Shown here: piece by piece, positions 1-48,848 of the stretch
Layout: each line of letters begins with the position of its first letter
How positions within the stretch are numbered: the first letter of the stretch is position 1
Assembly (NCBI GenBank): GCA_012729225.1
Contig: JAAYDO010000040.1
Coordinates: 1-48,848 of the forward strand
Direction: 5' to 3'
DNA from: Bacteroidales bacterium
GTDB taxonomy: Bacteria > Bacteroidota > Bacteroidia > Bacteroidales > Bacteroidaceae
DNA: 48,848 nt
Translations under genes and position numbers: made by a program
The notes under the pieces: model-generated
Database searches by the model: none
What the model saw: only the letters and a program-made list of their open reading frames with translations
What the model was told of the DNA's origin: nothing

Positions 1-9
1 CCTAACAGC

Positions 10-375
10 GTTGTGGTTTGATGTAGGATTGAAGAGATATACAACGGAAAGACCAGCCGCCTGCATCAGACGTAAGTTGTGGTTTGATGTAGGATTGAAG
101 AGATATACAACGATTTAACGAAAGAAGGAAAACTCGTCAATGTTGTGGTTTGATGTAGGATTGAAGAGATATACAACGTGTCGTTGCCGGACGTGAAGTG
201 GTGTCAAGTTGTGGTTTGATGTAGGATTGAAGAGATATACAACTAAATGAAGATTAAGGATTTTGAGCATGCAGTTGTGGTTTGATGTAGGATTGAAGAG
301 ATATACAACTGTGATTCACGTTCAGATGTATCGAAATCAGTTGTGGTTTGATGTAGTATTAAAGAAATATGCTTC
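10..375. CRISPR. End of a CRISPR array, probably type II-C
   Basis: Six 36-bp repeats lie at 10-45, 76-111, 142-177, 208-243, 274-309 and 340-375, with five spacers of exactly 30 bp. The first five repeats are identical, start GTTGTGGTTTGATG and end GATATACAAC, so the ends GTTGT/ACAAC can pair. The sixth repeat is degenerate: it differs in the middle and ends ATGCTTC, which marks the end away from the leader. The leader and any cas genes must lie left of base 1. Repeat and spacer lengths fit type II-C; type VI-B (Cas13b) arrays have the same lengths and also pairing ends, but their usual T-run and G-rich core is missing. No cas gene and no anti-repeat (tracrRNA) was seen in the window. The spacers show no obvious match to the rest of the window. 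Confidence 0.95.
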
Positions 376-381
376 TATAAG

Positions 382-409
382 TTTTGGATATTTATATTTT
401 CATCCAAAA
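382..409. terminator. Hairpin just after the last CRISPR repeat
   Basis: TTTTGGAT (382-389) can pair with ATCCAAAA (402-409) across a 12-base AT-rich loop. It starts seven bases after the degenerate repeat and could end array transcription. There is no clear U-tract, so this is only a possible terminator. Confidence 0.3.
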
Positions 410-411
410 TA

Positions 412-587
412 TCAGAAGATGGACTCTTCAAGATGGCGGGCATGATTCCATGCGGAGAAATCATAAGTTGTTGTATCGCCTGGATTGTAACTGAACTGTT
501 CCATCACCTGATGAAGTGAGTTTCCATAACTCATCTTGTTGGATAGTTCCTGCTCATTAGGAACGGTTGGTTTTTCCGCTTTTATGA
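412..587 (-). pseudogene. Unidentified coding-like tail fused to the EamA remnant
   Basis: The leftward frame from 587 to the stop at 412 is open and has a protein-like composition, with residues such as NEQELSNKMSYG and YNPGDTTTYDFS. It has no start of its own. It is open only in a frame different from that of the adjacent EamA remnant, so the joined 128-residue reading frame across 412-798 is a chimaera. I do not recognise the family. It may be the 3' end of a lost mobile-element gene, or chance. Confidence 0.25.
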
Positions 588-718
588 TTATTGCATGCTT
601 CCGATGAACAGGAACAACATGGAGAGGAGCACGAGGGCAAGGTCGATCAGTTTGGACTTGAGGTTTTTCTCTTTGAAGACCATTGCTCCAAAGAGGAAGC
701 TGACCGCCATACTGCCAC
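588..718 (-). pseudogene. 3' remnant of a second EamA transporter gene
   Basis: This stretch matches 1695-1825, the last 43 codons plus stop of the intact EamA gene, with about 6 differences in 131 bases and no gap. Read leftward in the EamA frame it gives GSMAVSFLFGAMVFKEK and continues to the same C-terminus and the same TAA stop. Four of the six differences are silent third-base changes; the other two are V to M and V to A. Similarity starts exactly at the stop codon and fades beyond 718, although the frame may stay loosely EamA-like to about 760. This pattern fits a former functional paralogue that was later cut down, more than a recent copying error. Confidence 0.85.
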
Positions 719-799
719 ATGTTTCGATTTGGCTGTAGGGAAAGAAGCCAGTGCCAGTTCATGCTTCCAGTATGCACGTATGGCGAAACAAGTATCATC

Positions 800-1500
800 T
801 TTGTAGTCCATAAGCATCATGCTTTCGGAGTGTTAGCATCATGGTTATCCCCGTTTGTGATGGGTTTGCGAAATTCTCCCTCAGGCAATGCCTTGTGGAG
901 TCTCAGCTCATCACGGTTCAGTTTGATGCCCCTCTGTGCAAAAAGGATTGTTGTCCTCTTTTGACATGACGGCATACAGACGAGCTATACTTATCACCAA
1001 TCATATTGGCACCACCAATGAGTCCGCTGATGATGTTGAGAGCACCTGGCAGCATGACGTCGCATTTGGCAGGCTCGTTCTTGTGAAAGTCGTAGATCGT
1101 GCGGCAGACACAATCCATGTTTTCGGGATTCAACTTGTCCGAGAAGGTGTATGCATTGGGTTCTGAATGACAAGAATCCGCCACATCCGCCAATCCGCCA
1201 TCCGCCACACCATGATCAAAACCACCAATAATAGTACTTTTCTCTATATTTTCCATTCTATTGGCGGATGGCGGATTGGCGGATGTGGCGGATAGGGACT
1301 CTCTCGCTTGCTGTCTGGTCACCTTGCTGATTCCCGTGTCGGTGTCATTGACACGGAGATTCACGGATGGAGACATCAACTTTTGTTTCATATTCTTTTC
1401 ACTCTTATTCTCGTCGAGGTTTGCCCACATCAGCGGATCAAAATCATTTGTGTGTACTCACGAACCATATACTCTGTGAGAAATGCAATCACGGATTTTT
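800..1500 (-). pseudogene. Frameshifted mobile-element-type gene (possibly DUF3987)
   Basis: A leftward frame of 170 residues (1430-918) is continued in other frames on both sides: upstream around 1495-1437 (EYMVREYTQMILIR) and downstream around 960-820 (LNRDELRLHKALPEGEF). This suggests one gene broken by at least two frameshifts. The piece around DVMLPGALNIISGLIGG resembles the start of the DUF3987 helicase/primase-like domain found in Bacteroidetes integrative elements, but the match is from memory and weak. The gene contains the perfect inverted repeat at 1176-1293, read once as SATSANPPSA and once as VADGGLADVAD. No promoter or intact start is visible. Confidence 0.4.
1176..1293. repeat. 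Perfect 32-bp inverted repeat built of GGCGGAT units
   Basis: The left arm (1176-1207) and right arm (1262-1293) are exact reverse complements over 32 bp, separated by 54 bp. Each arm holds four copies of the short unit TGGCGGAT or GGCGGAT. The repeat lies inside the decayed gene at 800-1500 and would form a very stable hairpin in RNA or single-stranded DNA. Confidence 0.95.
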
Positions 1501-1694
1501 ATAAAACGAAAAAGGGTAGCGCATGACACCCTTTCACGTTATCGATTTCTTTTTTATTTGGTTCTTTCTAATCCTCCTGTGTAGACCAAATGGCTTAGGA
1601 AATCATTCGTTTTGTTCCATATTTCACTCATTATTGGCTGTAATTTATTTTTGTATAGTCATTATTATAGGTTTTGTTTGGTGAATAAATTCTC

Positions 1695-2615
1695 TTATTG
1701 CATGCTTCCGATGAACAGGAACAACATGGAGAGGAGCACGAGGGCAAGGTCGATGAGTTTGGACTTGAGGTTCTTCTCCTTGAAGACCATCGCTCCAAAG
1801 AGGAAGCTGACCACCACACTGCCACGGCGCACCATACTGACAATGGAGATCATGGCTCCATCTAATCCTAAAGCATAGAAGTAGGCGAAGTCGGCTGCGG
1901 AGAGGAACACGCTGATGAGGATGATGCTCCAATCCCAATGGAATGGGGTGGTCTTCTTGTGGGTGGGCCACCAGAGGAGGAAGAGCATGGTGAGCATCAT
2001 GAAGAACTGGTAGATGTTGTACCAAGACTGCACGGCGAGCTTGTCAAGTCCTACACCTCCATTCTCAGGCGATGCCATGAGGAATTTGTCGTAGAGACCG
2101 GACACCGCTCCGAACACATTGGCAAGGATGACGAAGATGATCCATTTGTTGTGCTTGAAGTCGATGCCTTCTTTCTTGCTGGAGCGGGAAAGGAGGTAGA
2201 GGCCTATCATGGCCACAATCACACCAATCCATTGCCAGGTGTTGAGATGTTCGGAGAAGAAGGTGAGCGCACCGATGAGCACCATCACGGGTCTGGTGGC
2301 ATTGATTGGCCCTACAATGGTGATGGGCAGGTGTTTGAGGCCAAAGTAGGCAAAGAGCCAGCTTGCCAGTACGATGCACGACTTGATGAGGATATACTTG
2401 TGTTCTGCCCAGCCATAAGAGTGTGTGAAGAAGAGGCTGTCCTCTGCAATCATGCCTTGTTTGGACAGGATGATGAAGGGCAGGAAGATGAGTGATGAGA
2501 AGAGGGTGTTGAGCAACAGCACTGGTATCACGGCGTTGTCCTTTAATGATTTCTTCTTGAATACATCATAAAAGCCTAAGAGGAAGGCGGAGAGAAATGC
2601 TAATAGTAACCACAT
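1695..2615 (-). CDS. EamA/DMT-family transporter
   Basis: This is a 306-residue inner-membrane protein with about ten hydrophobic segments in two halves, as usual for drug/metabolite transporters of the EamA family. Examples are WLLLAFLSAFLLGFYDVF at the N-terminus and LALVLLSMLFLFIGS at the C-terminus. The first half carries the typical GPINATRPVMVLIGALTFF stretch. The substrate cannot be read from sequence; amino-acid or metabolite export is common in the family. It is the last gene of the leftward block and is separated from truA by the 88-90-bp tandem repeats, which would form its leader. A remnant of a second copy lies at 588-718. Confidence 0.9.
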   Translation of the reverse strand: MWLLLAFLSAFLLGFYDVFKKKSLKDNAVIPVLLLNTLFSSLIFLPFIILSKQGMIAEDSLFFTHSYGWAEHKYILIKSCIVLASWLFAYFGLKHLPITIVGPINATRPVMVLIGALTFFSEHLNTWQWIGVIVAMIGLYLLSRSSKKEGIDFKHNKWIIFVILANVFGAVSGLYDKFLMASPENGGVGLDKLAVQSWYNIYQFFMMLTMLFLLWWPTHKKTTPFHWDWSIILISVFLSAADFAYFYALGLDGAMISIVSMVRRGSVVVSFLFGAMVFKEKNLKSKLIDLALVLLSMLFLFIGSMQ

Positions 2616-2640
2616 GTAATTATCCTAAATTAAATCTTTT

Positions 2641-2973
2641 TATTCTCCATGTAATGCCCATGTAATATCCATGAATTTTCATTAATAATTGATGTTCATT
2701 CGTGGTCATTGATGTTCATTCGTGTTATGTTATTCTCCATGTAATGCCCGTGTAATATCCATGAATTTTCATTAATAATTGATGTTCATTCGTGGTCATT
2801 GATGACCATTCGTGTTTATATTCTCCATGTAATGTCCGTGTAATATCCATGAATTTTCATTAATAATTGATGTTTATTCGTGGTCATTGATGTTCATTCG
2901 TGTTTATATTCTCCATGTAATGCTCATTTAACAGCCATGAATTTTCATTAAATAATTTATGCTCATTCATGTT
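2641..2973. repeat. 88-90-bp tandem repeat, 3.7 copies
   Basis: Copies start with TATTCTCCATGTAATG at 2641, 2731, 2819 and 2907, giving periods of 90, 88 and 88; the last copy is shorter and diverged. Inside each unit 11-bp blocks can be seen (CCATGTAATGC, CCATGTAATAT, CCATGAATTTT, CATTAATAATT, GATGTTCATTC at 2647-2701 in copy 1), and GATGTTCATTCGTG occurs twice, 20 bp apart. The repeats fill the 369-bp gap between truA and the EamA gene, which read the same way. No gene is seen here. Confidence 0.95.
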
Positions 2974-2984
2974 AAAATATAGTG

Positions 2985-3725
2985 TCAGAGGAATAGCTCA
3001 TTTGGGTAGCTGATGTCTGCCAGGAAGAGTGCGTTGCCGGGCACTGATGTGCCTGCTGAGCAGCGATCTTTCTTCTCGATGATTTCACGAAACTGCTGGA
3101 TGGTGATGACGCCACGGCCTACATCGAGCAATGTGCCGACGATGGCGCGTACCATGTTGCGGAGGAATCTATCGGCAGTGATGGTGAACTGCCACTTGAT
3201 AGGGGAGACTTGTGTCCACTCGGCATGTGTGATGTGGCAGTTGTTAGTCTTCACGTCGGTGTGGAGTTTGGAGAAGGAAGTGAAGTCTATATAGTCGAAG
3301 AGTACCTTGCATGCCTCATTCATCTTGTCGAAATCCAGGGGTTGTGGGAATCGGTAGGCGTAGGGCTCGAAGGGTGTCTTGGCTGTGATGAGGAAGTAGT
3401 GGTAGGTGCGGGATGTGGCGGAGAAGCGTGCATGGGCATCGGCATTGACAGGCACAATGTGGTGGATGGCAATGTCGTGGGGAATGAATTTGTTGAGCTT
3501 ATAGGACAAGTTTTCGTTCATCTCTTTGGTGGTGTCGAAGTGAGCTACCATGAGGGATGCATTGACTCCTGCATCGGTGCGACCTGCGCCTGTCACTTCA
3601 ATCTCTTCACGCAACAGGGTGGAGAGTGCCTTGTTGAGCACTTCCTGCACGCTGATTCCGTTGGGCTGAATCTGCCAGCCGTGATAGCGTGCGCCATCGT
3701 AGGATAGGTATATGAAAAATCTCAT
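2985..3725 (-). CDS. truA: tRNA pseudouridine synthase A
   Basis: This 246-residue enzyme converts uridines 38-40 in the anticodon stem of many tRNAs to pseudouridine. The catalytic aspartate is in [11 protein letters not shown] near residue 51, and the N-terminal [15 protein letters not shown] and [17 protein letters not shown] are further family signatures. The length is normal. Its ATG overlaps the stop of the upstream MATE gene by one base (TAATG), so the two are probably translationally coupled. Confidence 0.97.
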
Positions 3726-5137
3726 TATGGAGTTACACGGTTATGGAAGAATACGCGCTTCAAGGCACTGCCCATACGGGTGCGTGGAGCACGGATCTTT
3801 TTCTTGTTACGATAGAAGTGCCAGAGCATGAAGGCGGCGGTGATGGTGGAAATGCCGTCGGCTGTCACAATGCTGATCCACACACCGTCTGTACCCCATA
3901 GTTCAGGAAAGATGAGGAGGAACGGAACAAGGAATACAAGCTGACGGCTTACTGACAGAAAGATGCTGCGTTTAGCCATGCCTATGCTCTGGAAGAAGTT
4001 GCTCACGACAATCTGGAAGCCTACGATGGGAGACATGAGCACGATGATCTTCATGCCTGCAATGGCGAGATTGGACAACTGCTCATCGTTGGTGAAGAGT
4101 GCCACGGGGTAATGTGGAAAGATTTCGCAAACGATAAAGGAACAGCACATGACGATGGTGGCGAGGATGATGGATTTCTTCAAGACCTCATTGACACGCT
4201 GTGGCTGTTGAGCACCGAAATTGAAACCTGCTATAGGTTGCATGCCTTGACAGATGCCGAGCACGACCATGACGAAGAGGAAGGTGATGCCGTTGATGAT
4301 GCCATAGGCGGCAATGGCAAGGTCACCTCCGTGTTTGACCAAAGCCTTGTTGATGAGGATGACAACGAGGCAGGCACAGAGTTGCATGCTGAAGGGGGAC
4401 AGACCAATGCTGAGGATGTTTTTGACGATGGGTTTGCGAAGCCCATAGATGCCTGGATGGAGGTGGATGAGGTCACGCTTGCGGGAGAGAATGAATGTGA
4501 TATAGATGAGTGCGAAGACCTGTGCCAAGATGGTGGCAATGGCTGCACCCTTAATGCCCATATCGAACGTGAAGATGAAGATGGGGTCGAGGACGGCATT
4601 GATAATCACAGTGGCAATGGTGGCAGACATGGCTACATGAGGATGCCCTGTGCTTCGCAATGCGCTGTTGAGACCCAGATAGAGGTGGGTGACCACATTG
4701 CCTAAAAGGATAATGGTCATGTAGTCACGTGCATAGGTGATGGTGTTGTCAGAAGCACCAAAGAAAATCAGTAGCGGATCGATGAAGATGAGTCCAAGTG
4801 TACCTACGAGCACACCAATGATGATGTTGAGCGACACAAGGTTGCCCAACACACGTTCGGCTGTTTGGTAGTCTTTCTGTCCGAGTTTGATGGAGATGAG
4901 AGTGGAACTGCCCACTCCTACCATAGCACCAAAGGCGGCACTGAGGTTCATGATAGGGAAGGTGACGGCAAGACCTCCCAGAGACAGTGTGCCTACATCG
5001 GGGATGTGACCGATGAAGATGCGGTCCACCATATTGTATAGTGATGCGGCTGTCATTGCCACTACGGCGGGTATGGCATATTTTATCAGTAATTGACTGA
5101 TGGTTTTTGTTCCTAATTCTTTTGTATTGTTATCCAT
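3725..5137 (-). CDS. MATE-family multidrug/cation antiporter
   Basis: This is a 470-residue membrane protein with twelve predicted helices and MATE features: the N-terminal [21 protein letters not shown] followed by DRIFIG, and the repeat-like second half starting near [11 protein letters not shown]. Such proteins export drugs or metabolites using a Na+ or H+ gradient; the substrate is unknown. It overlaps truA by one base and starts about 150 bp after the DPP-IV-like peptidase gene, with a MITE-like element filling that gap. Confidence 0.93.
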
Positions 5138-5150
5138 AAATTTCTTTTAA

Positions 5151-5281
5151 TAGTGAATGGTGAAAAGTGAATAGTGAAAGATCTGATATACCACCATCTG
5201 GTTCGCTTTGTCAATAGTCCACTTTTCGTTGAAAAATGGGGACTTGGATTTTTTTACTTTACACTATATTACTTTTCACTT
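5151..5281. repeat. MITE-like intergenic element, copy A
   Basis: The left arm, from 5151, is made of heptads (GTGAATG, GTGAAAA, GTGAATA, GTGAAAG). The right arm, ending at 5281, is an imperfect reverse complement (ACTTTACACTATATTACTTT then TCACTT). The element ends 7 bp after the DPP-IV-like stop codon and 14 bp before the MATE start, filling the whole spacer. Read in the direction of the genes, the interior ATTGACAAA is shared with copy B. Confidence 0.75.
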
Positions 5282-5287
5282 GGTATT

Positions 5288-7453
5288 TTATTCTAAGTCC
5301 TTCCATGCGGGAGGTTCAACACCGAGGAGATTTTTGACAAAAAAGTCATATCGCTTGTGGTCTCCATAGTTTTCACCCATGGTGTGGCGAGCGCCAGGCA
5401 GGAGGATAAACTCAAAGTCTTTGTTTGCCTTAATGAGTGCATTGACGACTTGATAGGATGAGGACGGATCTACGTTGTCGTCTTGTTCGCCCACCACGAG
5501 CATAAGCTTACCCTGTAGTTTGTCGGCATTCTCCACATTGGAACACTCTATATAGCTGCTATCTACTGGATAGCCCATCCATTGCTCGTTCCACCATATT
5601 TTGTCCATGCGGTTGTCGTGACATCCACAGGCAGCATAGCCGACCTTGTAGAACTCTGGGTGGAAGAGAAGAGCACCGAGAGCCTCCTGTCCTCCAGCCG
5701 AGCAACCATAGATGCCCATGCGATTGATGTCCATGTAAGGATATTTTTGTGCAGCGGCCTTCATCCACTCCATGCGGTCTGGGAAGCCTGCATCCTTGAG
5801 GTTTTTGTAGCATACCTGTTCGAAATCAAGCGAACGGAAGGATGTTGTCATAGCGTCAAGTTGCACCACAATGAACCCAAGTTCGGAGAGTTCCTGAAGA
5901 TAGTAGAGCCAAGGAGTGAACTTCTTGGGCACATACTGATCGCCAGGACCTGAATAGATGTATTCGATAACGGGATATTTCTTGTTTGGATCGAAGTTGG
6001 AAGGTCGTTGGATGATGCCCCACATGTCGGTTTTCCCGTCACGACCTGGTGCAACAAACACTTCGGGTGCTTTCCATCCTGTGGCTTCCAAACGAGAGAT
6101 GTCGGCAGTTTCGAGGGTGGAGATGACATGTCCATCGATGCTGGAGCGAAGCACAGTGACAGGTGCTTGGTCAATGGTGGAATATGTGTCAATGAAGGTG
6201 TTGTCACACAGACGAGAGAAGGTTGCCTCATGGTTGGCTTTCTCTGGGGTGAGATCCACAAGATTCTTCCCATCAAGGTCAATGCGGTAGTAATGAATGT
6301 TGTAAGGGTCTTCCTGTGGAATTTTTCCGTCAAGACTGGACTGCACAGTTCCCATGTTCTCATAGCCTCTTCCATTGGCAGTGAAGATGATGAAGCCCTT
6401 GCCTTTCTCATCAATCTGAGCATCTACCACACTGCGTACCCAATAGTTTCCCTTGGTGACCTGAGAGAGTTTTCCCTTCTTGCGATTATATAGATAGAGG
6501 TGTGCATGACCGTCACGATCGCTCTTCCATAGGATGTGGTTGGCATCAAGATTACGACGGAGGTTGCGTGAGTATGCCACATATTTGTCGTTCTTTTCTT
6601 CGATGAGTGTCTTCACCTCTCCCTTGAGGTTCATTTCGAGCACACGGTAGTGTTTATGTCCACGCTCATTAAACTCAAAGGTGAGTGTTTGGCTGTTCTC
6701 ATCCCACTGGGGGGCTGTGACCTGATACTGATGTTGGAAGAGGGCTGTAGAAGTAGGGTGGATGGTTTTCTTGTTCTGTACATCGACCACCACAGGAATG
6801 CGATAGTTGAGTGAGTCGCCAGGCTTTGGATACTCGAAGGTGGAGTAGGTGGGTTGCACCTGATGGGTGGGCGATGACATGGTGAGGGTGATGTAGTGCT
6901 TGGGCGCTGGCTTGATGAGCACAGTGGCATAGTATTTGCCATCTTGCGACCACTGTCCCCAGGAGGAATAGTAGCAAGTGTCCACACCATCAGTAGTGAT
7001 GGGGGTGGCATTGTCGTGGTTATTGTCACTCACGAGATAAAGATTGTTGTCTTTATGAATGATGAAAGTTCCTCGGTTGGTAGGGCTCTCTGATCTGCCA
7101 TCTTTCTCATCACGCACCTCAGACCAACGGTGTTCGGTTGCTCTTCCTGTAGGAGTATTCCCGCCACGACGCTGTTGTCGAGACTGGGCTTCTGGATTGC
7201 TCACCAACTTCTTCTCGCCAGTGAGGGCATTGACCTCATACCATGCAGTGCTGTCACCGACCCAAGTTGAATAGGTAAACAGATTCTTTGGTCCTCCCCA
7301 ATTGGAATTGCGCACACTCACATTGCCGTGGGTCATCTTCCAAGAATGTCTTGTGCTGACACCATACGCTCTTTTGTAATCTTGCAGTGTGCCTTGTGCC
7401 AGCATGCTCAAGGTGGCAACTGCTGTGAGGATGAGGGTGATGAATCTTTTCAT
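5288..7453 (-). CDS. DPP-IV-like S9 family serine peptidase
   Basis: This is a 721-residue secreted or periplasmic peptidase. A signal peptide (MKRFITLILTAVATLSMLAQ) is followed by a long beta-propeller region (about residues 60-450) and a C-terminal alpha/beta hydrolase domain. The nucleophile is Ser585 in GIYGCSAGGQ, the acid Asp658 in GEQDDNVDP and the base His690 in GARHTMG. The Asp-His spacing of 32 equals that of human DPP-IV. It probably removes dipeptides, often X-Pro, from peptides for a peptide-using Bacteroidales cell. The start lies 23 bp after the stop of the upstream DUF6057 gene, so the two are likely co-transcribed. Confidence 0.92.
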   Translation of the reverse strand: MKRFITLILTAVATLSMLAQGTLQDYKRAYGVSTRHSWKMTHGNVSVRNSNWGGPKNLFTYSTWVGDSTAWYEVNALTGEKKLVSNPEAQSRQQRRGGNTPTGRATEHRWSEVRDEKDGRSESPTNRGTFIIHKDNNLYLVSDNNHDNATPITTDGVDTCYYSSWGQWSQDGKYYATVLIKPAPKHYITLTMSSPTHQVQPTYSTFEYPKPGDSLNYRIPVVVDVQNKKTIHPTSTALFQHQYQVTAPQWDENSQTLTFEFNERGHKHYRVLEMNLKGEVKTLIEEKNDKYVAYSRNLRRNLDANHILWKSDRDGHAHLYLYNRKKGKLSQVTKGNYWVRSVVDAQIDEKGKGFIIFTANGRGYENMGTVQSSLDGKIPQEDPYNIHYYRIDLDGKNLVDLTPEKANHEATFSRLCDNTFIDTYSTIDQAPVTVLRSSIDGHVISTLETADISRLEATGWKAPEVFVAPGRDGKTDMWGIIQRPSNFDPNKKYPVIEYIYSGPGDQYVPKKFTPWLYYLQELSELGFIVVQLDAMTTSFRSLDFEQVCYKNLKDAGFPDRMEWMKAAAQKYPYMDINRMGIYGCSAGGQEALGALLFHPEFYKVGYAACGCHDNRMDKIWWNEQWMGYPVDSSYIECSNVENADKLQGKLMLVVGEQDDNVDPSSSYQVVNALIKANKDFEFILLPGARHTMGENYGDHKRYDFFVKNLLGVEPPAWKDLE

Positions 7454-7476
7454 TATGTAGCTAATATATATGTGTA

Positions 7477-9027
7477 TTAGTATATTTCAAAATCGTTGTA
7501 AAAATAATAGTACCACCAATAGGTGTTGCCATAGCGTGGCTTCATCTGTTGGGCAATCTCGTTGGGACTGAATTTACGCTGTTGGAGGTTGAAGTAGTCG
7601 ATGGCAAAACTCTTGTATTTCTCATTCACGATTTCATCAAACATGAAACCACTGAGGTCGATGGGTGACTCCTCTGCATCACGCTGCAAAATGGCTCCTT
7701 CTTGATAGAGTTCGGGAATGGGTCGATTGGGATGTTTATTTACATAGTCATAGAAGTGGAGCGCAAAGGTGTAGTAGTCCTTTGACCACAGTGACATGCA
7801 GAGACACACATCCTCTAAAAGAGGTGTGTTGGGATGTTCAAGATCGGAGAAGAATTCGAGCAGATAGCGTTGGCAGAGACCGTCATCACCATCTAAGAGA
7901 TTGTCTTGGTCGTTGAGCACAGAGGTGACAATCTCATAGTCTTTGCTCTGAACGAATTTTGTGCTGTTGAGCATCCATGCCTCATGTTCAAATGCCCATT
8001 GACGATAATAAGCACTGGTCTTGAGCATGGTGAGGTATTTAGCGGCCACATCAAAGTCTTTATTGAAGATGGCACAGACAGCCATCATCTTCAAGTTGCG
8101 GAAACTGAGACGGTACTGAACAGAATTCTCAAAAGCCCAACGGTAGGCATAGTTGATGTGTCCAAAGAGATAATAGATGAGAGGAGCACCTAACTGAGAT
8201 GTTCTCAGTTTGATGGAATCATCGGGCTCAGGCTTGATGCCACAGTTGCCTGTGGCGAACATCTTGTCCATCTGACCCGTGTGCATCAGGGCAATATTCT
8301 TGTAGAGCACCATAAGGTTAGTAGGTGTCTCCTGGATACTTTCATACTCATTCAGTACATCGTCGAAGCGGAACTCGTCGAGGGCGCGATACATCCTCAT
8401 TTCGTGCTTGAAGTTGGCATCGCTCATGGTTATAGTGAACTCGCTTGGATGGTGAAAGAATTTCCAAGATCCCAAGAGCCATGTGCCCAAGACAAACATG
8501 AGGACAAAACTCATGCCTTCCATTGTTCTTGCCACTACTTTTTTCTGGAATATGTTCATCGGTCGCAGAGTGCCTATGAGAAGTGTGGCTGCAAGGGTGA
8601 TGAAGAAGAAAAGCAGGGTGTGGTTGAAAGCCCATCCAATGGTCTTGGAGTAATAGAGCCAATATCCGTAGTCAAGTAGTTCGAAGAGAAAAAATAGTTG
8701 TGGGAGCAAGGCCAGAAAACTCCATTTGCTGCTGATGCGGAAAGCACGGACGAGCATGAGGAAGGTGGCTGACCACAGGAGAATGAGGATTGTGCTACCC
8801 AGCCAAGGGTGGTAGAAGAACTGGGTGAGATAGCAGGAGCACCAGGACAGCCAGCCTCCTTCTCTTCCCATCAGGTCTTTCATGAATGTACTGCCACCAA
8901 TAAACACACTATTGTCTTGGATGGTGTATAGATAATCACCATTCATCACCGGCAACAAAATATATGCTGCGGTGATGAACAGGATGAGGTAGATATATTT
9001 AATTTGTATCTTCAAGTTTTTCTTCAT
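7477..9027 (-). CDS. DUF6057-family membrane protein (copy 2)
   Basis: This is a 516-residue protein of unknown function. About six hydrophobic segments fill residues 10-215 (for example YIYLILFITAAYILLPVM and HTLLFFFITLAATLLIG). A soluble, helix-rich C-terminal half follows, looking TPR-like. It is a clear paralogue of the protein encoded at 10658-12655: both share G-G-W/F-x-SW near an LTQFFYHP motif, then APLIYY, LDGDDGLC and an aromatic C-terminus (YWWYYYFYND here). The assignment to DUF6057 is from memory of the family. It lies between the CxxCH propeller lipoprotein (36 bp upstream) and the DPP-IV-like peptidase (23 bp downstream). Confidence 0.85.
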   Translation of the reverse strand: MKKNLKIQIKYIYLILFITAAYILLPVMNGDYLYTIQDNSVFIGGSTFMKDLMGREGGWLSWCSCYLTQFFYHPWLGSTILILLWSATFLMLVRAFRISSKWSFLALLPQLFFLFELLDYGYWLYYSKTIGWAFNHTLLFFFITLAATLLIGTLRPMNIFQKKVVARTMEGMSFVLMFVLGTWLLGSWKFFHHPSEFTITMSDANFKHEMRMYRALDEFRFDDVLNEYESIQETPTNLMVLYKNIALMHTGQMDKMFATGNCGIKPEPDDSIKLRTSQLGAPLIYYLFGHINYAYRWAFENSVQYRLSFRNLKMMAVCAIFNKDFDVAAKYLTMLKTSAYYRQWAFEHEAWMLNSTKFVQSKDYEIVTSVLNDQDNLLDGDDGLCQRYLLEFFSDLEHPNTPLLEDVCLCMSLWSKDYYTFALHFYDYVNKHPNRPIPELYQEGAILQRDAEESPIDLSGFMFDEIVNEKYKSFAIDYFNLQQRKFSPNEIAQQMKPRYGNTYWWYYYFYNDFEIY

Positions 9028-9063
9028 GGGCTGAAGCTCTGTGTCACGTCTAAATATGTTGTG

Positions 9064-10560
9064 CTATTGGGCTGGAACAGCGTCTTCCTTTGCCTTGGTG
9101 GCAAACTGCTGAGGTGTGATGGAGACAGGCTCAATCATGAACTCAGGTCGGTTGAAGGAACGAAGGAAGAAGGTGTAGAAGTTTGGATCTTTCTGAGGAA
9201 TGAGGAATGGCTTGTGTGCCTTGCCCTGACGATCAAAGTAGGCGATGTAGGGACGTGTGTAGTTGCCATCATCACGGCGAGAAGCAACCATGATCCAACG
9301 ACCGTTGCTCGACCAACTGGGGTAACTCTCAGAACGAGGGCTGTTGATGGCATCAAGTTTCTTCACCTTGTTGGTTTGCGTGTTCAGCATATAGATGTCC
9401 GCATCGTTATGCCATACATGGAAGCATCCGTATTCACCTTGGGCAAAGAGGACATGTTTGCCATCAGGGCTTACACGAGGCAAGGACACGCTTGCATTGA
9501 TGGAGTCGGATGCTGCATCATACACCATCTGCAGATTGCTGAACTCTTTGGTCTTCGGGTCAAAGTCGATAGAGTAGAGGCTATATTTCACCTCCTTGTA
9601 GCGCAGAATCATTTCGGCAGACTTCTCAATGCTGTCATTGTGATATTCGAAATGTGCTGAACAGAAGTAAAGTTTCTTGCCATCGGGAGTCCAGGTAGGG
9701 AAGACTTCCAGTTCGTCGTCAAGTTCCACGATGTTGCGCACCTCATTCTTTTCCACATCATAGAGAATCAAATCACTCTCAGTGTCCTGCACCTCAATCT
9801 TGTTGGCATCTTTGGTGTGGAAAGACTGACCTGTCTTGTTGGTAGAGAAAGCGATGAGGTTGGCTGTGGGATGCCATGCTGGATACACTCCTGCACTCAG
9901 TGTCTCTGCTGTTTTCAGATCCACCTTCTTGAGTTCTCCATTTGACACAATCATTGTGCCACCAAAGCCTTGTCGCATGTGGAAGAGCATGTTGTCGGTC
10001 TTGTAGTTCTTGTAGGAGTGGCAGTTGATGCACTGGCCCATATCTTCGGTGCTGACAGACATGTTGTTGTATATCTCACGCTCATCAAAATTGGTGAGGT
10101 TGAGCTGGTTGATGCTCAATTTCTCGTAGGCCACATAAGATGGCTGGATGACACGATAAGAGATATAGGAATCAATAGAGTCGGGGGCTACATAGATGTT
10201 GAACGGCTTATAACTTTTCCATGTGTCGCCAATTTTGGCATACACCTCCACCTTGATGCTCTTTTCTATTGACGCCTTGAGGATTTCTTGCCATTCCTGC
10301 TCGTCAATCTGCACTTTCTGCCCTTCGCCATAAGTGTATTCTCCACCAGGGAATGACAATCGAGCCACCACCTCGCTTGCACCTTCCTGCACAGAGAAGT
10401 TCATTGGACTGATGTTGCATGGGATGGTCACTTCTGTGTAGTCAGGAAAGATTCTTGGCAGTCGTGATTCTGCCTGTGCGTCAGTAGGTACGGTAGGATG
10501 TGTGCATGATGCCAGCAAGGCAACGAGTGCAGTCAAGGATAAGATTTTTTTCAGTTTCAT
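9064..10560 (-). CDS. Lipoprotein with CxxCH motif and TolB-like propeller
   Basis: The protein has about 498 residues from the start at 10560. That start gives a lipoprotein signal (MKLKKILSLTALVALLASC) with the lipid-carrying Cys in LLASC; an ATG 66 bases further up would bury it. Near residue 190 is GQCINCHSYK, a CxxCH motif as in haem-c binding, followed by repeated PD40/TolB-like blades such as PAWHPTANLIAFSTN, PTWTPDGKKLYFC, PRVSPDGKHVLFAQ and PSWSSNGRWIMVAS. A lipid-anchored propeller that may bind haem points to a sensing, binding or redox role at the envelope; the function is unknown. It sits between two DUF6057 paralogues, 97 bp after one and 36 bp before the other. Confidence 0.85.
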   Translation of the reverse strand: MKLKKILSLTALVALLASCTHPTVPTDAQAESRLPRIFPDYTEVTIPCNISPMNFSVQEGASEVVARLSFPGGEYTYGEGQKVQIDEQEWQEILKASIEKSIKVEVYAKIGDTWKSYKPFNIYVAPDSIDSYISYRVIQPSYVAYEKLSINQLNLTNFDEREIYNNMSVSTEDMGQCINCHSYKNYKTDNMLFHMRQGFGGTMIVSNGELKKVDLKTAETLSAGVYPAWHPTANLIAFSTNKTGQSFHTKDANKIEVQDTESDLILYDVEKNEVRNIVELDDELEVFPTWTPDGKKLYFCSAHFEYHNDSIEKSAEMILRYKEVKYSLYSIDFDPKTKEFSNLQMVYDAASDSINASVSLPRVSPDGKHVLFAQGEYGCFHVWHNDADIYMLNTQTNKVKKLDAINSPRSESYPSWSSNGRWIMVASRRDDGNYTRPYIAYFDRQGKAHKPFLIPQKDPNFYTFFLRSFNRPEFMIEPVSITPQQFATKAKEDAVPAQ

Positions 10561-10657
10561 ATCTGATGTAGTTGTTTTCTTTTTTTTGTTTGTCAAGAAT
10601 CGGAGAATCTTTCTTCTCCATGTCAATAGACTCTTGTTTGGGTACTTGGTACTTATA

Positions 10658-12655
10658 TTAGTAAGAATGAATGTCTCTACAGAAGAAGTAGAACCAATAG
10701 AAGGTGTGTCCGTAGGAAACCTTCATGGCCTCACCCACAGCTTTTGCATCCATGCCCGATGCGAGCAACTGATGTGACATCTGTTGGAAGCCCTGATAGC
10801 TCTCTCTTACCTCTGGACGGAAAGGCATGCTGGAAATGTCCATGCTTTCTGGTTCCAGACTGCCATAGAGGAGGGCTGCCTCCTGATAGTGGTCTGGCAT
10901 AGGCTCGCCACTGTGAAGTTGGGCATAGAGCATGAAGCGTTGCCAGAAGAGTTGTATGTCTTTCTGTATCAAAGCATAGGCAAGCGTGTACTCTTGCAGG
11001 AGTTTGCTGTCTTTGTTCATGGTGTGGCTGAAATAGTTGATCAAGTACATCTCGCACAATCCGTCATCGCCATCCAGTGCTGTGCCCATGTTGTCACGCA
11101 ATTCACGCACGGAGTCAAACTCGGGATACTTCTTGATGAGTTCTGGATTCTCTGTGATTGGCAACAGGTGTTCTGCCCACGCTCTGTAGTAGAGTGTGTT
11201 TTGCAGAATGGTCAGATAGCGTTTAGCCATTTCCATTTCTCCATCTATCAGGGCACAACGAGCCAAGTTCTTCAGATTGCGGTAACTATAACCGTACTCC
11301 ACGCTGTTCTCAATGCTCCAGCGAGTGGAGAAATTAGTCTTTCCGTGATAGTAGTAGATGAGTGGGGCTGCTGTCTGCACCATGTGTACAAACAGGGTGT
11401 CAAAGTCGTTCTCTGGCATCTTGCCCATATTGTTGTACTTAAACATTTCGTTGCCGATAGTGCCTTTATTGAGCAAGGCCACATTCTTCATGATCACCAT
11501 CTCACGAGGTGCATCGCCAGGCAGGCTCGCCATCTCGTTGAGTGCCTTGTCCCAGTCTTGCTCGTCCATGGCTTTATACATTCGCATGGCTGCCTGATAG
11601 TTGTGGTCGGTGAAGTTGCGCTTTTCCAGCCACATGTATGAACCCACCAAAGCAGCAATGCTTATCACTGCGCCACACCATGCCAAGTCACGTTTGCCCT
11701 GGTCGAGTTTAGACAAGAAAGGGAACACCAGTGGCACAGCGGCCATGATGATGAAAGGAACGGTGCGTGAGAAGGTCACAATCGGGCTGTCTGCAAAGAT
11801 GTAGAGCCCCACTGTCCACATGTCTTCTATGCGAATGCTTGTGTAGAGATTGTAGCAGAGGAGTGGGATGATGCCGATCAGCACCAAAGGAACAGCAGGA
11901 ATGACTATTTTGCTGAAGAGCGAGTCGTCCGCTTTGATTCTGGAAATGGAGAGAAGGCAGATGTAGAGCAGTGTGAGGAGCGCATACCATCCTAAAAAAG
12001 GATAGGTGGCAACTATAAGTGCCATGACAATGATGCGGTCTGTCTTTTTCTTGAAGAAAGAGAAAAACAAGGTCAAGAGCATGGAGAACAGATAGCCCAC
12101 TGTGCCATAGAAGAAATAGCCAGTCTGCTTGATGTAGTAGATCCAGTAGCCTGTGTCAATCGTGCTGACCAAAAGACACAGGACAGGTATTGCCAAAACA
12201 CCCATCCAGACGGCTTTCACCTTAAATGCATACTTGCTCAGCCACATGGATAGAATCCAGAGAGCAATGATGATGCCCGAACCAAGTGCTGGATGATAGA
12301 AGAATTGGGTGAGGAATGCCGCAACCCAACTGATGAAGCCTCCGGGATAGTGCATGCATGTGTCGATGAAAGAGCGGTCTGAGGTGAAGAAACTGAGGGA
12401 TTGTGCTGTGAAGAGCACATCGCTATTGAGCGTGATGAGGTAGTGAACACCCAACAGAGCCACAGTCACAGTGGCCGCAACGGCTATGACAATGGGCAGT
12501 CCCTTTGTGACAATTGTTTTTCCCGACTTCTTGTTTGTGTCATTTCCCTTAGAGGAAGGCTTCATCCCGTTCGTTCCCTTTTCTGGTGCGGCCTGCGCCA
12601 ATGGTGCTTTCTTTTGCCCCACAGGTTTCTCTCTTCTATTAGTTCTTTTGTTCAT
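10658..12655 (-). CDS. DUF6057-family membrane protein (copy 1)
   Basis: This is a protein of about 665 residues and unknown function, the first gene of the leftward operon. The start at 12655 (MNKRTNRREKPVGQ) is chosen because a promoter lies at 12718-12749; the longer open frame begins inside that promoter. A basic, Lys/Pro-rich N-terminus (about 60 residues) precedes roughly ten membrane segments and a soluble helical C-terminal half. It shares LTQFFYHPALGS, MRMYKAMDE, APLIYYYHG, LDGDDGLC and an aromatic C-terminal FYWFYFF with the paralogue at 7477-9027, but has more membrane segments. The pairing of two paralogues around one lipoprotein suggests a membrane complex. Confidence 0.85.
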   Translation of the reverse strand: MNKRTNRREKPVGQKKAPLAQAAPEKGTNGMKPSSKGNDTNKKSGKTIVTKGLPIVIAVAATVTVALLGVHYLITLNSDVLFTAQSLSFFTSDRSFIDTCMHYPGGFISWVAAFLTQFFYHPALGSGIIIALWILSMWLSKYAFKVKAVWMGVLAIPVLCLLVSTIDTGYWIYYIKQTGYFFYGTVGYLFSMLLTLFFSFFKKKTDRIIVMALIVATYPFLGWYALLTLLYICLLSISRIKADDSLFSKIVIPAVPLVLIGIIPLLCYNLYTSIRIEDMWTVGLYIFADSPIVTFSRTVPFIIMAAVPLVFPFLSKLDQGKRDLAWCGAVISIAALVGSYMWLEKRNFTDHNYQAAMRMYKAMDEQDWDKALNEMASLPGDAPREMVIMKNVALLNKGTIGNEMFKYNNMGKMPENDFDTLFVHMVQTAAPLIYYYHGKTNFSTRWSIENSVEYGYSYRNLKNLARCALIDGEMEMAKRYLTILQNTLYYRAWAEHLLPITENPELIKKYPEFDSVRELRDNMGTALDGDDGLCEMYLINYFSHTMNKDSKLLQEYTLAYALIQKDIQLFWQRFMLYAQLHSGEPMPDHYQEAALLYGSLEPESMDISSMPFRPEVRESYQGFQQMSHQLLASGMDAKAVGEAMKVSYGHTFYWFYFFCRDIHSY

Positions 12656-12717
12656 GACAATGGCTTTGGTTTCATTGCTCAGAAGGTATCTTCTGGGTCG
12701 TCTTGTAAATTTGGCTA

Positions 12718-12749
12718 CAAAGTTAATAATAATTGTGAAAAAGACCAAA
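12718..12749 (-). promoter_or_regulatory. Promoter of the DUF6057/DPP operon
   Basis: On the minus strand TTTG (12749-12746) is followed after 20 bp by TAACTTTG (12725-12718), the Bacteroidetes -33/-7 form. Transcription would start near 12711, giving a leader of about 55 bases before the ATG at 12655. Confidence 0.75.
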
Positions 12750-13221
12750 TAGAAGCAGAAAAAAGTGTGTGGCTCTGCTTTTTGGTCATCAACACTCTGT
12801 TTGCAGGGGATGATGTGAAATCATTTTGCAGAAAGGAAGTCATGAAGAAGTGTCTTCCGACAGCAAAAGATGTCCTTCCATTGAAAAAGACTTGCCTGTG
12901 GAAATTTCTTCAAGAACACTCTTGGGGGAAGTGCCTTTTGCTTCTATCATCCTTCGAGATGCCTTCGAGATGCCTTCGAGACGCTTTCGAGATGAAAAGA
13001 GGCTTAATTTTTAGTTTTTCCTTGATGTTTTTCATGAGAATTCTTGAAGCCATCTCTCCGCAATAGTCTGACCTCTTTGGCGGATGTTTAATTGCCGAAA
13101 TCATAATGAGTTGCGAAAGGCCTATGCGACAAAGTTGCATGATTTTCCTCTACAGAGTAAAAAAAACAGCACCATTAAGAAAGTTTTTCATGAAATAGTC
13201 GGCCTTTCTATTTTATTTTAG
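12749..13221. other. Divergent intergenic region with short repeats
   Basis: This is the spacer between the leftward DUF6057 operon and the rightward NifU-like/GGGtGRT unit. Apart from the two promoters and the 11-bp tandem repeat at 12951-12994, I see no gene: open frames on both strands are short and unlike protein. Confidence 0.6.
12951..12994. repeat. 11-bp tandem repeat, four copies
   Basis: Four head-to-tail units occur: CCTTCGAGATG at 12951 and 12962, CCTTCGAGACG at 12973 and CTTTCGAGATG at 12984. The reverse complement of the same unit recurs three times at 41567-41599. Confidence 0.95.
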
Positions 13222-13229
13222 TAATTTTG
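13222..13229 (+). promoter_or_regulatory. -7 element upstream of the NifU-like gene
   Basis: TAATTTTG fits the TAnnTTTG consensus and is followed by C, as often seen. It lies 57 bp before the ATG at 13287. No good TTTG box is visible about 20 bp upstream, so strength cannot be judged. Confidence 0.6.
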
Positions 13230-13286
13230 CACCTCGAAAGAGAAGAAAACACACATTTTATTAATTAATAAATTTGGTTTACAAAT

Positions 13287-13988
13287 ATGGTTTATTCAAA
13301 AGAAGTACAGGAAATGTGCTGTGTGGCCAAAGGTCCTAACCACGGACCAGCTCCAATTCCAGAAGAAGGAAAGTGGATTCAGGCCAAGGAGATCAAGGAC
13401 ATCTCTGGTATGACACACGGTATTGGTTGGTGTGCACCTCAGCAGGGTTGCTGCAAGCTTTCTCTCAACGTGAAGGAAGGCATCATTGAGGAATGTCTCG
13501 TTGAGACTATCGGTTGCTCAGGTATGACTCACTCTGCCGCTATGGCATCTGAAATCCTCCCAGGCAAGACCATCCTTGAGGCTCTGAACACAGACCTTGT
13601 ATGCGACGCTATCAACACTGCTATGCGCGAACTCTTCCTCCAGATTGTTTACGGTCGTACACAGTCTGCATTCTCAGAGGGCGGTCTCGTGATTGGTGCA
13701 GGTCTTGAAGACCTCGGCAAGGGACTCGTTTCTCAGTGCGGCACACTCTATGGCACAAAGCTCAAGGGCACACGCTACCTCCAGCTCACAGAAGGCTACA
13801 TCACAAAGATGTTCCTTGATGAGGACAACGAGGTGTGCGGCTATGAATATGTCCACATGGGCAAGTTCATGGAGGCTATCAAGAAGGGCATGGACGCAAA
13901 TGAGGCTATCAAGAACGTCACAGGCACTTACGGCCGCACAAAGCCAGAGCAGGGAGTTGTTAAATCTATTGACCCACGTAAAGAATAA
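13287..13988 (+). CDS. NifU/IscU-like iron-sulfur cluster scaffold protein
   Basis: The protein has 233 residues and ten cysteines. The piece ETIGCSGMTHSAAMASEILPG (Cys77) resembles the conserved region of IscU/NifU, where a cysteine in GCxxxxAS holds the nascent cluster. C49, C55, C56, C70 and C106 could be further ligands, and a CC pair sits at residues 11-12. It is longer than IscU (about 130) because of an added C-terminal half. It is the first gene of a two-gene unit with the GGGtGRT protein, an association I recall from other anaerobes. The codons are biased (AAG, CTC, ATC and GGT rich), which suggests high expression. Confidence 0.85.
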   Translation: MVYSKEVQEMCCVAKGPNHGPAPIPEEGKWIQAKEIKDISGMTHGIGWCAPQQGCCKLSLNVKEGIIEECLVETIGCSGMTHSAAMASEILPGKTILEALNTDLVCDAINTAMRELFLQIVYGRTQSAFSEGGLVIGAGLEDLGKGLVSQCGTLYGTKLKGTRYLQLTEGYITKMFLDEDNEVCGYEYVHMGKFMEAIKKGMDANEAIKNVTGTYGRTKPEQGVVKSIDPRKE

Positions 13989-13990
13989 TA

Positions 13991-13997
13991 AAGGAGG
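13991..13997 (+). promoter_or_regulatory. Strong Shine-Dalgarno site
   Basis: AAGGAGG ends 9 bases before the ATG at 14007. Bacteroidetes rarely use such sites, and I noticed none as strong before the other genes of this window, so it marks the GGGtGRT gene as unusual in its translation start. Confidence 0.8.
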
Positions 13998-14006
13998 AAA
14001 AAGACT

Positions 14007-15017
14007 ATGATTAGAGAAGTTAAATTCGAATCACAAGACCGCCGCATGCAGCAGATACTTGCTGCTCTCAAGGAGAACGGCATTTCCTCTATCGAAGAGG
14101 CTAACGAAATCTGCGAAAAGGCAGGTCTCGATCCATACATGACTTGCGAAGAGACTCAGCGTATCTGCTTTGAAAATGCAAAGTGGGCTTACGTGGTAGG
14201 CACAGCCATCGCTATCAAGAAGGGCTGCAAGAACGCTGCAGACGCAGCTGAGGCTATCGGTATTGGTCTTCAGGCATTCTGCATCCCAGGCTCTGTGGCT
14301 GATGACCGTAATGTAGGTATAGGTCATGGCAACCTTGCTGCCCGTCTTCTCCGTGAAGAGACAGAGTGCTTCGCTTTCCTTGCAGGTCACGAGTCATTCG
14401 CTGCAGCAGAAGGTGCTATCAAGATTGCAGAGATGGCAAACAAGGTGCGCCAGAAGCCACTCCGTTGTATCCTCAACGGTCTTGGCAAGGACGCAGCCAT
14501 GATCATCTCTCGTATCAACGGCTTCACCTATGTTCAGACCAAGTTCAACTACTTCACAGGCGAACTTGAGGTGGTGAAGACAAAGGCATACTCTGACGGC
14601 CCACGTGCTAAGGTGAACTGCTACGGTGCAGATGACGTGCGCGAAGGTGTGGCTATCCTCTGGAAGGAGAATGTGGATGTATCCATCACAGGTAACTCTA
14701 CAAACCCAACTCGTTTCCAGCATCCAGTAGCAGGCACTTACAAGAAGGAGCGCATCCTTGCTGGTAAGCCATACTTCTCAGTAGCATCAGGTGGTGGTAC
14801 AGGTCGTACACTCCACCCAGACAACATGGCTGCTGGTCCAGCATCTTACGGTATGACAGACACCCTCGGTCGCATGCACTCTGACGCTCAGTTTGCAGGT
14901 TCTTCTTCAGTTCCTGCTCACGTAGAGATGATGGGCTTCCTCGGCATTGGCAACAACCCAATGGTAGGTTGCACAGTGGCATGTGCCGTTAATGTTTCTC
15001 TCGCACTCAACAAGTAA
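14007..15017 (+). CDS. GGGtGRT family protein
   Basis: This 336-residue soluble protein contains the name-giving motif GGGTGRT at residues 262-268 (VASGGGTGRTLHPDNM). No enzyme activity is known to me for the family. Glycine-rich loops (IGIGHGNLAARLL, LGIGNNPMVG) suggest nucleotide or cofactor binding. Several cysteines (C37, C47, C54, C74, C92, C121, C154, C205, C322, C326) are present. The gene starts 18 bp after the NifU-like gene and ends at a strong terminator, so the two form a closed unit. The pairing suggests that this protein makes, receives or uses a metal-sulfur cluster; this is inference. Confidence 0.9.
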   Translation: MIREVKFESQDRRMQQILAALKENGISSIEEANEICEKAGLDPYMTCEETQRICFENAKWAYVVGTAIAIKKGCKNAADAAEAIGIGLQAFCIPGSVADDRNVGIGHGNLAARLLREETECFAFLAGHESFAAAEGAIKIAEMANKVRQKPLRCILNGLGKDAAMIISRINGFTYVQTKFNYFTGELEVVKTKAYSDGPRAKVNCYGADDVREGVAILWKENVDVSITGNSTNPTRFQHPVAGTYKKERILAGKPYFSVASGGGTGRTLHPDNMAAGPASYGMTDTLGRMHSDAQFAGSSSVPAHVEMMGFLGIGNNPMVGCTVACAVNVSLALNK

Positions 15018-15038
15018 TCAATCACAGATTATATGATG

Positions 15039-15076
15039 AAGGAGGTCTTCCAGATGGAAGACCTCCTTTTGTTTTT
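15039..15076 (+). terminator. Terminator of the GGGtGRT unit
   Basis: GGAGGTCTTCC (15041-15051) pairs perfectly with GGAAGACCTCC (15056-15066) around a 4-base loop, followed by TTTTGTTTTTT. Confidence 0.95.
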
Positions 15077-15372
15077 TGTGGCTTCAAAGGATATGCCATT
15101 GCAAGCGTCACTCCGCTCACCTTGATGGGTAGGGTGTCGCATGCTCAACCACATGCGTTTGGGATATACAGGTCTGCCCACCCCTAACCACACACCTCAA
15201 AGGTGCTAAGGTCTAAAAAGTAAAATGCGGAGGCAATCAAACAGGTATATCTCCTGCTCAGCAGATATATGGTTGCTAAGTGGCAACCATATAGTATTCT
15301 CAGTAGAAACCATATAGTTTCAGCTCACAAACCATATAGTAGTTTGAGGGAAAAAGGTGAAGTTCTTTAGAA
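15077..15372. other. Intergenic spacer between convergent units
   Basis: No gene is visible. The spacer holds the AACCATATAGT repeat array at 15265-15340 and otherwise plain sequence between two terminators. Confidence 0.6.
15265..15340. repeat. AACCATATAGT array with 22-23-bp spacing
   Basis: Direct copies of AACCATATAGT start at 15285, 15308 and 15330. An inverted partial copy (ATATATGGTTGC, 15265-15276) pairs with the first direct copy to form an 11-bp hairpin around TAAGTG. The 22-23-bp spacing puts the copies on the same DNA face. Position after a terminator argues against a simple promoter role for the GGGtGRT unit. Confidence 0.85.
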
Positions 15373-15410
15373 AATAATTGGGTGTGACAAACTTGCCACA
15401 CCCAATTATT
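15373..15410. terminator. Terminator of the xylanase gene
   Basis: A 14-bp perfect stem (15373-15386 with 15397-15410, AATTGGGTGTG core) with a 10-base loop starts directly after the xylanase stop codon and has T-rich flanks on both strands. It can serve the leftward xylanase gene and any rightward read-through. Confidence 0.9.
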
Positions 15411-17747
15411 TTATTTCTTCATCACTTTCTTGCCGTTCACAATGTAGATGCCTGCAGGAAGTTCGTCATATTCAGCCTGCATGCGTTGCCCTTGCAGGTT
15501 GAAGATCACCTCCTCGGTAGTGGTAGGTTGGTTCACCTCAATCTCGTCAAGACCTGTAAGCACACCGCCCAGACCACGCACAACACCTGCATAGATATGC
15601 TTGCGGTAAGCGTAGTTCAAAGCCCAGATGCCGACAGGAGTGTTGGCACGCCAACCACTGTTGGATGGAGAGTCGGTGGCACACCACTGGCAGAAACCCC
15701 ATTGCTGGTCTGCTGGGATGAGAGTCAGATACTGCTTGAGAATCCATTCATAGTAGTTTGCCATGCGCTTGTGCATGACCTCAGTCATCTGGTCAGTAGG
15801 CACATCCTTGCCGTTGGCATCTACCATTCCCATGTCGAACTCGCTGACACGAACCAGTTTGCCTGTCTGAGCCATGAGTTTGAACATATTGGTGATGGCT
15901 CTCTTCTTGTTTGCCTGAGTGGTCTCATTCATGTAGCAGGAGATGTGCATCTGAGTGCCTATGCCGTCAATCTTGGTCTCTCCATCAGCCTCCCACTTCT
16001 TGATCCAGTTGATGAGAGACTTCACTTTCTTGTTGCTATCCCAGTCACTTTCCAGATTATAGTCGTTGATGAAAAGCTTGAGGTCTTCTGGACCGTACTT
16101 GCGAGCCAAGCGAACAGCCTGACGCACATATTCCAGGTCGCCCATGTAGTCTTGCCAATAGAAGGCATCACCACCTACATCCCATGTGGTAGCACCTGGC
16201 ACATAGCCTGAAGAGTGTTGCAGGGTATAGTTGCCCTGTCCGTCATTGCCACCGCCGGAGATGGCCTCATTGACCACATCCCAAGCCTTCACCTTGCCGT
16301 TGCACGCCTGCATCATGCCCTTGATCCACTTGTCCATAGCATAGACGAGAGTGTCATGTTGCTCCTGCGGAGTGAGTGGGGTAGAGGTTGGCATATATAA
16401 GTAGGAGATACTGGTGGCAATCTCGGGAGCTTCTACACCCTTGGAGTATTCTTTGGCAGCAAAGGAACTGACATCTGTGCCTTCAAGGTCACCATTCTTT
16501 ATCTTCTCAATGCCATTGACCTTGAGACTGATGTTGTCGAAGTAGTATGTGTTCTCATCAGCCAACTCGCTCAGGTTGAAGGCGATGGACTTGCCCGCAG
16601 AGGTCAGTGTGCCAGAGAGGTTGATGGTCTTCCACTCTGTGGTGAAATTGATGTTGCCTATACCATTACCTACATAGTTGCTTGGGTCATTGTGAATCTG
16701 AGTAGAGGTCGTTGCGGCCTTGTCAGCACGTATGTCCATGCTCAATTCATACTTGGCATTGGCGGCAAACGAGCCTGGCACGAGCCAGAACTGGTTGTCC
16801 CAAACCTCTGATTGCTTCTCTGTGGCATGGATTGCCAGACAGCGGCGGTCTTCAGTCACGTTCTTTGCCCACTTCTCTTCCTCAAAGGAAATGGTGCGGA
16901 TATAGATGTCACCTACAAAATCGCCGCATTGCAGGAGCAGGAAGTCACTGCTTGGAATGCTGGCATAGGTTTGCTCCACCTCTTTCCATTCAGTGGTAAA
17001 GGAGATGTCGGCAGTCTTGCCTGTGCTCCAGTCGCCCACCTTGGTGTGGAGTTTTCCCGCTTTCGATCCCTTGATCATCATCTTCATCTTGTAGGTCTTT
17101 CCCTTTGTCAGGCCGAGGTCGCTAAATGCCACAAACTGAACCTCCCAAGAGTTCACCTGCTTGGTAGTGTGGATGTTCAGTCCATCAGTGTTGCTAAAGT
17201 TGAGCGAGAAGCCATACTGTGTCTTGTCGGCAGTCCAGCCCACGTTCTGAGTGGTGCGGAAGTCCTTGCGCGACACCTCCACTCCTACCTTTACATCGCC
17301 TGATGTCAGATCCTCTGCTGGTTTATCTTTGAGCAGGCTCTTGAGCCAGCCAATAGGCTGTTGAGAGTGCCATGCCAGCGTGTGTCCATACACATTCAGC
17401 CCTGCCGCATAAGCCGCATTGACATATCGCTTGACCAGATCGAAGTTCATGTCACCATTGCTGTTCACCACGCTTCCCATCTTCATGCAGTTGCCCGGTA
17501 CGGTCTCTGTGAAGTACTCATTAGACACCTTCCTCACGGTGGCATTGTTCAGATAGTCATTGGCACCAATGGCAAGGCCCAGTCTGAAGTTTGGATACTT
17601 TGAGTAGTCGATGTATTCCTTGAGAGGACTATAGTCCTTCAAATAATCGTAATTGGAATCATTCGGTTTGCCCATCTCATAGTTCTGCTGAGCCATCGCC
17701 ATAGACAGACTGCAGAAAGCACTGATGATCAAAAAAGTTTTCTTCAT
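15411..17747 (-). CDS. Secreted endo-1,4-beta-xylanase, GH10 with inserted CBMs
   Basis: From the start at 17747 the protein has 778 residues, with a clean signal peptide (MKKTFLIISAFCSLSMAMAQ). The GH10 domain begins near residue 35 (GLAIGANDYLNN, then YGHTLAWHSQQP), is interrupted by about 240 residues that look like two family 4/9/22 carbohydrate-binding modules, and resumes near 415. The acid/base is Glu494 in WDVVNEA and the nucleophile Glu636 in VRVSEFD. The last 15 residues (LPAGIYIVNGKKVMKK) look like a Bacteroidetes C-terminal secretion signal (type IX-like), common in Prevotella hydrolases. It cuts the xylan backbone outside the cell. It is transcribed alone from the promoter at 17810-17841. 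Confidence 0.95.
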   Translation of the reverse strand: MKKTFLIISAFCSLSMAMAQQNYEMGKPNDSNYDYLKDYSPLKEYIDYSKYPNFRLGLAIGANDYLNNATVRKVSNEYFTETVPGNCMKMGSVVNSNGDMNFDLVKRYVNAAYAAGLNVYGHTLAWHSQQPIGWLKSLLKDKPAEDLTSGDVKVGVEVSRKDFRTTQNVGWTADKTQYGFSLNFSNTDGLNIHTTKQVNSWEVQFVAFSDLGLTKGKTYKMKMMIKGSKAGKLHTKVGDWSTGKTADISFTTEWKEVEQTYASIPSSDFLLLQCGDFVGDIYIRTISFEEEKWAKNVTEDRRCLAIHATEKQSEVWDNQFWLVPGSFAANAKYELSMDIRADKAATTSTQIHNDPSNYVGNGIGNINFTTEWKTINLSGTLTSAGKSIAFNLSELADENTYYFDNISLKVNGIEKIKNGDLEGTDVSSFAAKEYSKGVEAPEIATSISYLYMPTSTPLTPQEQHDTLVYAMDKWIKGMMQACNGKVKAWDVVNEAISGGGNDGQGNYTLQHSSGYVPGATTWDVGGDAFYWQDYMGDLEYVRQAVRLARKYGPEDLKLFINDYNLESDWDSNKKVKSLINWIKKWEADGETKIDGIGTQMHISCYMNETTQANKKRAITNMFKLMAQTGKLVRVSEFDMGMVDANGKDVPTDQMTEVMHKRMANYYEWILKQYLTLIPADQQWGFCQWCATDSPSNSGWRANTPVGIWALNYAYRKHIYAGVVRGLGGVLTGLDEIEVNQPTTTEEVIFNLQGQRMQAEYDELPAGIYIVNGKKVMKK

Positions 17748-17809
17748 TGTCGTATAAATGTTGTGGTTAGATATTCTGTTTGTGTAGAATGCAGTGAGTT
17801 TATCGACCA

Positions 17810-17841
17810 CAAAGATAGGTGTTTTTTTCTATATGACCAAA
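17810..17841 (-). promoter_or_regulatory. Promoter of the xylanase gene
   Basis: On the minus strand TTTG (17841-17838), a 20-bp spacer and TATCTTTG (17817-17810) match the Bacteroidetes consensus. The expected leader is about 55 bases. The longer open frame starting at 17810 overlaps this box and is therefore unlikely to be used. Confidence 0.8.
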
Positions 17842-18500
17842 GAATTGATGGATGGATTTTTGTCACGGTCTCCTTCGTGCGCTTATTTGTCCATGCTCTT
17901 TCCTTCCCATTTTCTTGAAAAATTAGCAGGGGAAACATCCGAAATTTGTGTGAGATGGAAGAATGCTGAAGCGATTCTGACAAGTCTTTTCTCCAGTCGG
18001 CTCAACCAAGAGTGATGTGATGATTCCGAAGGAATAGAAGAATGTGTATATCTTATTGTGATTGAGTGTATTATCGGTGCAATAACAGGTGTGCGCTGTT
18101 GGGACGAAAACGCACGCATGGTTCGTTGGTCATCGCAGTATGGTTCGTTGGCACTTGCAACATTATTCATTGACCATCGCAGCATTGTTCATGGCCACTT
18201 GTAGCATGGTTCATTCATCAGAAGTCCCAAATGGTCAGAAAAGCCCAGTTGCTTCCACTCTTTCCTGCATGGGTTTTACTTACCCTCTCCAATGGACTGT
18301 TCGGAGGAGAAAGAGCAGATGTTTTCATGAATGATGGTCATAAGAGGGAATCGTCCATCCAACAGAAGGACATTGCAGGCCTGGGTTCGGCGAGTCCAGA
18401 AGAGGGAAGGGCGGAGTGCCAGTGGTGTGCTTTCATTGGTATAGCCTCTGCTTGCACCTCATAGACGCAAAGCGGTTGGCGACACAGGCACATTGGTGCC
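17842..18500. other. Long intergenic region with a 22-bp-period array
   Basis: About 660 bp lie between the xylanase promoter and the HD gene end. No credible gene is seen in either strand. The middle carries the five-unit array at 18117-18216 and a tail, to about 18300, that resembles the tails of the arrays near 32385 and 40166. Confidence 0.6.
18117..18300. repeat. 22-bp-period array, locus 1 (five units)
   Basis: Cores like CATGGTTCGTTG or CATTGTTCATGG start at 18117, 18139, 18161, 18183 and 18205, exactly 22 bp apart. The 10-bp linkers alternate between a CATCGCAG type and a CACTTG type, giving a 44-bp higher-order unit. Beyond the array a tail (CCTGC, then TTTTAYTTACCC) is shared with locus 3. 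Confidence 0.9.
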
Positions 18501-19727
18501 CTATGCTTTATATAGACGTTGATAGCAGAAATAATGTTTGCGAACCTTCTTGGATGCAAGGGAGGTATTGAGCATGTCGCTTGCTTCGGTCAGTTCACGA
18601 GTGGAGCCATCGTTGAAGCGAATCTCGATGAGGTCGTCGTCGAGGGAATACATGTCTTTGCCCACCTCAATGCAGGAGATGAGAAGGCTGGCATCTTCGA
18701 TAGAGATGTGGAAATGCTCGGAGAGTTCCTGAAGTTTGGCTTGTTTGCGCTCCTCGCTGACTGGTTCGTCGCTCATCTCAACCTTGAAGATGCGACGGTT
18801 GATGAAGTCGGAACTGAGGAGCGATAGCACGGGGTCGGGATGATTGCACCATGTCTTGAGGGCAGACCAGATGTCGTTGTCGTCGAGTTGCAGATATTGT
18901 TTCAGACATTCGGGGTTGCTGAAAAAGGTCTTGCGGTCTATCTGCTGATAGAGGAAGAATCGGAGGGCGGGCGAACAGAAGAGGTCTTCCCCCTGACAAG
19001 CAAGTTGCTTGGCACGTGTGAGTGCATTGATCATGACATGTTCTGCTGCCACAGAAGTCTTGTGGAGATATACCTGCCAATACATGAGGCGGCGACACAC
19101 GAGATAGTTCTCTATGGAATAGAGCCCTTTCTTGTCCACAACCAACTGATCATCCGCCATGTCGAGCATGTCGATGATGCGTGATGAGCCGATATTGGCC
19201 TCGTTCACCCCAGTGAAGAAGGCATCGCGCTTGAGGTAGTCAAGGCGATCCATGTCGAGTTGGGAAGAGATGAGTTGATGGAGAAACCGCTTGGGGTATT
19301 CATCCTTGAATATCTTGATGGCGAGCGAGAGTTGTCCGCGCATCTCCTCATTCATCCGCTCCATCACCATCAGGGATATGTCTTCGTGGCTGACACCACT
19401 GATGAGCGTGTATTCAAGCACGTGGCTGAAAGGGCCATGCCCGATGTCGTGCAACAGGATAGCCGCCTGAACGGCTTCAGCCTCACTGTCAAAAATGAAA
19501 GCACCCTTTTCCTGCAAAGAGCGGATGGCATTGCCCATGAGGTGGAAAGCCCCAAGGGAATGCTGTAGGCGGGTGTGCTGTGCGCCTGGATAGACGATGT
19601 TGGCACCTCCCAACTGCTTGATGCGGCTGAGGCGATAGAAGGCAGGGTGTCTCACGATGTCTAAGAGCAGACCTCGTGGAACACGGATGAAGCCAAATAC
19701 CGGATCATTGATGATTTTGGATGTCAT
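18501..19727 (-). CDS. HD-domain phosphohydrolase
   Basis: The protein has about 408 residues when started at 19727 (MTSKIINDPVFGFIRVPRG), where the family normally begins. The extra 22 codons of the open frame upstream (including IHFSLKTK) are read from the MITE-like element and are rejected. HD-type metal ligands are seen in RLQHSLG (His) and in LLHDIGHGPFSH (His-Asp). Relatives are deoxynucleotide triphosphohydrolase-like proteins found beside lpxD in many Bacteroidetes; the substrate is unknown. It follows pyrF in the same direction, separated by the element at 19743-19871. Confidence 0.9.
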   Translation of the reverse strand: MTSKIINDPVFGFIRVPRGLLLDIVRHPAFYRLSRIKQLGGANIVYPGAQHTRLQHSLGAFHLMGNAIRSLQEKGAFIFDSEAEAVQAAILLHDIGHGPFSHVLEYTLISGVSHEDISLMVMERMNEEMRGQLSLAIKIFKDEYPKRFLHQLISSQLDMDRLDYLKRDAFFTGVNEANIGSSRIIDMLDMADDQLVVDKKGLYSIENYLVCRRLMYWQVYLHKTSVAAEHVMINALTRAKQLACQGEDLFCSPALRFFLYQQIDRKTFFSNPECLKQYLQLDDNDIWSALKTWCNHPDPVLSLLSSDFINRRIFKVEMSDEPVSEERKQAKLQELSEHFHISIEDASLLISCIEVGKDMYSLDDDLIEIRFNDGSTRELTEASDMLNTSLASKKVRKHYFCYQRLYKA

Positions 19728-19742
19728 GGTTAGCTTTGTTTT

Positions 19743-19871
19743 GAGTGAGAAGTGAATGGTGAACGGTGAAAAATCTATGTTTCCATTTGTCAATGAGATG
19801 AAAAGCGAATGCTTTCTGCGTTCTTATCGGCAATATGGATTTCTCACTGTTCGCCATTCGCTTTTCACTTA
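19743..19871. repeat. MITE-like intergenic element, copy B
   Basis: This is the best preserved copy. The left arm (from 19743) has heptads GTGAATG, GTGAACG and GTGAAAA. The right arm (to 19871) is its near-perfect reverse complement over about 33 bp. The right end includes the TAA stop codon of pyrF (19869-19871); the left end is 16 bp before the HD start. In gene direction it contains ATTGACAAATGGAAAC, shared in part with copies A, C and D. Confidence 0.85.
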
Positions 19872-20681
19872 TAGCAGTGTAGCCATTTGGTCGGCTACTT
19901 TCTTTGCTTCCTGACCAGCAACAGTGGCAAAGTTTTCTGTCTTGTCGGCATAGATGATGGCGCGAGAAGAATTGACAAGGAGACCGCAATCCTTGGTCAT
20001 GCCATATTTGCAGACCTCTTCAAGGCTGCCACCCTGTGCGCCAATGCCTGGCACGAGAAGGAAATGAGTGGGGGCTATCTTGCGGATGTCCTCAAACATC
20101 TTTCCCTGTGTAGCACCTACCACATACATCATGTTCTCGTCGTTGCCCCATTCTTGGCTCTTGCGGAGCACTTTCTCGAAGAGGCGTTCTCCCTCGGCAT
20201 CAGCGGTGAGTTGGAAGTCGTGGCTGCCCTTGTTGGAGGTGAGAGCCAGAAGGATGACCCACTTGCCTGGGTATTGGAGGAATGGAGTGACGCTGTCCTC
20301 ACCCATGTAGGGCGCAACTGTGAGTGCATCGAGGTTGATTTCCTCAAAGAAGGTGCGGGCATACATGGCAGATGTGTTGCCGATGTCACCACGCTTGGCG
20401 TCAGCAATGATGAAATGCTTGGGGTAGTTCTCGTTGAGGTAGGTGATGGTCTTCTCAAAGGAGATCCATCCCTTCACACCCATGCTCTCATAGAAAGCGA
20501 GGTTGGGCTTGTAGGAAACGCAGTAGGGTGCGGTAGCATCGATAATCGCCTTGTTGAAGGCAAAGATGGGGTCATCTTCCTTCAAGAGGTGTTCTGGTAT
20601 TTTCTTAATATCGGTGTCGAGGCCTACACAGAGGAAGGTCTTCTTCTCGAAAATCTGTTCGATGAGTTCTTTGCGAGTCAT
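19869..20681 (-). CDS. pyrF: Orotidine 5'-phosphate decarboxylase
   Basis: This 270-residue enzyme makes UMP from OMP, the last step of de novo pyrimidine synthesis. The catalytic Lys-Asp signature is seen in [12 protein letters not shown], and the start [18 protein letters not shown] is typical of the longer, type 2 enzymes. PGIGAQGG binds phosphate. The stop codon lies in the end of the MITE-like element. It follows the DUF4153 gene by 33 bp and belongs to the purM-prfA-pyrF group typical of Bacteroidales. Confidence 0.97.
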
Positions 20682-20714
20682 ATTGTGAAATGAAATGTTA
20701 TTGATAATTGAGTT

Positions 20715-22421
20715 CTATTTCTTTTGTAACACAAAACCGTCAATGTCGAGTTGGGTGGAGCTCATATCGAAGTAGGTGGCATAGAAAAGGTTTTTGCCAC
20801 TCTTGGAATGGAACATAATGGGGGGCATTATGGATCCATCCGCTTTGTTCCCGTAGGCTTTCAACGTGTCGGTGCTGATGAGGAAGGTGTCTGTCACCAG
20901 GTCATTCTCCGTAGGCGCAAGTTTCACCATCTTCTGATTCTTCTGGATTTCTATGCTTTGGAAAGAGCACCTGATGTATCGGTTGTAGCCTTCTGGAAAG
21001 TCGATGAAAAAGTCATTCTCAGATCGGTAGTATGTGCCAATTTCCTCTACCATTACTGTGTCTTCCTCCAACTCAAATTTGTAACTGTAGAAAGACACGT
21101 AGTTGTTTTTATCCTTCACATATTGTTTGGAGGCGTCAGACCCGAAGGCCTCCTGTAGGTAGAGCAACTGTTCATTTAGCGTGATGGCTTTCTCTTTGGG
21201 AAGAGTGTGAATCATATTTTCGTATTGCTCTATATTGAGTGGAAGTTTCTTTCCTTCCAAACGATGGGAAATACTGCTGTGCAGGTAGTTTCTTGTGATG
21301 CTGGTATAGTTGATGGGAAAGGATGATGTGAGTAGGAAGATGATGGCAAATGAGATGGTAATCCAGTTGATGCGCTTGGCTTTTGTGATGAAAAGCACGA
21401 TGCAGACAAAGTAGAACCAGATGTTGAGTGTGATGATGTAGAGTCGGTTGATGGTAATGCCATAGTCGTTGAAACGTCGTATGATGCCGATTGTCATGAG
21501 TAGCAACAGTGGCAAAATGGCAAGTGGAAGGTAGCGGGCAATGAAGTGGTCTGCGTTCTTCTTACTCAGTTTGCGGATGGGGTACAGTCCAAACTCGATG
21601 ATGATAAGCCCTATCATAGAGGTCACGACGAGCAGGGAGACTCCACCTGATGGCAGTTCCCAGCGCACGAGGATGCGGGCTGCATAGATGTAGAGCACGA
21701 TGATGTATAGCCCTACAAGCGGAAGGAACAGAAATCGGATGACTGCATTGAGGAAATTGGAATCAAGAGGTTTGCGGTCATACTTCCTTTCTCCCTCTGG
21801 AATGCGACCGATAAGCAGCCATGACGACAGCAAGAGGGTGGTCAGCACACCAAGCACTCCATACCATTTTCCGTCGAAATCTATATCGAACAGTACTTGG
21901 AGCGACACGAGCAGTATGCTTGTGCCTCCCCACATGATGAGTCCTACAACCAAGCAGATGACACCGTTTGCAATCAAGTTCATTGCAAAGTTCCATGAGG
22001 CGATATTGTCTTTCTCCTTCAGAAATGAAAGGAAGAAGATGGACAGGAGCAACGCAAATGTGGTCGCAGCATGTGCTATCAGCAACTCATAGTTGGTTTG
22101 TCTTGCGTCAAGTGCATAATGCAGGTAGATGGAGTCTGCCAGCAGGATGGCATGTGATACAATGAAGACAATGGTTGCGGTGCGCTTGCTGACACCCTCC
22201 TCAGCCCATAGCTGTATGGTGAGCGACAGCAGAAAGGCTATCGACAGGAAGTAGGAGGTGACACCAATAGCCTTGTCGCTGAGTGATTGACCCTCGTCTA
22301 TCAGACAGAAGATGAGGAATGCAGACAAGGATGTGACGAAAAGGGATGGTGCAGGAAAACGCATGGCGCACATGCGGAAAGCCTTGATGATGGCCTGCGG
22401 GGCTGACGATAGTTTCATCAT
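20715..22421 (-). CDS. DUF4153-family membrane protein
   Basis: This is a 568-residue protein with about twelve membrane segments in the first 380 residues and a soluble C-terminal part of about 190 residues. The central piece with RFLFLPLVGLYIIVLYIYA and a following RWELPSGG is typical of DUF4153 proteins. The function is unknown. It lies between prfA (41 bp upstream) and pyrF (33 bp downstream), in the same direction, so it probably shares their transcript, which is not an obvious functional link. Confidence 0.8.
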   Translation of the reverse strand: MMKLSSAPQAIIKAFRMCAMRFPAPSLFVTSLSAFLIFCLIDEGQSLSDKAIGVTSYFLSIAFLLSLTIQLWAEEGVSKRTATIVFIVSHAILLADSIYLHYALDARQTNYELLIAHAATTFALLLSIFFLSFLKEKDNIASWNFAMNLIANGVICLVVGLIMWGGTSILLVSLQVLFDIDFDGKWYGVLGVLTTLLLSSWLLIGRIPEGERKYDRKPLDSNFLNAVIRFLFLPLVGLYIIVLYIYAARILVRWELPSGGVSLLVVTSMIGLIIIEFGLYPIRKLSKKNADHFIARYLPLAILPLLLLMTIGIIRRFNDYGITINRLYIITLNIWFYFVCIVLFITKAKRINWITISFAIIFLLTSSFPINYTSITRNYLHSSISHRLEGKKLPLNIEQYENMIHTLPKEKAITLNEQLLYLQEAFGSDASKQYVKDKNNYVSFYSYKFELEEDTVMVEEIGTYYRSENDFFIDFPEGYNRYIRCSFQSIEIQKNQKMVKLAPTENDLVTDTFLISTDTLKAYGNKADGSIMPPIMFHSKSGKNLFYATYFDMSSTQLDIDGFVLQKK

Positions 22422-22462
22422 ATGATAGTGGATTAGAGTTCTGCCTCCCTATTGAAGGTGAA

Positions 22463-23563
22463 TTAGAGTTCTGCTTCTTTCAGCCTCTCAGCATTCTCAG
22501 CCACGATAAGGTGGTCGATGCAGTCCTGGATGTTGCCATCCATGAAAGCAGCGAGGTTGTAGATGGTGTAGTTGATGCGGTGGTCGGTGATGCGCCCCTG
22601 AGGATAGTTGTAGGTGCGTATCTTTGCAGATCGGTCGCCTGTGGATACAAGGGTCTTGCGTCGAGAAGCAATATCGTCGATGTACTTCTGATGCTCACGG
22701 TCGTAGATGTAGGTGCGCAGACGAGCAAGAGCACGCTCCTTGTTCTTGGGCTGGTCGCGTGTCTCTGTACATTCCACAAGAATCTCTTCTGTCTCGCCAG
22801 TGCTGGGGTTCTTCCACATGTAACGGGCACGCACGCCGGACTCAACCTTGTTTACATTCTGACCACCTGCTCCTTGACTTCGGAAGGTGTCCCATTTGAC
22901 TTCACCTTCATTGATCTGCACATCAAATGGTTCTGCCTCGGGGAGCACTGCCACTGTAGATGCAGAGGTGTGCACACGACCTTGAGTCTCCGTGACAGGA
23001 ACACGTTGCACACGGTGTACGCCTGATTCATATTTCATCGTGCCATACACGTTTTCGCCTGTGATGTTAGCCACAATTTCCTTGTAGCCACCTGCGGCAC
23101 CTTCAGAGAAGGATGATATGGTGAGATGCCAACCCTTGGTCTCGCAGTATTTACTATACATGCGGAAGAGGTCGCCAGCAAATAGAGCCGCCTCGTCTCC
23201 TCCTGTGCCACCACGAATTTCGAGGGTGACGTTCTTGCTGTCTTCTGGGTCGGCAGGGATGAGAAGAAGTTTGATTTCCTCTTCCAGAATTGGAAGACGC
23301 TTCTCGTTGGCTGCTAATTCCTCGCGTGCTATCTCCTTCATTTCAGGATCATCCTCCAAGGTGATGAGTTCCTTTGCTTCTTCAATGCCCTTGACAGTGG
23401 CAATGTATTGCTTGCGGGCATTCATGATGTCCTCAAGGTTCTTGTATTCTTTGGTCAATTGCACGTACCTCTTTTGGTCGGCAATGACATGAGGGTCGGT
23501 GATGAGTGTTGATACCTCCTCAAAGCGAGGAATCAATCCTTCCAGTTTCTCCAGTATTTCCAT
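22463..23563 (-). CDS. prfA: Peptide chain release factor 1
   Basis: This 366-residue factor reads UAA and UAG stop codons and triggers peptide release. The GGQ motif is in GAGGQNVNKVES, and the stop-codon reading motif of the PxT type is PVT in VQRVPVTETQGR, which separates it from RF2 (SPF). The length is normal and no frameshift is present. The start codon overlaps the purM stop by one base (TAATG), so translation is probably coupled. Confidence 0.97.
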   Translation of the reverse strand: MEILEKLEGLIPRFEEVSTLITDPHVIADQKRYVQLTKEYKNLEDIMNARKQYIATVKGIEEAKELITLEDDPEMKEIAREELAANEKRLPILEEEIKLLLIPADPEDSKNVTLEIRGGTGGDEAALFAGDLFRMYSKYCETKGWHLTISSFSEGAAGGYKEIVANITGENVYGTMKYESGVHRVQRVPVTETQGRVHTSASTVAVLPEAEPFDVQINEGEVKWDTFRSQGAGGQNVNKVESGVRARYMWKNPSTGETEEILVECTETRDQPKNKERALARLRTYIYDREHQKYIDDIASRRKTLVSTGDRSAKIRTYNYPQGRITDHRINYTIYNLAAFMDGNIQDCIDHLIVAENAERLKEAEL

Positions 23564-24738
23564 TAATAATTAAATGTTCCGAATTCGGATTTGATGGTGA
23601 GTGACTTCTTGCCTTCCTCTATGTGACCCACAATCTGTGCATCGATATTGAATGACTTGCTGATAGAGATGACTTTCTCTGCGTTTTCGGGAGAAAGATA
23701 CACCTCAAGGCGGTGACCCATGTTGAACACATTGTACATCTCAGCCCAGTCGGTGCCTGACTCTTGTGCTATGACTTTGAAGAGTGGAGGAACAGGGAAC
23801 ATGTTGTCTTTGATGACACGGCAGTTGTCGCCCACAAAGTGAAGAACTTTGGTCTGTGCACCACCTGTGCAGTGTACCATGCCGTGGATGTCGGCACGCA
23901 TCTCATCAAGGATCTTCTTCACGACAGGAGCGTAGGTGCGGGTAGGAGATAGCACAAGTTTGCCTGCATTGACGGGTGCGCCTTCCACTGGATCAGTAAG
24001 CTTGTATGAACCTGAATAAACGAGTTCGTCTGGCACAGCCTTGTCGAAAGACTCTGGATATTTCTCAGCAAGATATTTCGCAAAGACATCATGACGGGCG
24101 GAGGTGAGTCCATTGCTGCCCATACCGCCATTGTATTCTTTCTCATAGGTGGCTTGACCGCAAGAGGAAAGACCCACGATGACATCGCCAGGGCGGATGT
24201 TGGCATTGTCGATAACGTCACTGCGCTTCATGCGGCAGGTGACTGTGGAATCTACAATGATGGTGCGTACAAGGTCGCCCACATCAGCAGTTTCACCACC
24301 TGTAGCGTAGATGCCCACTCCCATCTTGCGCATCTCGGCAAGGAGTTCGTCTGTGCCATTGATGATGGCTGAGATGACTTCGCCAGGAATGAGGCTCTTG
24401 TTACGACCAATCGTGGATGATACGAGAATGTTGTCCACTGCGCCTACACAAAGAAGGTCGTCGGTGTTCATGATGAGTGCATCTTGTGCAATGCCTTTCC
24501 ATACAGAGATGTCGCCCGTCTCTTTCCAATACATGTAGGCAAGGCTGGACTTCGTGCCTGCTCCGTCTGCATGCATGATATTGCAATATTCGGGGTCACC
24601 ACCCAAAATGTCAGGAATGATTTTACAGAAAGCCTGTGGGAAGATACCTTTATCTATATTCTTGATAGCGTTGTGCACGTCTTCTTTGGCAGCACTGACT
24701 CCACGCATCATGTATCTCTGCTTGTTGTCGATGGTCAT
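23563..24738 (-). CDS. purM: Phosphoribosylformylglycinamidine cyclo-ligase (AIR synthetase)
   Basis: From 24738 the protein has 391 residues and starts MTIDNKQRYMMRGVSAAKED; the upstream extension is Lys/Asn-rich and rejected. It makes AIR from FGAM with ATP in purine synthesis. The family signatures HADGAGTKSSLAYMYW, MNTDDLLCVGA and TGGETADVGDLVRT are present. The form is the longer Bacteroidetes type. First gene of the leftward group purM-prfA-DUF4153-pyrF-HD. Confidence 0.95.
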   Translation of the reverse strand: MTIDNKQRYMMRGVSAAKEDVHNAIKNIDKGIFPQAFCKIIPDILGGDPEYCNIMHADGAGTKSSLAYMYWKETGDISVWKGIAQDALIMNTDDLLCVGAVDNILVSSTIGRNKSLIPGEVISAIINGTDELLAEMRKMGVGIYATGGETADVGDLVRTIIVDSTVTCRMKRSDVIDNANIRPGDVIVGLSSCGQATYEKEYNGGMGSNGLTSARHDVFAKYLAEKYPESFDKAVPDELVYSGSYKLTDPVEGAPVNAGKLVLSPTRTYAPVVKKILDEMRADIHGMVHCTGGAQTKVLHFVGDNCRVIKDNMFPVPPLFKVIAQESGTDWAEMYNVFNMGHRLEVYLSPENAEKVISISKSFNIDAQIVGHIEEGKKSLTIKSEFGTFNY

Positions 24739-24777
24739 TTTAGTATGTTTTTTATTCGATTTGTTGATTTTATGTTG

Positions 24778-24836
24778 CAAAGGTAAGGAAAAAACATGAT
24801 ATTATGACTGTATGTCGAAAATCTTTCCTAAATTTG
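24778..24836. promoter_or_regulatory. Divergent purM / lpxD promoter region
   Basis: Rightward, TAAATTTG (24829-24836) fits the -7 box and lies 30 bp before lpxD. Leftward, TACCTTTG (24785-24778) lies about 40 bp before purM. Neither has a perfect TTTG -33 box at the expected spacing, so these are moderate predictions. Confidence 0.6.
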
Positions 24837-24866
24837 CAAACATATTACGTAATTAAAACTCATTAG

Positions 24867-25910
24867 ATGGTTTTTACCGCACAACAAATAGCAGGCTTTA
24901 CTGGTGGAACCGTAGATGGTAATCCTCAAGCTGCGATTAGTACATTTGCGAAAATAGAAGAAGGCACGGAAGGTGCACTTTCTTTTTTAGCAAACCCTCA
25001 GTATGAACATTATATTTATGAGACACAATCAACTATTGTGCTCGTAAATGAAGATTTCAAACCCTCACAAGAAGTGAAGGCCACATTGGTTCGTGTGAAA
25101 AATGCATACGAGTCTGTGGCTAAACTCCTGCAGCTATATCAGAGCATGCAGCAGAAGCGTGTGGGTGTTGATTCCTTAGCATTCATTGATCCTTCTGCCA
25201 AAATAGGTAAGGATTGCTATATTGGCCCATTTGTGGCAATTGGTGAGAATGTGGAGATAGGTGATGGTGTAGTGCTTCACCCTCATGTGACCATAGGCAG
25301 AAATGCAAAGGTGGGAAAGGGCACGGAGATTTATAGCAATGCTGTGATTTATCATGACTGCATTGTGGGTAAAGAATGTATCCTGCATGCAGGATGCGTG
25401 ATTGGCTCAGATGGTTTCGGCTTTGCCCCTACAACTAATGGCTATGACAAGATTCCGCAGATTGGCATTGTGACCATTGAGGATAAGGTGGAGATTGGTG
25501 CGAACACATGTGTGGACCGCTCCACTATGGGTAGCACAATCATTCGCAAGGGTGTGAAACTTGATAACCTTGTGCAGATTGCCCACAATGTTGAAGTGGG
25601 TCAGAACACAGTGATGTCTGCTCAGGTGGGCGTGGCTGGTAGTTCCAAGGTGGGAGAGTGGTGCGTATTTGCTGGTCAGGTAGGTATAGCAGGACACCTG
25701 CAAGTGGGTGACCGCACGGTGATGGGCGCACAGGCAGGTTTGGCTGGTGGTAATTTGGCTCGTAAGGGTGGTGCCACTCTCATGGGCTATCCTGCTATTG
25801 AGCACAAGAAGTTTGCAAAGAACATGGCGGCACTCAACTCTCTTCCAGAACTATTGAAGGAGGTGGCAGCGCTGAAAAAAGAAATTGAAGAACTCAAAAA
25901 CAACAAATAA
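24867..25910 (+). CDS. lpxD: UDP-3-O-acylglucosamine N-acyltransferase
   Basis: This 347-residue enzyme adds the second, amide-linked acyl chain to UDP-3-O-acyl-glucosamine in lipid A synthesis. After an N-terminal uridine-binding domain (about 1-100) come many hexapeptide repeats of a left-handed beta-helix ([20 protein letters not shown]), the catalytic His in NLVQIAHNV, and a C-terminal helix ([18 protein letters not shown]). The last codon is followed directly by the ATG of lpxC/fabZ. It is the first gene of the envelope operon. Confidence 0.97.
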
Positions 25911-27293
25911 ATGCAAAAACAATTAACTCTGAAGGAGTCTTTCACACTGAAAGGCAAAGGACTGCACACAGGTCAGATGATTACAGCCGTGTTCAATCCT
26001 GCTGAAGAGAACTACGGTTATAAGATTCAAAGAACAGATGTTGAAGGTCAGCCAATCATTGATTGTAATGCCGATCTGGTGGGTGACACGCAGAGAGGAA
26101 CAGTCCTCGTGAAGGACGAAGTCAAGGTGAGCACCATTGAACATGCAATGGCGGCCCTTTATGCTTTGGGTATCGACAACTGCCTGATTCAGTTAGATGG
26201 TCCTGAAATGCCTATCTTGGATGGTAGTGCAATGCCTTTTGTAGAGGCGATAGAAAAGGTGGGTCTGCAGGAACAGAACGCTAAGAAGGATTATTATGTG
26301 GTGAAACACAAGATGGAAATCAAGGGTGAGAATGGTGAACACATGATTCTGATACCTGATGATCACTTCTGTGTGAATGCGCAGATTGCTTTTGACTCAC
26401 AGATCCTCGATAATCAGTTTGCCAATCTTGACAATATGGCTGATTTCTCTAAAGAGATTGCTTCTGCTCGCACATTCGTGTTTGTGAGAGAGATAGAACC
26501 GCTTCTCAATATGGGTCTCATTCGTGGTGGCGACTTGGACAATGCCATCGTGATTTACGAGAAGGAACTGCCACAGGATCGCTATGATAATCTGGCGGAC
26601 AAGCTTGGCATTGCTCATATGGATGCTACTCGTTTGGGCTACATCAACCATAAGCCTCTCACTTGGAACAATGAGCCTTCACGTCATAAGTTGCTTGACA
26701 TTATTGGTGACCTTGCTTTGGTAGGACGTCCTATTCTTGGTCGTGTTGTGGCTACTAAGCCGGGACATACTATTAATAATAAGTTCGCGCGCGCAATCAA
26801 GCGTGACATCAAGAAGCATGAGGTGCAGTGCCCTGCATATGATCCTAATGTTGCTCCTTTGATGGATGTGAACAAGATTCGTAGTTTGCTTCCTCACCGC
26901 TATCCAATGCAGTTGGTGGACAAGGTTATTTCTGTGGATGAGCCAGAAATTGTTGCTGTGAAGAATGTGACCAGCAATGAACCTTTCTTCACAGGACACT
27001 TCCCAGAGGAGCCTGTCATGCCTGGTGTATTGATTGTGGAAGCAATGGCACAGGCAGGTGGTCTGCTGGTGTTGAATGCAGTTGATGAGCCAGAAAGGTA
27101 CTCTACATACTTCCTGAAAATTGATGGTGTGAAGTTCCGCCATAAGGTGGTGCCAGGTGACACGCTGATATTCAAGGTCAAGATGATGGGACCTTTCCGC
27201 AGAGGTATTGCAACAATGAGCGGTCTTGTGTTTGTGGGTGATACGGTAGCAGCAGAGGCTGAGTTCACGGCACAAGTTGTAAAGAACAAATAA
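25911..27293 (+). CDS. lpxC/fabZ: Fused LpxC deacetylase / FabZ dehydratase
   Basis: This is a 460-residue two-domain enzyme, a fusion typical of Bacteroidetes. Residues 1 to about 300 are LpxC, the zinc deacetylase that commits to lipid A synthesis; likely zinc ligands are His in STIEHAMAAL and His/Asp in SRHKLLDIIGDLAL. Residues from about 315 are FabZ, the (3R)-hydroxyacyl-ACP dehydratase, with LLPHRYPMQLVD and the catalytic His in FFTGHFPEEPVMPGVL. Both domains compete for hydroxyacyl chains, so the fusion fixes their ratio. It abuts lpxD without a gap and precedes lpxA by 12 bp. Confidence 0.97.
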   Translation: MQKQLTLKESFTLKGKGLHTGQMITAVFNPAEENYGYKIQRTDVEGQPIIDCNADLVGDTQRGTVLVKDEVKVSTIEHAMAALYALGIDNCLIQLDGPEMPILDGSAMPFVEAIEKVGLQEQNAKKDYYVVKHKMEIKGENGEHMILIPDDHFCVNAQIAFDSQILDNQFANLDNMADFSKEIASARTFVFVREIEPLLNMGLIRGGDLDNAIVIYEKELPQDRYDNLADKLGIAHMDATRLGYINHKPLTWNNEPSRHKLLDIIGDLALVGRPILGRVVATKPGHTINNKFARAIKRDIKKHEVQCPAYDPNVAPLMDVNKIRSLLPHRYPMQLVDKVISVDEPEIVAVKNVTSNEPFFTGHFPEEPVMPGVLIVEAMAQAGGLLVLNAVDEPERYSTYFLKIDGVKFRHKVVPGDTLIFKVKMMGPFRRGIATMSGLVFVGDTVAAEAEFTAQVVKNK

Positions 27294-27305
27294 TATAATA
27301 GAAAT

Positions 27306-28079
27306 ATGGCAAAGATAAGTCCTTTAGCATTCATTGATCCAGAAGCTAAGATAGGAGAGAATTGTGAGATCGCTCCTTTCTGCTTCATTGACAAGAATGT
27401 AGAGATTGGTGATAATAATGTGTTGATGAACAGTGTTACTTTGTTGAATGGTACAAGACTGGGCAATGAGAACACTCTTTTCCCTGGTGCAGTGATTGGT
27501 GCTGTGCCTCAAGACCTGAAGTTTAAGGGAGAGGATTCGTTTGTTGTGATAGGTGATAGAAACAAGATTCGTGAGAATGTGACCATCCACAGAGGCACAG
27601 CCAGCAAGGGACAGACAGTGGTGGGCAGCAATAACCTCATCATGGAGAATGCCCATATAGCTCACGATTGTGAGTTTGGTAGTGGCATCATCATGGGTAA
27701 CTCTACGAAGTTGGCTGGTGAGGTGATTGTGGATGACAACGCTATCATTTCTGCTGTGGTGCTCGTGCATCAGTTCTGTCGTATAGGTGGTTATGTGATG
27801 GTGCAGGGTGGTACTCGTACCAGCAAGGATATCCCTCCATTTGTGATGGCAGGTCGAGAGCCTGTCTCTTATGCAGGTTTGAACATTATAGGTCTTCGTC
27901 GTCGTGGCTTCAGCCGTGAAGTGATTGATAACATCAGCAATGCCTATCGTCTCATCTATCAGTGCAACATGACTGTCAATGAGGCTATTGAAGCCATCAA
28001 GAAAGAAGTGCCTATGGGTAAGGAAGTTCAGTATATTGTTGATTTCGTTACTCAATCTCAGAGAGGTATTATTAGATAA
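27306..28079 (+). CDS. lpxA: UDP-N-acetylglucosamine acyltransferase
   Basis: This 257-residue enzyme carries out the first acylation of UDP-GlcNAc in lipid A synthesis. It has hexapeptide repeats from residue 5 (ISPLAFIDPEAKIGENCEIA), the catalytic His in HIAHDCEFGSG, the KFKGEDS segment and the helical C-terminus. The length is normal. It lies 12 bp after lpxC/fabZ and 25 bp before the pRiA4b ORF3-like gene. Confidence 0.97.
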   Translation: MAKISPLAFIDPEAKIGENCEIAPFCFIDKNVEIGDNNVLMNSVTLLNGTRLGNENTLFPGAVIGAVPQDLKFKGEDSFVVIGDRNKIRENVTIHRGTASKGQTVVGSNNLIMENAHIAHDCEFGSGIIMGNSTKLAGEVIVDDNAIISAVVLVHQFCRIGGYVMVQGGTRTSKDIPPFVMAGREPVSYAGLNIIGLRRRGFSREVIDNISNAYRLIYQCNMTVNEAIEAIKKEVPMGKEVQYIVDFVTQSQRGIIR

Positions 28080-28104
28080 GAAATCTTTTAACCCCATTTG
28101 TGCT

Positions 28105-28638
28105 ATGATATACAAATTTACTATCATCTCCGACGAAGTGGAGGGTTTCATGCGAGAGATTCAGATTGATGCAGATGCCAAGTTCCTGGAACTGCACAAG
28201 TTAATTCTTGAGTCTTGTGGCTATGATGATAATCAGATGACTTCATTCATCATCTGTGAGAAGGGATGGGCGAAGGGACAAGAAATAACTCTGGAGGAAA
28301 TGGATACAGATGGTGAGAACTATGTCATGGCTGAAACCGAGTTGAATGAGTTTCTCGAAGATGAGAAGCAGCATCTGCTCTATGTGTTTGACCCACTGGG
28401 CGACCGCATGTTCTTCATGGAGCTTTCCAAGATTATTAGGGGTGAAAACCTGAAGAACGGAAAGGTAACTCGTTCACAGGGTGAAGCTCCTGTTCAGACA
28501 CTCGACTTTGATGAACTCTTTGCTCGTAATCCGATAGTGGAGTCCTCTTCTGTTTTGGATGAAGAAATGTATGGTGACACCATCGATAGTGATGAACTTG
28601 ACTTGGAGGGACTTGACATTAGTGATTCGCTGGATTAA
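28105..28638 (+). CDS. pRiA4b ORF3-like protein
   Basis: The protein has about 177 residues. The start at 28105 (MIYKFTIISDEVEGFMREIQ) is chosen because the longer frame runs back into lpxA. The N-terminal part (YKFTIISDEVEGFMREI, then FLELHKLILESCGY) matches the plasmid pRiA4b ORF3-like family, known from mobile elements and of unknown function. The C-terminal 40 residues are very acidic. Its place between lpxA and miaA, well integrated with spacers of 25 and 31 bp, suggests a domesticated gene. Confidence 0.75.
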   Translation: MIYKFTIISDEVEGFMREIQIDADAKFLELHKLILESCGYDDNQMTSFIICEKGWAKGQEITLEEMDTDGENYVMAETELNEFLEDEKQHLLYVFDPLGDRMFFMELSKIIRGENLKNGKVTRSQGEAPVQTLDFDELFARNPIVESSSVLDEEMYGDTIDSDELDLEGLDISDSLD

Positions 28639-28669
28639 AGACTGACAATCTGGAGCGATTTCTGATAAG

Positions 28670-29596
28670 ATGAATACACTGGTTGTCTTATTAGGGCCTA
28701 CAGGAGTGGGCAAAACGGAACTGAGTCTGCGATTGGCTGAGAGGTGGGGCTGTCCCATTATCAATGCCGATTCGCGTCAGATCTATCAAGATATTGAGAT
28801 AGGTACTGCTGCACCCACAAGAGCAGACCTGGAGCGTGTGAAGCATTATTTTGTGCATACGCTCAGACTGGACGAGTACTATAGTGCTGCCGAATATGAG
28901 AAAGACGTGCTACAGTTGCTCGACCAGCTTTTTCAAGAACATGAAAAGGTAATACTTTCTGGTGGCAGCATGATGTATATTGATGCTGTGACAAAAGGTA
29001 TTGACGATATACCCACTGTGGACGACGAGACTCGCACCATGCTTAAGGAACGTTTTGAGGAAGAAGGGTTAGAGCCTCTACTTGCAGAGCTCAAGGTCTT
29101 AGACCCTCAATACTATGAGATAGTGGACAAGCACAACCACAAAAGAGTGGTGCATGCCTTGGAAATTTGCTACATGACAGGCAAGACCTATACATCCTTT
29201 AGGACGAATACTTTGAAGAAACGACCTTTCAATATCGTGAAATTTGGATTAAGACGTGAACGGGAAAATCTTTTTGCTCGCATCAACATGAGAGTAGAGC
29301 AGATGATGCGCGATGGTCTTCTGGAAGAGGTGAGGAGCATGGAGCATCTGAAAGCACTCAACTCACTCAATACTGTGGGATACAAGGAGATGTTCAAGGT
29401 GTTGGAAAGTGAATGGCAACTACCCATGGCTGTGGAGAGAATGAAGAAGAACACCAGAGTGTATGCCAAAAAACAGATGACCTGGTTTAAGCATGATGAA
29501 GAGATTCATTGGTTGGATGCTGACAAGCACACAGCCGATGAAATGCTCAAACAAATAACAGATACCTTATTAAACACCGTACACAACAACAGTTGA
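28670..29596 (+). CDS. miaA: tRNA dimethylallyltransferase
   Basis: This 308-residue enzyme adds an isopentenyl group to A37 of tRNAs that read codons starting with U. The P-loop is [13 protein letters not shown] near residue 8, followed by [30 protein letters not shown] and a C-terminal [11 protein letters not shown]. Length and order are typical. It is followed 16 bp later by the penicillin-binding protein gene. Confidence 0.97.
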
Positions 29597-29612
29597 AATA
29601 GAACAATTGACA

Positions 29613-32054
29613 ATGAAATCTATATTTAAGAAGATTGCCACCTTTTTGAAACATGGTTGGCAATGGTACAAGAGCCAGTATAAAGGTAAATGGTATCAGA
29701 GAATGGCTACGTCTATTGTCACTTTGGTCACTCTCTTCTTCCTCTATCTGGGAGCAGTTGATGTGAACTTCTTGTGGCTCTTTGGTGTGTCGCCGACAAT
29801 GGAAGTAGTTCGCAATCCCATCGCCAATGAGGCTTCCTACATCTATAGTGCCGACAGCGTTTTGATTGGAAAATACTTCAACGAGAATCGTTCCCCTGTT
29901 CAGTTCGAGGAGATTTCTCCTTATGTGGTAGATGCACTCATCAGCACAGAAGATGAACGCTTCTACCAGCATCATGGCATCGACTATCAAGGACTCTTCT
30001 CTGCCATGAAGGATATTGTGAAAGGAAACCCTCGTGGCGCAAGCACCATCACTCAGCAGTTGGTGAAGAACCTCTTCAAGATTCGTTCTCAATACTCCAC
30101 AGGACTTTTGGGCAAGATTCCAGGCTTGGGCATCATGGTCATGAAGTCGAAGGAGTGGATTACGGCTATCAAGATTGAGAATATGTATAGCAAGCAGGAC
30201 ATCCTTACGCTCTATCTCAACACGGTGGATTTTGGCAGTAATGCCTATGGCATCAAGACCGCAGCCAAGACCTACTTCAAGACAACCCCTCAGAACCTCA
30301 CCGCCGAACAGTCTGCCGTGTTGGTCGGTCTGTTGAAAGCCACAACTACGTATAACCCTAAAATCAATCCCAAAAACAGTTTTAAGCGTAGAAATGTGGT
30401 GCTCAACAATATGTATGCTCACAAGAAACTCACCAAGCAGGAGTTAGACTCGTTGATGCTGATACCGATCAACCTCAACTACACGGTGGAGAATTCCTAT
30501 GATGGAGGTGCGCTCTACTTCCGTGAGGCCATCAAGAATTATCTCGAGGACTGGTGTGAGGAAAACAACATAGACCTCTATTCTGATGGATTGAAGATAT
30601 ACACCACTCTCGACACACGCATGCAGAAGTATGCGGAGGAGGCTGTGCAGAAGCAAATGCGCACCATCCAGCAGCGTTTCAACAGCCATTGGGGCAGTCA
30701 GTCGCCTTGGCGTGATGAGCGAGGAGTGGAGATTCCCCACTTCATTGAGAACATTGCCAAACGCAGTGAATACTACAAGATATTGGCTGCCAAATATGAG
30801 GACAATGCCGACTCTATCGACAAATACATGAATGAGCCCCACAAGGTGAAGGTTTTCGACTATAATGCCCCTGCTTCAGACAACCATCTGGTGGAGAAGG
30901 AGATGAGCACCATGGACTCTATTCGCTATATGGTCAAGTTCATGCACTGTGGCTTTGTGGCGATAGAACCTCAGACCAGTTATGTGAGGGCATGGGTAGG
31001 CGATGTGAACTTCAACAGTTGGAAGTACGACAAGGTGACTTCCATGCGTCAGCCTGGTTCTACTTTCAAACTCTTTGTCTATGCTTCGGCTTTTGAAAAT
31101 GACGATGAGATCACACCTACAACAACCTATCGTGATGTGCCCATCTCTCTTCAAGTGCCAGATGCACACGACCCCCACATGATGACCACATGGACTCCTC
31201 ACAATTCGAGTGGCTATTGCACAGGAGCCAACCTTCCGCTCAAGTCGGCCTTTGCGCAGTCTGTCAATACCATTGCAGTGAGGCTCGGACAGGACACAGG
31301 TATAGACCATGTGGTGGACATAGCCCATAAGATGGGCATTAAGAGCAAGTTGGATGCCACCCCATCCTTGGCACTTGGAGCGTCAGATGTCAATCTCTTG
31401 GAGTTGGTGGGTGCTTATGCCTCTGTGATGAACGATGGCATGCAACGAAAGCCAATCCTTGTCACAAAGGTGCTTGATCGCAATGGCGAGGTCATCTATG
31501 ATTGTGAAAGGGATGAACCTTCCGTCCAACAGGCCATGAAGTATAAGACTGCATTCTATATGCAACGTCTGCTCTATGCTGGAATGCACGAGCCTGGTGG
31601 TACGACTCAGGCTCTTTGGGAATACATCCATCATTACGACACCGAGCTGGGTGGTAAGACTGGTACTTCCAGCAACCATTCCGATGCGTGGTTTGTAGGC
31701 TGTGCTCCAGGCCTTGTAGGTGGAGCATGGGTGGGCGGTGAATACCGTTGCATCCATTTCCGCACGGGAGCACTTGGACAAGGTAGCCGCACAGCCCTCC
31801 CCATCTTTGGCTATTTCATGGACAAGGTATTGTCCGACAGCCGTTTCCCGCAGTATCATGGCAAGTATCCCGAAGCAAAAGAAGACATACCACGCAAAAA
31901 CTATATTGGCAATGCTGTTTATGTGGCTCCTCCTTCATCTGATGATGCTGAAGAAGGGGAAGGAGGCGAAGAGGATGACGAATCAGCAGGAGAAAGAGGG
32001 GAGAGTTCTGCTCCTGCGGCTTCTGCCGAAGGGAACTTCAATGTGGAGTTATAA
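29613..32054 (+). CDS. Class A penicillin-binding protein (PBP1A type)
   Basis: The protein has about 813 residues from ATG at 29613; a TTG two codons upstream is less likely. It has a short cytoplasmic N-terminus, one membrane anchor (near residues 35-55), a GT51 glycosyltransferase domain (ISTEDERFYQHHGID, GASTITQQLVKN) and a transpeptidase domain with the SxxK nucleophile in RQPGSTFKLF and the KTGTSSN box. It polymerises and crosslinks peptidoglycan. The last 40 residues are Glu/Asp/Ser/Ala-rich and look disordered. It is the last gene of the envelope operon and ends before a strong terminator. Confidence 0.95.
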   Translation: MKSIFKKIATFLKHGWQWYKSQYKGKWYQRMATSIVTLVTLFFLYLGAVDVNFLWLFGVSPTMEVVRNPIANEASYIYSADSVLIGKYFNENRSPVQFEEISPYVVDALISTEDERFYQHHGIDYQGLFSAMKDIVKGNPRGASTITQQLVKNLFKIRSQYSTGLLGKIPGLGIMVMKSKEWITAIKIENMYSKQDILTLYLNTVDFGSNAYGIKTAAKTYFKTTPQNLTAEQSAVLVGLLKATTTYNPKINPKNSFKRRNVVLNNMYAHKKLTKQELDSLMLIPINLNYTVENSYDGGALYFREAIKNYLEDWCEENNIDLYSDGLKIYTTLDTRMQKYAEEAVQKQMRTIQQRFNSHWGSQSPWRDERGVEIPHFIENIAKRSEYYKILAAKYEDNADSIDKYMNEPHKVKVFDYNAPASDNHLVEKEMSTMDSIRYMVKFMHCGFVAIEPQTSYVRAWVGDVNFNSWKYDKVTSMRQPGSTFKLFVYASAFENDDEITPTTTYRDVPISLQVPDAHDPHMMTTWTPHNSSGYCTGANLPLKSAFAQSVNTIAVRLGQDTGIDHVVDIAHKMGIKSKLDATPSLALGASDVNLLELVGAYASVMNDGMQRKPILVTKVLDRNGEVIYDCERDEPSVQQAMKYKTAFYMQRLLYAGMHEPGGTTQALWEYIHHYDTELGGKTGTSSNHSDAWFVGCAPGLVGGAWVGGEYRCIHFRTGALGQGSRTALPIFGYFMDKVLSDSRFPQYHGKYPEAKEDIPRKNYIGNAVYVAPPSSDDAEEGEGGEEDDESAGERGESSAPAASAEGNFNVEL

Positions 32055-32127
32055 GGATTGGGTATGAAAATGGTTGTAGGTGGAAATCTTCCTGCTATAT
32101 CATAGGATGCCATCATGGTATATAGGA

Positions 32128-32160
32128 GAAAGGGCGAACAAACGTTCGCCCTTTCTTGTT
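32128..32160 (+). terminator. Terminator after the PBP gene
   Basis: GAAAGGGCGAAC (32128-32139) pairs perfectly with GTTCGCCCTTTC (32144-32155) around AAAC, followed by TTGTTT. Confidence 0.95.
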
Positions 32161-32609
32161 TCAGATGGTTGTCTTCTTATTTCCACCAAAATTCATCGCC
32201 TTTTCACTTGAGGTGTACAGACTGAGGAAGAAAGATGAAGTCGCTTTGGAAGGCTGTGTGGCAGGCTGACTCATCCAAGGGTGTGAATGATGTTCCCCAT
32301 GTCTTCGTAAGCCCTCATATCTTGTTTGTACACAACGATTTATGGTCGATTGTAAACTTTGTGCTTGTAGGGTCATAACGCACGCATTGTTCATGGGACA
32401 TCGCACCATTGTTCATAAGCACTTGAAGCATTATTCGTTGGCCATTGAACAATGGTTCGTTGGAGCATGAAGAATGCTTCGGTCATGCGATGTGCTAAAT
32501 GGCAGGAGCATCCCTGCTGTTTCATCCTCTCGCTCACTCATTTTCCCATACTCTCCCCAAACAAGGTGGATGGGATTAGGAGTTTGATAGAACTTGCGTT
32601 GGGTGAACA
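32161..32609. other. Intergenic region between convergent genes
   Basis: This spacer lies between the PBP gene and the end of aroE. No credible gene is seen. It holds the four-unit array at 32385-32462 and a tail to about 32580. Confidence 0.6.
32385..32580. repeat. 22-bp-period array, locus 2 (four units)
   Basis: Cores start at 32385 (CATTGTTCATGG), 32407, 32429 (CATTATTCGTTG) and 32451 (AATGGTTCGTTG), exactly 22 bp apart, with linkers alternating CATCGCAC and CACTTGAAG types. The tail (GAATGCTTCGG, then AAATGGCAGG with a pairing CCTGCTGTTT) matches locus 3 over about 80 bp, and its hairpin is kept through G-U pairs. Confidence 0.9.
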
Positions 32610-33368
32610 TTACTGAGGTTCGTCTTCGTGCCAGAAGTTCCACGAGGCAATGGCTTGGGCGATGAGCATTTCCAGTCCGTTCTTCACCACAGCCCCCTGC
32701 TCAGCACCTTTCTTCATGAAGAGTGTCTCGTTGGGATTATACACGAGGTCGTAGAGTAGATTCTTTTCGTTCATTGCCTCATAGGGCAGGGCAGGACATT
32801 CATCCACATGGGGAAACATGCCCACAGGAGAGCAGTTCACAATTACCTCATATTCTTTCAGTGTCTCGGCTGTAATCTCCTCATAGGTGATGATGCCTGG
32901 CTTAGACTTGCGACTCACAAAGAGAGTGTCCAGACCAAGTTTCTCGGTCAAGCCATAGTAGATGGCCTTTGATGCTCCACCTGTGCCGAGGATGAGTGCT
33001 TTCTTGTGGTGAGGTTTCAGGAGTGGTCTGATACTGTCCACAAAACCAATCACATCACTATTGTAGCCTTTGAGGAAAGGAGTGCCATCTGATGCTCTCA
33101 TCACCTTGACCACATTCACTGCCCCTATGGCTTTTGCCTCTGTGCTGACTTCGTTGAGATAGGTCATCACAGCCTGCTTATAAGGAATGGTGACGTTTAA
33201 TCCCTTCAGTTCGGGATTGTTGTTGATTACTTTGGCAAAGTCCTCAATAGAGGGAATCTCGAAGTTGATGTATTGTGCGTCGGTCTTATCTTGTTCAAAT
33301 TTCTCTGAAAAGAACTTTTGAGAGAAGGAATGCCCGAGAGGGAAACCGACGAGTCCGTATTTGTCCAT
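32610..33368 (-). CDS. aroE: Shikimate dehydrogenase
   Basis: This 252-residue enzyme reduces 3-dehydroshikimate with NADPH in aromatic amino-acid synthesis. The substrate-binding GFPLGHSFSQKFF and the LNVTIPYKQAVM segment with its catalytic Lys are present, and GTGGASKAIYYGL is the nucleotide-binding loop. It is slightly short but complete. It follows menG by 33 bp in a leftward group. Confidence 0.95.
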   Translation of the reverse strand: MDKYGLVGFPLGHSFSQKFFSEKFEQDKTDAQYINFEIPSIEDFAKVINNNPELKGLNVTIPYKQAVMTYLNEVSTEAKAIGAVNVVKVMRASDGTPFLKGYNSDVIGFVDSIRPLLKPHHKKALILGTGGASKAIYYGLTEKLGLDTLFVSRKSKPGIITYEEITAETLKEYEVIVNCSPVGMFPHVDECPALPYEAMNEKNLLYDLVYNPNETLFMKKGAEQGAVVKNGLEMLIAQAIASWNFWHEDEPQ

Positions 33369-33401
33369 GTGCAGATGTGTTATGTGGAGAATGACTCTTG
33401 A

Positions 33402-34142
33402 TTATTTTTCAGCCGTGTAGAGAATGCACATGCCGAAAACCAGCCGTTTGAAATTGACCTGATGAAATCCTGCCTGTTCTATGATGCTTTGCATGCGCTC
33501 AGCCTGAGGCACGGCATCCATAGTGTCGGGCAGATAGGAATAAGCCGTCTTGTCTTTGGAGAAAATCTTTCCCAATGTAGGCATCACTACCTTTTTATAG
33601 AGGAAGAAGAGTTGCTTCATGGGGAAAGAAATGGGGGTGCAGAGATCGACCACAGCCAGATGACCGTCTGTAGTCAGCACTCGGTGCATCTCTTGCAGAC
33701 ACACATCAAGGTTCTGGAAGTTGCGAAGCGCAAAGGCTGAGATGACAGCATCGAAAGAGTTGTCGGCAAATGACATATTGGAGCAGTCCTCATTTCTGAA
33801 GGTGATCTGTTCCGACAATCCTAACTTTGCCACTTTCTCTCTGCCTATGTTCATCATGCCCTCGCTGATGTCACAGCCCACAACCTGCTTGGCCTTGAGT
33901 TTGTTGAAAGCAAGGATAGCAAAGTCGCCAGTGCCTGTTGCAATGTCGAGAATGCTATCCGTGCTTGTTCTGTGTTTGAGCAAGAACTGGATGGCCTTAT
34001 TGCGCCAGATGCGGTCAATGCCGAAACTGAGAGTGTGGTTCAGAAGGTCGTAGGAGTGGGCGATGTTGTCAAACATCTGTTCCACCTGTTCTCTCTTGCT
34101 GCCTGCTTCACCGTAAGGTTTTATCTGTTCCTGTTCGTACAT
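33402..34142 (-). CDS. menG: Demethylmenaquinone methyltransferase
   Basis: This methyltransferase has 246 residues from the start at 34142 ([20 protein letters not shown]); an upstream in-frame ATG gives an unlikely 17-residue extension. It carries out the last step of menaquinone synthesis with S-adenosylmethionine. UbiE/MenG signatures are [20 protein letters not shown], the SAM-binding [12 protein letters not shown], and [12 protein letters not shown]. As these bacteria make menaquinone and not ubiquinone, menG is the better name. The spacing to purC upstream is 71 bp. Confidence 0.95.
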
Positions 34143-34213
34143 GCTATGTTTTATCTTTATGTATTGGCCATGCTCTTTTGACACATGAGTCAATGCCTGT
34201 TTGATAGAAGAAC

Positions 34214-35158
34214 TTATGCCTTGAGGTAGTTCATCACATTGCGTTCAATGCGTTTGGCAATGTCCTCGTCGGTCTCTTCCTTCACAAATTTCTCGCCAAT
34301 GATGTGTTCGTAGAGCTCAATGTAACGGTCGCTCACAGACTGCGCATACTCTTCTGTGATTTCAGGCATTACCTGGCCAGGCTGGTTCATGAAGTTGTGG
34401 TCAATCAGCCACTGGCGCACAAACTCCTTGGAGAGTTGCTTCTGTGGCTCGCCCTTTTCAAACTTCTCTTCATAGCCATCAGCATAGAAGTAACGGCTGG
34501 AGTCTGGTGTGTGAACCTCGTCAATAAGATACACCTTGCCATCACGCTTGCCAAACTCATATTTGGTGTCCACAAGGATCAGTCCCTTTTCAGCAGCAAT
34601 CTTGGTGCCCAAGTCAAAGAGAGCATAAGTGTATTTCTCCATCACCTCATAGTCTTCCTTAGACACAAGACCTTGAGCAATGATTTCCTCCTTAGAGATG
34701 TTCTCGTCGTGACCTTCGTCAGCCTTAGTGGTAGGGGTGATGATAGGAGTAGGGAACTTCTGGTTTTCCTTCATGCCCTCTGGGAGTGTGATGCCACAGA
34801 GAGTGCGGTTACCTGCTTTGTACTCGCGCCAAGCAGAACCTGTCAGGTAGCCACGGATAATCATTTCCACACGGAAGCCCTCACACTTCAAACCTACAGT
34901 CACCATAGGGTCGGGGGTAGCCAACTTCCAGTTAGGCACGATGTCGGCACTTGCATCGAGGAACTTTGCTGCAATCTGATTGAGCACCTGTCCTTTGAAT
35001 GGGATGCCCTTTGGCAACACGACGTCAAATGCAGAGATGCGGTCTGTAGCCACCATCACCATGAGGTCATCATTGATGTTATACACGTCACGAACCTTGC
35101 CGTGATACACTTCCTTCTGTCCTGGGAAGTTGAAATCCGTTCTTGTTAATGCTTTCAT
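34214..35158 (-). CDS. purC: SAICAR synthase
   Basis: From 35158 the protein has 314 residues and starts [20 protein letters not shown]; the longer frame from 35224 is read through the MITE-like element and is rejected. It joins CAIR and aspartate with ATP in purine synthesis. [23 protein letters not shown] and the [15 protein letters not shown]-type segments are family hallmarks. It is the longer Bacteroidetes/eukaryote-like form. PhoH ends 184 bp upstream. Confidence 0.95.
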
Positions 35159-35194
35159 TTTGCAAAATATTTTATTATATGAATAGTATATTTT

Positions 35195-35360
35195 AGAGTG
35201 AATGATGAATGGTGGAAAACCCAAGTTTCCTTTTGTCTGTTAAAAAGAGTGCCTTTTATACGCTTGTCGGTAAAATGGATTTTTCTTGGAGACTAAGTGG
35301 TCTTTTTGATGTTTAATCTTTACAGGAAGCCGTGGGTAACACTATTCACTCTTCACTTCA
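35195..35360. repeat. MITE-like intergenic element, copy C (diverged)
   Basis: The left arm (from 35195) has GAGTGAATGATGAATGGTGG. The right arm (ACTATTCACTCTTCACTTCA, to 35360) overlaps the end of phoH, so the last codons of phoH (VKSE and stop) are read from it. The interior keeps TTTCCTTTTGTC and a TGTCGGTAAAATGGAT stretch seen also in copy B. It fills the spacer between phoH and purC. Confidence 0.65.
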
Positions 35361-36322
35361 GCGGGGAACAGTGGGTATTTCTTCTCGCCCTCATACTTGC
35401 GGTAGGCATTCACGATGCGTGTCACCAACTTGTGGCGAACAATATCACGCTCATCCATCTCTGTCCACAAGATTCCTTTCACGTTGGCAAGCACCTCCTT
35501 AGCCTCCTTCAATCCACTCTTCACGTTGTGGGGAAGGTCTATCTGAGTCAAATCGCCTGTGATAATCATCTTAGTGTTTTGCCCCATACGAGTCAGAAAC
35601 ATCTTGATTTGTTGGGTGGTGGTGTTTTGTGCCTCATCGAGAATCACCACTGCGTCATTCAGTGTTCTTCCTCTCATGAAGGCAAGTGGTGCAATCTGAA
35701 TCACATTCTGCTCCATATATTCTGTCAGTTTCTGAGCAGGAATCATATCTTGAAGTGCATCATAGAGAGGTTGCAGGTAGGGGTCAATCTTCTCCCTCAT
35801 GTCGCCAGGCAAGAATCCGAGCTTCTCTCCTGCTTCCACCGCAGGACGACACAAGATGATCTTTCTTATTTCCTTGTTCTTCAAGGCTCTCACAGCCAGG
35901 GCTATCGAAACATAGGTCTTGCCAGAACCTGCAGGGCCAATGGCAAAAAGCATGTCGTTCTCGTAGAAGCCATCCACAAGCATCTTTTGATTGTCTGAAC
36001 GGGCAGCAATGGGTTTGCCTGTTACACTATAGCAGATTGCCATTCCGTCAGCAGCGTGGCCCGATGGGTGTTCGCCTCTCACAATTCTCAAGATGTCTTC
36101 CTCGTTCAGTGAGTTGTATTTGGCGCAGTGCTGTTGCATCTTCATGATGTTTTCCTCAAAGGCACACATTTCCTCCTCGTCGCCCATCACCTTGATGATG
36201 TTACCACGCGCCACAATGCGCAACTTGGGGTAGAGCGCCTTAATCATCTGCAGATGGACATTGTTCACACCATAGAAGGTGACTAAATCAATGTCTTCAA
36301 TAACGATATGCTTTTCAATCAT
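35342..36322 (-). CDS. phoH: PhoH-family ATPase
   Basis: This 326-residue cytoplasmic protein has the P-loop AIGPAGSGKTYVSIALA near residue 132 and a Walker B-like VILDEAQNTTTQQIK. The N-terminus (IDLVTFYGVNNVHLQ, then VARGNIIKVMG) is typical of PhoH/PhoL proteins, which are linked to RNA turnover and stress. The -7 box lies only about 5 bp before the ATG, so the message may lack a leader. The extreme C-terminus (VKSE) lies within the MITE-like element. Confidence 0.93.
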   Translation of the reverse strand: MIEKHIVIEDIDLVTFYGVNNVHLQMIKALYPKLRIVARGNIIKVMGDEEEMCAFEENIMKMQQHCAKYNSLNEEDILRIVRGEHPSGHAADGMAICYSVTGKPIAARSDNQKMLVDGFYENDMLFAIGPAGSGKTYVSIALAVRALKNKEIRKIILCRPAVEAGEKLGFLPGDMREKIDPYLQPLYDALQDMIPAQKLTEYMEQNVIQIAPLAFMRGRTLNDAVVILDEAQNTTTQQIKMFLTRMGQNTKMIITGDLTQIDLPHNVKSGLKEAKEVLANVKGILWTEMDERDIVRHKLVTRIVNAYRKYEGEKKYPLFPAEVKSE

Positions 36323-36326
36323 GCCA

Positions 36327-36334
36327 CAAAGTTA
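36327..36334 (-). promoter_or_regulatory. Possible leaderless promoter of phoH
   Basis: TAACTTTG (36334-36327 on the minus strand) fits the -7 box. Its last G is 5 bases before the phoH ATG (36322), so transcription would begin at or next to the start codon. No clear TTTG -33 box. Confidence 0.5.
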
Positions 36335-36379
36335 CGGAAAAAGTCTCGTTTATGATGTAAAAACATAGAAAATATAAAA

Positions 36380-36411
36380 AGAGGTGTGGAGAAACTATTC
36401 CTCACACCTCT
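36380..36411 (-). terminator. Terminator of the ATP-grasp-like gene
   Basis: AGAGGTGTG and CACACCTCT (36411-36403 and 36388-36380 on the minus strand) form a 9-bp stem followed by TTTTTATATTTT, starting 13 bases after the stop at 36424. Confidence 0.85.
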
Positions 36412-36423
36412 GTATTTCATTTT

Positions 36424-37353
36424 TTAGTGGTACACAATCATCAGTTTTCCCTTATCCACTTTAGCCTCAAACCCTTGTTTGCGCATGGGGGTGAGCTGTT
36501 GGGTACAGCCTGTTCCATACTTCTCATGGAGGATGAGTGCGAGGATGCCCATATTCATGCGGAGGTTGATTTCCAAGCATGGATGCACATGCCCGTCTGC
36601 TGTTTTGAGCATATCAATGCCCACAGGTCCTGTGTAGGATATCTCTGCAAGCCTTTGCTGATGAAAGGTTACCAGCCTGTCTAACAATTTCTCGTCCACA
36701 CCTATTCTGTGTTTCAGTTCCTCTTGACTCTCCACATAATTATAACCGTATGTGCCTGTTGTTTCAGCATGAAAGACTGAATAACCCAGAAACTCTACTT
36801 GATGGTCTTTGTGAATGAGAAACTCCATGGCAAAATCCACCATCTTGTCCTCATAGAAGCAATCTTCCACATAGCCCCCTTGAGAGGTGATGAATCCTCT
36901 TAGGCGTTTCTCCACATGCTCGTCATACTCTTTTGCCACAAATACACCTCTGCCTGATGATGACCAAGGCAACTTGAAGATACGTGGGGGCTTTTCTTTG
37001 AGTGTTAGTTCCTCTCTCCATAGCATCTCTTGTCCAAGCAACAGGTCATCGTCCACTTCTCTCAGCATCTCTCTAATATATTCACAGGCATATTTGCGAC
37101 TTGACAATCTTCTCACCTCCTGTATCCATTCGTCAGAAGGCAAGGAGTCCTGTGGGAAACCCATCTGTTTATAGCGTTGTTTAGTGGTCATGCTCCATCC
37201 CCAAGGACCAGCCAGTGGTGTGTTGTCCCACACTTCAGACAGTGCACAGAGGTCGCTCTCCATCTGTTGTATGCGTTTGGGTGGCACATACTGGCGCACA
37301 TCTGTTGCCAGTGCCATATCGTTAGAGCAATTAAAGATACTGGGTAGTTTCAT
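36424..37353 (-). CDS. ATP-grasp-like protein of unknown role
   Basis: This 309-residue protein has ATP-grasp features: a possible ATP-binding Lys in FKLPWSSSGRGVFV (about residues 127-140), an acidic-hydrophobic FAMEFLIHKD, and the metal-binding end CLEINLRMNMG after GPVGIDMLKTADG. ATP-grasp enzymes join a carboxylate to an amine or thiol through an acyl phosphate; the substrate here cannot be read. No signal peptide is present. It has its own -7 box and terminator and therefore seems to be transcribed alone. Confidence 0.65.
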   Translation of the reverse strand: MKLPSIFNCSNDMALATDVRQYVPPKRIQQMESDLCALSEVWDNTPLAGPWGWSMTTKQRYKQMGFPQDSLPSDEWIQEVRRLSSRKYACEYIREMLREVDDDLLLGQEMLWREELTLKEKPPRIFKLPWSSSGRGVFVAKEYDEHVEKRLRGFITSQGGYVEDCFYEDKMVDFAMEFLIHKDHQVEFLGYSVFHAETTGTYGYNYVESQEELKHRIGVDEKLLDRLVTFHQQRLAEISYTGPVGIDMLKTADGHVHPCLEINLRMNMGILALILHEKYGTGCTQQLTPMRKQGFEAKVDKGKLMIVYH

Positions 37354-37358
37354 GGAGG

Positions 37359-37366
37359 CAAAGGTA
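37359..37366 (-). promoter_or_regulatory. Possible leaderless promoter of the ATP-grasp-like gene
   Basis: TACCTTTG (37366-37359 on the minus strand) ends 6 bases before the ATG at 37353, again placing the start of transcription at the start codon. Confidence 0.5.
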
Positions 37367-37450
37367 TGAAAAAAACAGATTCATTATGTCCTCTTTTCCT
37401 TGAAAGATAGTTTTTCCATTCTTTATTTTCATATATCACTTATTTTTTAC

Positions 37451-37458
37451 TATCTTTG
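37451..37458 (+). promoter_or_regulatory. -7 element of the GH127 gene
   Basis: TATCTTTG followed by C lies 58 bp before the ATG at 37516. The -33 box is weak (T-rich, no exact TTTG). Confidence 0.65.
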
Positions 37459-37515
37459 CACTTCCTAAAACTGTAAACTTAAACTTATAACAATTCTAAC
37501 ACTCACTACATTTAG

Positions 37516-39930
37516 ATGAAAATGAAACATTTGATGGCTGCTGCCTGGGCATTCTGCTTGGCAGCATCAGTCTCAGCACAAAGTGAACTCTATCCTCAGC
37601 ATTTCAATTTGGAAGAGGTTGTACTCCTTGATGGTCCTATGAAGACCATGCTCAACACCAACAACAAGTTGCTTCTCGAATATGATGCCGACCGATTGAT
37701 GACGCCTTTTATTCGTCAGGCAGGTCTCTCTTCCGACCCTAAATCAAAGTATTTCGAGTGGGAAAAGGCTCATCCTTCTTTTGGCAATTGGGGCCAGCCC
37801 GATTGGAGTCTTGAGGGTCATGTAGGTGGTCACTATGTGTCTGCACTTGCTCTTGCCTATGCTGCAACCCATGATGCAGCCATGCAGAAACAACTGAAGG
37901 AGCGTCTTGACTACTGTCTCCGCATCATGAAGGATTGTCAGGATGCCTACAAGGCAGACAAGACAGGCATGAAGGGATTCATAGGTGGTCAGCCTATCAA
38001 CCAGATCTGGACGGGTCTCTATGCCAAGGACCTTACTGAGTTCCGCAAGTATGGCGGTTGGGTTCCTTTCTATTGTCAGCACAAGGTGCTTGCAGGTTTG
38101 CGCGATGCCTATATCTATGCAGGTAGCGGATTGGCAAAGCAGCTTTTCCGCCATTTGGCAGACTGGAGCGTAGATGTGGTCAGCAACCTTTCTGACGAGG
38201 AGATGCAACATGTGCTCGGTTGGGAACATGGTGGCATGAACGAGACGCTTGCAGATGCCTACACCATCTTCAAGGACAAGAAATACCTTGAGGGAGCAAA
38301 GAAATATAGCCATCGTCAGATGATTGACGGTATGAAGACTTTCAACCCAACCTTCCTTGATGGTAAGCATGCCAATACACAAGTGCCTAAGTACATAGGT
38401 TTTGAGCGTGCATGGCAGGAAGACAAGAGTTTGGCAGACTATCGCAATGCTGTGATTAACTTCTGGGATGATGTGGCAAACAACCGCACTGTCTGCATTG
38501 GTGGTAACTCTATCAGCGAGCATTTCCAAAACCATAACAACGGTAAGCTTTACATTAATAATATGGAAGGTCCAGAGTCCTGCAACTCCAACAACATGCT
38601 CAAACTCTCTGAGAACCTCTTTGATGACACTCACGATGCCAAGTATGCTGACTTTTACGAGGCAACCATGTGGAATCATATCATGTCCACTCAAGATCCA
38701 GAAACAGGTGGCTATGTATATTTCACTTCCCTCCGCCCTCTCTCTTACCGCATCTATTCTCAGGTGAACCAAGGCATGTGGTGCTGTGTGGGAACAGGCA
38801 TGGAGAACCACAGCAAGTATGGTCACTTCATTTATACCCATAGTGCTGATAACGACACTCTTTATGTGAACCTCTTCACAGCCAGCGAACTCAAGTCAAA
38901 GAAGTTTGGCATTCGTCAGGAGACCCGTTTCCCATACGCTCAGTCATCCAAACTCACTATCACCAAGGGTGGTAAGTTCACCCTTGCCATTCGCAAGCCA
39001 TCGTGGGCCAGTGCTGATGGTAAGGCTTCCTACACCTACGAGACCAAGCAGTGGAAGGCTGGTGATGTGGTCAATGTGGATCTCCCCATGTCATTCCGCT
39101 ACGAGGAATGTCCAGACTACAAGGATTACATAGCCTTCAAGTATGGTCCGATCCTCATGGCTGCACGCAACGAGACTGAAGCGACCCTGCCTAATGAATA
39201 TGGTGGTGAAGGGCGCATGGATCACTCTCCAGGCGCACGCTCCAGTGCTCTGCCACTCTCGTCTGCTCCATTGCTCATCGGCAATCGCTCAGAAGTGCTC
39301 AATGCTATCAATCCTGTTTTCCCAGAAAGATTGCAGTACTCTATCACTACCGACAAGGGTAAACTACCACTCGTGCCATTCTACAGCATTCAGCATTCTC
39401 GCTACTCTTGCTACTTCTTCCAAGGCACTCCAGACGATTATGCTAACTCTGACATGGGTAAACGAGATGCGGAGGAACAGGCTCTCCAAGCCCGCACCAT
39501 CGACTATGTGGCTACAGGTGAACAACAGAGCGAGGCAGGTCATCAGGCGAAGTATTCTGTAGGTTCTACAGCAGGACAGTACCGTGGAGAGACCTATCGC
39601 GATGGCAAGAATGGTGAATACATTCAGTATGTGATAGAGAATCCTCAGGAACTCACCCAAGACATCACTCTCATGGTACGCTTCATCTCTTCTGACCGTG
39701 GTCGTCGTGCTGACATCTTTATCGACGGTGAGAAAGTGGGAGACGTATCCGTTCAGGGTCGCATGCAGGGGGCTGACGAGAATGGCTTCTTCAATTTGGA
39801 GTTCCCGCTGACCGACAAGATTCTCAAGGATGCTAACGGCAATGTGAAGAAGCAACTTACCTTCAAGATTCAGGCAGATCCAGCAACAATGATTCCTGGT
39901 CTCTATTTCGTGCGCCTGCTCAAGAAATAA
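37516..39930 (+). CDS. Secreted GH127-family beta-L-arabinofuranosidase-like enzyme
   Basis: This 804-residue protein has a signal peptide (MKMKHLMAAAWAFCLAASVSA) cleaved before QSELYPQHF. The GH127 (DUF1680) domain begins with LEEVVLLDGPMKTM and spans to about residue 560; the Cys-rich MWCCVGTGMENHSKYG contains the cysteine expected to act as nucleophile. A C-terminal beta-rich domain follows (about 640-800). Such enzymes remove arabinofuranose from plant glycans or glycoproteins, and the neighbouring GH10 xylanase gives a fitting setting. It is a single gene with its own terminator and no SusC/SusD pair nearby, so it is not part of a classical polysaccharide utilisation locus. Confidence 0.9.
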   Translation: MKMKHLMAAAWAFCLAASVSAQSELYPQHFNLEEVVLLDGPMKTMLNTNNKLLLEYDADRLMTPFIRQAGLSSDPKSKYFEWEKAHPSFGNWGQPDWSLEGHVGGHYVSALALAYAATHDAAMQKQLKERLDYCLRIMKDCQDAYKADKTGMKGFIGGQPINQIWTGLYAKDLTEFRKYGGWVPFYCQHKVLAGLRDAYIYAGSGLAKQLFRHLADWSVDVVSNLSDEEMQHVLGWEHGGMNETLADAYTIFKDKKYLEGAKKYSHRQMIDGMKTFNPTFLDGKHANTQVPKYIGFERAWQEDKSLADYRNAVINFWDDVANNRTVCIGGNSISEHFQNHNNGKLYINNMEGPESCNSNNMLKLSENLFDDTHDAKYADFYEATMWNHIMSTQDPETGGYVYFTSLRPLSYRIYSQVNQGMWCCVGTGMENHSKYGHFIYTHSADNDTLYVNLFTASELKSKKFGIRQETRFPYAQSSKLTITKGGKFTLAIRKPSWASADGKASYTYETKQWKAGDVVNVDLPMSFRYEECPDYKDYIAFKYGPILMAARNETEATLPNEYGGEGRMDHSPGARSSALPLSSAPLLIGNRSEVLNAINPVFPERLQYSITTDKGKLPLVPFYSIQHSRYSCYFFQGTPDDYANSDMGKRDAEEQALQARTIDYVATGEQQSEAGHQAKYSVGSTAGQYRGETYRDGKNGEYIQYVIENPQELTQDITLMVRFISSDRGRRADIFIDGEKVGDVSVQGRMQGADENGFFNLEFPLTDKILKDANGNVKKQLTFKIQADPATMIPGLYFVRLLKK

Positions 39931-39983
39931 GAAAAATACTATAGATACAAAAGGGAGAGGTGAGCCAAAAACCTCTTCTCATC

Positions 39984-40024
39984 AAAGAGCGAGCGCTGCA
40001 AAGCACTTGCTCTTTTTATTTTAT
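39984..40024 (+). terminator. Terminator after the GH127 gene
   Basis: AAGAGCGAGCGCT pairs with AGCACTTGCTCTT (one mismatch, one G-T) around a short loop, followed by TTTATTTTATT. Confidence 0.85.
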
Positions 40025-40384
40025 TCGTGCGGTTACTCCATCTACCAAACGGAAATACAGAAACTGCAAGATGTATTACTGATTTATAAGAATAGTTATA
40101 TCTTCTTTATATACAGCTATTTATGATTGTTTGGTGATTTGATGCTTGTGAGGTCAAAAAGGCACCATTGTTCATTGACACTTACACCATTGTTCGTTGA
40201 CACTTACACCATTGTTCGTTGGTCACCTCACCATTGTTCGTTGGAACATGAGGAATGCTTCGGGAATGCAGGATGTAAAAATGGCAGGATTTCCCTGCCA
40301 TTTCATTCTCTCTCACACACCTGCTTTTATTTACCCTTCCTAATGAATGAGAAGAGGCATGATTATTCATCTTTCTCCGCATGC
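40025..40384. other. Intergenic region between convergent genes
   Basis: Spacer between GH127 and the end of the leftward lipoprotein gene. No gene is seen; it holds the array at 40166-40243 with its tail hairpin. Confidence 0.6.
40166..40355. repeat. 22-bp-period array, locus 3 (four units)
   Basis: Cores CATTGTTCATTG (40166) and three identical CATTGTTCGTTG (40188, 40210, 40232) are exactly 22 bp apart. The first two linkers are identical (ACACTTACAC). The tail contains GAATGCTTCGG, a hairpin AAATGGCAG (40278-40286) / CTGCCATTT (40295-40303), and TTTTATTTACCC, shared with loci 1 and 2. The hairpin may also end transcription. Confidence 0.93.
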
Positions 40385-41284
40385 CTACAAGTCATCCTGC
40401 ATCTCCACAGGGTGGGCATTGGCATAGTCCATTAGTTGGTCGTAGGTGAAATGACCATCAACCTTTCGAAAAACATAGGCAAATGGGGATTTGGTGAAAC
40501 TAAACTCTCCTTTACCTACACTGATTTGATGACTGAAATCCTTATTCATATAGTGCATGTGGAATATTTGTGCCTGATATTCAAAGAGGTGATCTCCATA
40601 ATCTTTAGTTTCCGTCTTCACTTCATAGGAATATGTGCCTGTGTATGCGCCACGGAGGGTGGGCACTCCATCCACATCGTCCTCAAAATAGACAATCATC
40701 TTTCCATCTTCGCCAAAATAGTAATGTGCTTCTTCAGGTATGAAACAAAGTGGCATGTCAGTATTCCAGGAAAGGACTTCCCAGAATCCTGTCAAGCCTT
40801 CTGGCATCTTGTCGGGCTTGGATTCTTCCACATGCCTCTCAATGTCTGCATAAGTGATGTCGCTCTTTATTCTTGTTCCGTAATGGACATTAGAACCACC
40901 GTAGAATAGGCCAAACATTGTTAAGGTGTTTCCCTCAAGATGTGTGCCATAAGAACTTTCTCCCTTTCCGGATTTAAATAAAACCCTCTTCTCTGCAGGC
41001 TTATAGGTGTAGTCGTAGGTTGCATATACTCTGTAAATGTGCTCTTCTGCCAAAGTGAATATCGCTGCCTTGCCATCAGAGGTGAAAATGTAATACAGTG
41101 TCTGTTCCGTCCCATCGTAAGGGCTTAGGGATTTCACCTCCCATACTCCCGTCAGTGCTATTGCTGGGTTGTTGGGGTTTGGGATAGAATCATCATTGTT
41201 GCTTTCGCATGAAGTCACACACATAGCCAGTGCACACATGCACATCATGAGCCATGAAAAACTCAATGTTCTTGTCTTTTTCAT
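40385..41284 (-). CDS. Lipoprotein with two lipocalin-like repeats
   Basis: From 41284 the protein has 299 residues, with a lipoprotein signal ending in MCVTSC (lipid-carrying Cys); the upstream 28 residues of the open frame are rejected. Two similar beta-rich domains begin with LTGVWEVKSLS (about residue 40) and LTGFWEVLSWN (about 165). Each holds a Y-x-F-x-x-D/E-G-K strand pair (YYIFTSDGKAAIF and YYFGEDGKMIVYF), as in lipocalin-like Bacteroidetes lipoproteins. Ligand and role are unknown; it is probably on the cell surface or in the outer membrane. It is alone, convergent with GH127. TATCTTTG at 41349-41342 (minus strand) is a likely -7 box. Confidence 0.75.
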   Translation of the reverse strand: MKKTRTLSFSWLMMCMCALAMCVTSCESNNDDSIPNPNNPAIALTGVWEVKSLSPYDGTEQTLYYIFTSDGKAAIFTLAEEHIYRVYATYDYTYKPAEKRVLFKSGKGESSYGTHLEGNTLTMFGLFYGGSNVHYGTRIKSDITYADIERHVEESKPDKMPEGLTGFWEVLSWNTDMPLCFIPEEAHYYFGEDGKMIVYFEDDVDGVPTLRGAYTGTYSYEVKTETKDYGDHLFEYQAQIFHMHYMNKDFSHQISVGKGEFSFTKSPFAYVFRKVDGHFTYDQLMDYANAHPVEMQDDL

Positions 41285-41740
41285 TTGTTTGTATTTGTTA
41301 GAATTGATAGAGAACCATTGTTGTTCAATGAAAACTGACGGCAAAGATACTATTTTCTTCTGAAACAATCATCATGAGAAGGGAAAAAGGAGATGTGGGT
41401 TTATGATGATTCTGCCATGAGTTTGCGCAGATACTGTTGGGGAGGCAAATAGAGTCTTGTTTCTATCATTATAGAAGACCAGAGTGAGACAGAAATGAAG
41501 ACCGAAAAACTAGTCGTCAGTAGTGGCTAAACCAAGGGAGGCTGATGCCCGAATTTAGGGTGAAGGCATCTCGAAGGCGTGTCGAAGGCATCTCGAAGCC
41601 TTGCTGTAGGTGTGGAGAGGGTATGAATTTTCAGTATCAACTTTCCCGAGAAAGAATCAGTTGCCATGCTTCTTCAAGGCGCATTCTCTGTGTGGAGAGA
41701 ATCACGGAAGGACATGAATGGCAAGGACAGGACGTTTGGC
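41285..41740. other. Divergent intergenic region
   Basis: Between the leftward lipoprotein and the rightward HAD gene. Besides the -7 box at 41342-41349 and the 11-bp repeats at 41567-41599 I see nothing; the short open frames do not look like proteins. Confidence 0.6.
41567..41599. repeat. 11-bp tandem repeat, three copies
   Basis: CATCTCGAAGG (41567), CGTGTCGAAGG (41578) and CATCTCGAAGC (41589) are head to tail and are the reverse complement of the units at 12951-12994. Confidence 0.9.
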
Positions 41741-41771
41741 TTTGTCATTACAGAATTTTTTCGTATCTTCG
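41741..41771 (+). promoter_or_regulatory. Promoter of the HAD hydrolase gene
   Basis: TTTG (41741-41744), a 19-bp spacer and TATCTTCG (41764-41771) match the Bacteroidetes promoter form with one change. The leader would be only about 12-15 bases. Confidence 0.7.
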
Positions 41772-41790
41772 CACTTCCAAATAAGATGAT

Positions 41791-42573
41791 ATGAAGAAAG
41801 CATTGTTTTTTGATATAGATGGAACGCTGGTCAGTTTTAAGACACATGACATACCGGCGTCTGCTGTTGAGGCGATTGCCCAGGCAAAGAGAAATGGGGC
41901 AGGGATTTACATCTCAACGGGTCGCCCTGTTCAGTTTATCACGAATTTAGGTCAGATAGAGCATCTCATTGATGGGTATGTCACGACGAATGGCGCACGT
42001 TGTTTTGTGGGCGAAGAGGAGATTTGTGTGAATGCTATCCCGCAAGAGGATGTGGAGGCATTGCTGACCTATGCACGTGAGAGGGATATTTGTTCGGTGG
42101 TGGTAGGTGTAGATGGTGTGGGTGTGTTTAACGAGAAGCCTGTCGCTAATGAGATATTTGATGGTTCGCTGGCTGTGCCGATGATGGACATCCTGTCGCC
42201 TGTGGAAGAGGTGCTGAAGGGCAGAATATTGCAGATGTCTCCTTTTGTGGAGAAGGAGGACGAGGAGGAACTGATGGGCAGATTGCCTCATTGTGTGTCA
42301 GGACGTTGGCATCCTCAGTTCACGGATATTACGGCTCAGAGGGCAGATAAGGGCAGAGGCATCTTGGCTTTGGCTCAGCATGAGGGCTTCAGCATTGATG
42401 ACTGCATAGGTTTTGGCGATGGTGGCAATGACATGACGATGATTTGCGATTGTGGCATAGGTGTGGCTATGGGCAATGCGATAGAGGATCTGAAGGCTGA
42501 GGCAGACCACATCACCACCTCTGTGGATGAAGATGGCATCGCCAATGCGCTCAGACATTTTGGGCTTATCTGA
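41791..42573 (+). CDS. Cof-type HAD phosphatase
   Basis: This 260-residue cytoplasmic hydrolase has motif I FFDIDGTLVSF (nucleophile Asp8, acid/base Asp10), motif II in ISTGRP, a large type-IIB cap, motif III Lys in RADKGRG and motif IV GDGGNDMTMI. Cof-like enzymes remove phosphate from sugar phosphates, nucleotides or cofactors; the substrate is not predictable. It stands alone with its own promoter. Confidence 0.92.
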   Translation: MKKALFFDIDGTLVSFKTHDIPASAVEAIAQAKRNGAGIYISTGRPVQFITNLGQIEHLIDGYVTTNGARCFVGEEEICVNAIPQEDVEALLTYARERDICSVVVGVDGVGVFNEKPVANEIFDGSLAVPMMDILSPVEEVLKGRILQMSPFVEKEDEEELMGRLPHCVSGRWHPQFTDITAQRADKGRGILALAQHEGFSIDDCIGFGDGGNDMTMICDCGIGVAMGNAIEDLKAEADHITTSVDEDGIANALRHFGLI

Positions 42574-42600
42574 TTGGAAGGAGCGGAATTATAACCAAAA

Positions 42601-42631
42601 AGGATGAATCTTGGCAGTCAAGGTTCATCCT
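42601..42631. terminator. Bidirectional hairpin between convergent genes
   Basis: AGGATGAATCTTG (42601-42613) pairs with CAAGGTTCATCCT (42619-42631) around GCAGT, with one G-T pair. U-tracts are weak on both sides; the location between convergent HAD and GH10-like genes supports a terminator. Confidence 0.7.
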
Positions 42632-42651
42632 CTTCGGTTATTGGTGGCTAA

Positions 42652-44250
42652 CTACTTCTTTTTCCCTTTCTTTCCCTTCGTGTGCTTCTGGCTTCCCTTC
42701 ATGTCATGATTGATGAGACGAGTGACATTGATATGGGTGGGGAGTTCAAAGGTGGGCTTCTCTTCTTGCATGGCAGGACTCTCATTGCCAAAACGGTCTA
42801 TGGCTGTCACTGCAAAGTGGCGAAGACGAATGGCGCGTGGGTTGAGTTTCCACTCGGTAGAGCGCACGTTGGTGGCAAGGAGGTTCTCTGCCTTGGTCTT
42901 ATCAACGGGATAGACATTAGAGCCATAGATATTGTATAGGACATAACTCTTGCTGGGAGCAATCTGGGAAGTGCCCCAACGGAGAGTGCCATCTGCATAT
43001 CGGATGTAAGATGGAGTGGTGGGGGCTATTGTGTCGCCCATCCATGTCATGCGTGAGGTGAGGGCAGGATAGGGGAAAAACTCGTCACAGGCAGTGTCGT
43101 AGATGCCTTTGGTGTTGTTGGTGAGGAACTCACCACGGTAGAATGCCATGCCACCTATGCCACTGTTGCGGGCTGTGTGCATCTCGGCACGCACCTCATT
43201 GAGAGTCCAACGACCTTCACGAGGGTCGAGGAAATAGATGCCGAGACCAGGGATGACGGGATGCCCCTCACTGCTTTCAAGCCAGTCGAAGAGGAAGGGG
43301 TAGTAGTTGTCTCCTGTGAAATACATCATCGGGAAGAGCATGTCCTGATAGTTCTTCTTGAGCCAGTCCTTTGGGTCTTGCCACACAGCATTGAAACAGT
43401 TCCATCCACCTGCGCTGTATCGTTTTGTGTCAGCATATTTACCAATGGGAGAACTGCTGAGTTTGACCCAAGGCTTGATGGGCTTGACCACATCATGCAC
43501 TCGTCGCACGATGCGAGTGATGTTCTCACGCTTCCAGTCTGCCTTGGAGAGTCCGGTGGAAGAGGAATAGAGGTTGTCGTCGGAGAAGGCAAAGGTGGAC
43601 TCAGGATAGCGGATGTAGTCGAGTGAGATGCCGTCCACATCATAGTTCTCTACTATTTCACGACAGATGGAGGCAATATAGTCGGCCGTCTGTGGCTGCC
43701 CTGGAATCATGAACATCTCGCCTCCTCTGGCTGTCTTGACCAGATGCTTGTTCTTCTTGACGATGGAGAAACTTCCATAGCCACTCTGACGCTGGCTTGT
43801 GCCAATAGGGATGCACACCACCCAAGCATGAATCTCCATGCCACGCTTGTGGCATTCCTCTATGCAGAAGGCAAGGGGGTCATAGCCAGGGGATAAGCCT
43901 GCGCGACCAGTGAGACTGAGTTCCCATGGCTCAATCTTTGATGGATAGACGACTGCGGCACGTACACGAGTCTGGAAGATGACGGTGTTGATATTGGCTT
44001 TCTTATAGCTGTCGAGAATCTGAATGAGTTCTGCTTTCTGTCGCTCACGGCTAACAGCGTCGGTTGCCTTGATGCGAGGCCAGTCGAGTCCGCCAATAGT
44101 GGTGAGCCACACGGCACGGGTCTCACGAAGAGGATGATTGCCTCCGTACAGGAAGGTGGTGGTTTGAGTTGAGTTTTCTTGAGCAAAAAGTGGGAAAGAA
44201 AGAAGTACCAAAAAGGTGAATAATGTTGTTGCTTTATGAAGAAGAGTCAT
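42652..44250 (-). CDS. GH10-like glycosyl hydrolase (GHL10/DUF187)
   Basis: This is a 532-residue secreted protein: signal peptide (MTLLHKATTLFTFLVLLSFP, then LFAQ), then a TIM-barrel region starting RETRAVWLTTIGGLDWPR and containing GISLDYIRYPE and WVKLSSSPIGKY. These are typical of the YngK/FenI-type 'glycosyl hydrolase-like 10' family. From about residue 420 a fibronectin-III-like domain follows, and the last 20 residues are Lys-rich (KGKKGKKK). In relatives a role in cell-wall glycan cutting is proposed. It shares a divergent promoter region with cstA. Confidence 0.88.
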   Translation of the reverse strand: MTLLHKATTLFTFLVLLSFPLFAQENSTQTTTFLYGGNHPLRETRAVWLTTIGGLDWPRIKATDAVSRERQKAELIQILDSYKKANINTVIFQTRVRAAVVYPSKIEPWELSLTGRAGLSPGYDPLAFCIEECHKRGMEIHAWVVCIPIGTSQRQSGYGSFSIVKKNKHLVKTARGGEMFMIPGQPQTADYIASICREIVENYDVDGISLDYIRYPESTFAFSDDNLYSSSTGLSKADWKRENITRIVRRVHDVVKPIKPWVKLSSSPIGKYADTKRYSAGGWNCFNAVWQDPKDWLKKNYQDMLFPMMYFTGDNYYPFLFDWLESSEGHPVIPGLGIYFLDPREGRWTLNEVRAEMHTARNSGIGGMAFYRGEFLTNNTKGIYDTACDEFFPYPALTSRMTWMGDTIAPTTPSYIRYADGTLRWGTSQIAPSKSYVLYNIYGSNVYPVDKTKAENLLATNVRSTEWKLNPRAIRLRHFAVTAIDRFGNESPAMQEEKPTFELPTHINVTRLINHDMKGSQKHTKGKKGKKK

Positions 44251-44266
44251 TATTATCTTTGTTTTT

Positions 44267-44298
44267 TTTGCAAAGATAAGGATTTTTTGCTACTTTTG
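44267..44298. promoter_or_regulatory. Overlapping divergent promoters of GHL10 and cstA
   Basis: Rightward: TTTG (44267-44270), 20 bp, TACTTTTG (44291-44298), 103 bp before cstA. Leftward: TATCTTTG (44278-44271) about 20 bp before the GHL10 gene. The two elements overlap, so the two promoters may exclude each other. Confidence 0.65.
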
Positions 44299-44400
44299 CA
44301 TTAGAAAAGAAACATCTGGACATAAAAAACAATACTTTTTGTATGGTTATCAGCCCTAATGGTCTCTCAATCGGTATCGTTGGTTTAATTAACAACTAAG

Positions 44401-45882
44401 ATGGTTACTTTTATCACATCACTATTGCTTCTGGTGTTGGGCTATGTGGTCTATGGAGCATTTGTTGATAAGGTTTTCGGTTCTGACCCTCAGCGTCAGA
44501 CACCCTGCTACACTTCTCGTGATGACGTGGATTATATCCCAATGCCAACATGGAAGGTTTTCTTGATTCAATTTCTGAACATCGCTGGCACAGGACCTAT
44601 TTTTGGTGCTATTCAGGGTATCTTGTTTGGACCTGGTGCTTATCTGTGGATTGTGTTGGGCTGTATCTTTGGTGGCGCAGTGCATGACTATATGTCGGGC
44701 ATGATCAGCCTGAGAAAGAATGGTGCGAGTCTGCCTGAAATCGTGGGAGATGAGTTGGGCGGAGTTGCTCGCCTGATGCTCCGTGTGATGTCGCTCGTGC
44801 TGATGGTCTTGGTGGGTGCAGTGTTTGCCACCACTCCTGCCGACATCTTGGATGGCATGATGGTGGATGATGGTTTCCTATGGAGTAAATATTTCTGGGT
44901 CGTCATCATCTTTGCTTATTATATCTTGGCCACTATGTTGCCTATTGATAAGTTGATTGGTCGCATCTATCCTGTCTTTGGCGTGGCATTGCTTATCATG
45001 GCTGTGGGCTTGGCATACGGTATTTTTGCCAATGATGGCAGTATGCCTGAAATCACTGATGCTTTCAGCAATCATCATCCAGCCAGCACGATTCCTATCT
45101 TCCCTGGTCTGTGTATCACAATTGCCTGTGGTGCTGTGAGTGGTTTTCACGCAACCCAGAGTCCAATGATGGCTCGATGTATGAAGAATGAGAAGTATGG
45201 TCGCCCCATCTTCTATGGGGCAATGATCACAGAAGGATTTGTTGCTCTTATCTGGGCTGCTGCTGCTATCAAGTTTGCTGATAGTCTGAATGTGGATGGC
45301 GACACTCCATACGAGAAATTGATTACTGCCATGATAAACCCTGAGACAGGCAAGCCTTCACCTGCCATCTTGGTGAACACAATCTGTTCCTCTTGGTTAG
45401 GCAAGGTTGGTGCAGTATTGGCATTGCTTGGCGTGGTGGCTGCTCCTATCACGAGCGGTGATACTGCTTTCAGAAGTGCTCGACTCATTGCGGCTGACTT
45501 CATGCACTACAAGCAGAATAAGATATGGAAGCGTTTGTTGCTCTCAGTACCTCTATTTGTGGTGAGTGGTGTGTTGATGTTTATGAACTTCGACATTCTT
45601 TGGCGCTACTTTGCATGGTTCAACCAAAGCCTCTCCGTGCTTACTTTGTGGGCTGTGACAGTATGGCTGGCAAAAAGAAGTGTGGCTGATGGCTCAAAGA
45701 GATATGCTTTCCTCATCGGACTTGTTCCTGCTCTGTGGATGACGCTTGTGTGTACCACCTACATTCTGGTTGCTCCGGAAGGATTCCGACTCACTCATTT
45801 CTTCTCCTATCTGATAGGTGGGTTGGTCACGCTGGGCACATTGGTCTGGTATATCATGTGGGCAAGAAGACTCAAGAGGTGA
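44401..45882 (+). CDS. cstA: Carbon starvation protein CstA (short form)
   Basis: This is a 493-residue membrane protein with about 13 hydrophobic segments. The CstA signature is seen in FLIQFLNIAGTGPIFGAIQG and HDYMSGMISLRKNGASLPEI near the N-terminus, and FHATQSPMMARCM in the middle. Members import peptides or pyruvate during carbon limitation. It is shorter than the E. coli protein (about 700), as usual in Bacteroidetes. It starts a group with a small membrane protein, 53 bp downstream, and an outer-membrane barrel. Confidence 0.93.
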   Translation: MVTFITSLLLLVLGYVVYGAFVDKVFGSDPQRQTPCYTSRDDVDYIPMPTWKVFLIQFLNIAGTGPIFGAIQGILFGPGAYLWIVLGCIFGGAVHDYMSGMISLRKNGASLPEIVGDELGGVARLMLRVMSLVLMVLVGAVFATTPADILDGMMVDDGFLWSKYFWVVIIFAYYILATMLPIDKLIGRIYPVFGVALLIMAVGLAYGIFANDGSMPEITDAFSNHHPASTIPIFPGLCITIACGAVSGFHATQSPMMARCMKNEKYGRPIFYGAMITEGFVALIWAAAAIKFADSLNVDGDTPYEKLITAMINPETGKPSPAILVNTICSSWLGKVGAVLALLGVVAAPITSGDTAFRSARLIAADFMHYKQNKIWKRLLLSVPLFVVSGVLMFMNFDILWRYFAWFNQSLSVLTLWAVTVWLAKRSVADGSKRYAFLIGLVPALWMTLVCTTYILVAPEGFRLTHFFSYLIGGLVTLGTLVWYIMWARRLKR

Positions 45883-45934
45883 ACACAACATGCGTGTCAC
45901 CAATTATTTAATGTTAAACACTATTTTGAAATTG

Positions 45935-46114
45935 ATGAAAAGATATATCTGGCAGCCTATTGCCTTCTTATTGGTGGGGCTTGGCTTTTACATTTACAAC
46001 GGTGTGAAGTGGAACGCATGGATGGATTATCTACCTCACATCATCGGCTATGCCGTGATTTGTGCGGCTCTTTGTTGGGCTCTATATAAAAAAGAACAAT
46101 ACAAAACGAAATGA
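45935..46114 (+). CDS. Small two-helix membrane protein
   Basis: This 59-residue protein has two hydrophobic segments (IAFLLVGLGFYIYNG and IIGYAVICAALCWALY) and a Lys-rich end (KKEQYKTK). ATG at 45935 is preferred; ATGs at 45890 and 45911 would add 15 or 8 residues. Its stop overlaps the next ATG (ATGA at 46111), so it is probably translated together with the barrel gene. I do not recognise the family; it is not the YbdD-type partner of CstA in enterobacteria. Confidence 0.7.
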   Translation: MKRYIWQPIAFLLVGLGFYIYNGVKWNAWMDYLPHIIGYAVICAALCWALYKKEQYKTK

Positions 46115-46116
46115 TT

Positions 46117-46602
46117 ATGAAGAAAATTCTTGTTACTATCATTCTTGCCATTGTAGGCATGAGCAGTGCATTTGCACAGTTTGAAAAAGGTAAGTACTAT
46201 TTGGCAGCAACCACCAATACGGCTGGTCTCTCCTACAGCAAGAGCGAAGATTTTGGCTTTAATCTTGGTGTCAATGGTGGCTATATGTTTGAAGAGGCAT
46301 GGCTGGCGATTGCTCAGGTAGGCTTCAACTATCGTCATTCCGACATGCAGGAACTCTATGCAGGTTTGGCATGCCGATACCTCATCGAACAGAATGGTCT
46401 CTTCTTGCAGGCTGGTGCTAAGTACTTGCATGCTGCTCCCAACTTCAATGATGTGCAGATTACTCCAGAGGTGGGTTACTGCTTCTTCCTGAACAAGAAT
46501 CTTACTGTGGAGCCATCTGTATATTATGATGTGTCTCTCTCAGATTTCTCTGAAAAGAGCAAGTTTGGCGTGAAGGTAGGTCTGGCTTGGTACTTTAAGT
46601 AA
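46117..46602 (+). CDS. Small outer-membrane beta-barrel protein
   Basis: The protein has 161 residues, with a signal peptide (MKKILVTIILAIVGMSSAFA) before QFEKGKYYL. Alternating hydrophobic strands and a C-terminal aromatic residue (VGLAWYFK) fit an eight-stranded barrel. An ATG two codons upstream (46111) overlaps the stop of the small membrane protein and may be the real start. The function is unknown; the gene order suggests co-expression with cstA. Confidence 0.8.
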   Translation: MKKILVTIILAIVGMSSAFAQFEKGKYYLAATTNTAGLSYSKSEDFGFNLGVNGGYMFEEAWLAIAQVGFNYRHSDMQELYAGLACRYLIEQNGLFLQAGAKYLHAAPNFNDVQITPEVGYCFFLNKNLTVEPSVYYDVSLSDFSEKSKFGVKVGLAWYFK

Positions 46603-46604
46603 AG

Positions 46605-46728
46605 AATAGTGAATAGTGAACTGTGAAAATAGAGGTCTCCATTTGTCATTGAATGGGTCACTTGATAGCCAACTTGATGGTATGGTGGCATATTAGATTT
46701 TTCATGATTCACTTATCACCTTAATACA
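46605..46728. repeat. MITE-like intergenic element, copy D
   Basis: The left arm starts a few bases after the barrel stop codon (heptads GTGAATA, GTGAACT, GTGAAAA). The interior has CCATTTGTCATTGAATGGG. The right arm (TTTTTCATGATTCACTTATC) ends about 8 bp before nadC. Relative to gene direction it is inverted compared with copies A-C. Confidence 0.75.
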
Positions 46729-46735
46729 AGGAAAT

Positions 46736-47611
46736 ATGCTTAGTGTAGAAGAACTTAATGAAAAACTCATCGACCTCGCTTTTGCTGAGGATATAGGTGA
46801 TGGAGACCATACTACTCTGTGTTGTATCCCTGCTGATGCGGAAGGGGAAAGCAAGTTGCTCATCAAGGAGGAGGGAATCTTTGCTGGTGTAGAGATTGCC
46901 AAGGAAGTGTTCCACCGTTTTGACCCAACGATGAAGGTGGAGGTATATATCAAGGATGGCAGTCATGTGAAGCCTGGTGACATTGTGATGTCGGTGAAGG
47001 GAAAGGAACAGAGTCTCTTGCAGACAGAGCGTTTGATGCTCAACATCTTGCAGCGCATGAGTGGCATTGCTACCATGACACACAAGTATCAGCAGGCACT
47101 CATTGATGCTGGTACTAAGACTCGTGTGCTCGACACTCGCAAGACCACTCCAGGCATGCGCATGTTGGAGAAGGAGGCAGTGAAGATAGGTGGTGGTATG
47201 AACCATCGCATAGGTCTCTTTGACATGATTCTGCTGAAGGACAACCATATAGACTTCTGTGGTGGTGTGCACAACGCCATCTCTCGTGCAAAGCAATATT
47301 GCAAGGAGCATGGTAAGGACTTGAAGATAGAATGTGAGGTGCGCAACTGGAAAGAACTGGAGGAGGCTCTGGCTGAAGGTTGCGACCGCATCATGTTTGA
47401 CAACTTCACCCCAGAGGATACCGCTAAGGCTGTAAAGCTTGTGGCAGGTAGGGCTGAGACAGAATCATCAGGTGGCATCACCTACGACACGATGATTCCT
47501 TATGCCAAGGCAGGTGTGGACTTCATCTCATTCGGTGCTTTGACTCACTCTGTGAAGGGGCTCGACATGTCGTTTAAGGCTGCAGGATCAGATAAGTTGG
47601 TGATAAAATAG
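46736..47611 (+). CDS. nadC: Quinolinate phosphoribosyltransferase (decarboxylating)
   Basis: This 291-residue enzyme makes nicotinate mononucleotide from quinolinate and PRPP in NAD synthesis. Signatures are AFAEDIGDGDHTT at the N-terminus, RMSGIATMTHKY, TRKTTPGMRMLEKEAVKIGGG with MNHRIGLFDMILLKDNH, and a C-terminal ESSGGITYDTM. It is complete. No nadA or nadB is present in the window; a terminator follows. Confidence 0.97.
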   Translation: MLSVEELNEKLIDLAFAEDIGDGDHTTLCCIPADAEGESKLLIKEEGIFAGVEIAKEVFHRFDPTMKVEVYIKDGSHVKPGDIVMSVKGKEQSLLQTERLMLNILQRMSGIATMTHKYQQALIDAGTKTRVLDTRKTTPGMRMLEKEAVKIGGGMNHRIGLFDMILLKDNHIDFCGGVHNAISRAKQYCKEHGKDLKIECEVRNWKELEEALAEGCDRIMFDNFTPEDTAKAVKLVAGRAETESSGGITYDTMIPYAKAGVDFISFGALTHSVKGLDMSFKAAGSDKLVIK

Positions 47612-47669
47612 TTTTTCCCTGTTGTTCAATAGAACGAGGTCAAACTATTTTCCCTATAATATATATAAT

Positions 47670-47708
47670 GTGGAGTGTTGCTTATGTATGGCAACACTCC
47701 ACGTTTTA
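47670..47708 (+). terminator. Terminator after nadC
   Basis: GTGGAGTGTTGC (47670-47681) pairs perfectly with GCAACACTCCAC (47691-47702) around a 9-base loop, followed by GTTTTAT. Confidence 0.9.
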
Positions 47709-47775
47709 TATGAGGAAAAACATGTTTAGGTCAGTCACGACCTCTCCACATACATTTTGTTCCGCTCAAGAAAGA

Positions 47776-48519
47776 TTAGAGCACATTATAGTAGATGCGT
47801 AGGTTTAGCACAGGATAGACAGATACCTTCTCCATGTTTTTGATGAAATCTTGAAAATCCTCATTGTCTGTTGTCTTCTTGTCAAGTTTCACCCATGTGT
47901 CTTCATCAAGCGAATAGATGTCGAGGTGTGGCTTTCCCCAGAACATCACACCGAGGTCGAAGGTCGTTATCACTTTGTGTTTAGATGAGATGGGACGTCC
48001 GAAGCCTAAACCTATATAAGGTTTGAAACTCTGGGTTTGTGCGCGTAAGTTCACAATACCTTCATCATTTGGTCGAACCATCACGCCAGCCACTTTCAGA
48101 CCCTCACCAGTTGGCACATCGAAATTAGATGTGTTGTGGATGGTAATCAGATCTTTCAGTCCTGCGTAGAAACCGCCTGTGAGGTGGAAAGAACTGTTCT
48201 TGAAGGGGTAGAAGTCTGCCAATAGTTTATAGTCGGTCATTTGTGCTTTAGCTGTTATATCCACGTTTTTCTCCACCTCAAATCCAAACTCTCTAACCTT
48301 GTAGTCCATGTTTGTATTCACATGGAATCGTGGAAGGGTGGTGAAGCCTGTACGGAGTGTGACGTAGTGTGTGAGGGGTGAGGCAACCTCGAATCCCCAT
48401 CCTGTTGTTCCCACTTCTGCACCCACAGACAGATGATTGAGGATGTTTTCTTGTGCTGATGCAGGACTTGGCCATAAAGAGACTATTGCCAGTCCCAATA
48501 GATAGATGCTTTTTTTCAT
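47776..48519 (-). CDS. Outer-membrane beta-barrel protein
   Basis: The protein has 247 residues. A signal peptide (MKKSIYLLGLAIVSLWPSPASA) is cleaved before QENILNHLS. The rest alternates polar and hydrophobic residues with strands such as LSVGAEVGTTGWGFEVA and PYIGLGFGRP, and it ends in an aromatic-rich strand (LNLRIYYNVL), as in OmpA-like or OmpW-like barrels. No ligand can be inferred. Monocistronic, with its own good promoter. Confidence 0.8.
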   Translation of the reverse strand: MKKSIYLLGLAIVSLWPSPASAQENILNHLSVGAEVGTTGWGFEVASPLTHYVTLRTGFTTLPRFHVNTNMDYKVREFGFEVEKNVDITAKAQMTDYKLLADFYPFKNSSFHLTGGFYAGLKDLITIHNTSNFDVPTGEGLKVAGVMVRPNDEGIVNLRAQTQSFKPYIGLGFGRPISSKHKVITTFDLGVMFWGKPHLDIYSLDEDTWVKLDKKTTDNEDFQDFIKNMEKVSVYPVLNLRIYYNVL

Positions 48520-48791
48520 TATTGATGTATTTAATATTTGCAGAGAAGTCTTTTGTGGGAAGATTTGGATTTCTTTTTCTCTCTTACCATATATAGTGGT
48601 GTTTCTTCAGATTCAAAGATAAGAGTTTTCGTCTGTAGGGCAAAGAACAAAGCATTTTTTTATTATTAGAGTGGAAGAAATTCTAAAAATACGTACCTTT
48701 GTCATGTTTTATCAATATCAATCCTTAATTCCGCAACACTATAATTTAACTTTATTTATAAGTTCCTGAGCAACAAAAAGTTGCCCAGGAT
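48520..48791. other. Intergenic region at the right edge
   Basis: No gene is seen. It contains the barrel promoter (48614-48644) and the inverted repeats around the hairpin at 48764-48790. Confidence 0.5.
48614..48644 (-). promoter_or_regulatory. Promoter of the barrel gene
   Basis: On the minus strand TTTG (48644-48641), 19 bp, TATCTTTG (48621-48614): a perfect Bacteroidetes promoter. The leader is about 90 bases. Confidence 0.8.
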
Positions 48792-48848
48792 TTTGCCGTG
48801 TCAGATTTTTCACTTATCTTAGTGTTGCAATTAGAAAACAAGCGAAAA
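48733..48848 (+). promoter_or_regulatory. Structured leader/promoter, possibly the left end of an insertion element
   Basis: GCAACACTA (48733-48741) is the inverse of TAGTGTTGC (48820-48828). Between them a hairpin TCCTGAGCAAC (48764-48774) / GTTGCCCAGGA (48780-48790) has one mismatch and an AAAAA loop. A rightward promoter follows: TTTG (48792-48795), 19 bp, TATCTTAG (48815-48822). The gene it drives is outside the window. Inverted repeats around a promoter recall the terminus of a transposable element, but I cannot prove it. Confidence 0.4.

Follow-up and report, generated by a model that had tools for sequence, protein, structure and literature searches.

A tandem 22-bp array forms the conserved core of a miniature element whose copies stay kilobases apart in a Bacteroidales genome

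What are three arrays of one short sequence, each repeated at an exact 22-bp period, doing between the genes of a single bacterial contig? The window (the whole stretch analysed, 48,848 nucleotides) is contig C2 of a 213-contig, 2.89-Mb Bacteroidales genome estimated to be 88.8% complete. A first-pass annotation, made from the sequence alone, had described the arrays as 12-bp cores and offered a protein-binding array, a nucleoid or replication-related site, or a mobile repeat as their nature. The description was borne out by reading the letters: plus-strand cores start at 18117, 18139, 18161, 18183 and 18205 (array 1, 18117–18216), at 32385, 32407, 32429 and 32451 (array 2, 32385–32462) and at 40166, 40188, 40210 and 40232 (array 3, 40166–40243), always in 22-bp steps. 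A pattern search allowing two mismatches recovered four of five, three of four and four of four of these cores, respectively; at the same tolerance the window holds 18 core matches where 5.3 are expected, and 18 was reached by none of 100 shuffles.

Each array lies inside a longer element, here called T1, of about 500 bp, which is non-coding and MITE-like and consists of an A-rich leader ending in AAAACGCAC, a row of 22-bp units and a tail. Using nhmmer, we placed three plus-strand copies in the window: copy 1 at 17881–18298 (model positions 53–468), with a degraded leader, the five-unit array and a partial tail; copy 2 at 32112–32600 (model positions 7–502), which is nearly full length; and copy 3 at 40059–40366 (model positions 180–485), with convergent genes on either side. 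The proteins encoded next to the window arrays are a GH10 enzyme, an HD-domain protein, a PBP, an aroE-like protein, a GH127 protein and one without a Pfam match. We counted 86 T1 arrays in 1.436 Mb, about half of the genome, which extrapolates to about 173 in the whole; a two-core pattern with up to three mismatches has 203 + 191 matches genome-wide, and the reversed pattern has none.

Arrays mostly contain four or five units, with a range of two to six by the array detector. Our alignment comprises 70 rows from fetched stretches, seven of which repeat, in reverse, an array that another row already shows. Among the 45 rows with a recognisable leader and tail, the distance from leader to tail is 10 bp more than a multiple of 22 bp in 44 and is off by 1 bp in one. 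The first-pass annotation had staked its 22-bp period on finding further copies with constant spacing, and both are there in abundance. It had also read linkers of alternating type as the sign of a true 44-bp unit; this part fell, because odd and even unit numbers both occur and copies differ by single 22-bp steps, and the linker type tracks position inside the element. Its judgement that the arrays are not CRISPR-like agrees with their anatomy: CRISPR arrays are near-identical repeats with unique spacers between them, whereas T1 has 12-bp cores with recurring 10-bp linkers, and we rejected a CRISPR identity. In BLAST comparisons among copies, similarity extends between about −300 and +220, counted from the array start, with fewer copies reaching toward the ends.

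At locus 2 the element is an insertion whose site is empty in a congener (one locus, one congener). That congener, G019, has orthologues of the PBP-type gene (81%) and of aroE (75%) side by side and convergent, their stop codons 124 bp apart; in the present genome 555 bp separate the PBP-type and aroE-like stop codons, and the element fills 32112–32600.

The two ends of the T1 consensus, near AACATGAGTTCG and CGAACTCACG, form an inverted repeat, and single copies come closer to AACGTGAGTTCG than the consensus ends do. Recognisable terminal inverted repeats (TIRs) are found in a minority of copies, and in the copies listed the ends, inspected by eye for a target-site duplication, were too decayed. 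Within the genus, 31 of 45 genomes, counting the present one, have the terminal repeat at up to two mismatches, and in congeners G024 and G062 it bounds an IS982-type transposase gene; the G024 product matches DDE_Tnp_1_3 in Pfam and IS982 in NCBIfam (258 bits, cut-off 130). The present genome holds two fragments only of this transposase at E 1e-20, and intact copies may have been lost in assembly, because several of its terminal repeats lie near contig ends. No transposase carrying a T1 array was found, and the sole IS21 seen bears different repeats. This IS21 (L256, on contig C194 of the same genome, G000) encodes part of IstA together with an IstB ATPase that scores above the Pfam cut-off and, at 179.5 bits, below the NCBIfam cut-off of 200; the repeats at its right end (L256, 2468–2546) are 23 bp apart. 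Genome G018 has a different MITE of about 197 bp (L129–L132) with the same IS982-type terminal repeats, and two further loci (L209, L210) resemble its inner sequence, with a 23-bp step. A genome from another family of the order (G054, L246) carries two arrays of 23-bp period and CTCACAAGTTTGTCAGTTTTTAC type, at 8225 and 9624 and in the same orientation, which flank a single 420-aa gene that is ATPase-like by eye.

The strict two-core pattern (at most one mismatch) has 88 + 79 = 167 matches in the present genome and none in 60 relatives, 36 of which are congeners. The 504-nt consensus found short scraps only, in 5 of 44 congeners (with at most the best 14 candidates per genome scored); one (L087) is the terminal repeat and another (L089) belongs to a related kind of array that steps by 21 bp, found a few times in G064 and G019 and once, as a weak match, in G028. 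An exact scan of a genome collection, which may leave out records of the present genome, yielded 32 stretches matching the strict pattern; neither leader nor tail was seen in the 18 of these records inspected by eye, most of which are TTCATTG heptamer repeats. Such heptamers, mostly from Chloroflexi and Saprospiraceae records, match the strict pattern and, unlike T1, are mostly plain 7-bp repeats. Two of the inspected records, from unrelated bacteria (L106 and L113; Syntrophorhabdaceae and Chloroflexi records), are short 22-bp steps of CATTG-rich repeats, and 11-bp CATGAATTGAC repeats occupy a short intergenic stretch of G063 (L090). A plasmid collection searched with the locus-2 stretch gave no match, and viral contigs gave none. 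Of the natures first proposed, a mobile repeat is thus supported by the element ends, the copy number, the restriction to one genome among those searched and the empty site.

Within the element, the array is the best-conserved part, an observation that looks new. Averaged over pairs of 26 long-flanked copies, identity is 0.88 in the cores, 0.71 in the linkers and 0.45–0.57 in the leader body and tail; the cores were used to find the copies, which biases their figure, and the linkers, which lie outside the search pattern, give the safer one. When leader-only and tail-only models were run over 35 contigs, 53 of 55 leader matches and all 56 tail matches had an array no more than 400 bp away. The two stray leaders are one truncated by a contig end and one cut by an apparent other IS. 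The DNA cutting off a T1 leader on contig C46 (L160, 3–212, minus strand) contains the open start of a transposase-like gene, whose 70-residue fragment has no Pfam match. A detectable flank is absent from 14 of the 65 arrays on the first 22 contigs.

Copies of T1 also keep away from one another. On the first 22 contigs, which hold those 65 arrays, none of 43 gaps between T1 neighbours is shorter than 6 kb (smallest, 6.4 kb), against 14.4 expected from uniform placement, 13.0 from random intergenic placement and 7.1 from placement in convergent gaps only (P = 0.0005). The 6-kb limit was set after seeing these 43 gaps; with the limit fixed, 13 further contigs gave 0 of 9 gaps below it (null 4.0, P = 0.003; smallest, 6.2 kb). 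Taken together, 0 of 52 gaps compares with a mean of 18.5 under the uniform null and with 16.2 under an intergenic null weighted for the observed gene orientation, in which the lowest of 4,000 simulations was 5. The contigs were mostly chosen for holding arrays, and each null keeps the number per contig. We infer that T1 copies are too divergent from one another to break a short-read assembly.

Two other array families are present in the window. T2, unrelated to T1, has ACCATATGGT-type cores at 15264–15340 (plus strand; 22-, 23- and 22-bp steps, with a degenerate first core); its pattern has 45 + 44 matches in the genome, many of them one palindromic place read on both strands, and none in 44 congeners. 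T3 consists of CTTCGAGATGC repeats with an 11-bp step at 12952–12994 (plus strand), with a second copy at approximately 41571–41600 (minus strand); in the few T3 copies inspected the 5′ end is of the same type as in T1. T3 likewise spaces itself, with 0 of 16 gaps shorter than 6 kb (null 3.9, P = 0.008), and T2 offers 2 gaps only. Between families, T2 arrays lie within 6 kb of a T1 in 10 of 18 cases (11.2 expected) and T3 arrays in 20 of 42 (25.8 expected); this last deficit is weak (P = 0.04), and because of it exclusion across families may not be nil. Within 1 kb of a T1 we found 7 of 18 T2 arrays, where 2.05 were expected (P = 0.002; contigs C62, C136, C212 and C24), perhaps through nested insertion. 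Since many T2 and T3 arrays sit near T1, site availability fails to explain the within-family spacing. The exclusion of about 6 kb within families, with none or hardly any between them, looks new; in the literature, searched as open-licence papers, we recognised no account of the T1 element or of self-spacing MITEs.

The families also have their period in common. A blind scan of 1.114 Mb of the genome for intergenic tandem arrays with steps of 8–60 bp (self-identity of at least 70%) returned steps of 11 bp (18 arrays), 22 bp (56) and 44 bp (2) and no other. This confinement across unrelated families looks new and is suggestive; few families are involved, so it does not amount to 76 independent events. 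A fourth 22-bp unit (TTTCATCTCTGATGTTTTCATA) forms a long array at position 5403 of contig C212 and was met once in the stretches scanned. Eleven congeners, sampled over about 0.6 Mb in stretches partly chosen around known arrays, have 30 intergenic arrays, of which 15 step by 21–24 bp; for other families of the order, sampled over 0.31 Mb, the figure is 4 of 7. The remaining steps in these samples are 8–10, 12, 14, 16, 18, 29 and 42 bp. Palindromic cores, which by eye had appeared to be a general rule, failed a shuffle test of 19 typed units (Fisher chi-square 45, 38 degrees of freedom).

A repeated element, its ends, its insertion at one locus, conservation centred on the array and exclusion within families are directly supported by these results. 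Our best explanation, to which we give a probability of about one half, is a miniature transposable element, specific to the species, that has the arrays as its conserved core and in which a putative binding array keeps same-family copies out. T1, with its IS982-type TIRs, would have spread mostly into the gaps between convergent genes; its array would present binding sites in a row, at intervals of two helical turns, to a family-specific DNA-binding protein, most likely the transposase or a helper, and the bound array would bar further copies of the family from the next several kilobases, in the manner of the cis (target) immunity of Mu or Tn7. The protein-binding array of the first-pass annotation is plausible from the letters, the array being conserved and unrelated families sharing multiples of 11 bp; the constant step on which that proposal leaned is equally given by common descent. 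Target immunity acting through the array is the mechanism that we prefer: T1 and the few T3 copies inspected share a 5′ end type, and yet the two families show no strong mutual exclusion, so the interior, and hence the array rather than the TIR, would set the exclusion. We also count in favour of the explanation that the genome encodes an IS21 with an IstB ATPase and with repeats 23 bp apart at its right end. To our knowledge, no protein is known to bind the T1 array, and we know of no precedent for an IS982 element with target immunity.

The strongest competing account, which we regard as a real but lesser possibility, treats T1 as a plain MITE like BrickBuilt of Porphyromonas gingivalis, the array being a functionless inherited minisatellite and the spacing having some other cause, such as insertion history. 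Common descent would yield the constant spacing, unit number varies by whole units as in any minisatellite, and BrickBuilt itself is a precedent; this account is strained by an array conserved far above both its flanks, by the multiples of 11 bp common to unrelated families and by an exclusion that is strong, replicated and chiefly within families.

We consider it unlikely that the arrays are instead selected chromosome sites, whether supercoil-domain, nucleoid or gyrase sites at convergent gene ends, set at intervals of about 10 kb. The placement of arrays has something of this character. On the first 22 contigs, with 6 of 65 arrays at contig ends left out, 5 of the 59 placed overlap a mechanically called ORF and the other 54 lie between such ORFs. 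Convergent genes enclose 31 of these 54 and divergent genes 3; for the 276 intergenic gaps measuring 150 bp or more, the corresponding numbers are 69 and 64. The median T1 gap is 12.4 kb, and 31 of 52 gaps measure 6–14 kb. However, each family would need a private spacing role, the zone from which T1 excludes itself often holds T2 and T3, the strict pattern has no match in the 60 relatives, and array orientation bears no relation to GC skew (plus-strand arrays, 19 positive and 13 negative; minus-strand arrays, 18 positive and 15 negative). The same count leaves the replication-related site of the first-pass annotation unsupported; an impression of replication polarity, gained from a single contig, failed it.

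A structured non-coding RNA, or a terminator of repeated hairpins, is improbable. A hairpin can be drawn in the tail of copy 2 (32497–32522, plus strand; AAATGGCAGG...CCTGCTGTTT) and of copy 3 (40279–40303, plus strand; AAATGGCAGG/CCTGCCATTT, 10 of 10 pairs) and is partly decayed in other copies. Locus 2 folds well as a whole (z −3.7), the tails of loci 2 and 3 alone beat most shuffles (z −1.9 and −2.4), and some copies with little flank are quasi-palindromes that carry A- and T-tracts and lie between convergent genes. Against this, loci 1 and 3 as wholes fold no better than shuffles (z 0.5 and −0.1), a strong common fold is absent, most tails have a decayed hairpin, and the window has no Rfam match at the gathering threshold. 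The hairpin had been described as kept through G–U pairs; its folding at loci 2 and 3 stands, and its conservation across copies does not, with full pairing (9 of 9, G–U allowed) in 6 of 35 tails and a mean of 7.5 of 9 pairs, weakly above the 6.6 of shuffles. A conserved fold of the array itself, sought in 20 of 24 four-unit copies, was dropped on a very weak RNAalifold result (−1.3 kcal).

Loss of formerly close copies through mutual recombination, which would also act within families, is just as improbable: the four shortest gaps (6.2–7.8 kb) all separate direct neighbours, and inverted neighbours, whose recombination inverts and does not delete, are missing below 6 kb as completely as direct ones (0 versus 9.2 expected for each).

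If the array-based immunity that we prefer for T1 is real, the array may govern where a further copy can insert, and target immunity would extend to non-coding elements. Minisatellite-bearing MITEs are known, and the reason for which they keep their arrays is not; exclusion together with array conservation offers a testable one. A broader version, in which phased arrays give several unrelated minisatellite MITE families a family-specific target immunity of about 6 kb, decided by the array and not by the TIR, is a tentative proposal that we hold with considerable doubt. Were it true, non-coding elements would space themselves along a bacterial chromosome, and array-based immunity could be the reason that relatives, too, have arrays with a step near two helical turns, made of other sequences.

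Among known systems, T1 is a MITE of the BrickBuilt kind, a kind already described: the closest published element is BrickBuilt of P. gingivalis, a 23-nt minisatellite inside a MITE (PMC4596501). As described in the sections of that paper available to us, BrickBuilt, like T1, is intergenic, non-coding and species-restricted, is built of a leader, short tandem repeats and a tail, and has TIRs matching an IS; in both, the array survives loss of the flanks and a leader-to-tail form without repeats is absent (PMC4596501). T1 differs in its unit (22 bp versus 23 nt, compared by length and not by letters), in its TIR (ACGTGAGTTCGA type, AACGTGAGTTCGA, versus GAGACC), in its unit number (mostly 4–5 versus 1 to 22.8) and in its copies (about 173, extrapolated, versus 19); T1 shows spacing exclusion, of which those sections make no mention for BrickBuilt (PMC4596501). 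We ruled out that T1 is BrickBuilt itself on the unit (22 versus 23) and the TIR (AACGTGAGTTCGA versus GAGACC type). Other elements of P. gingivalis, MITE239, MITE700 and ISPg3, have nearly the terminal repeat of T1 (ACGTGAGTTCGA/TCGAACTCACGT type), and the two MITEs, unlike T1, are described there as having no mini- or microsatellite uptake; ISPg3 is labelled IS5 in the same source, whereas the congener transposase found here is IS982 by NCBIfam (PMC4596501).

REP/REPIN–RAYT systems resemble T1 in their many short intergenic copies, and T1 differs from them in not being single hairpins. A search for the RAYT-type Y1_Tnp transposase, which detected the family in 5 of 14 control genomes, gave no match in the present genome (88.8% complete), and we rejected a RAYT link.

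The exclusion among T1 copies resembles target immunity. In the portions of the literature drawn on here, Mu, Tn7 and Tn3 are described as showing cis immunity, in which a bound end hinders insertion nearby; Tn7 carries, in its right end, four 22-bp transposase sites that partly overlap, and IS21 ends carry repeated transposase sites (PMC11208146, PMC10122671, PMC3562280, PMC11406308). IS21, Mu and Tn7, so described, have repeats at both ends and their own transposase and helper, whereas T1 has IS982-type TIRs, no such genes and one array, internal and of a single orientation where transposon ends form an inverted pair. What T1 has in common with them is the hallmark of target immunity, that no copies of the same element lie near an existing one.
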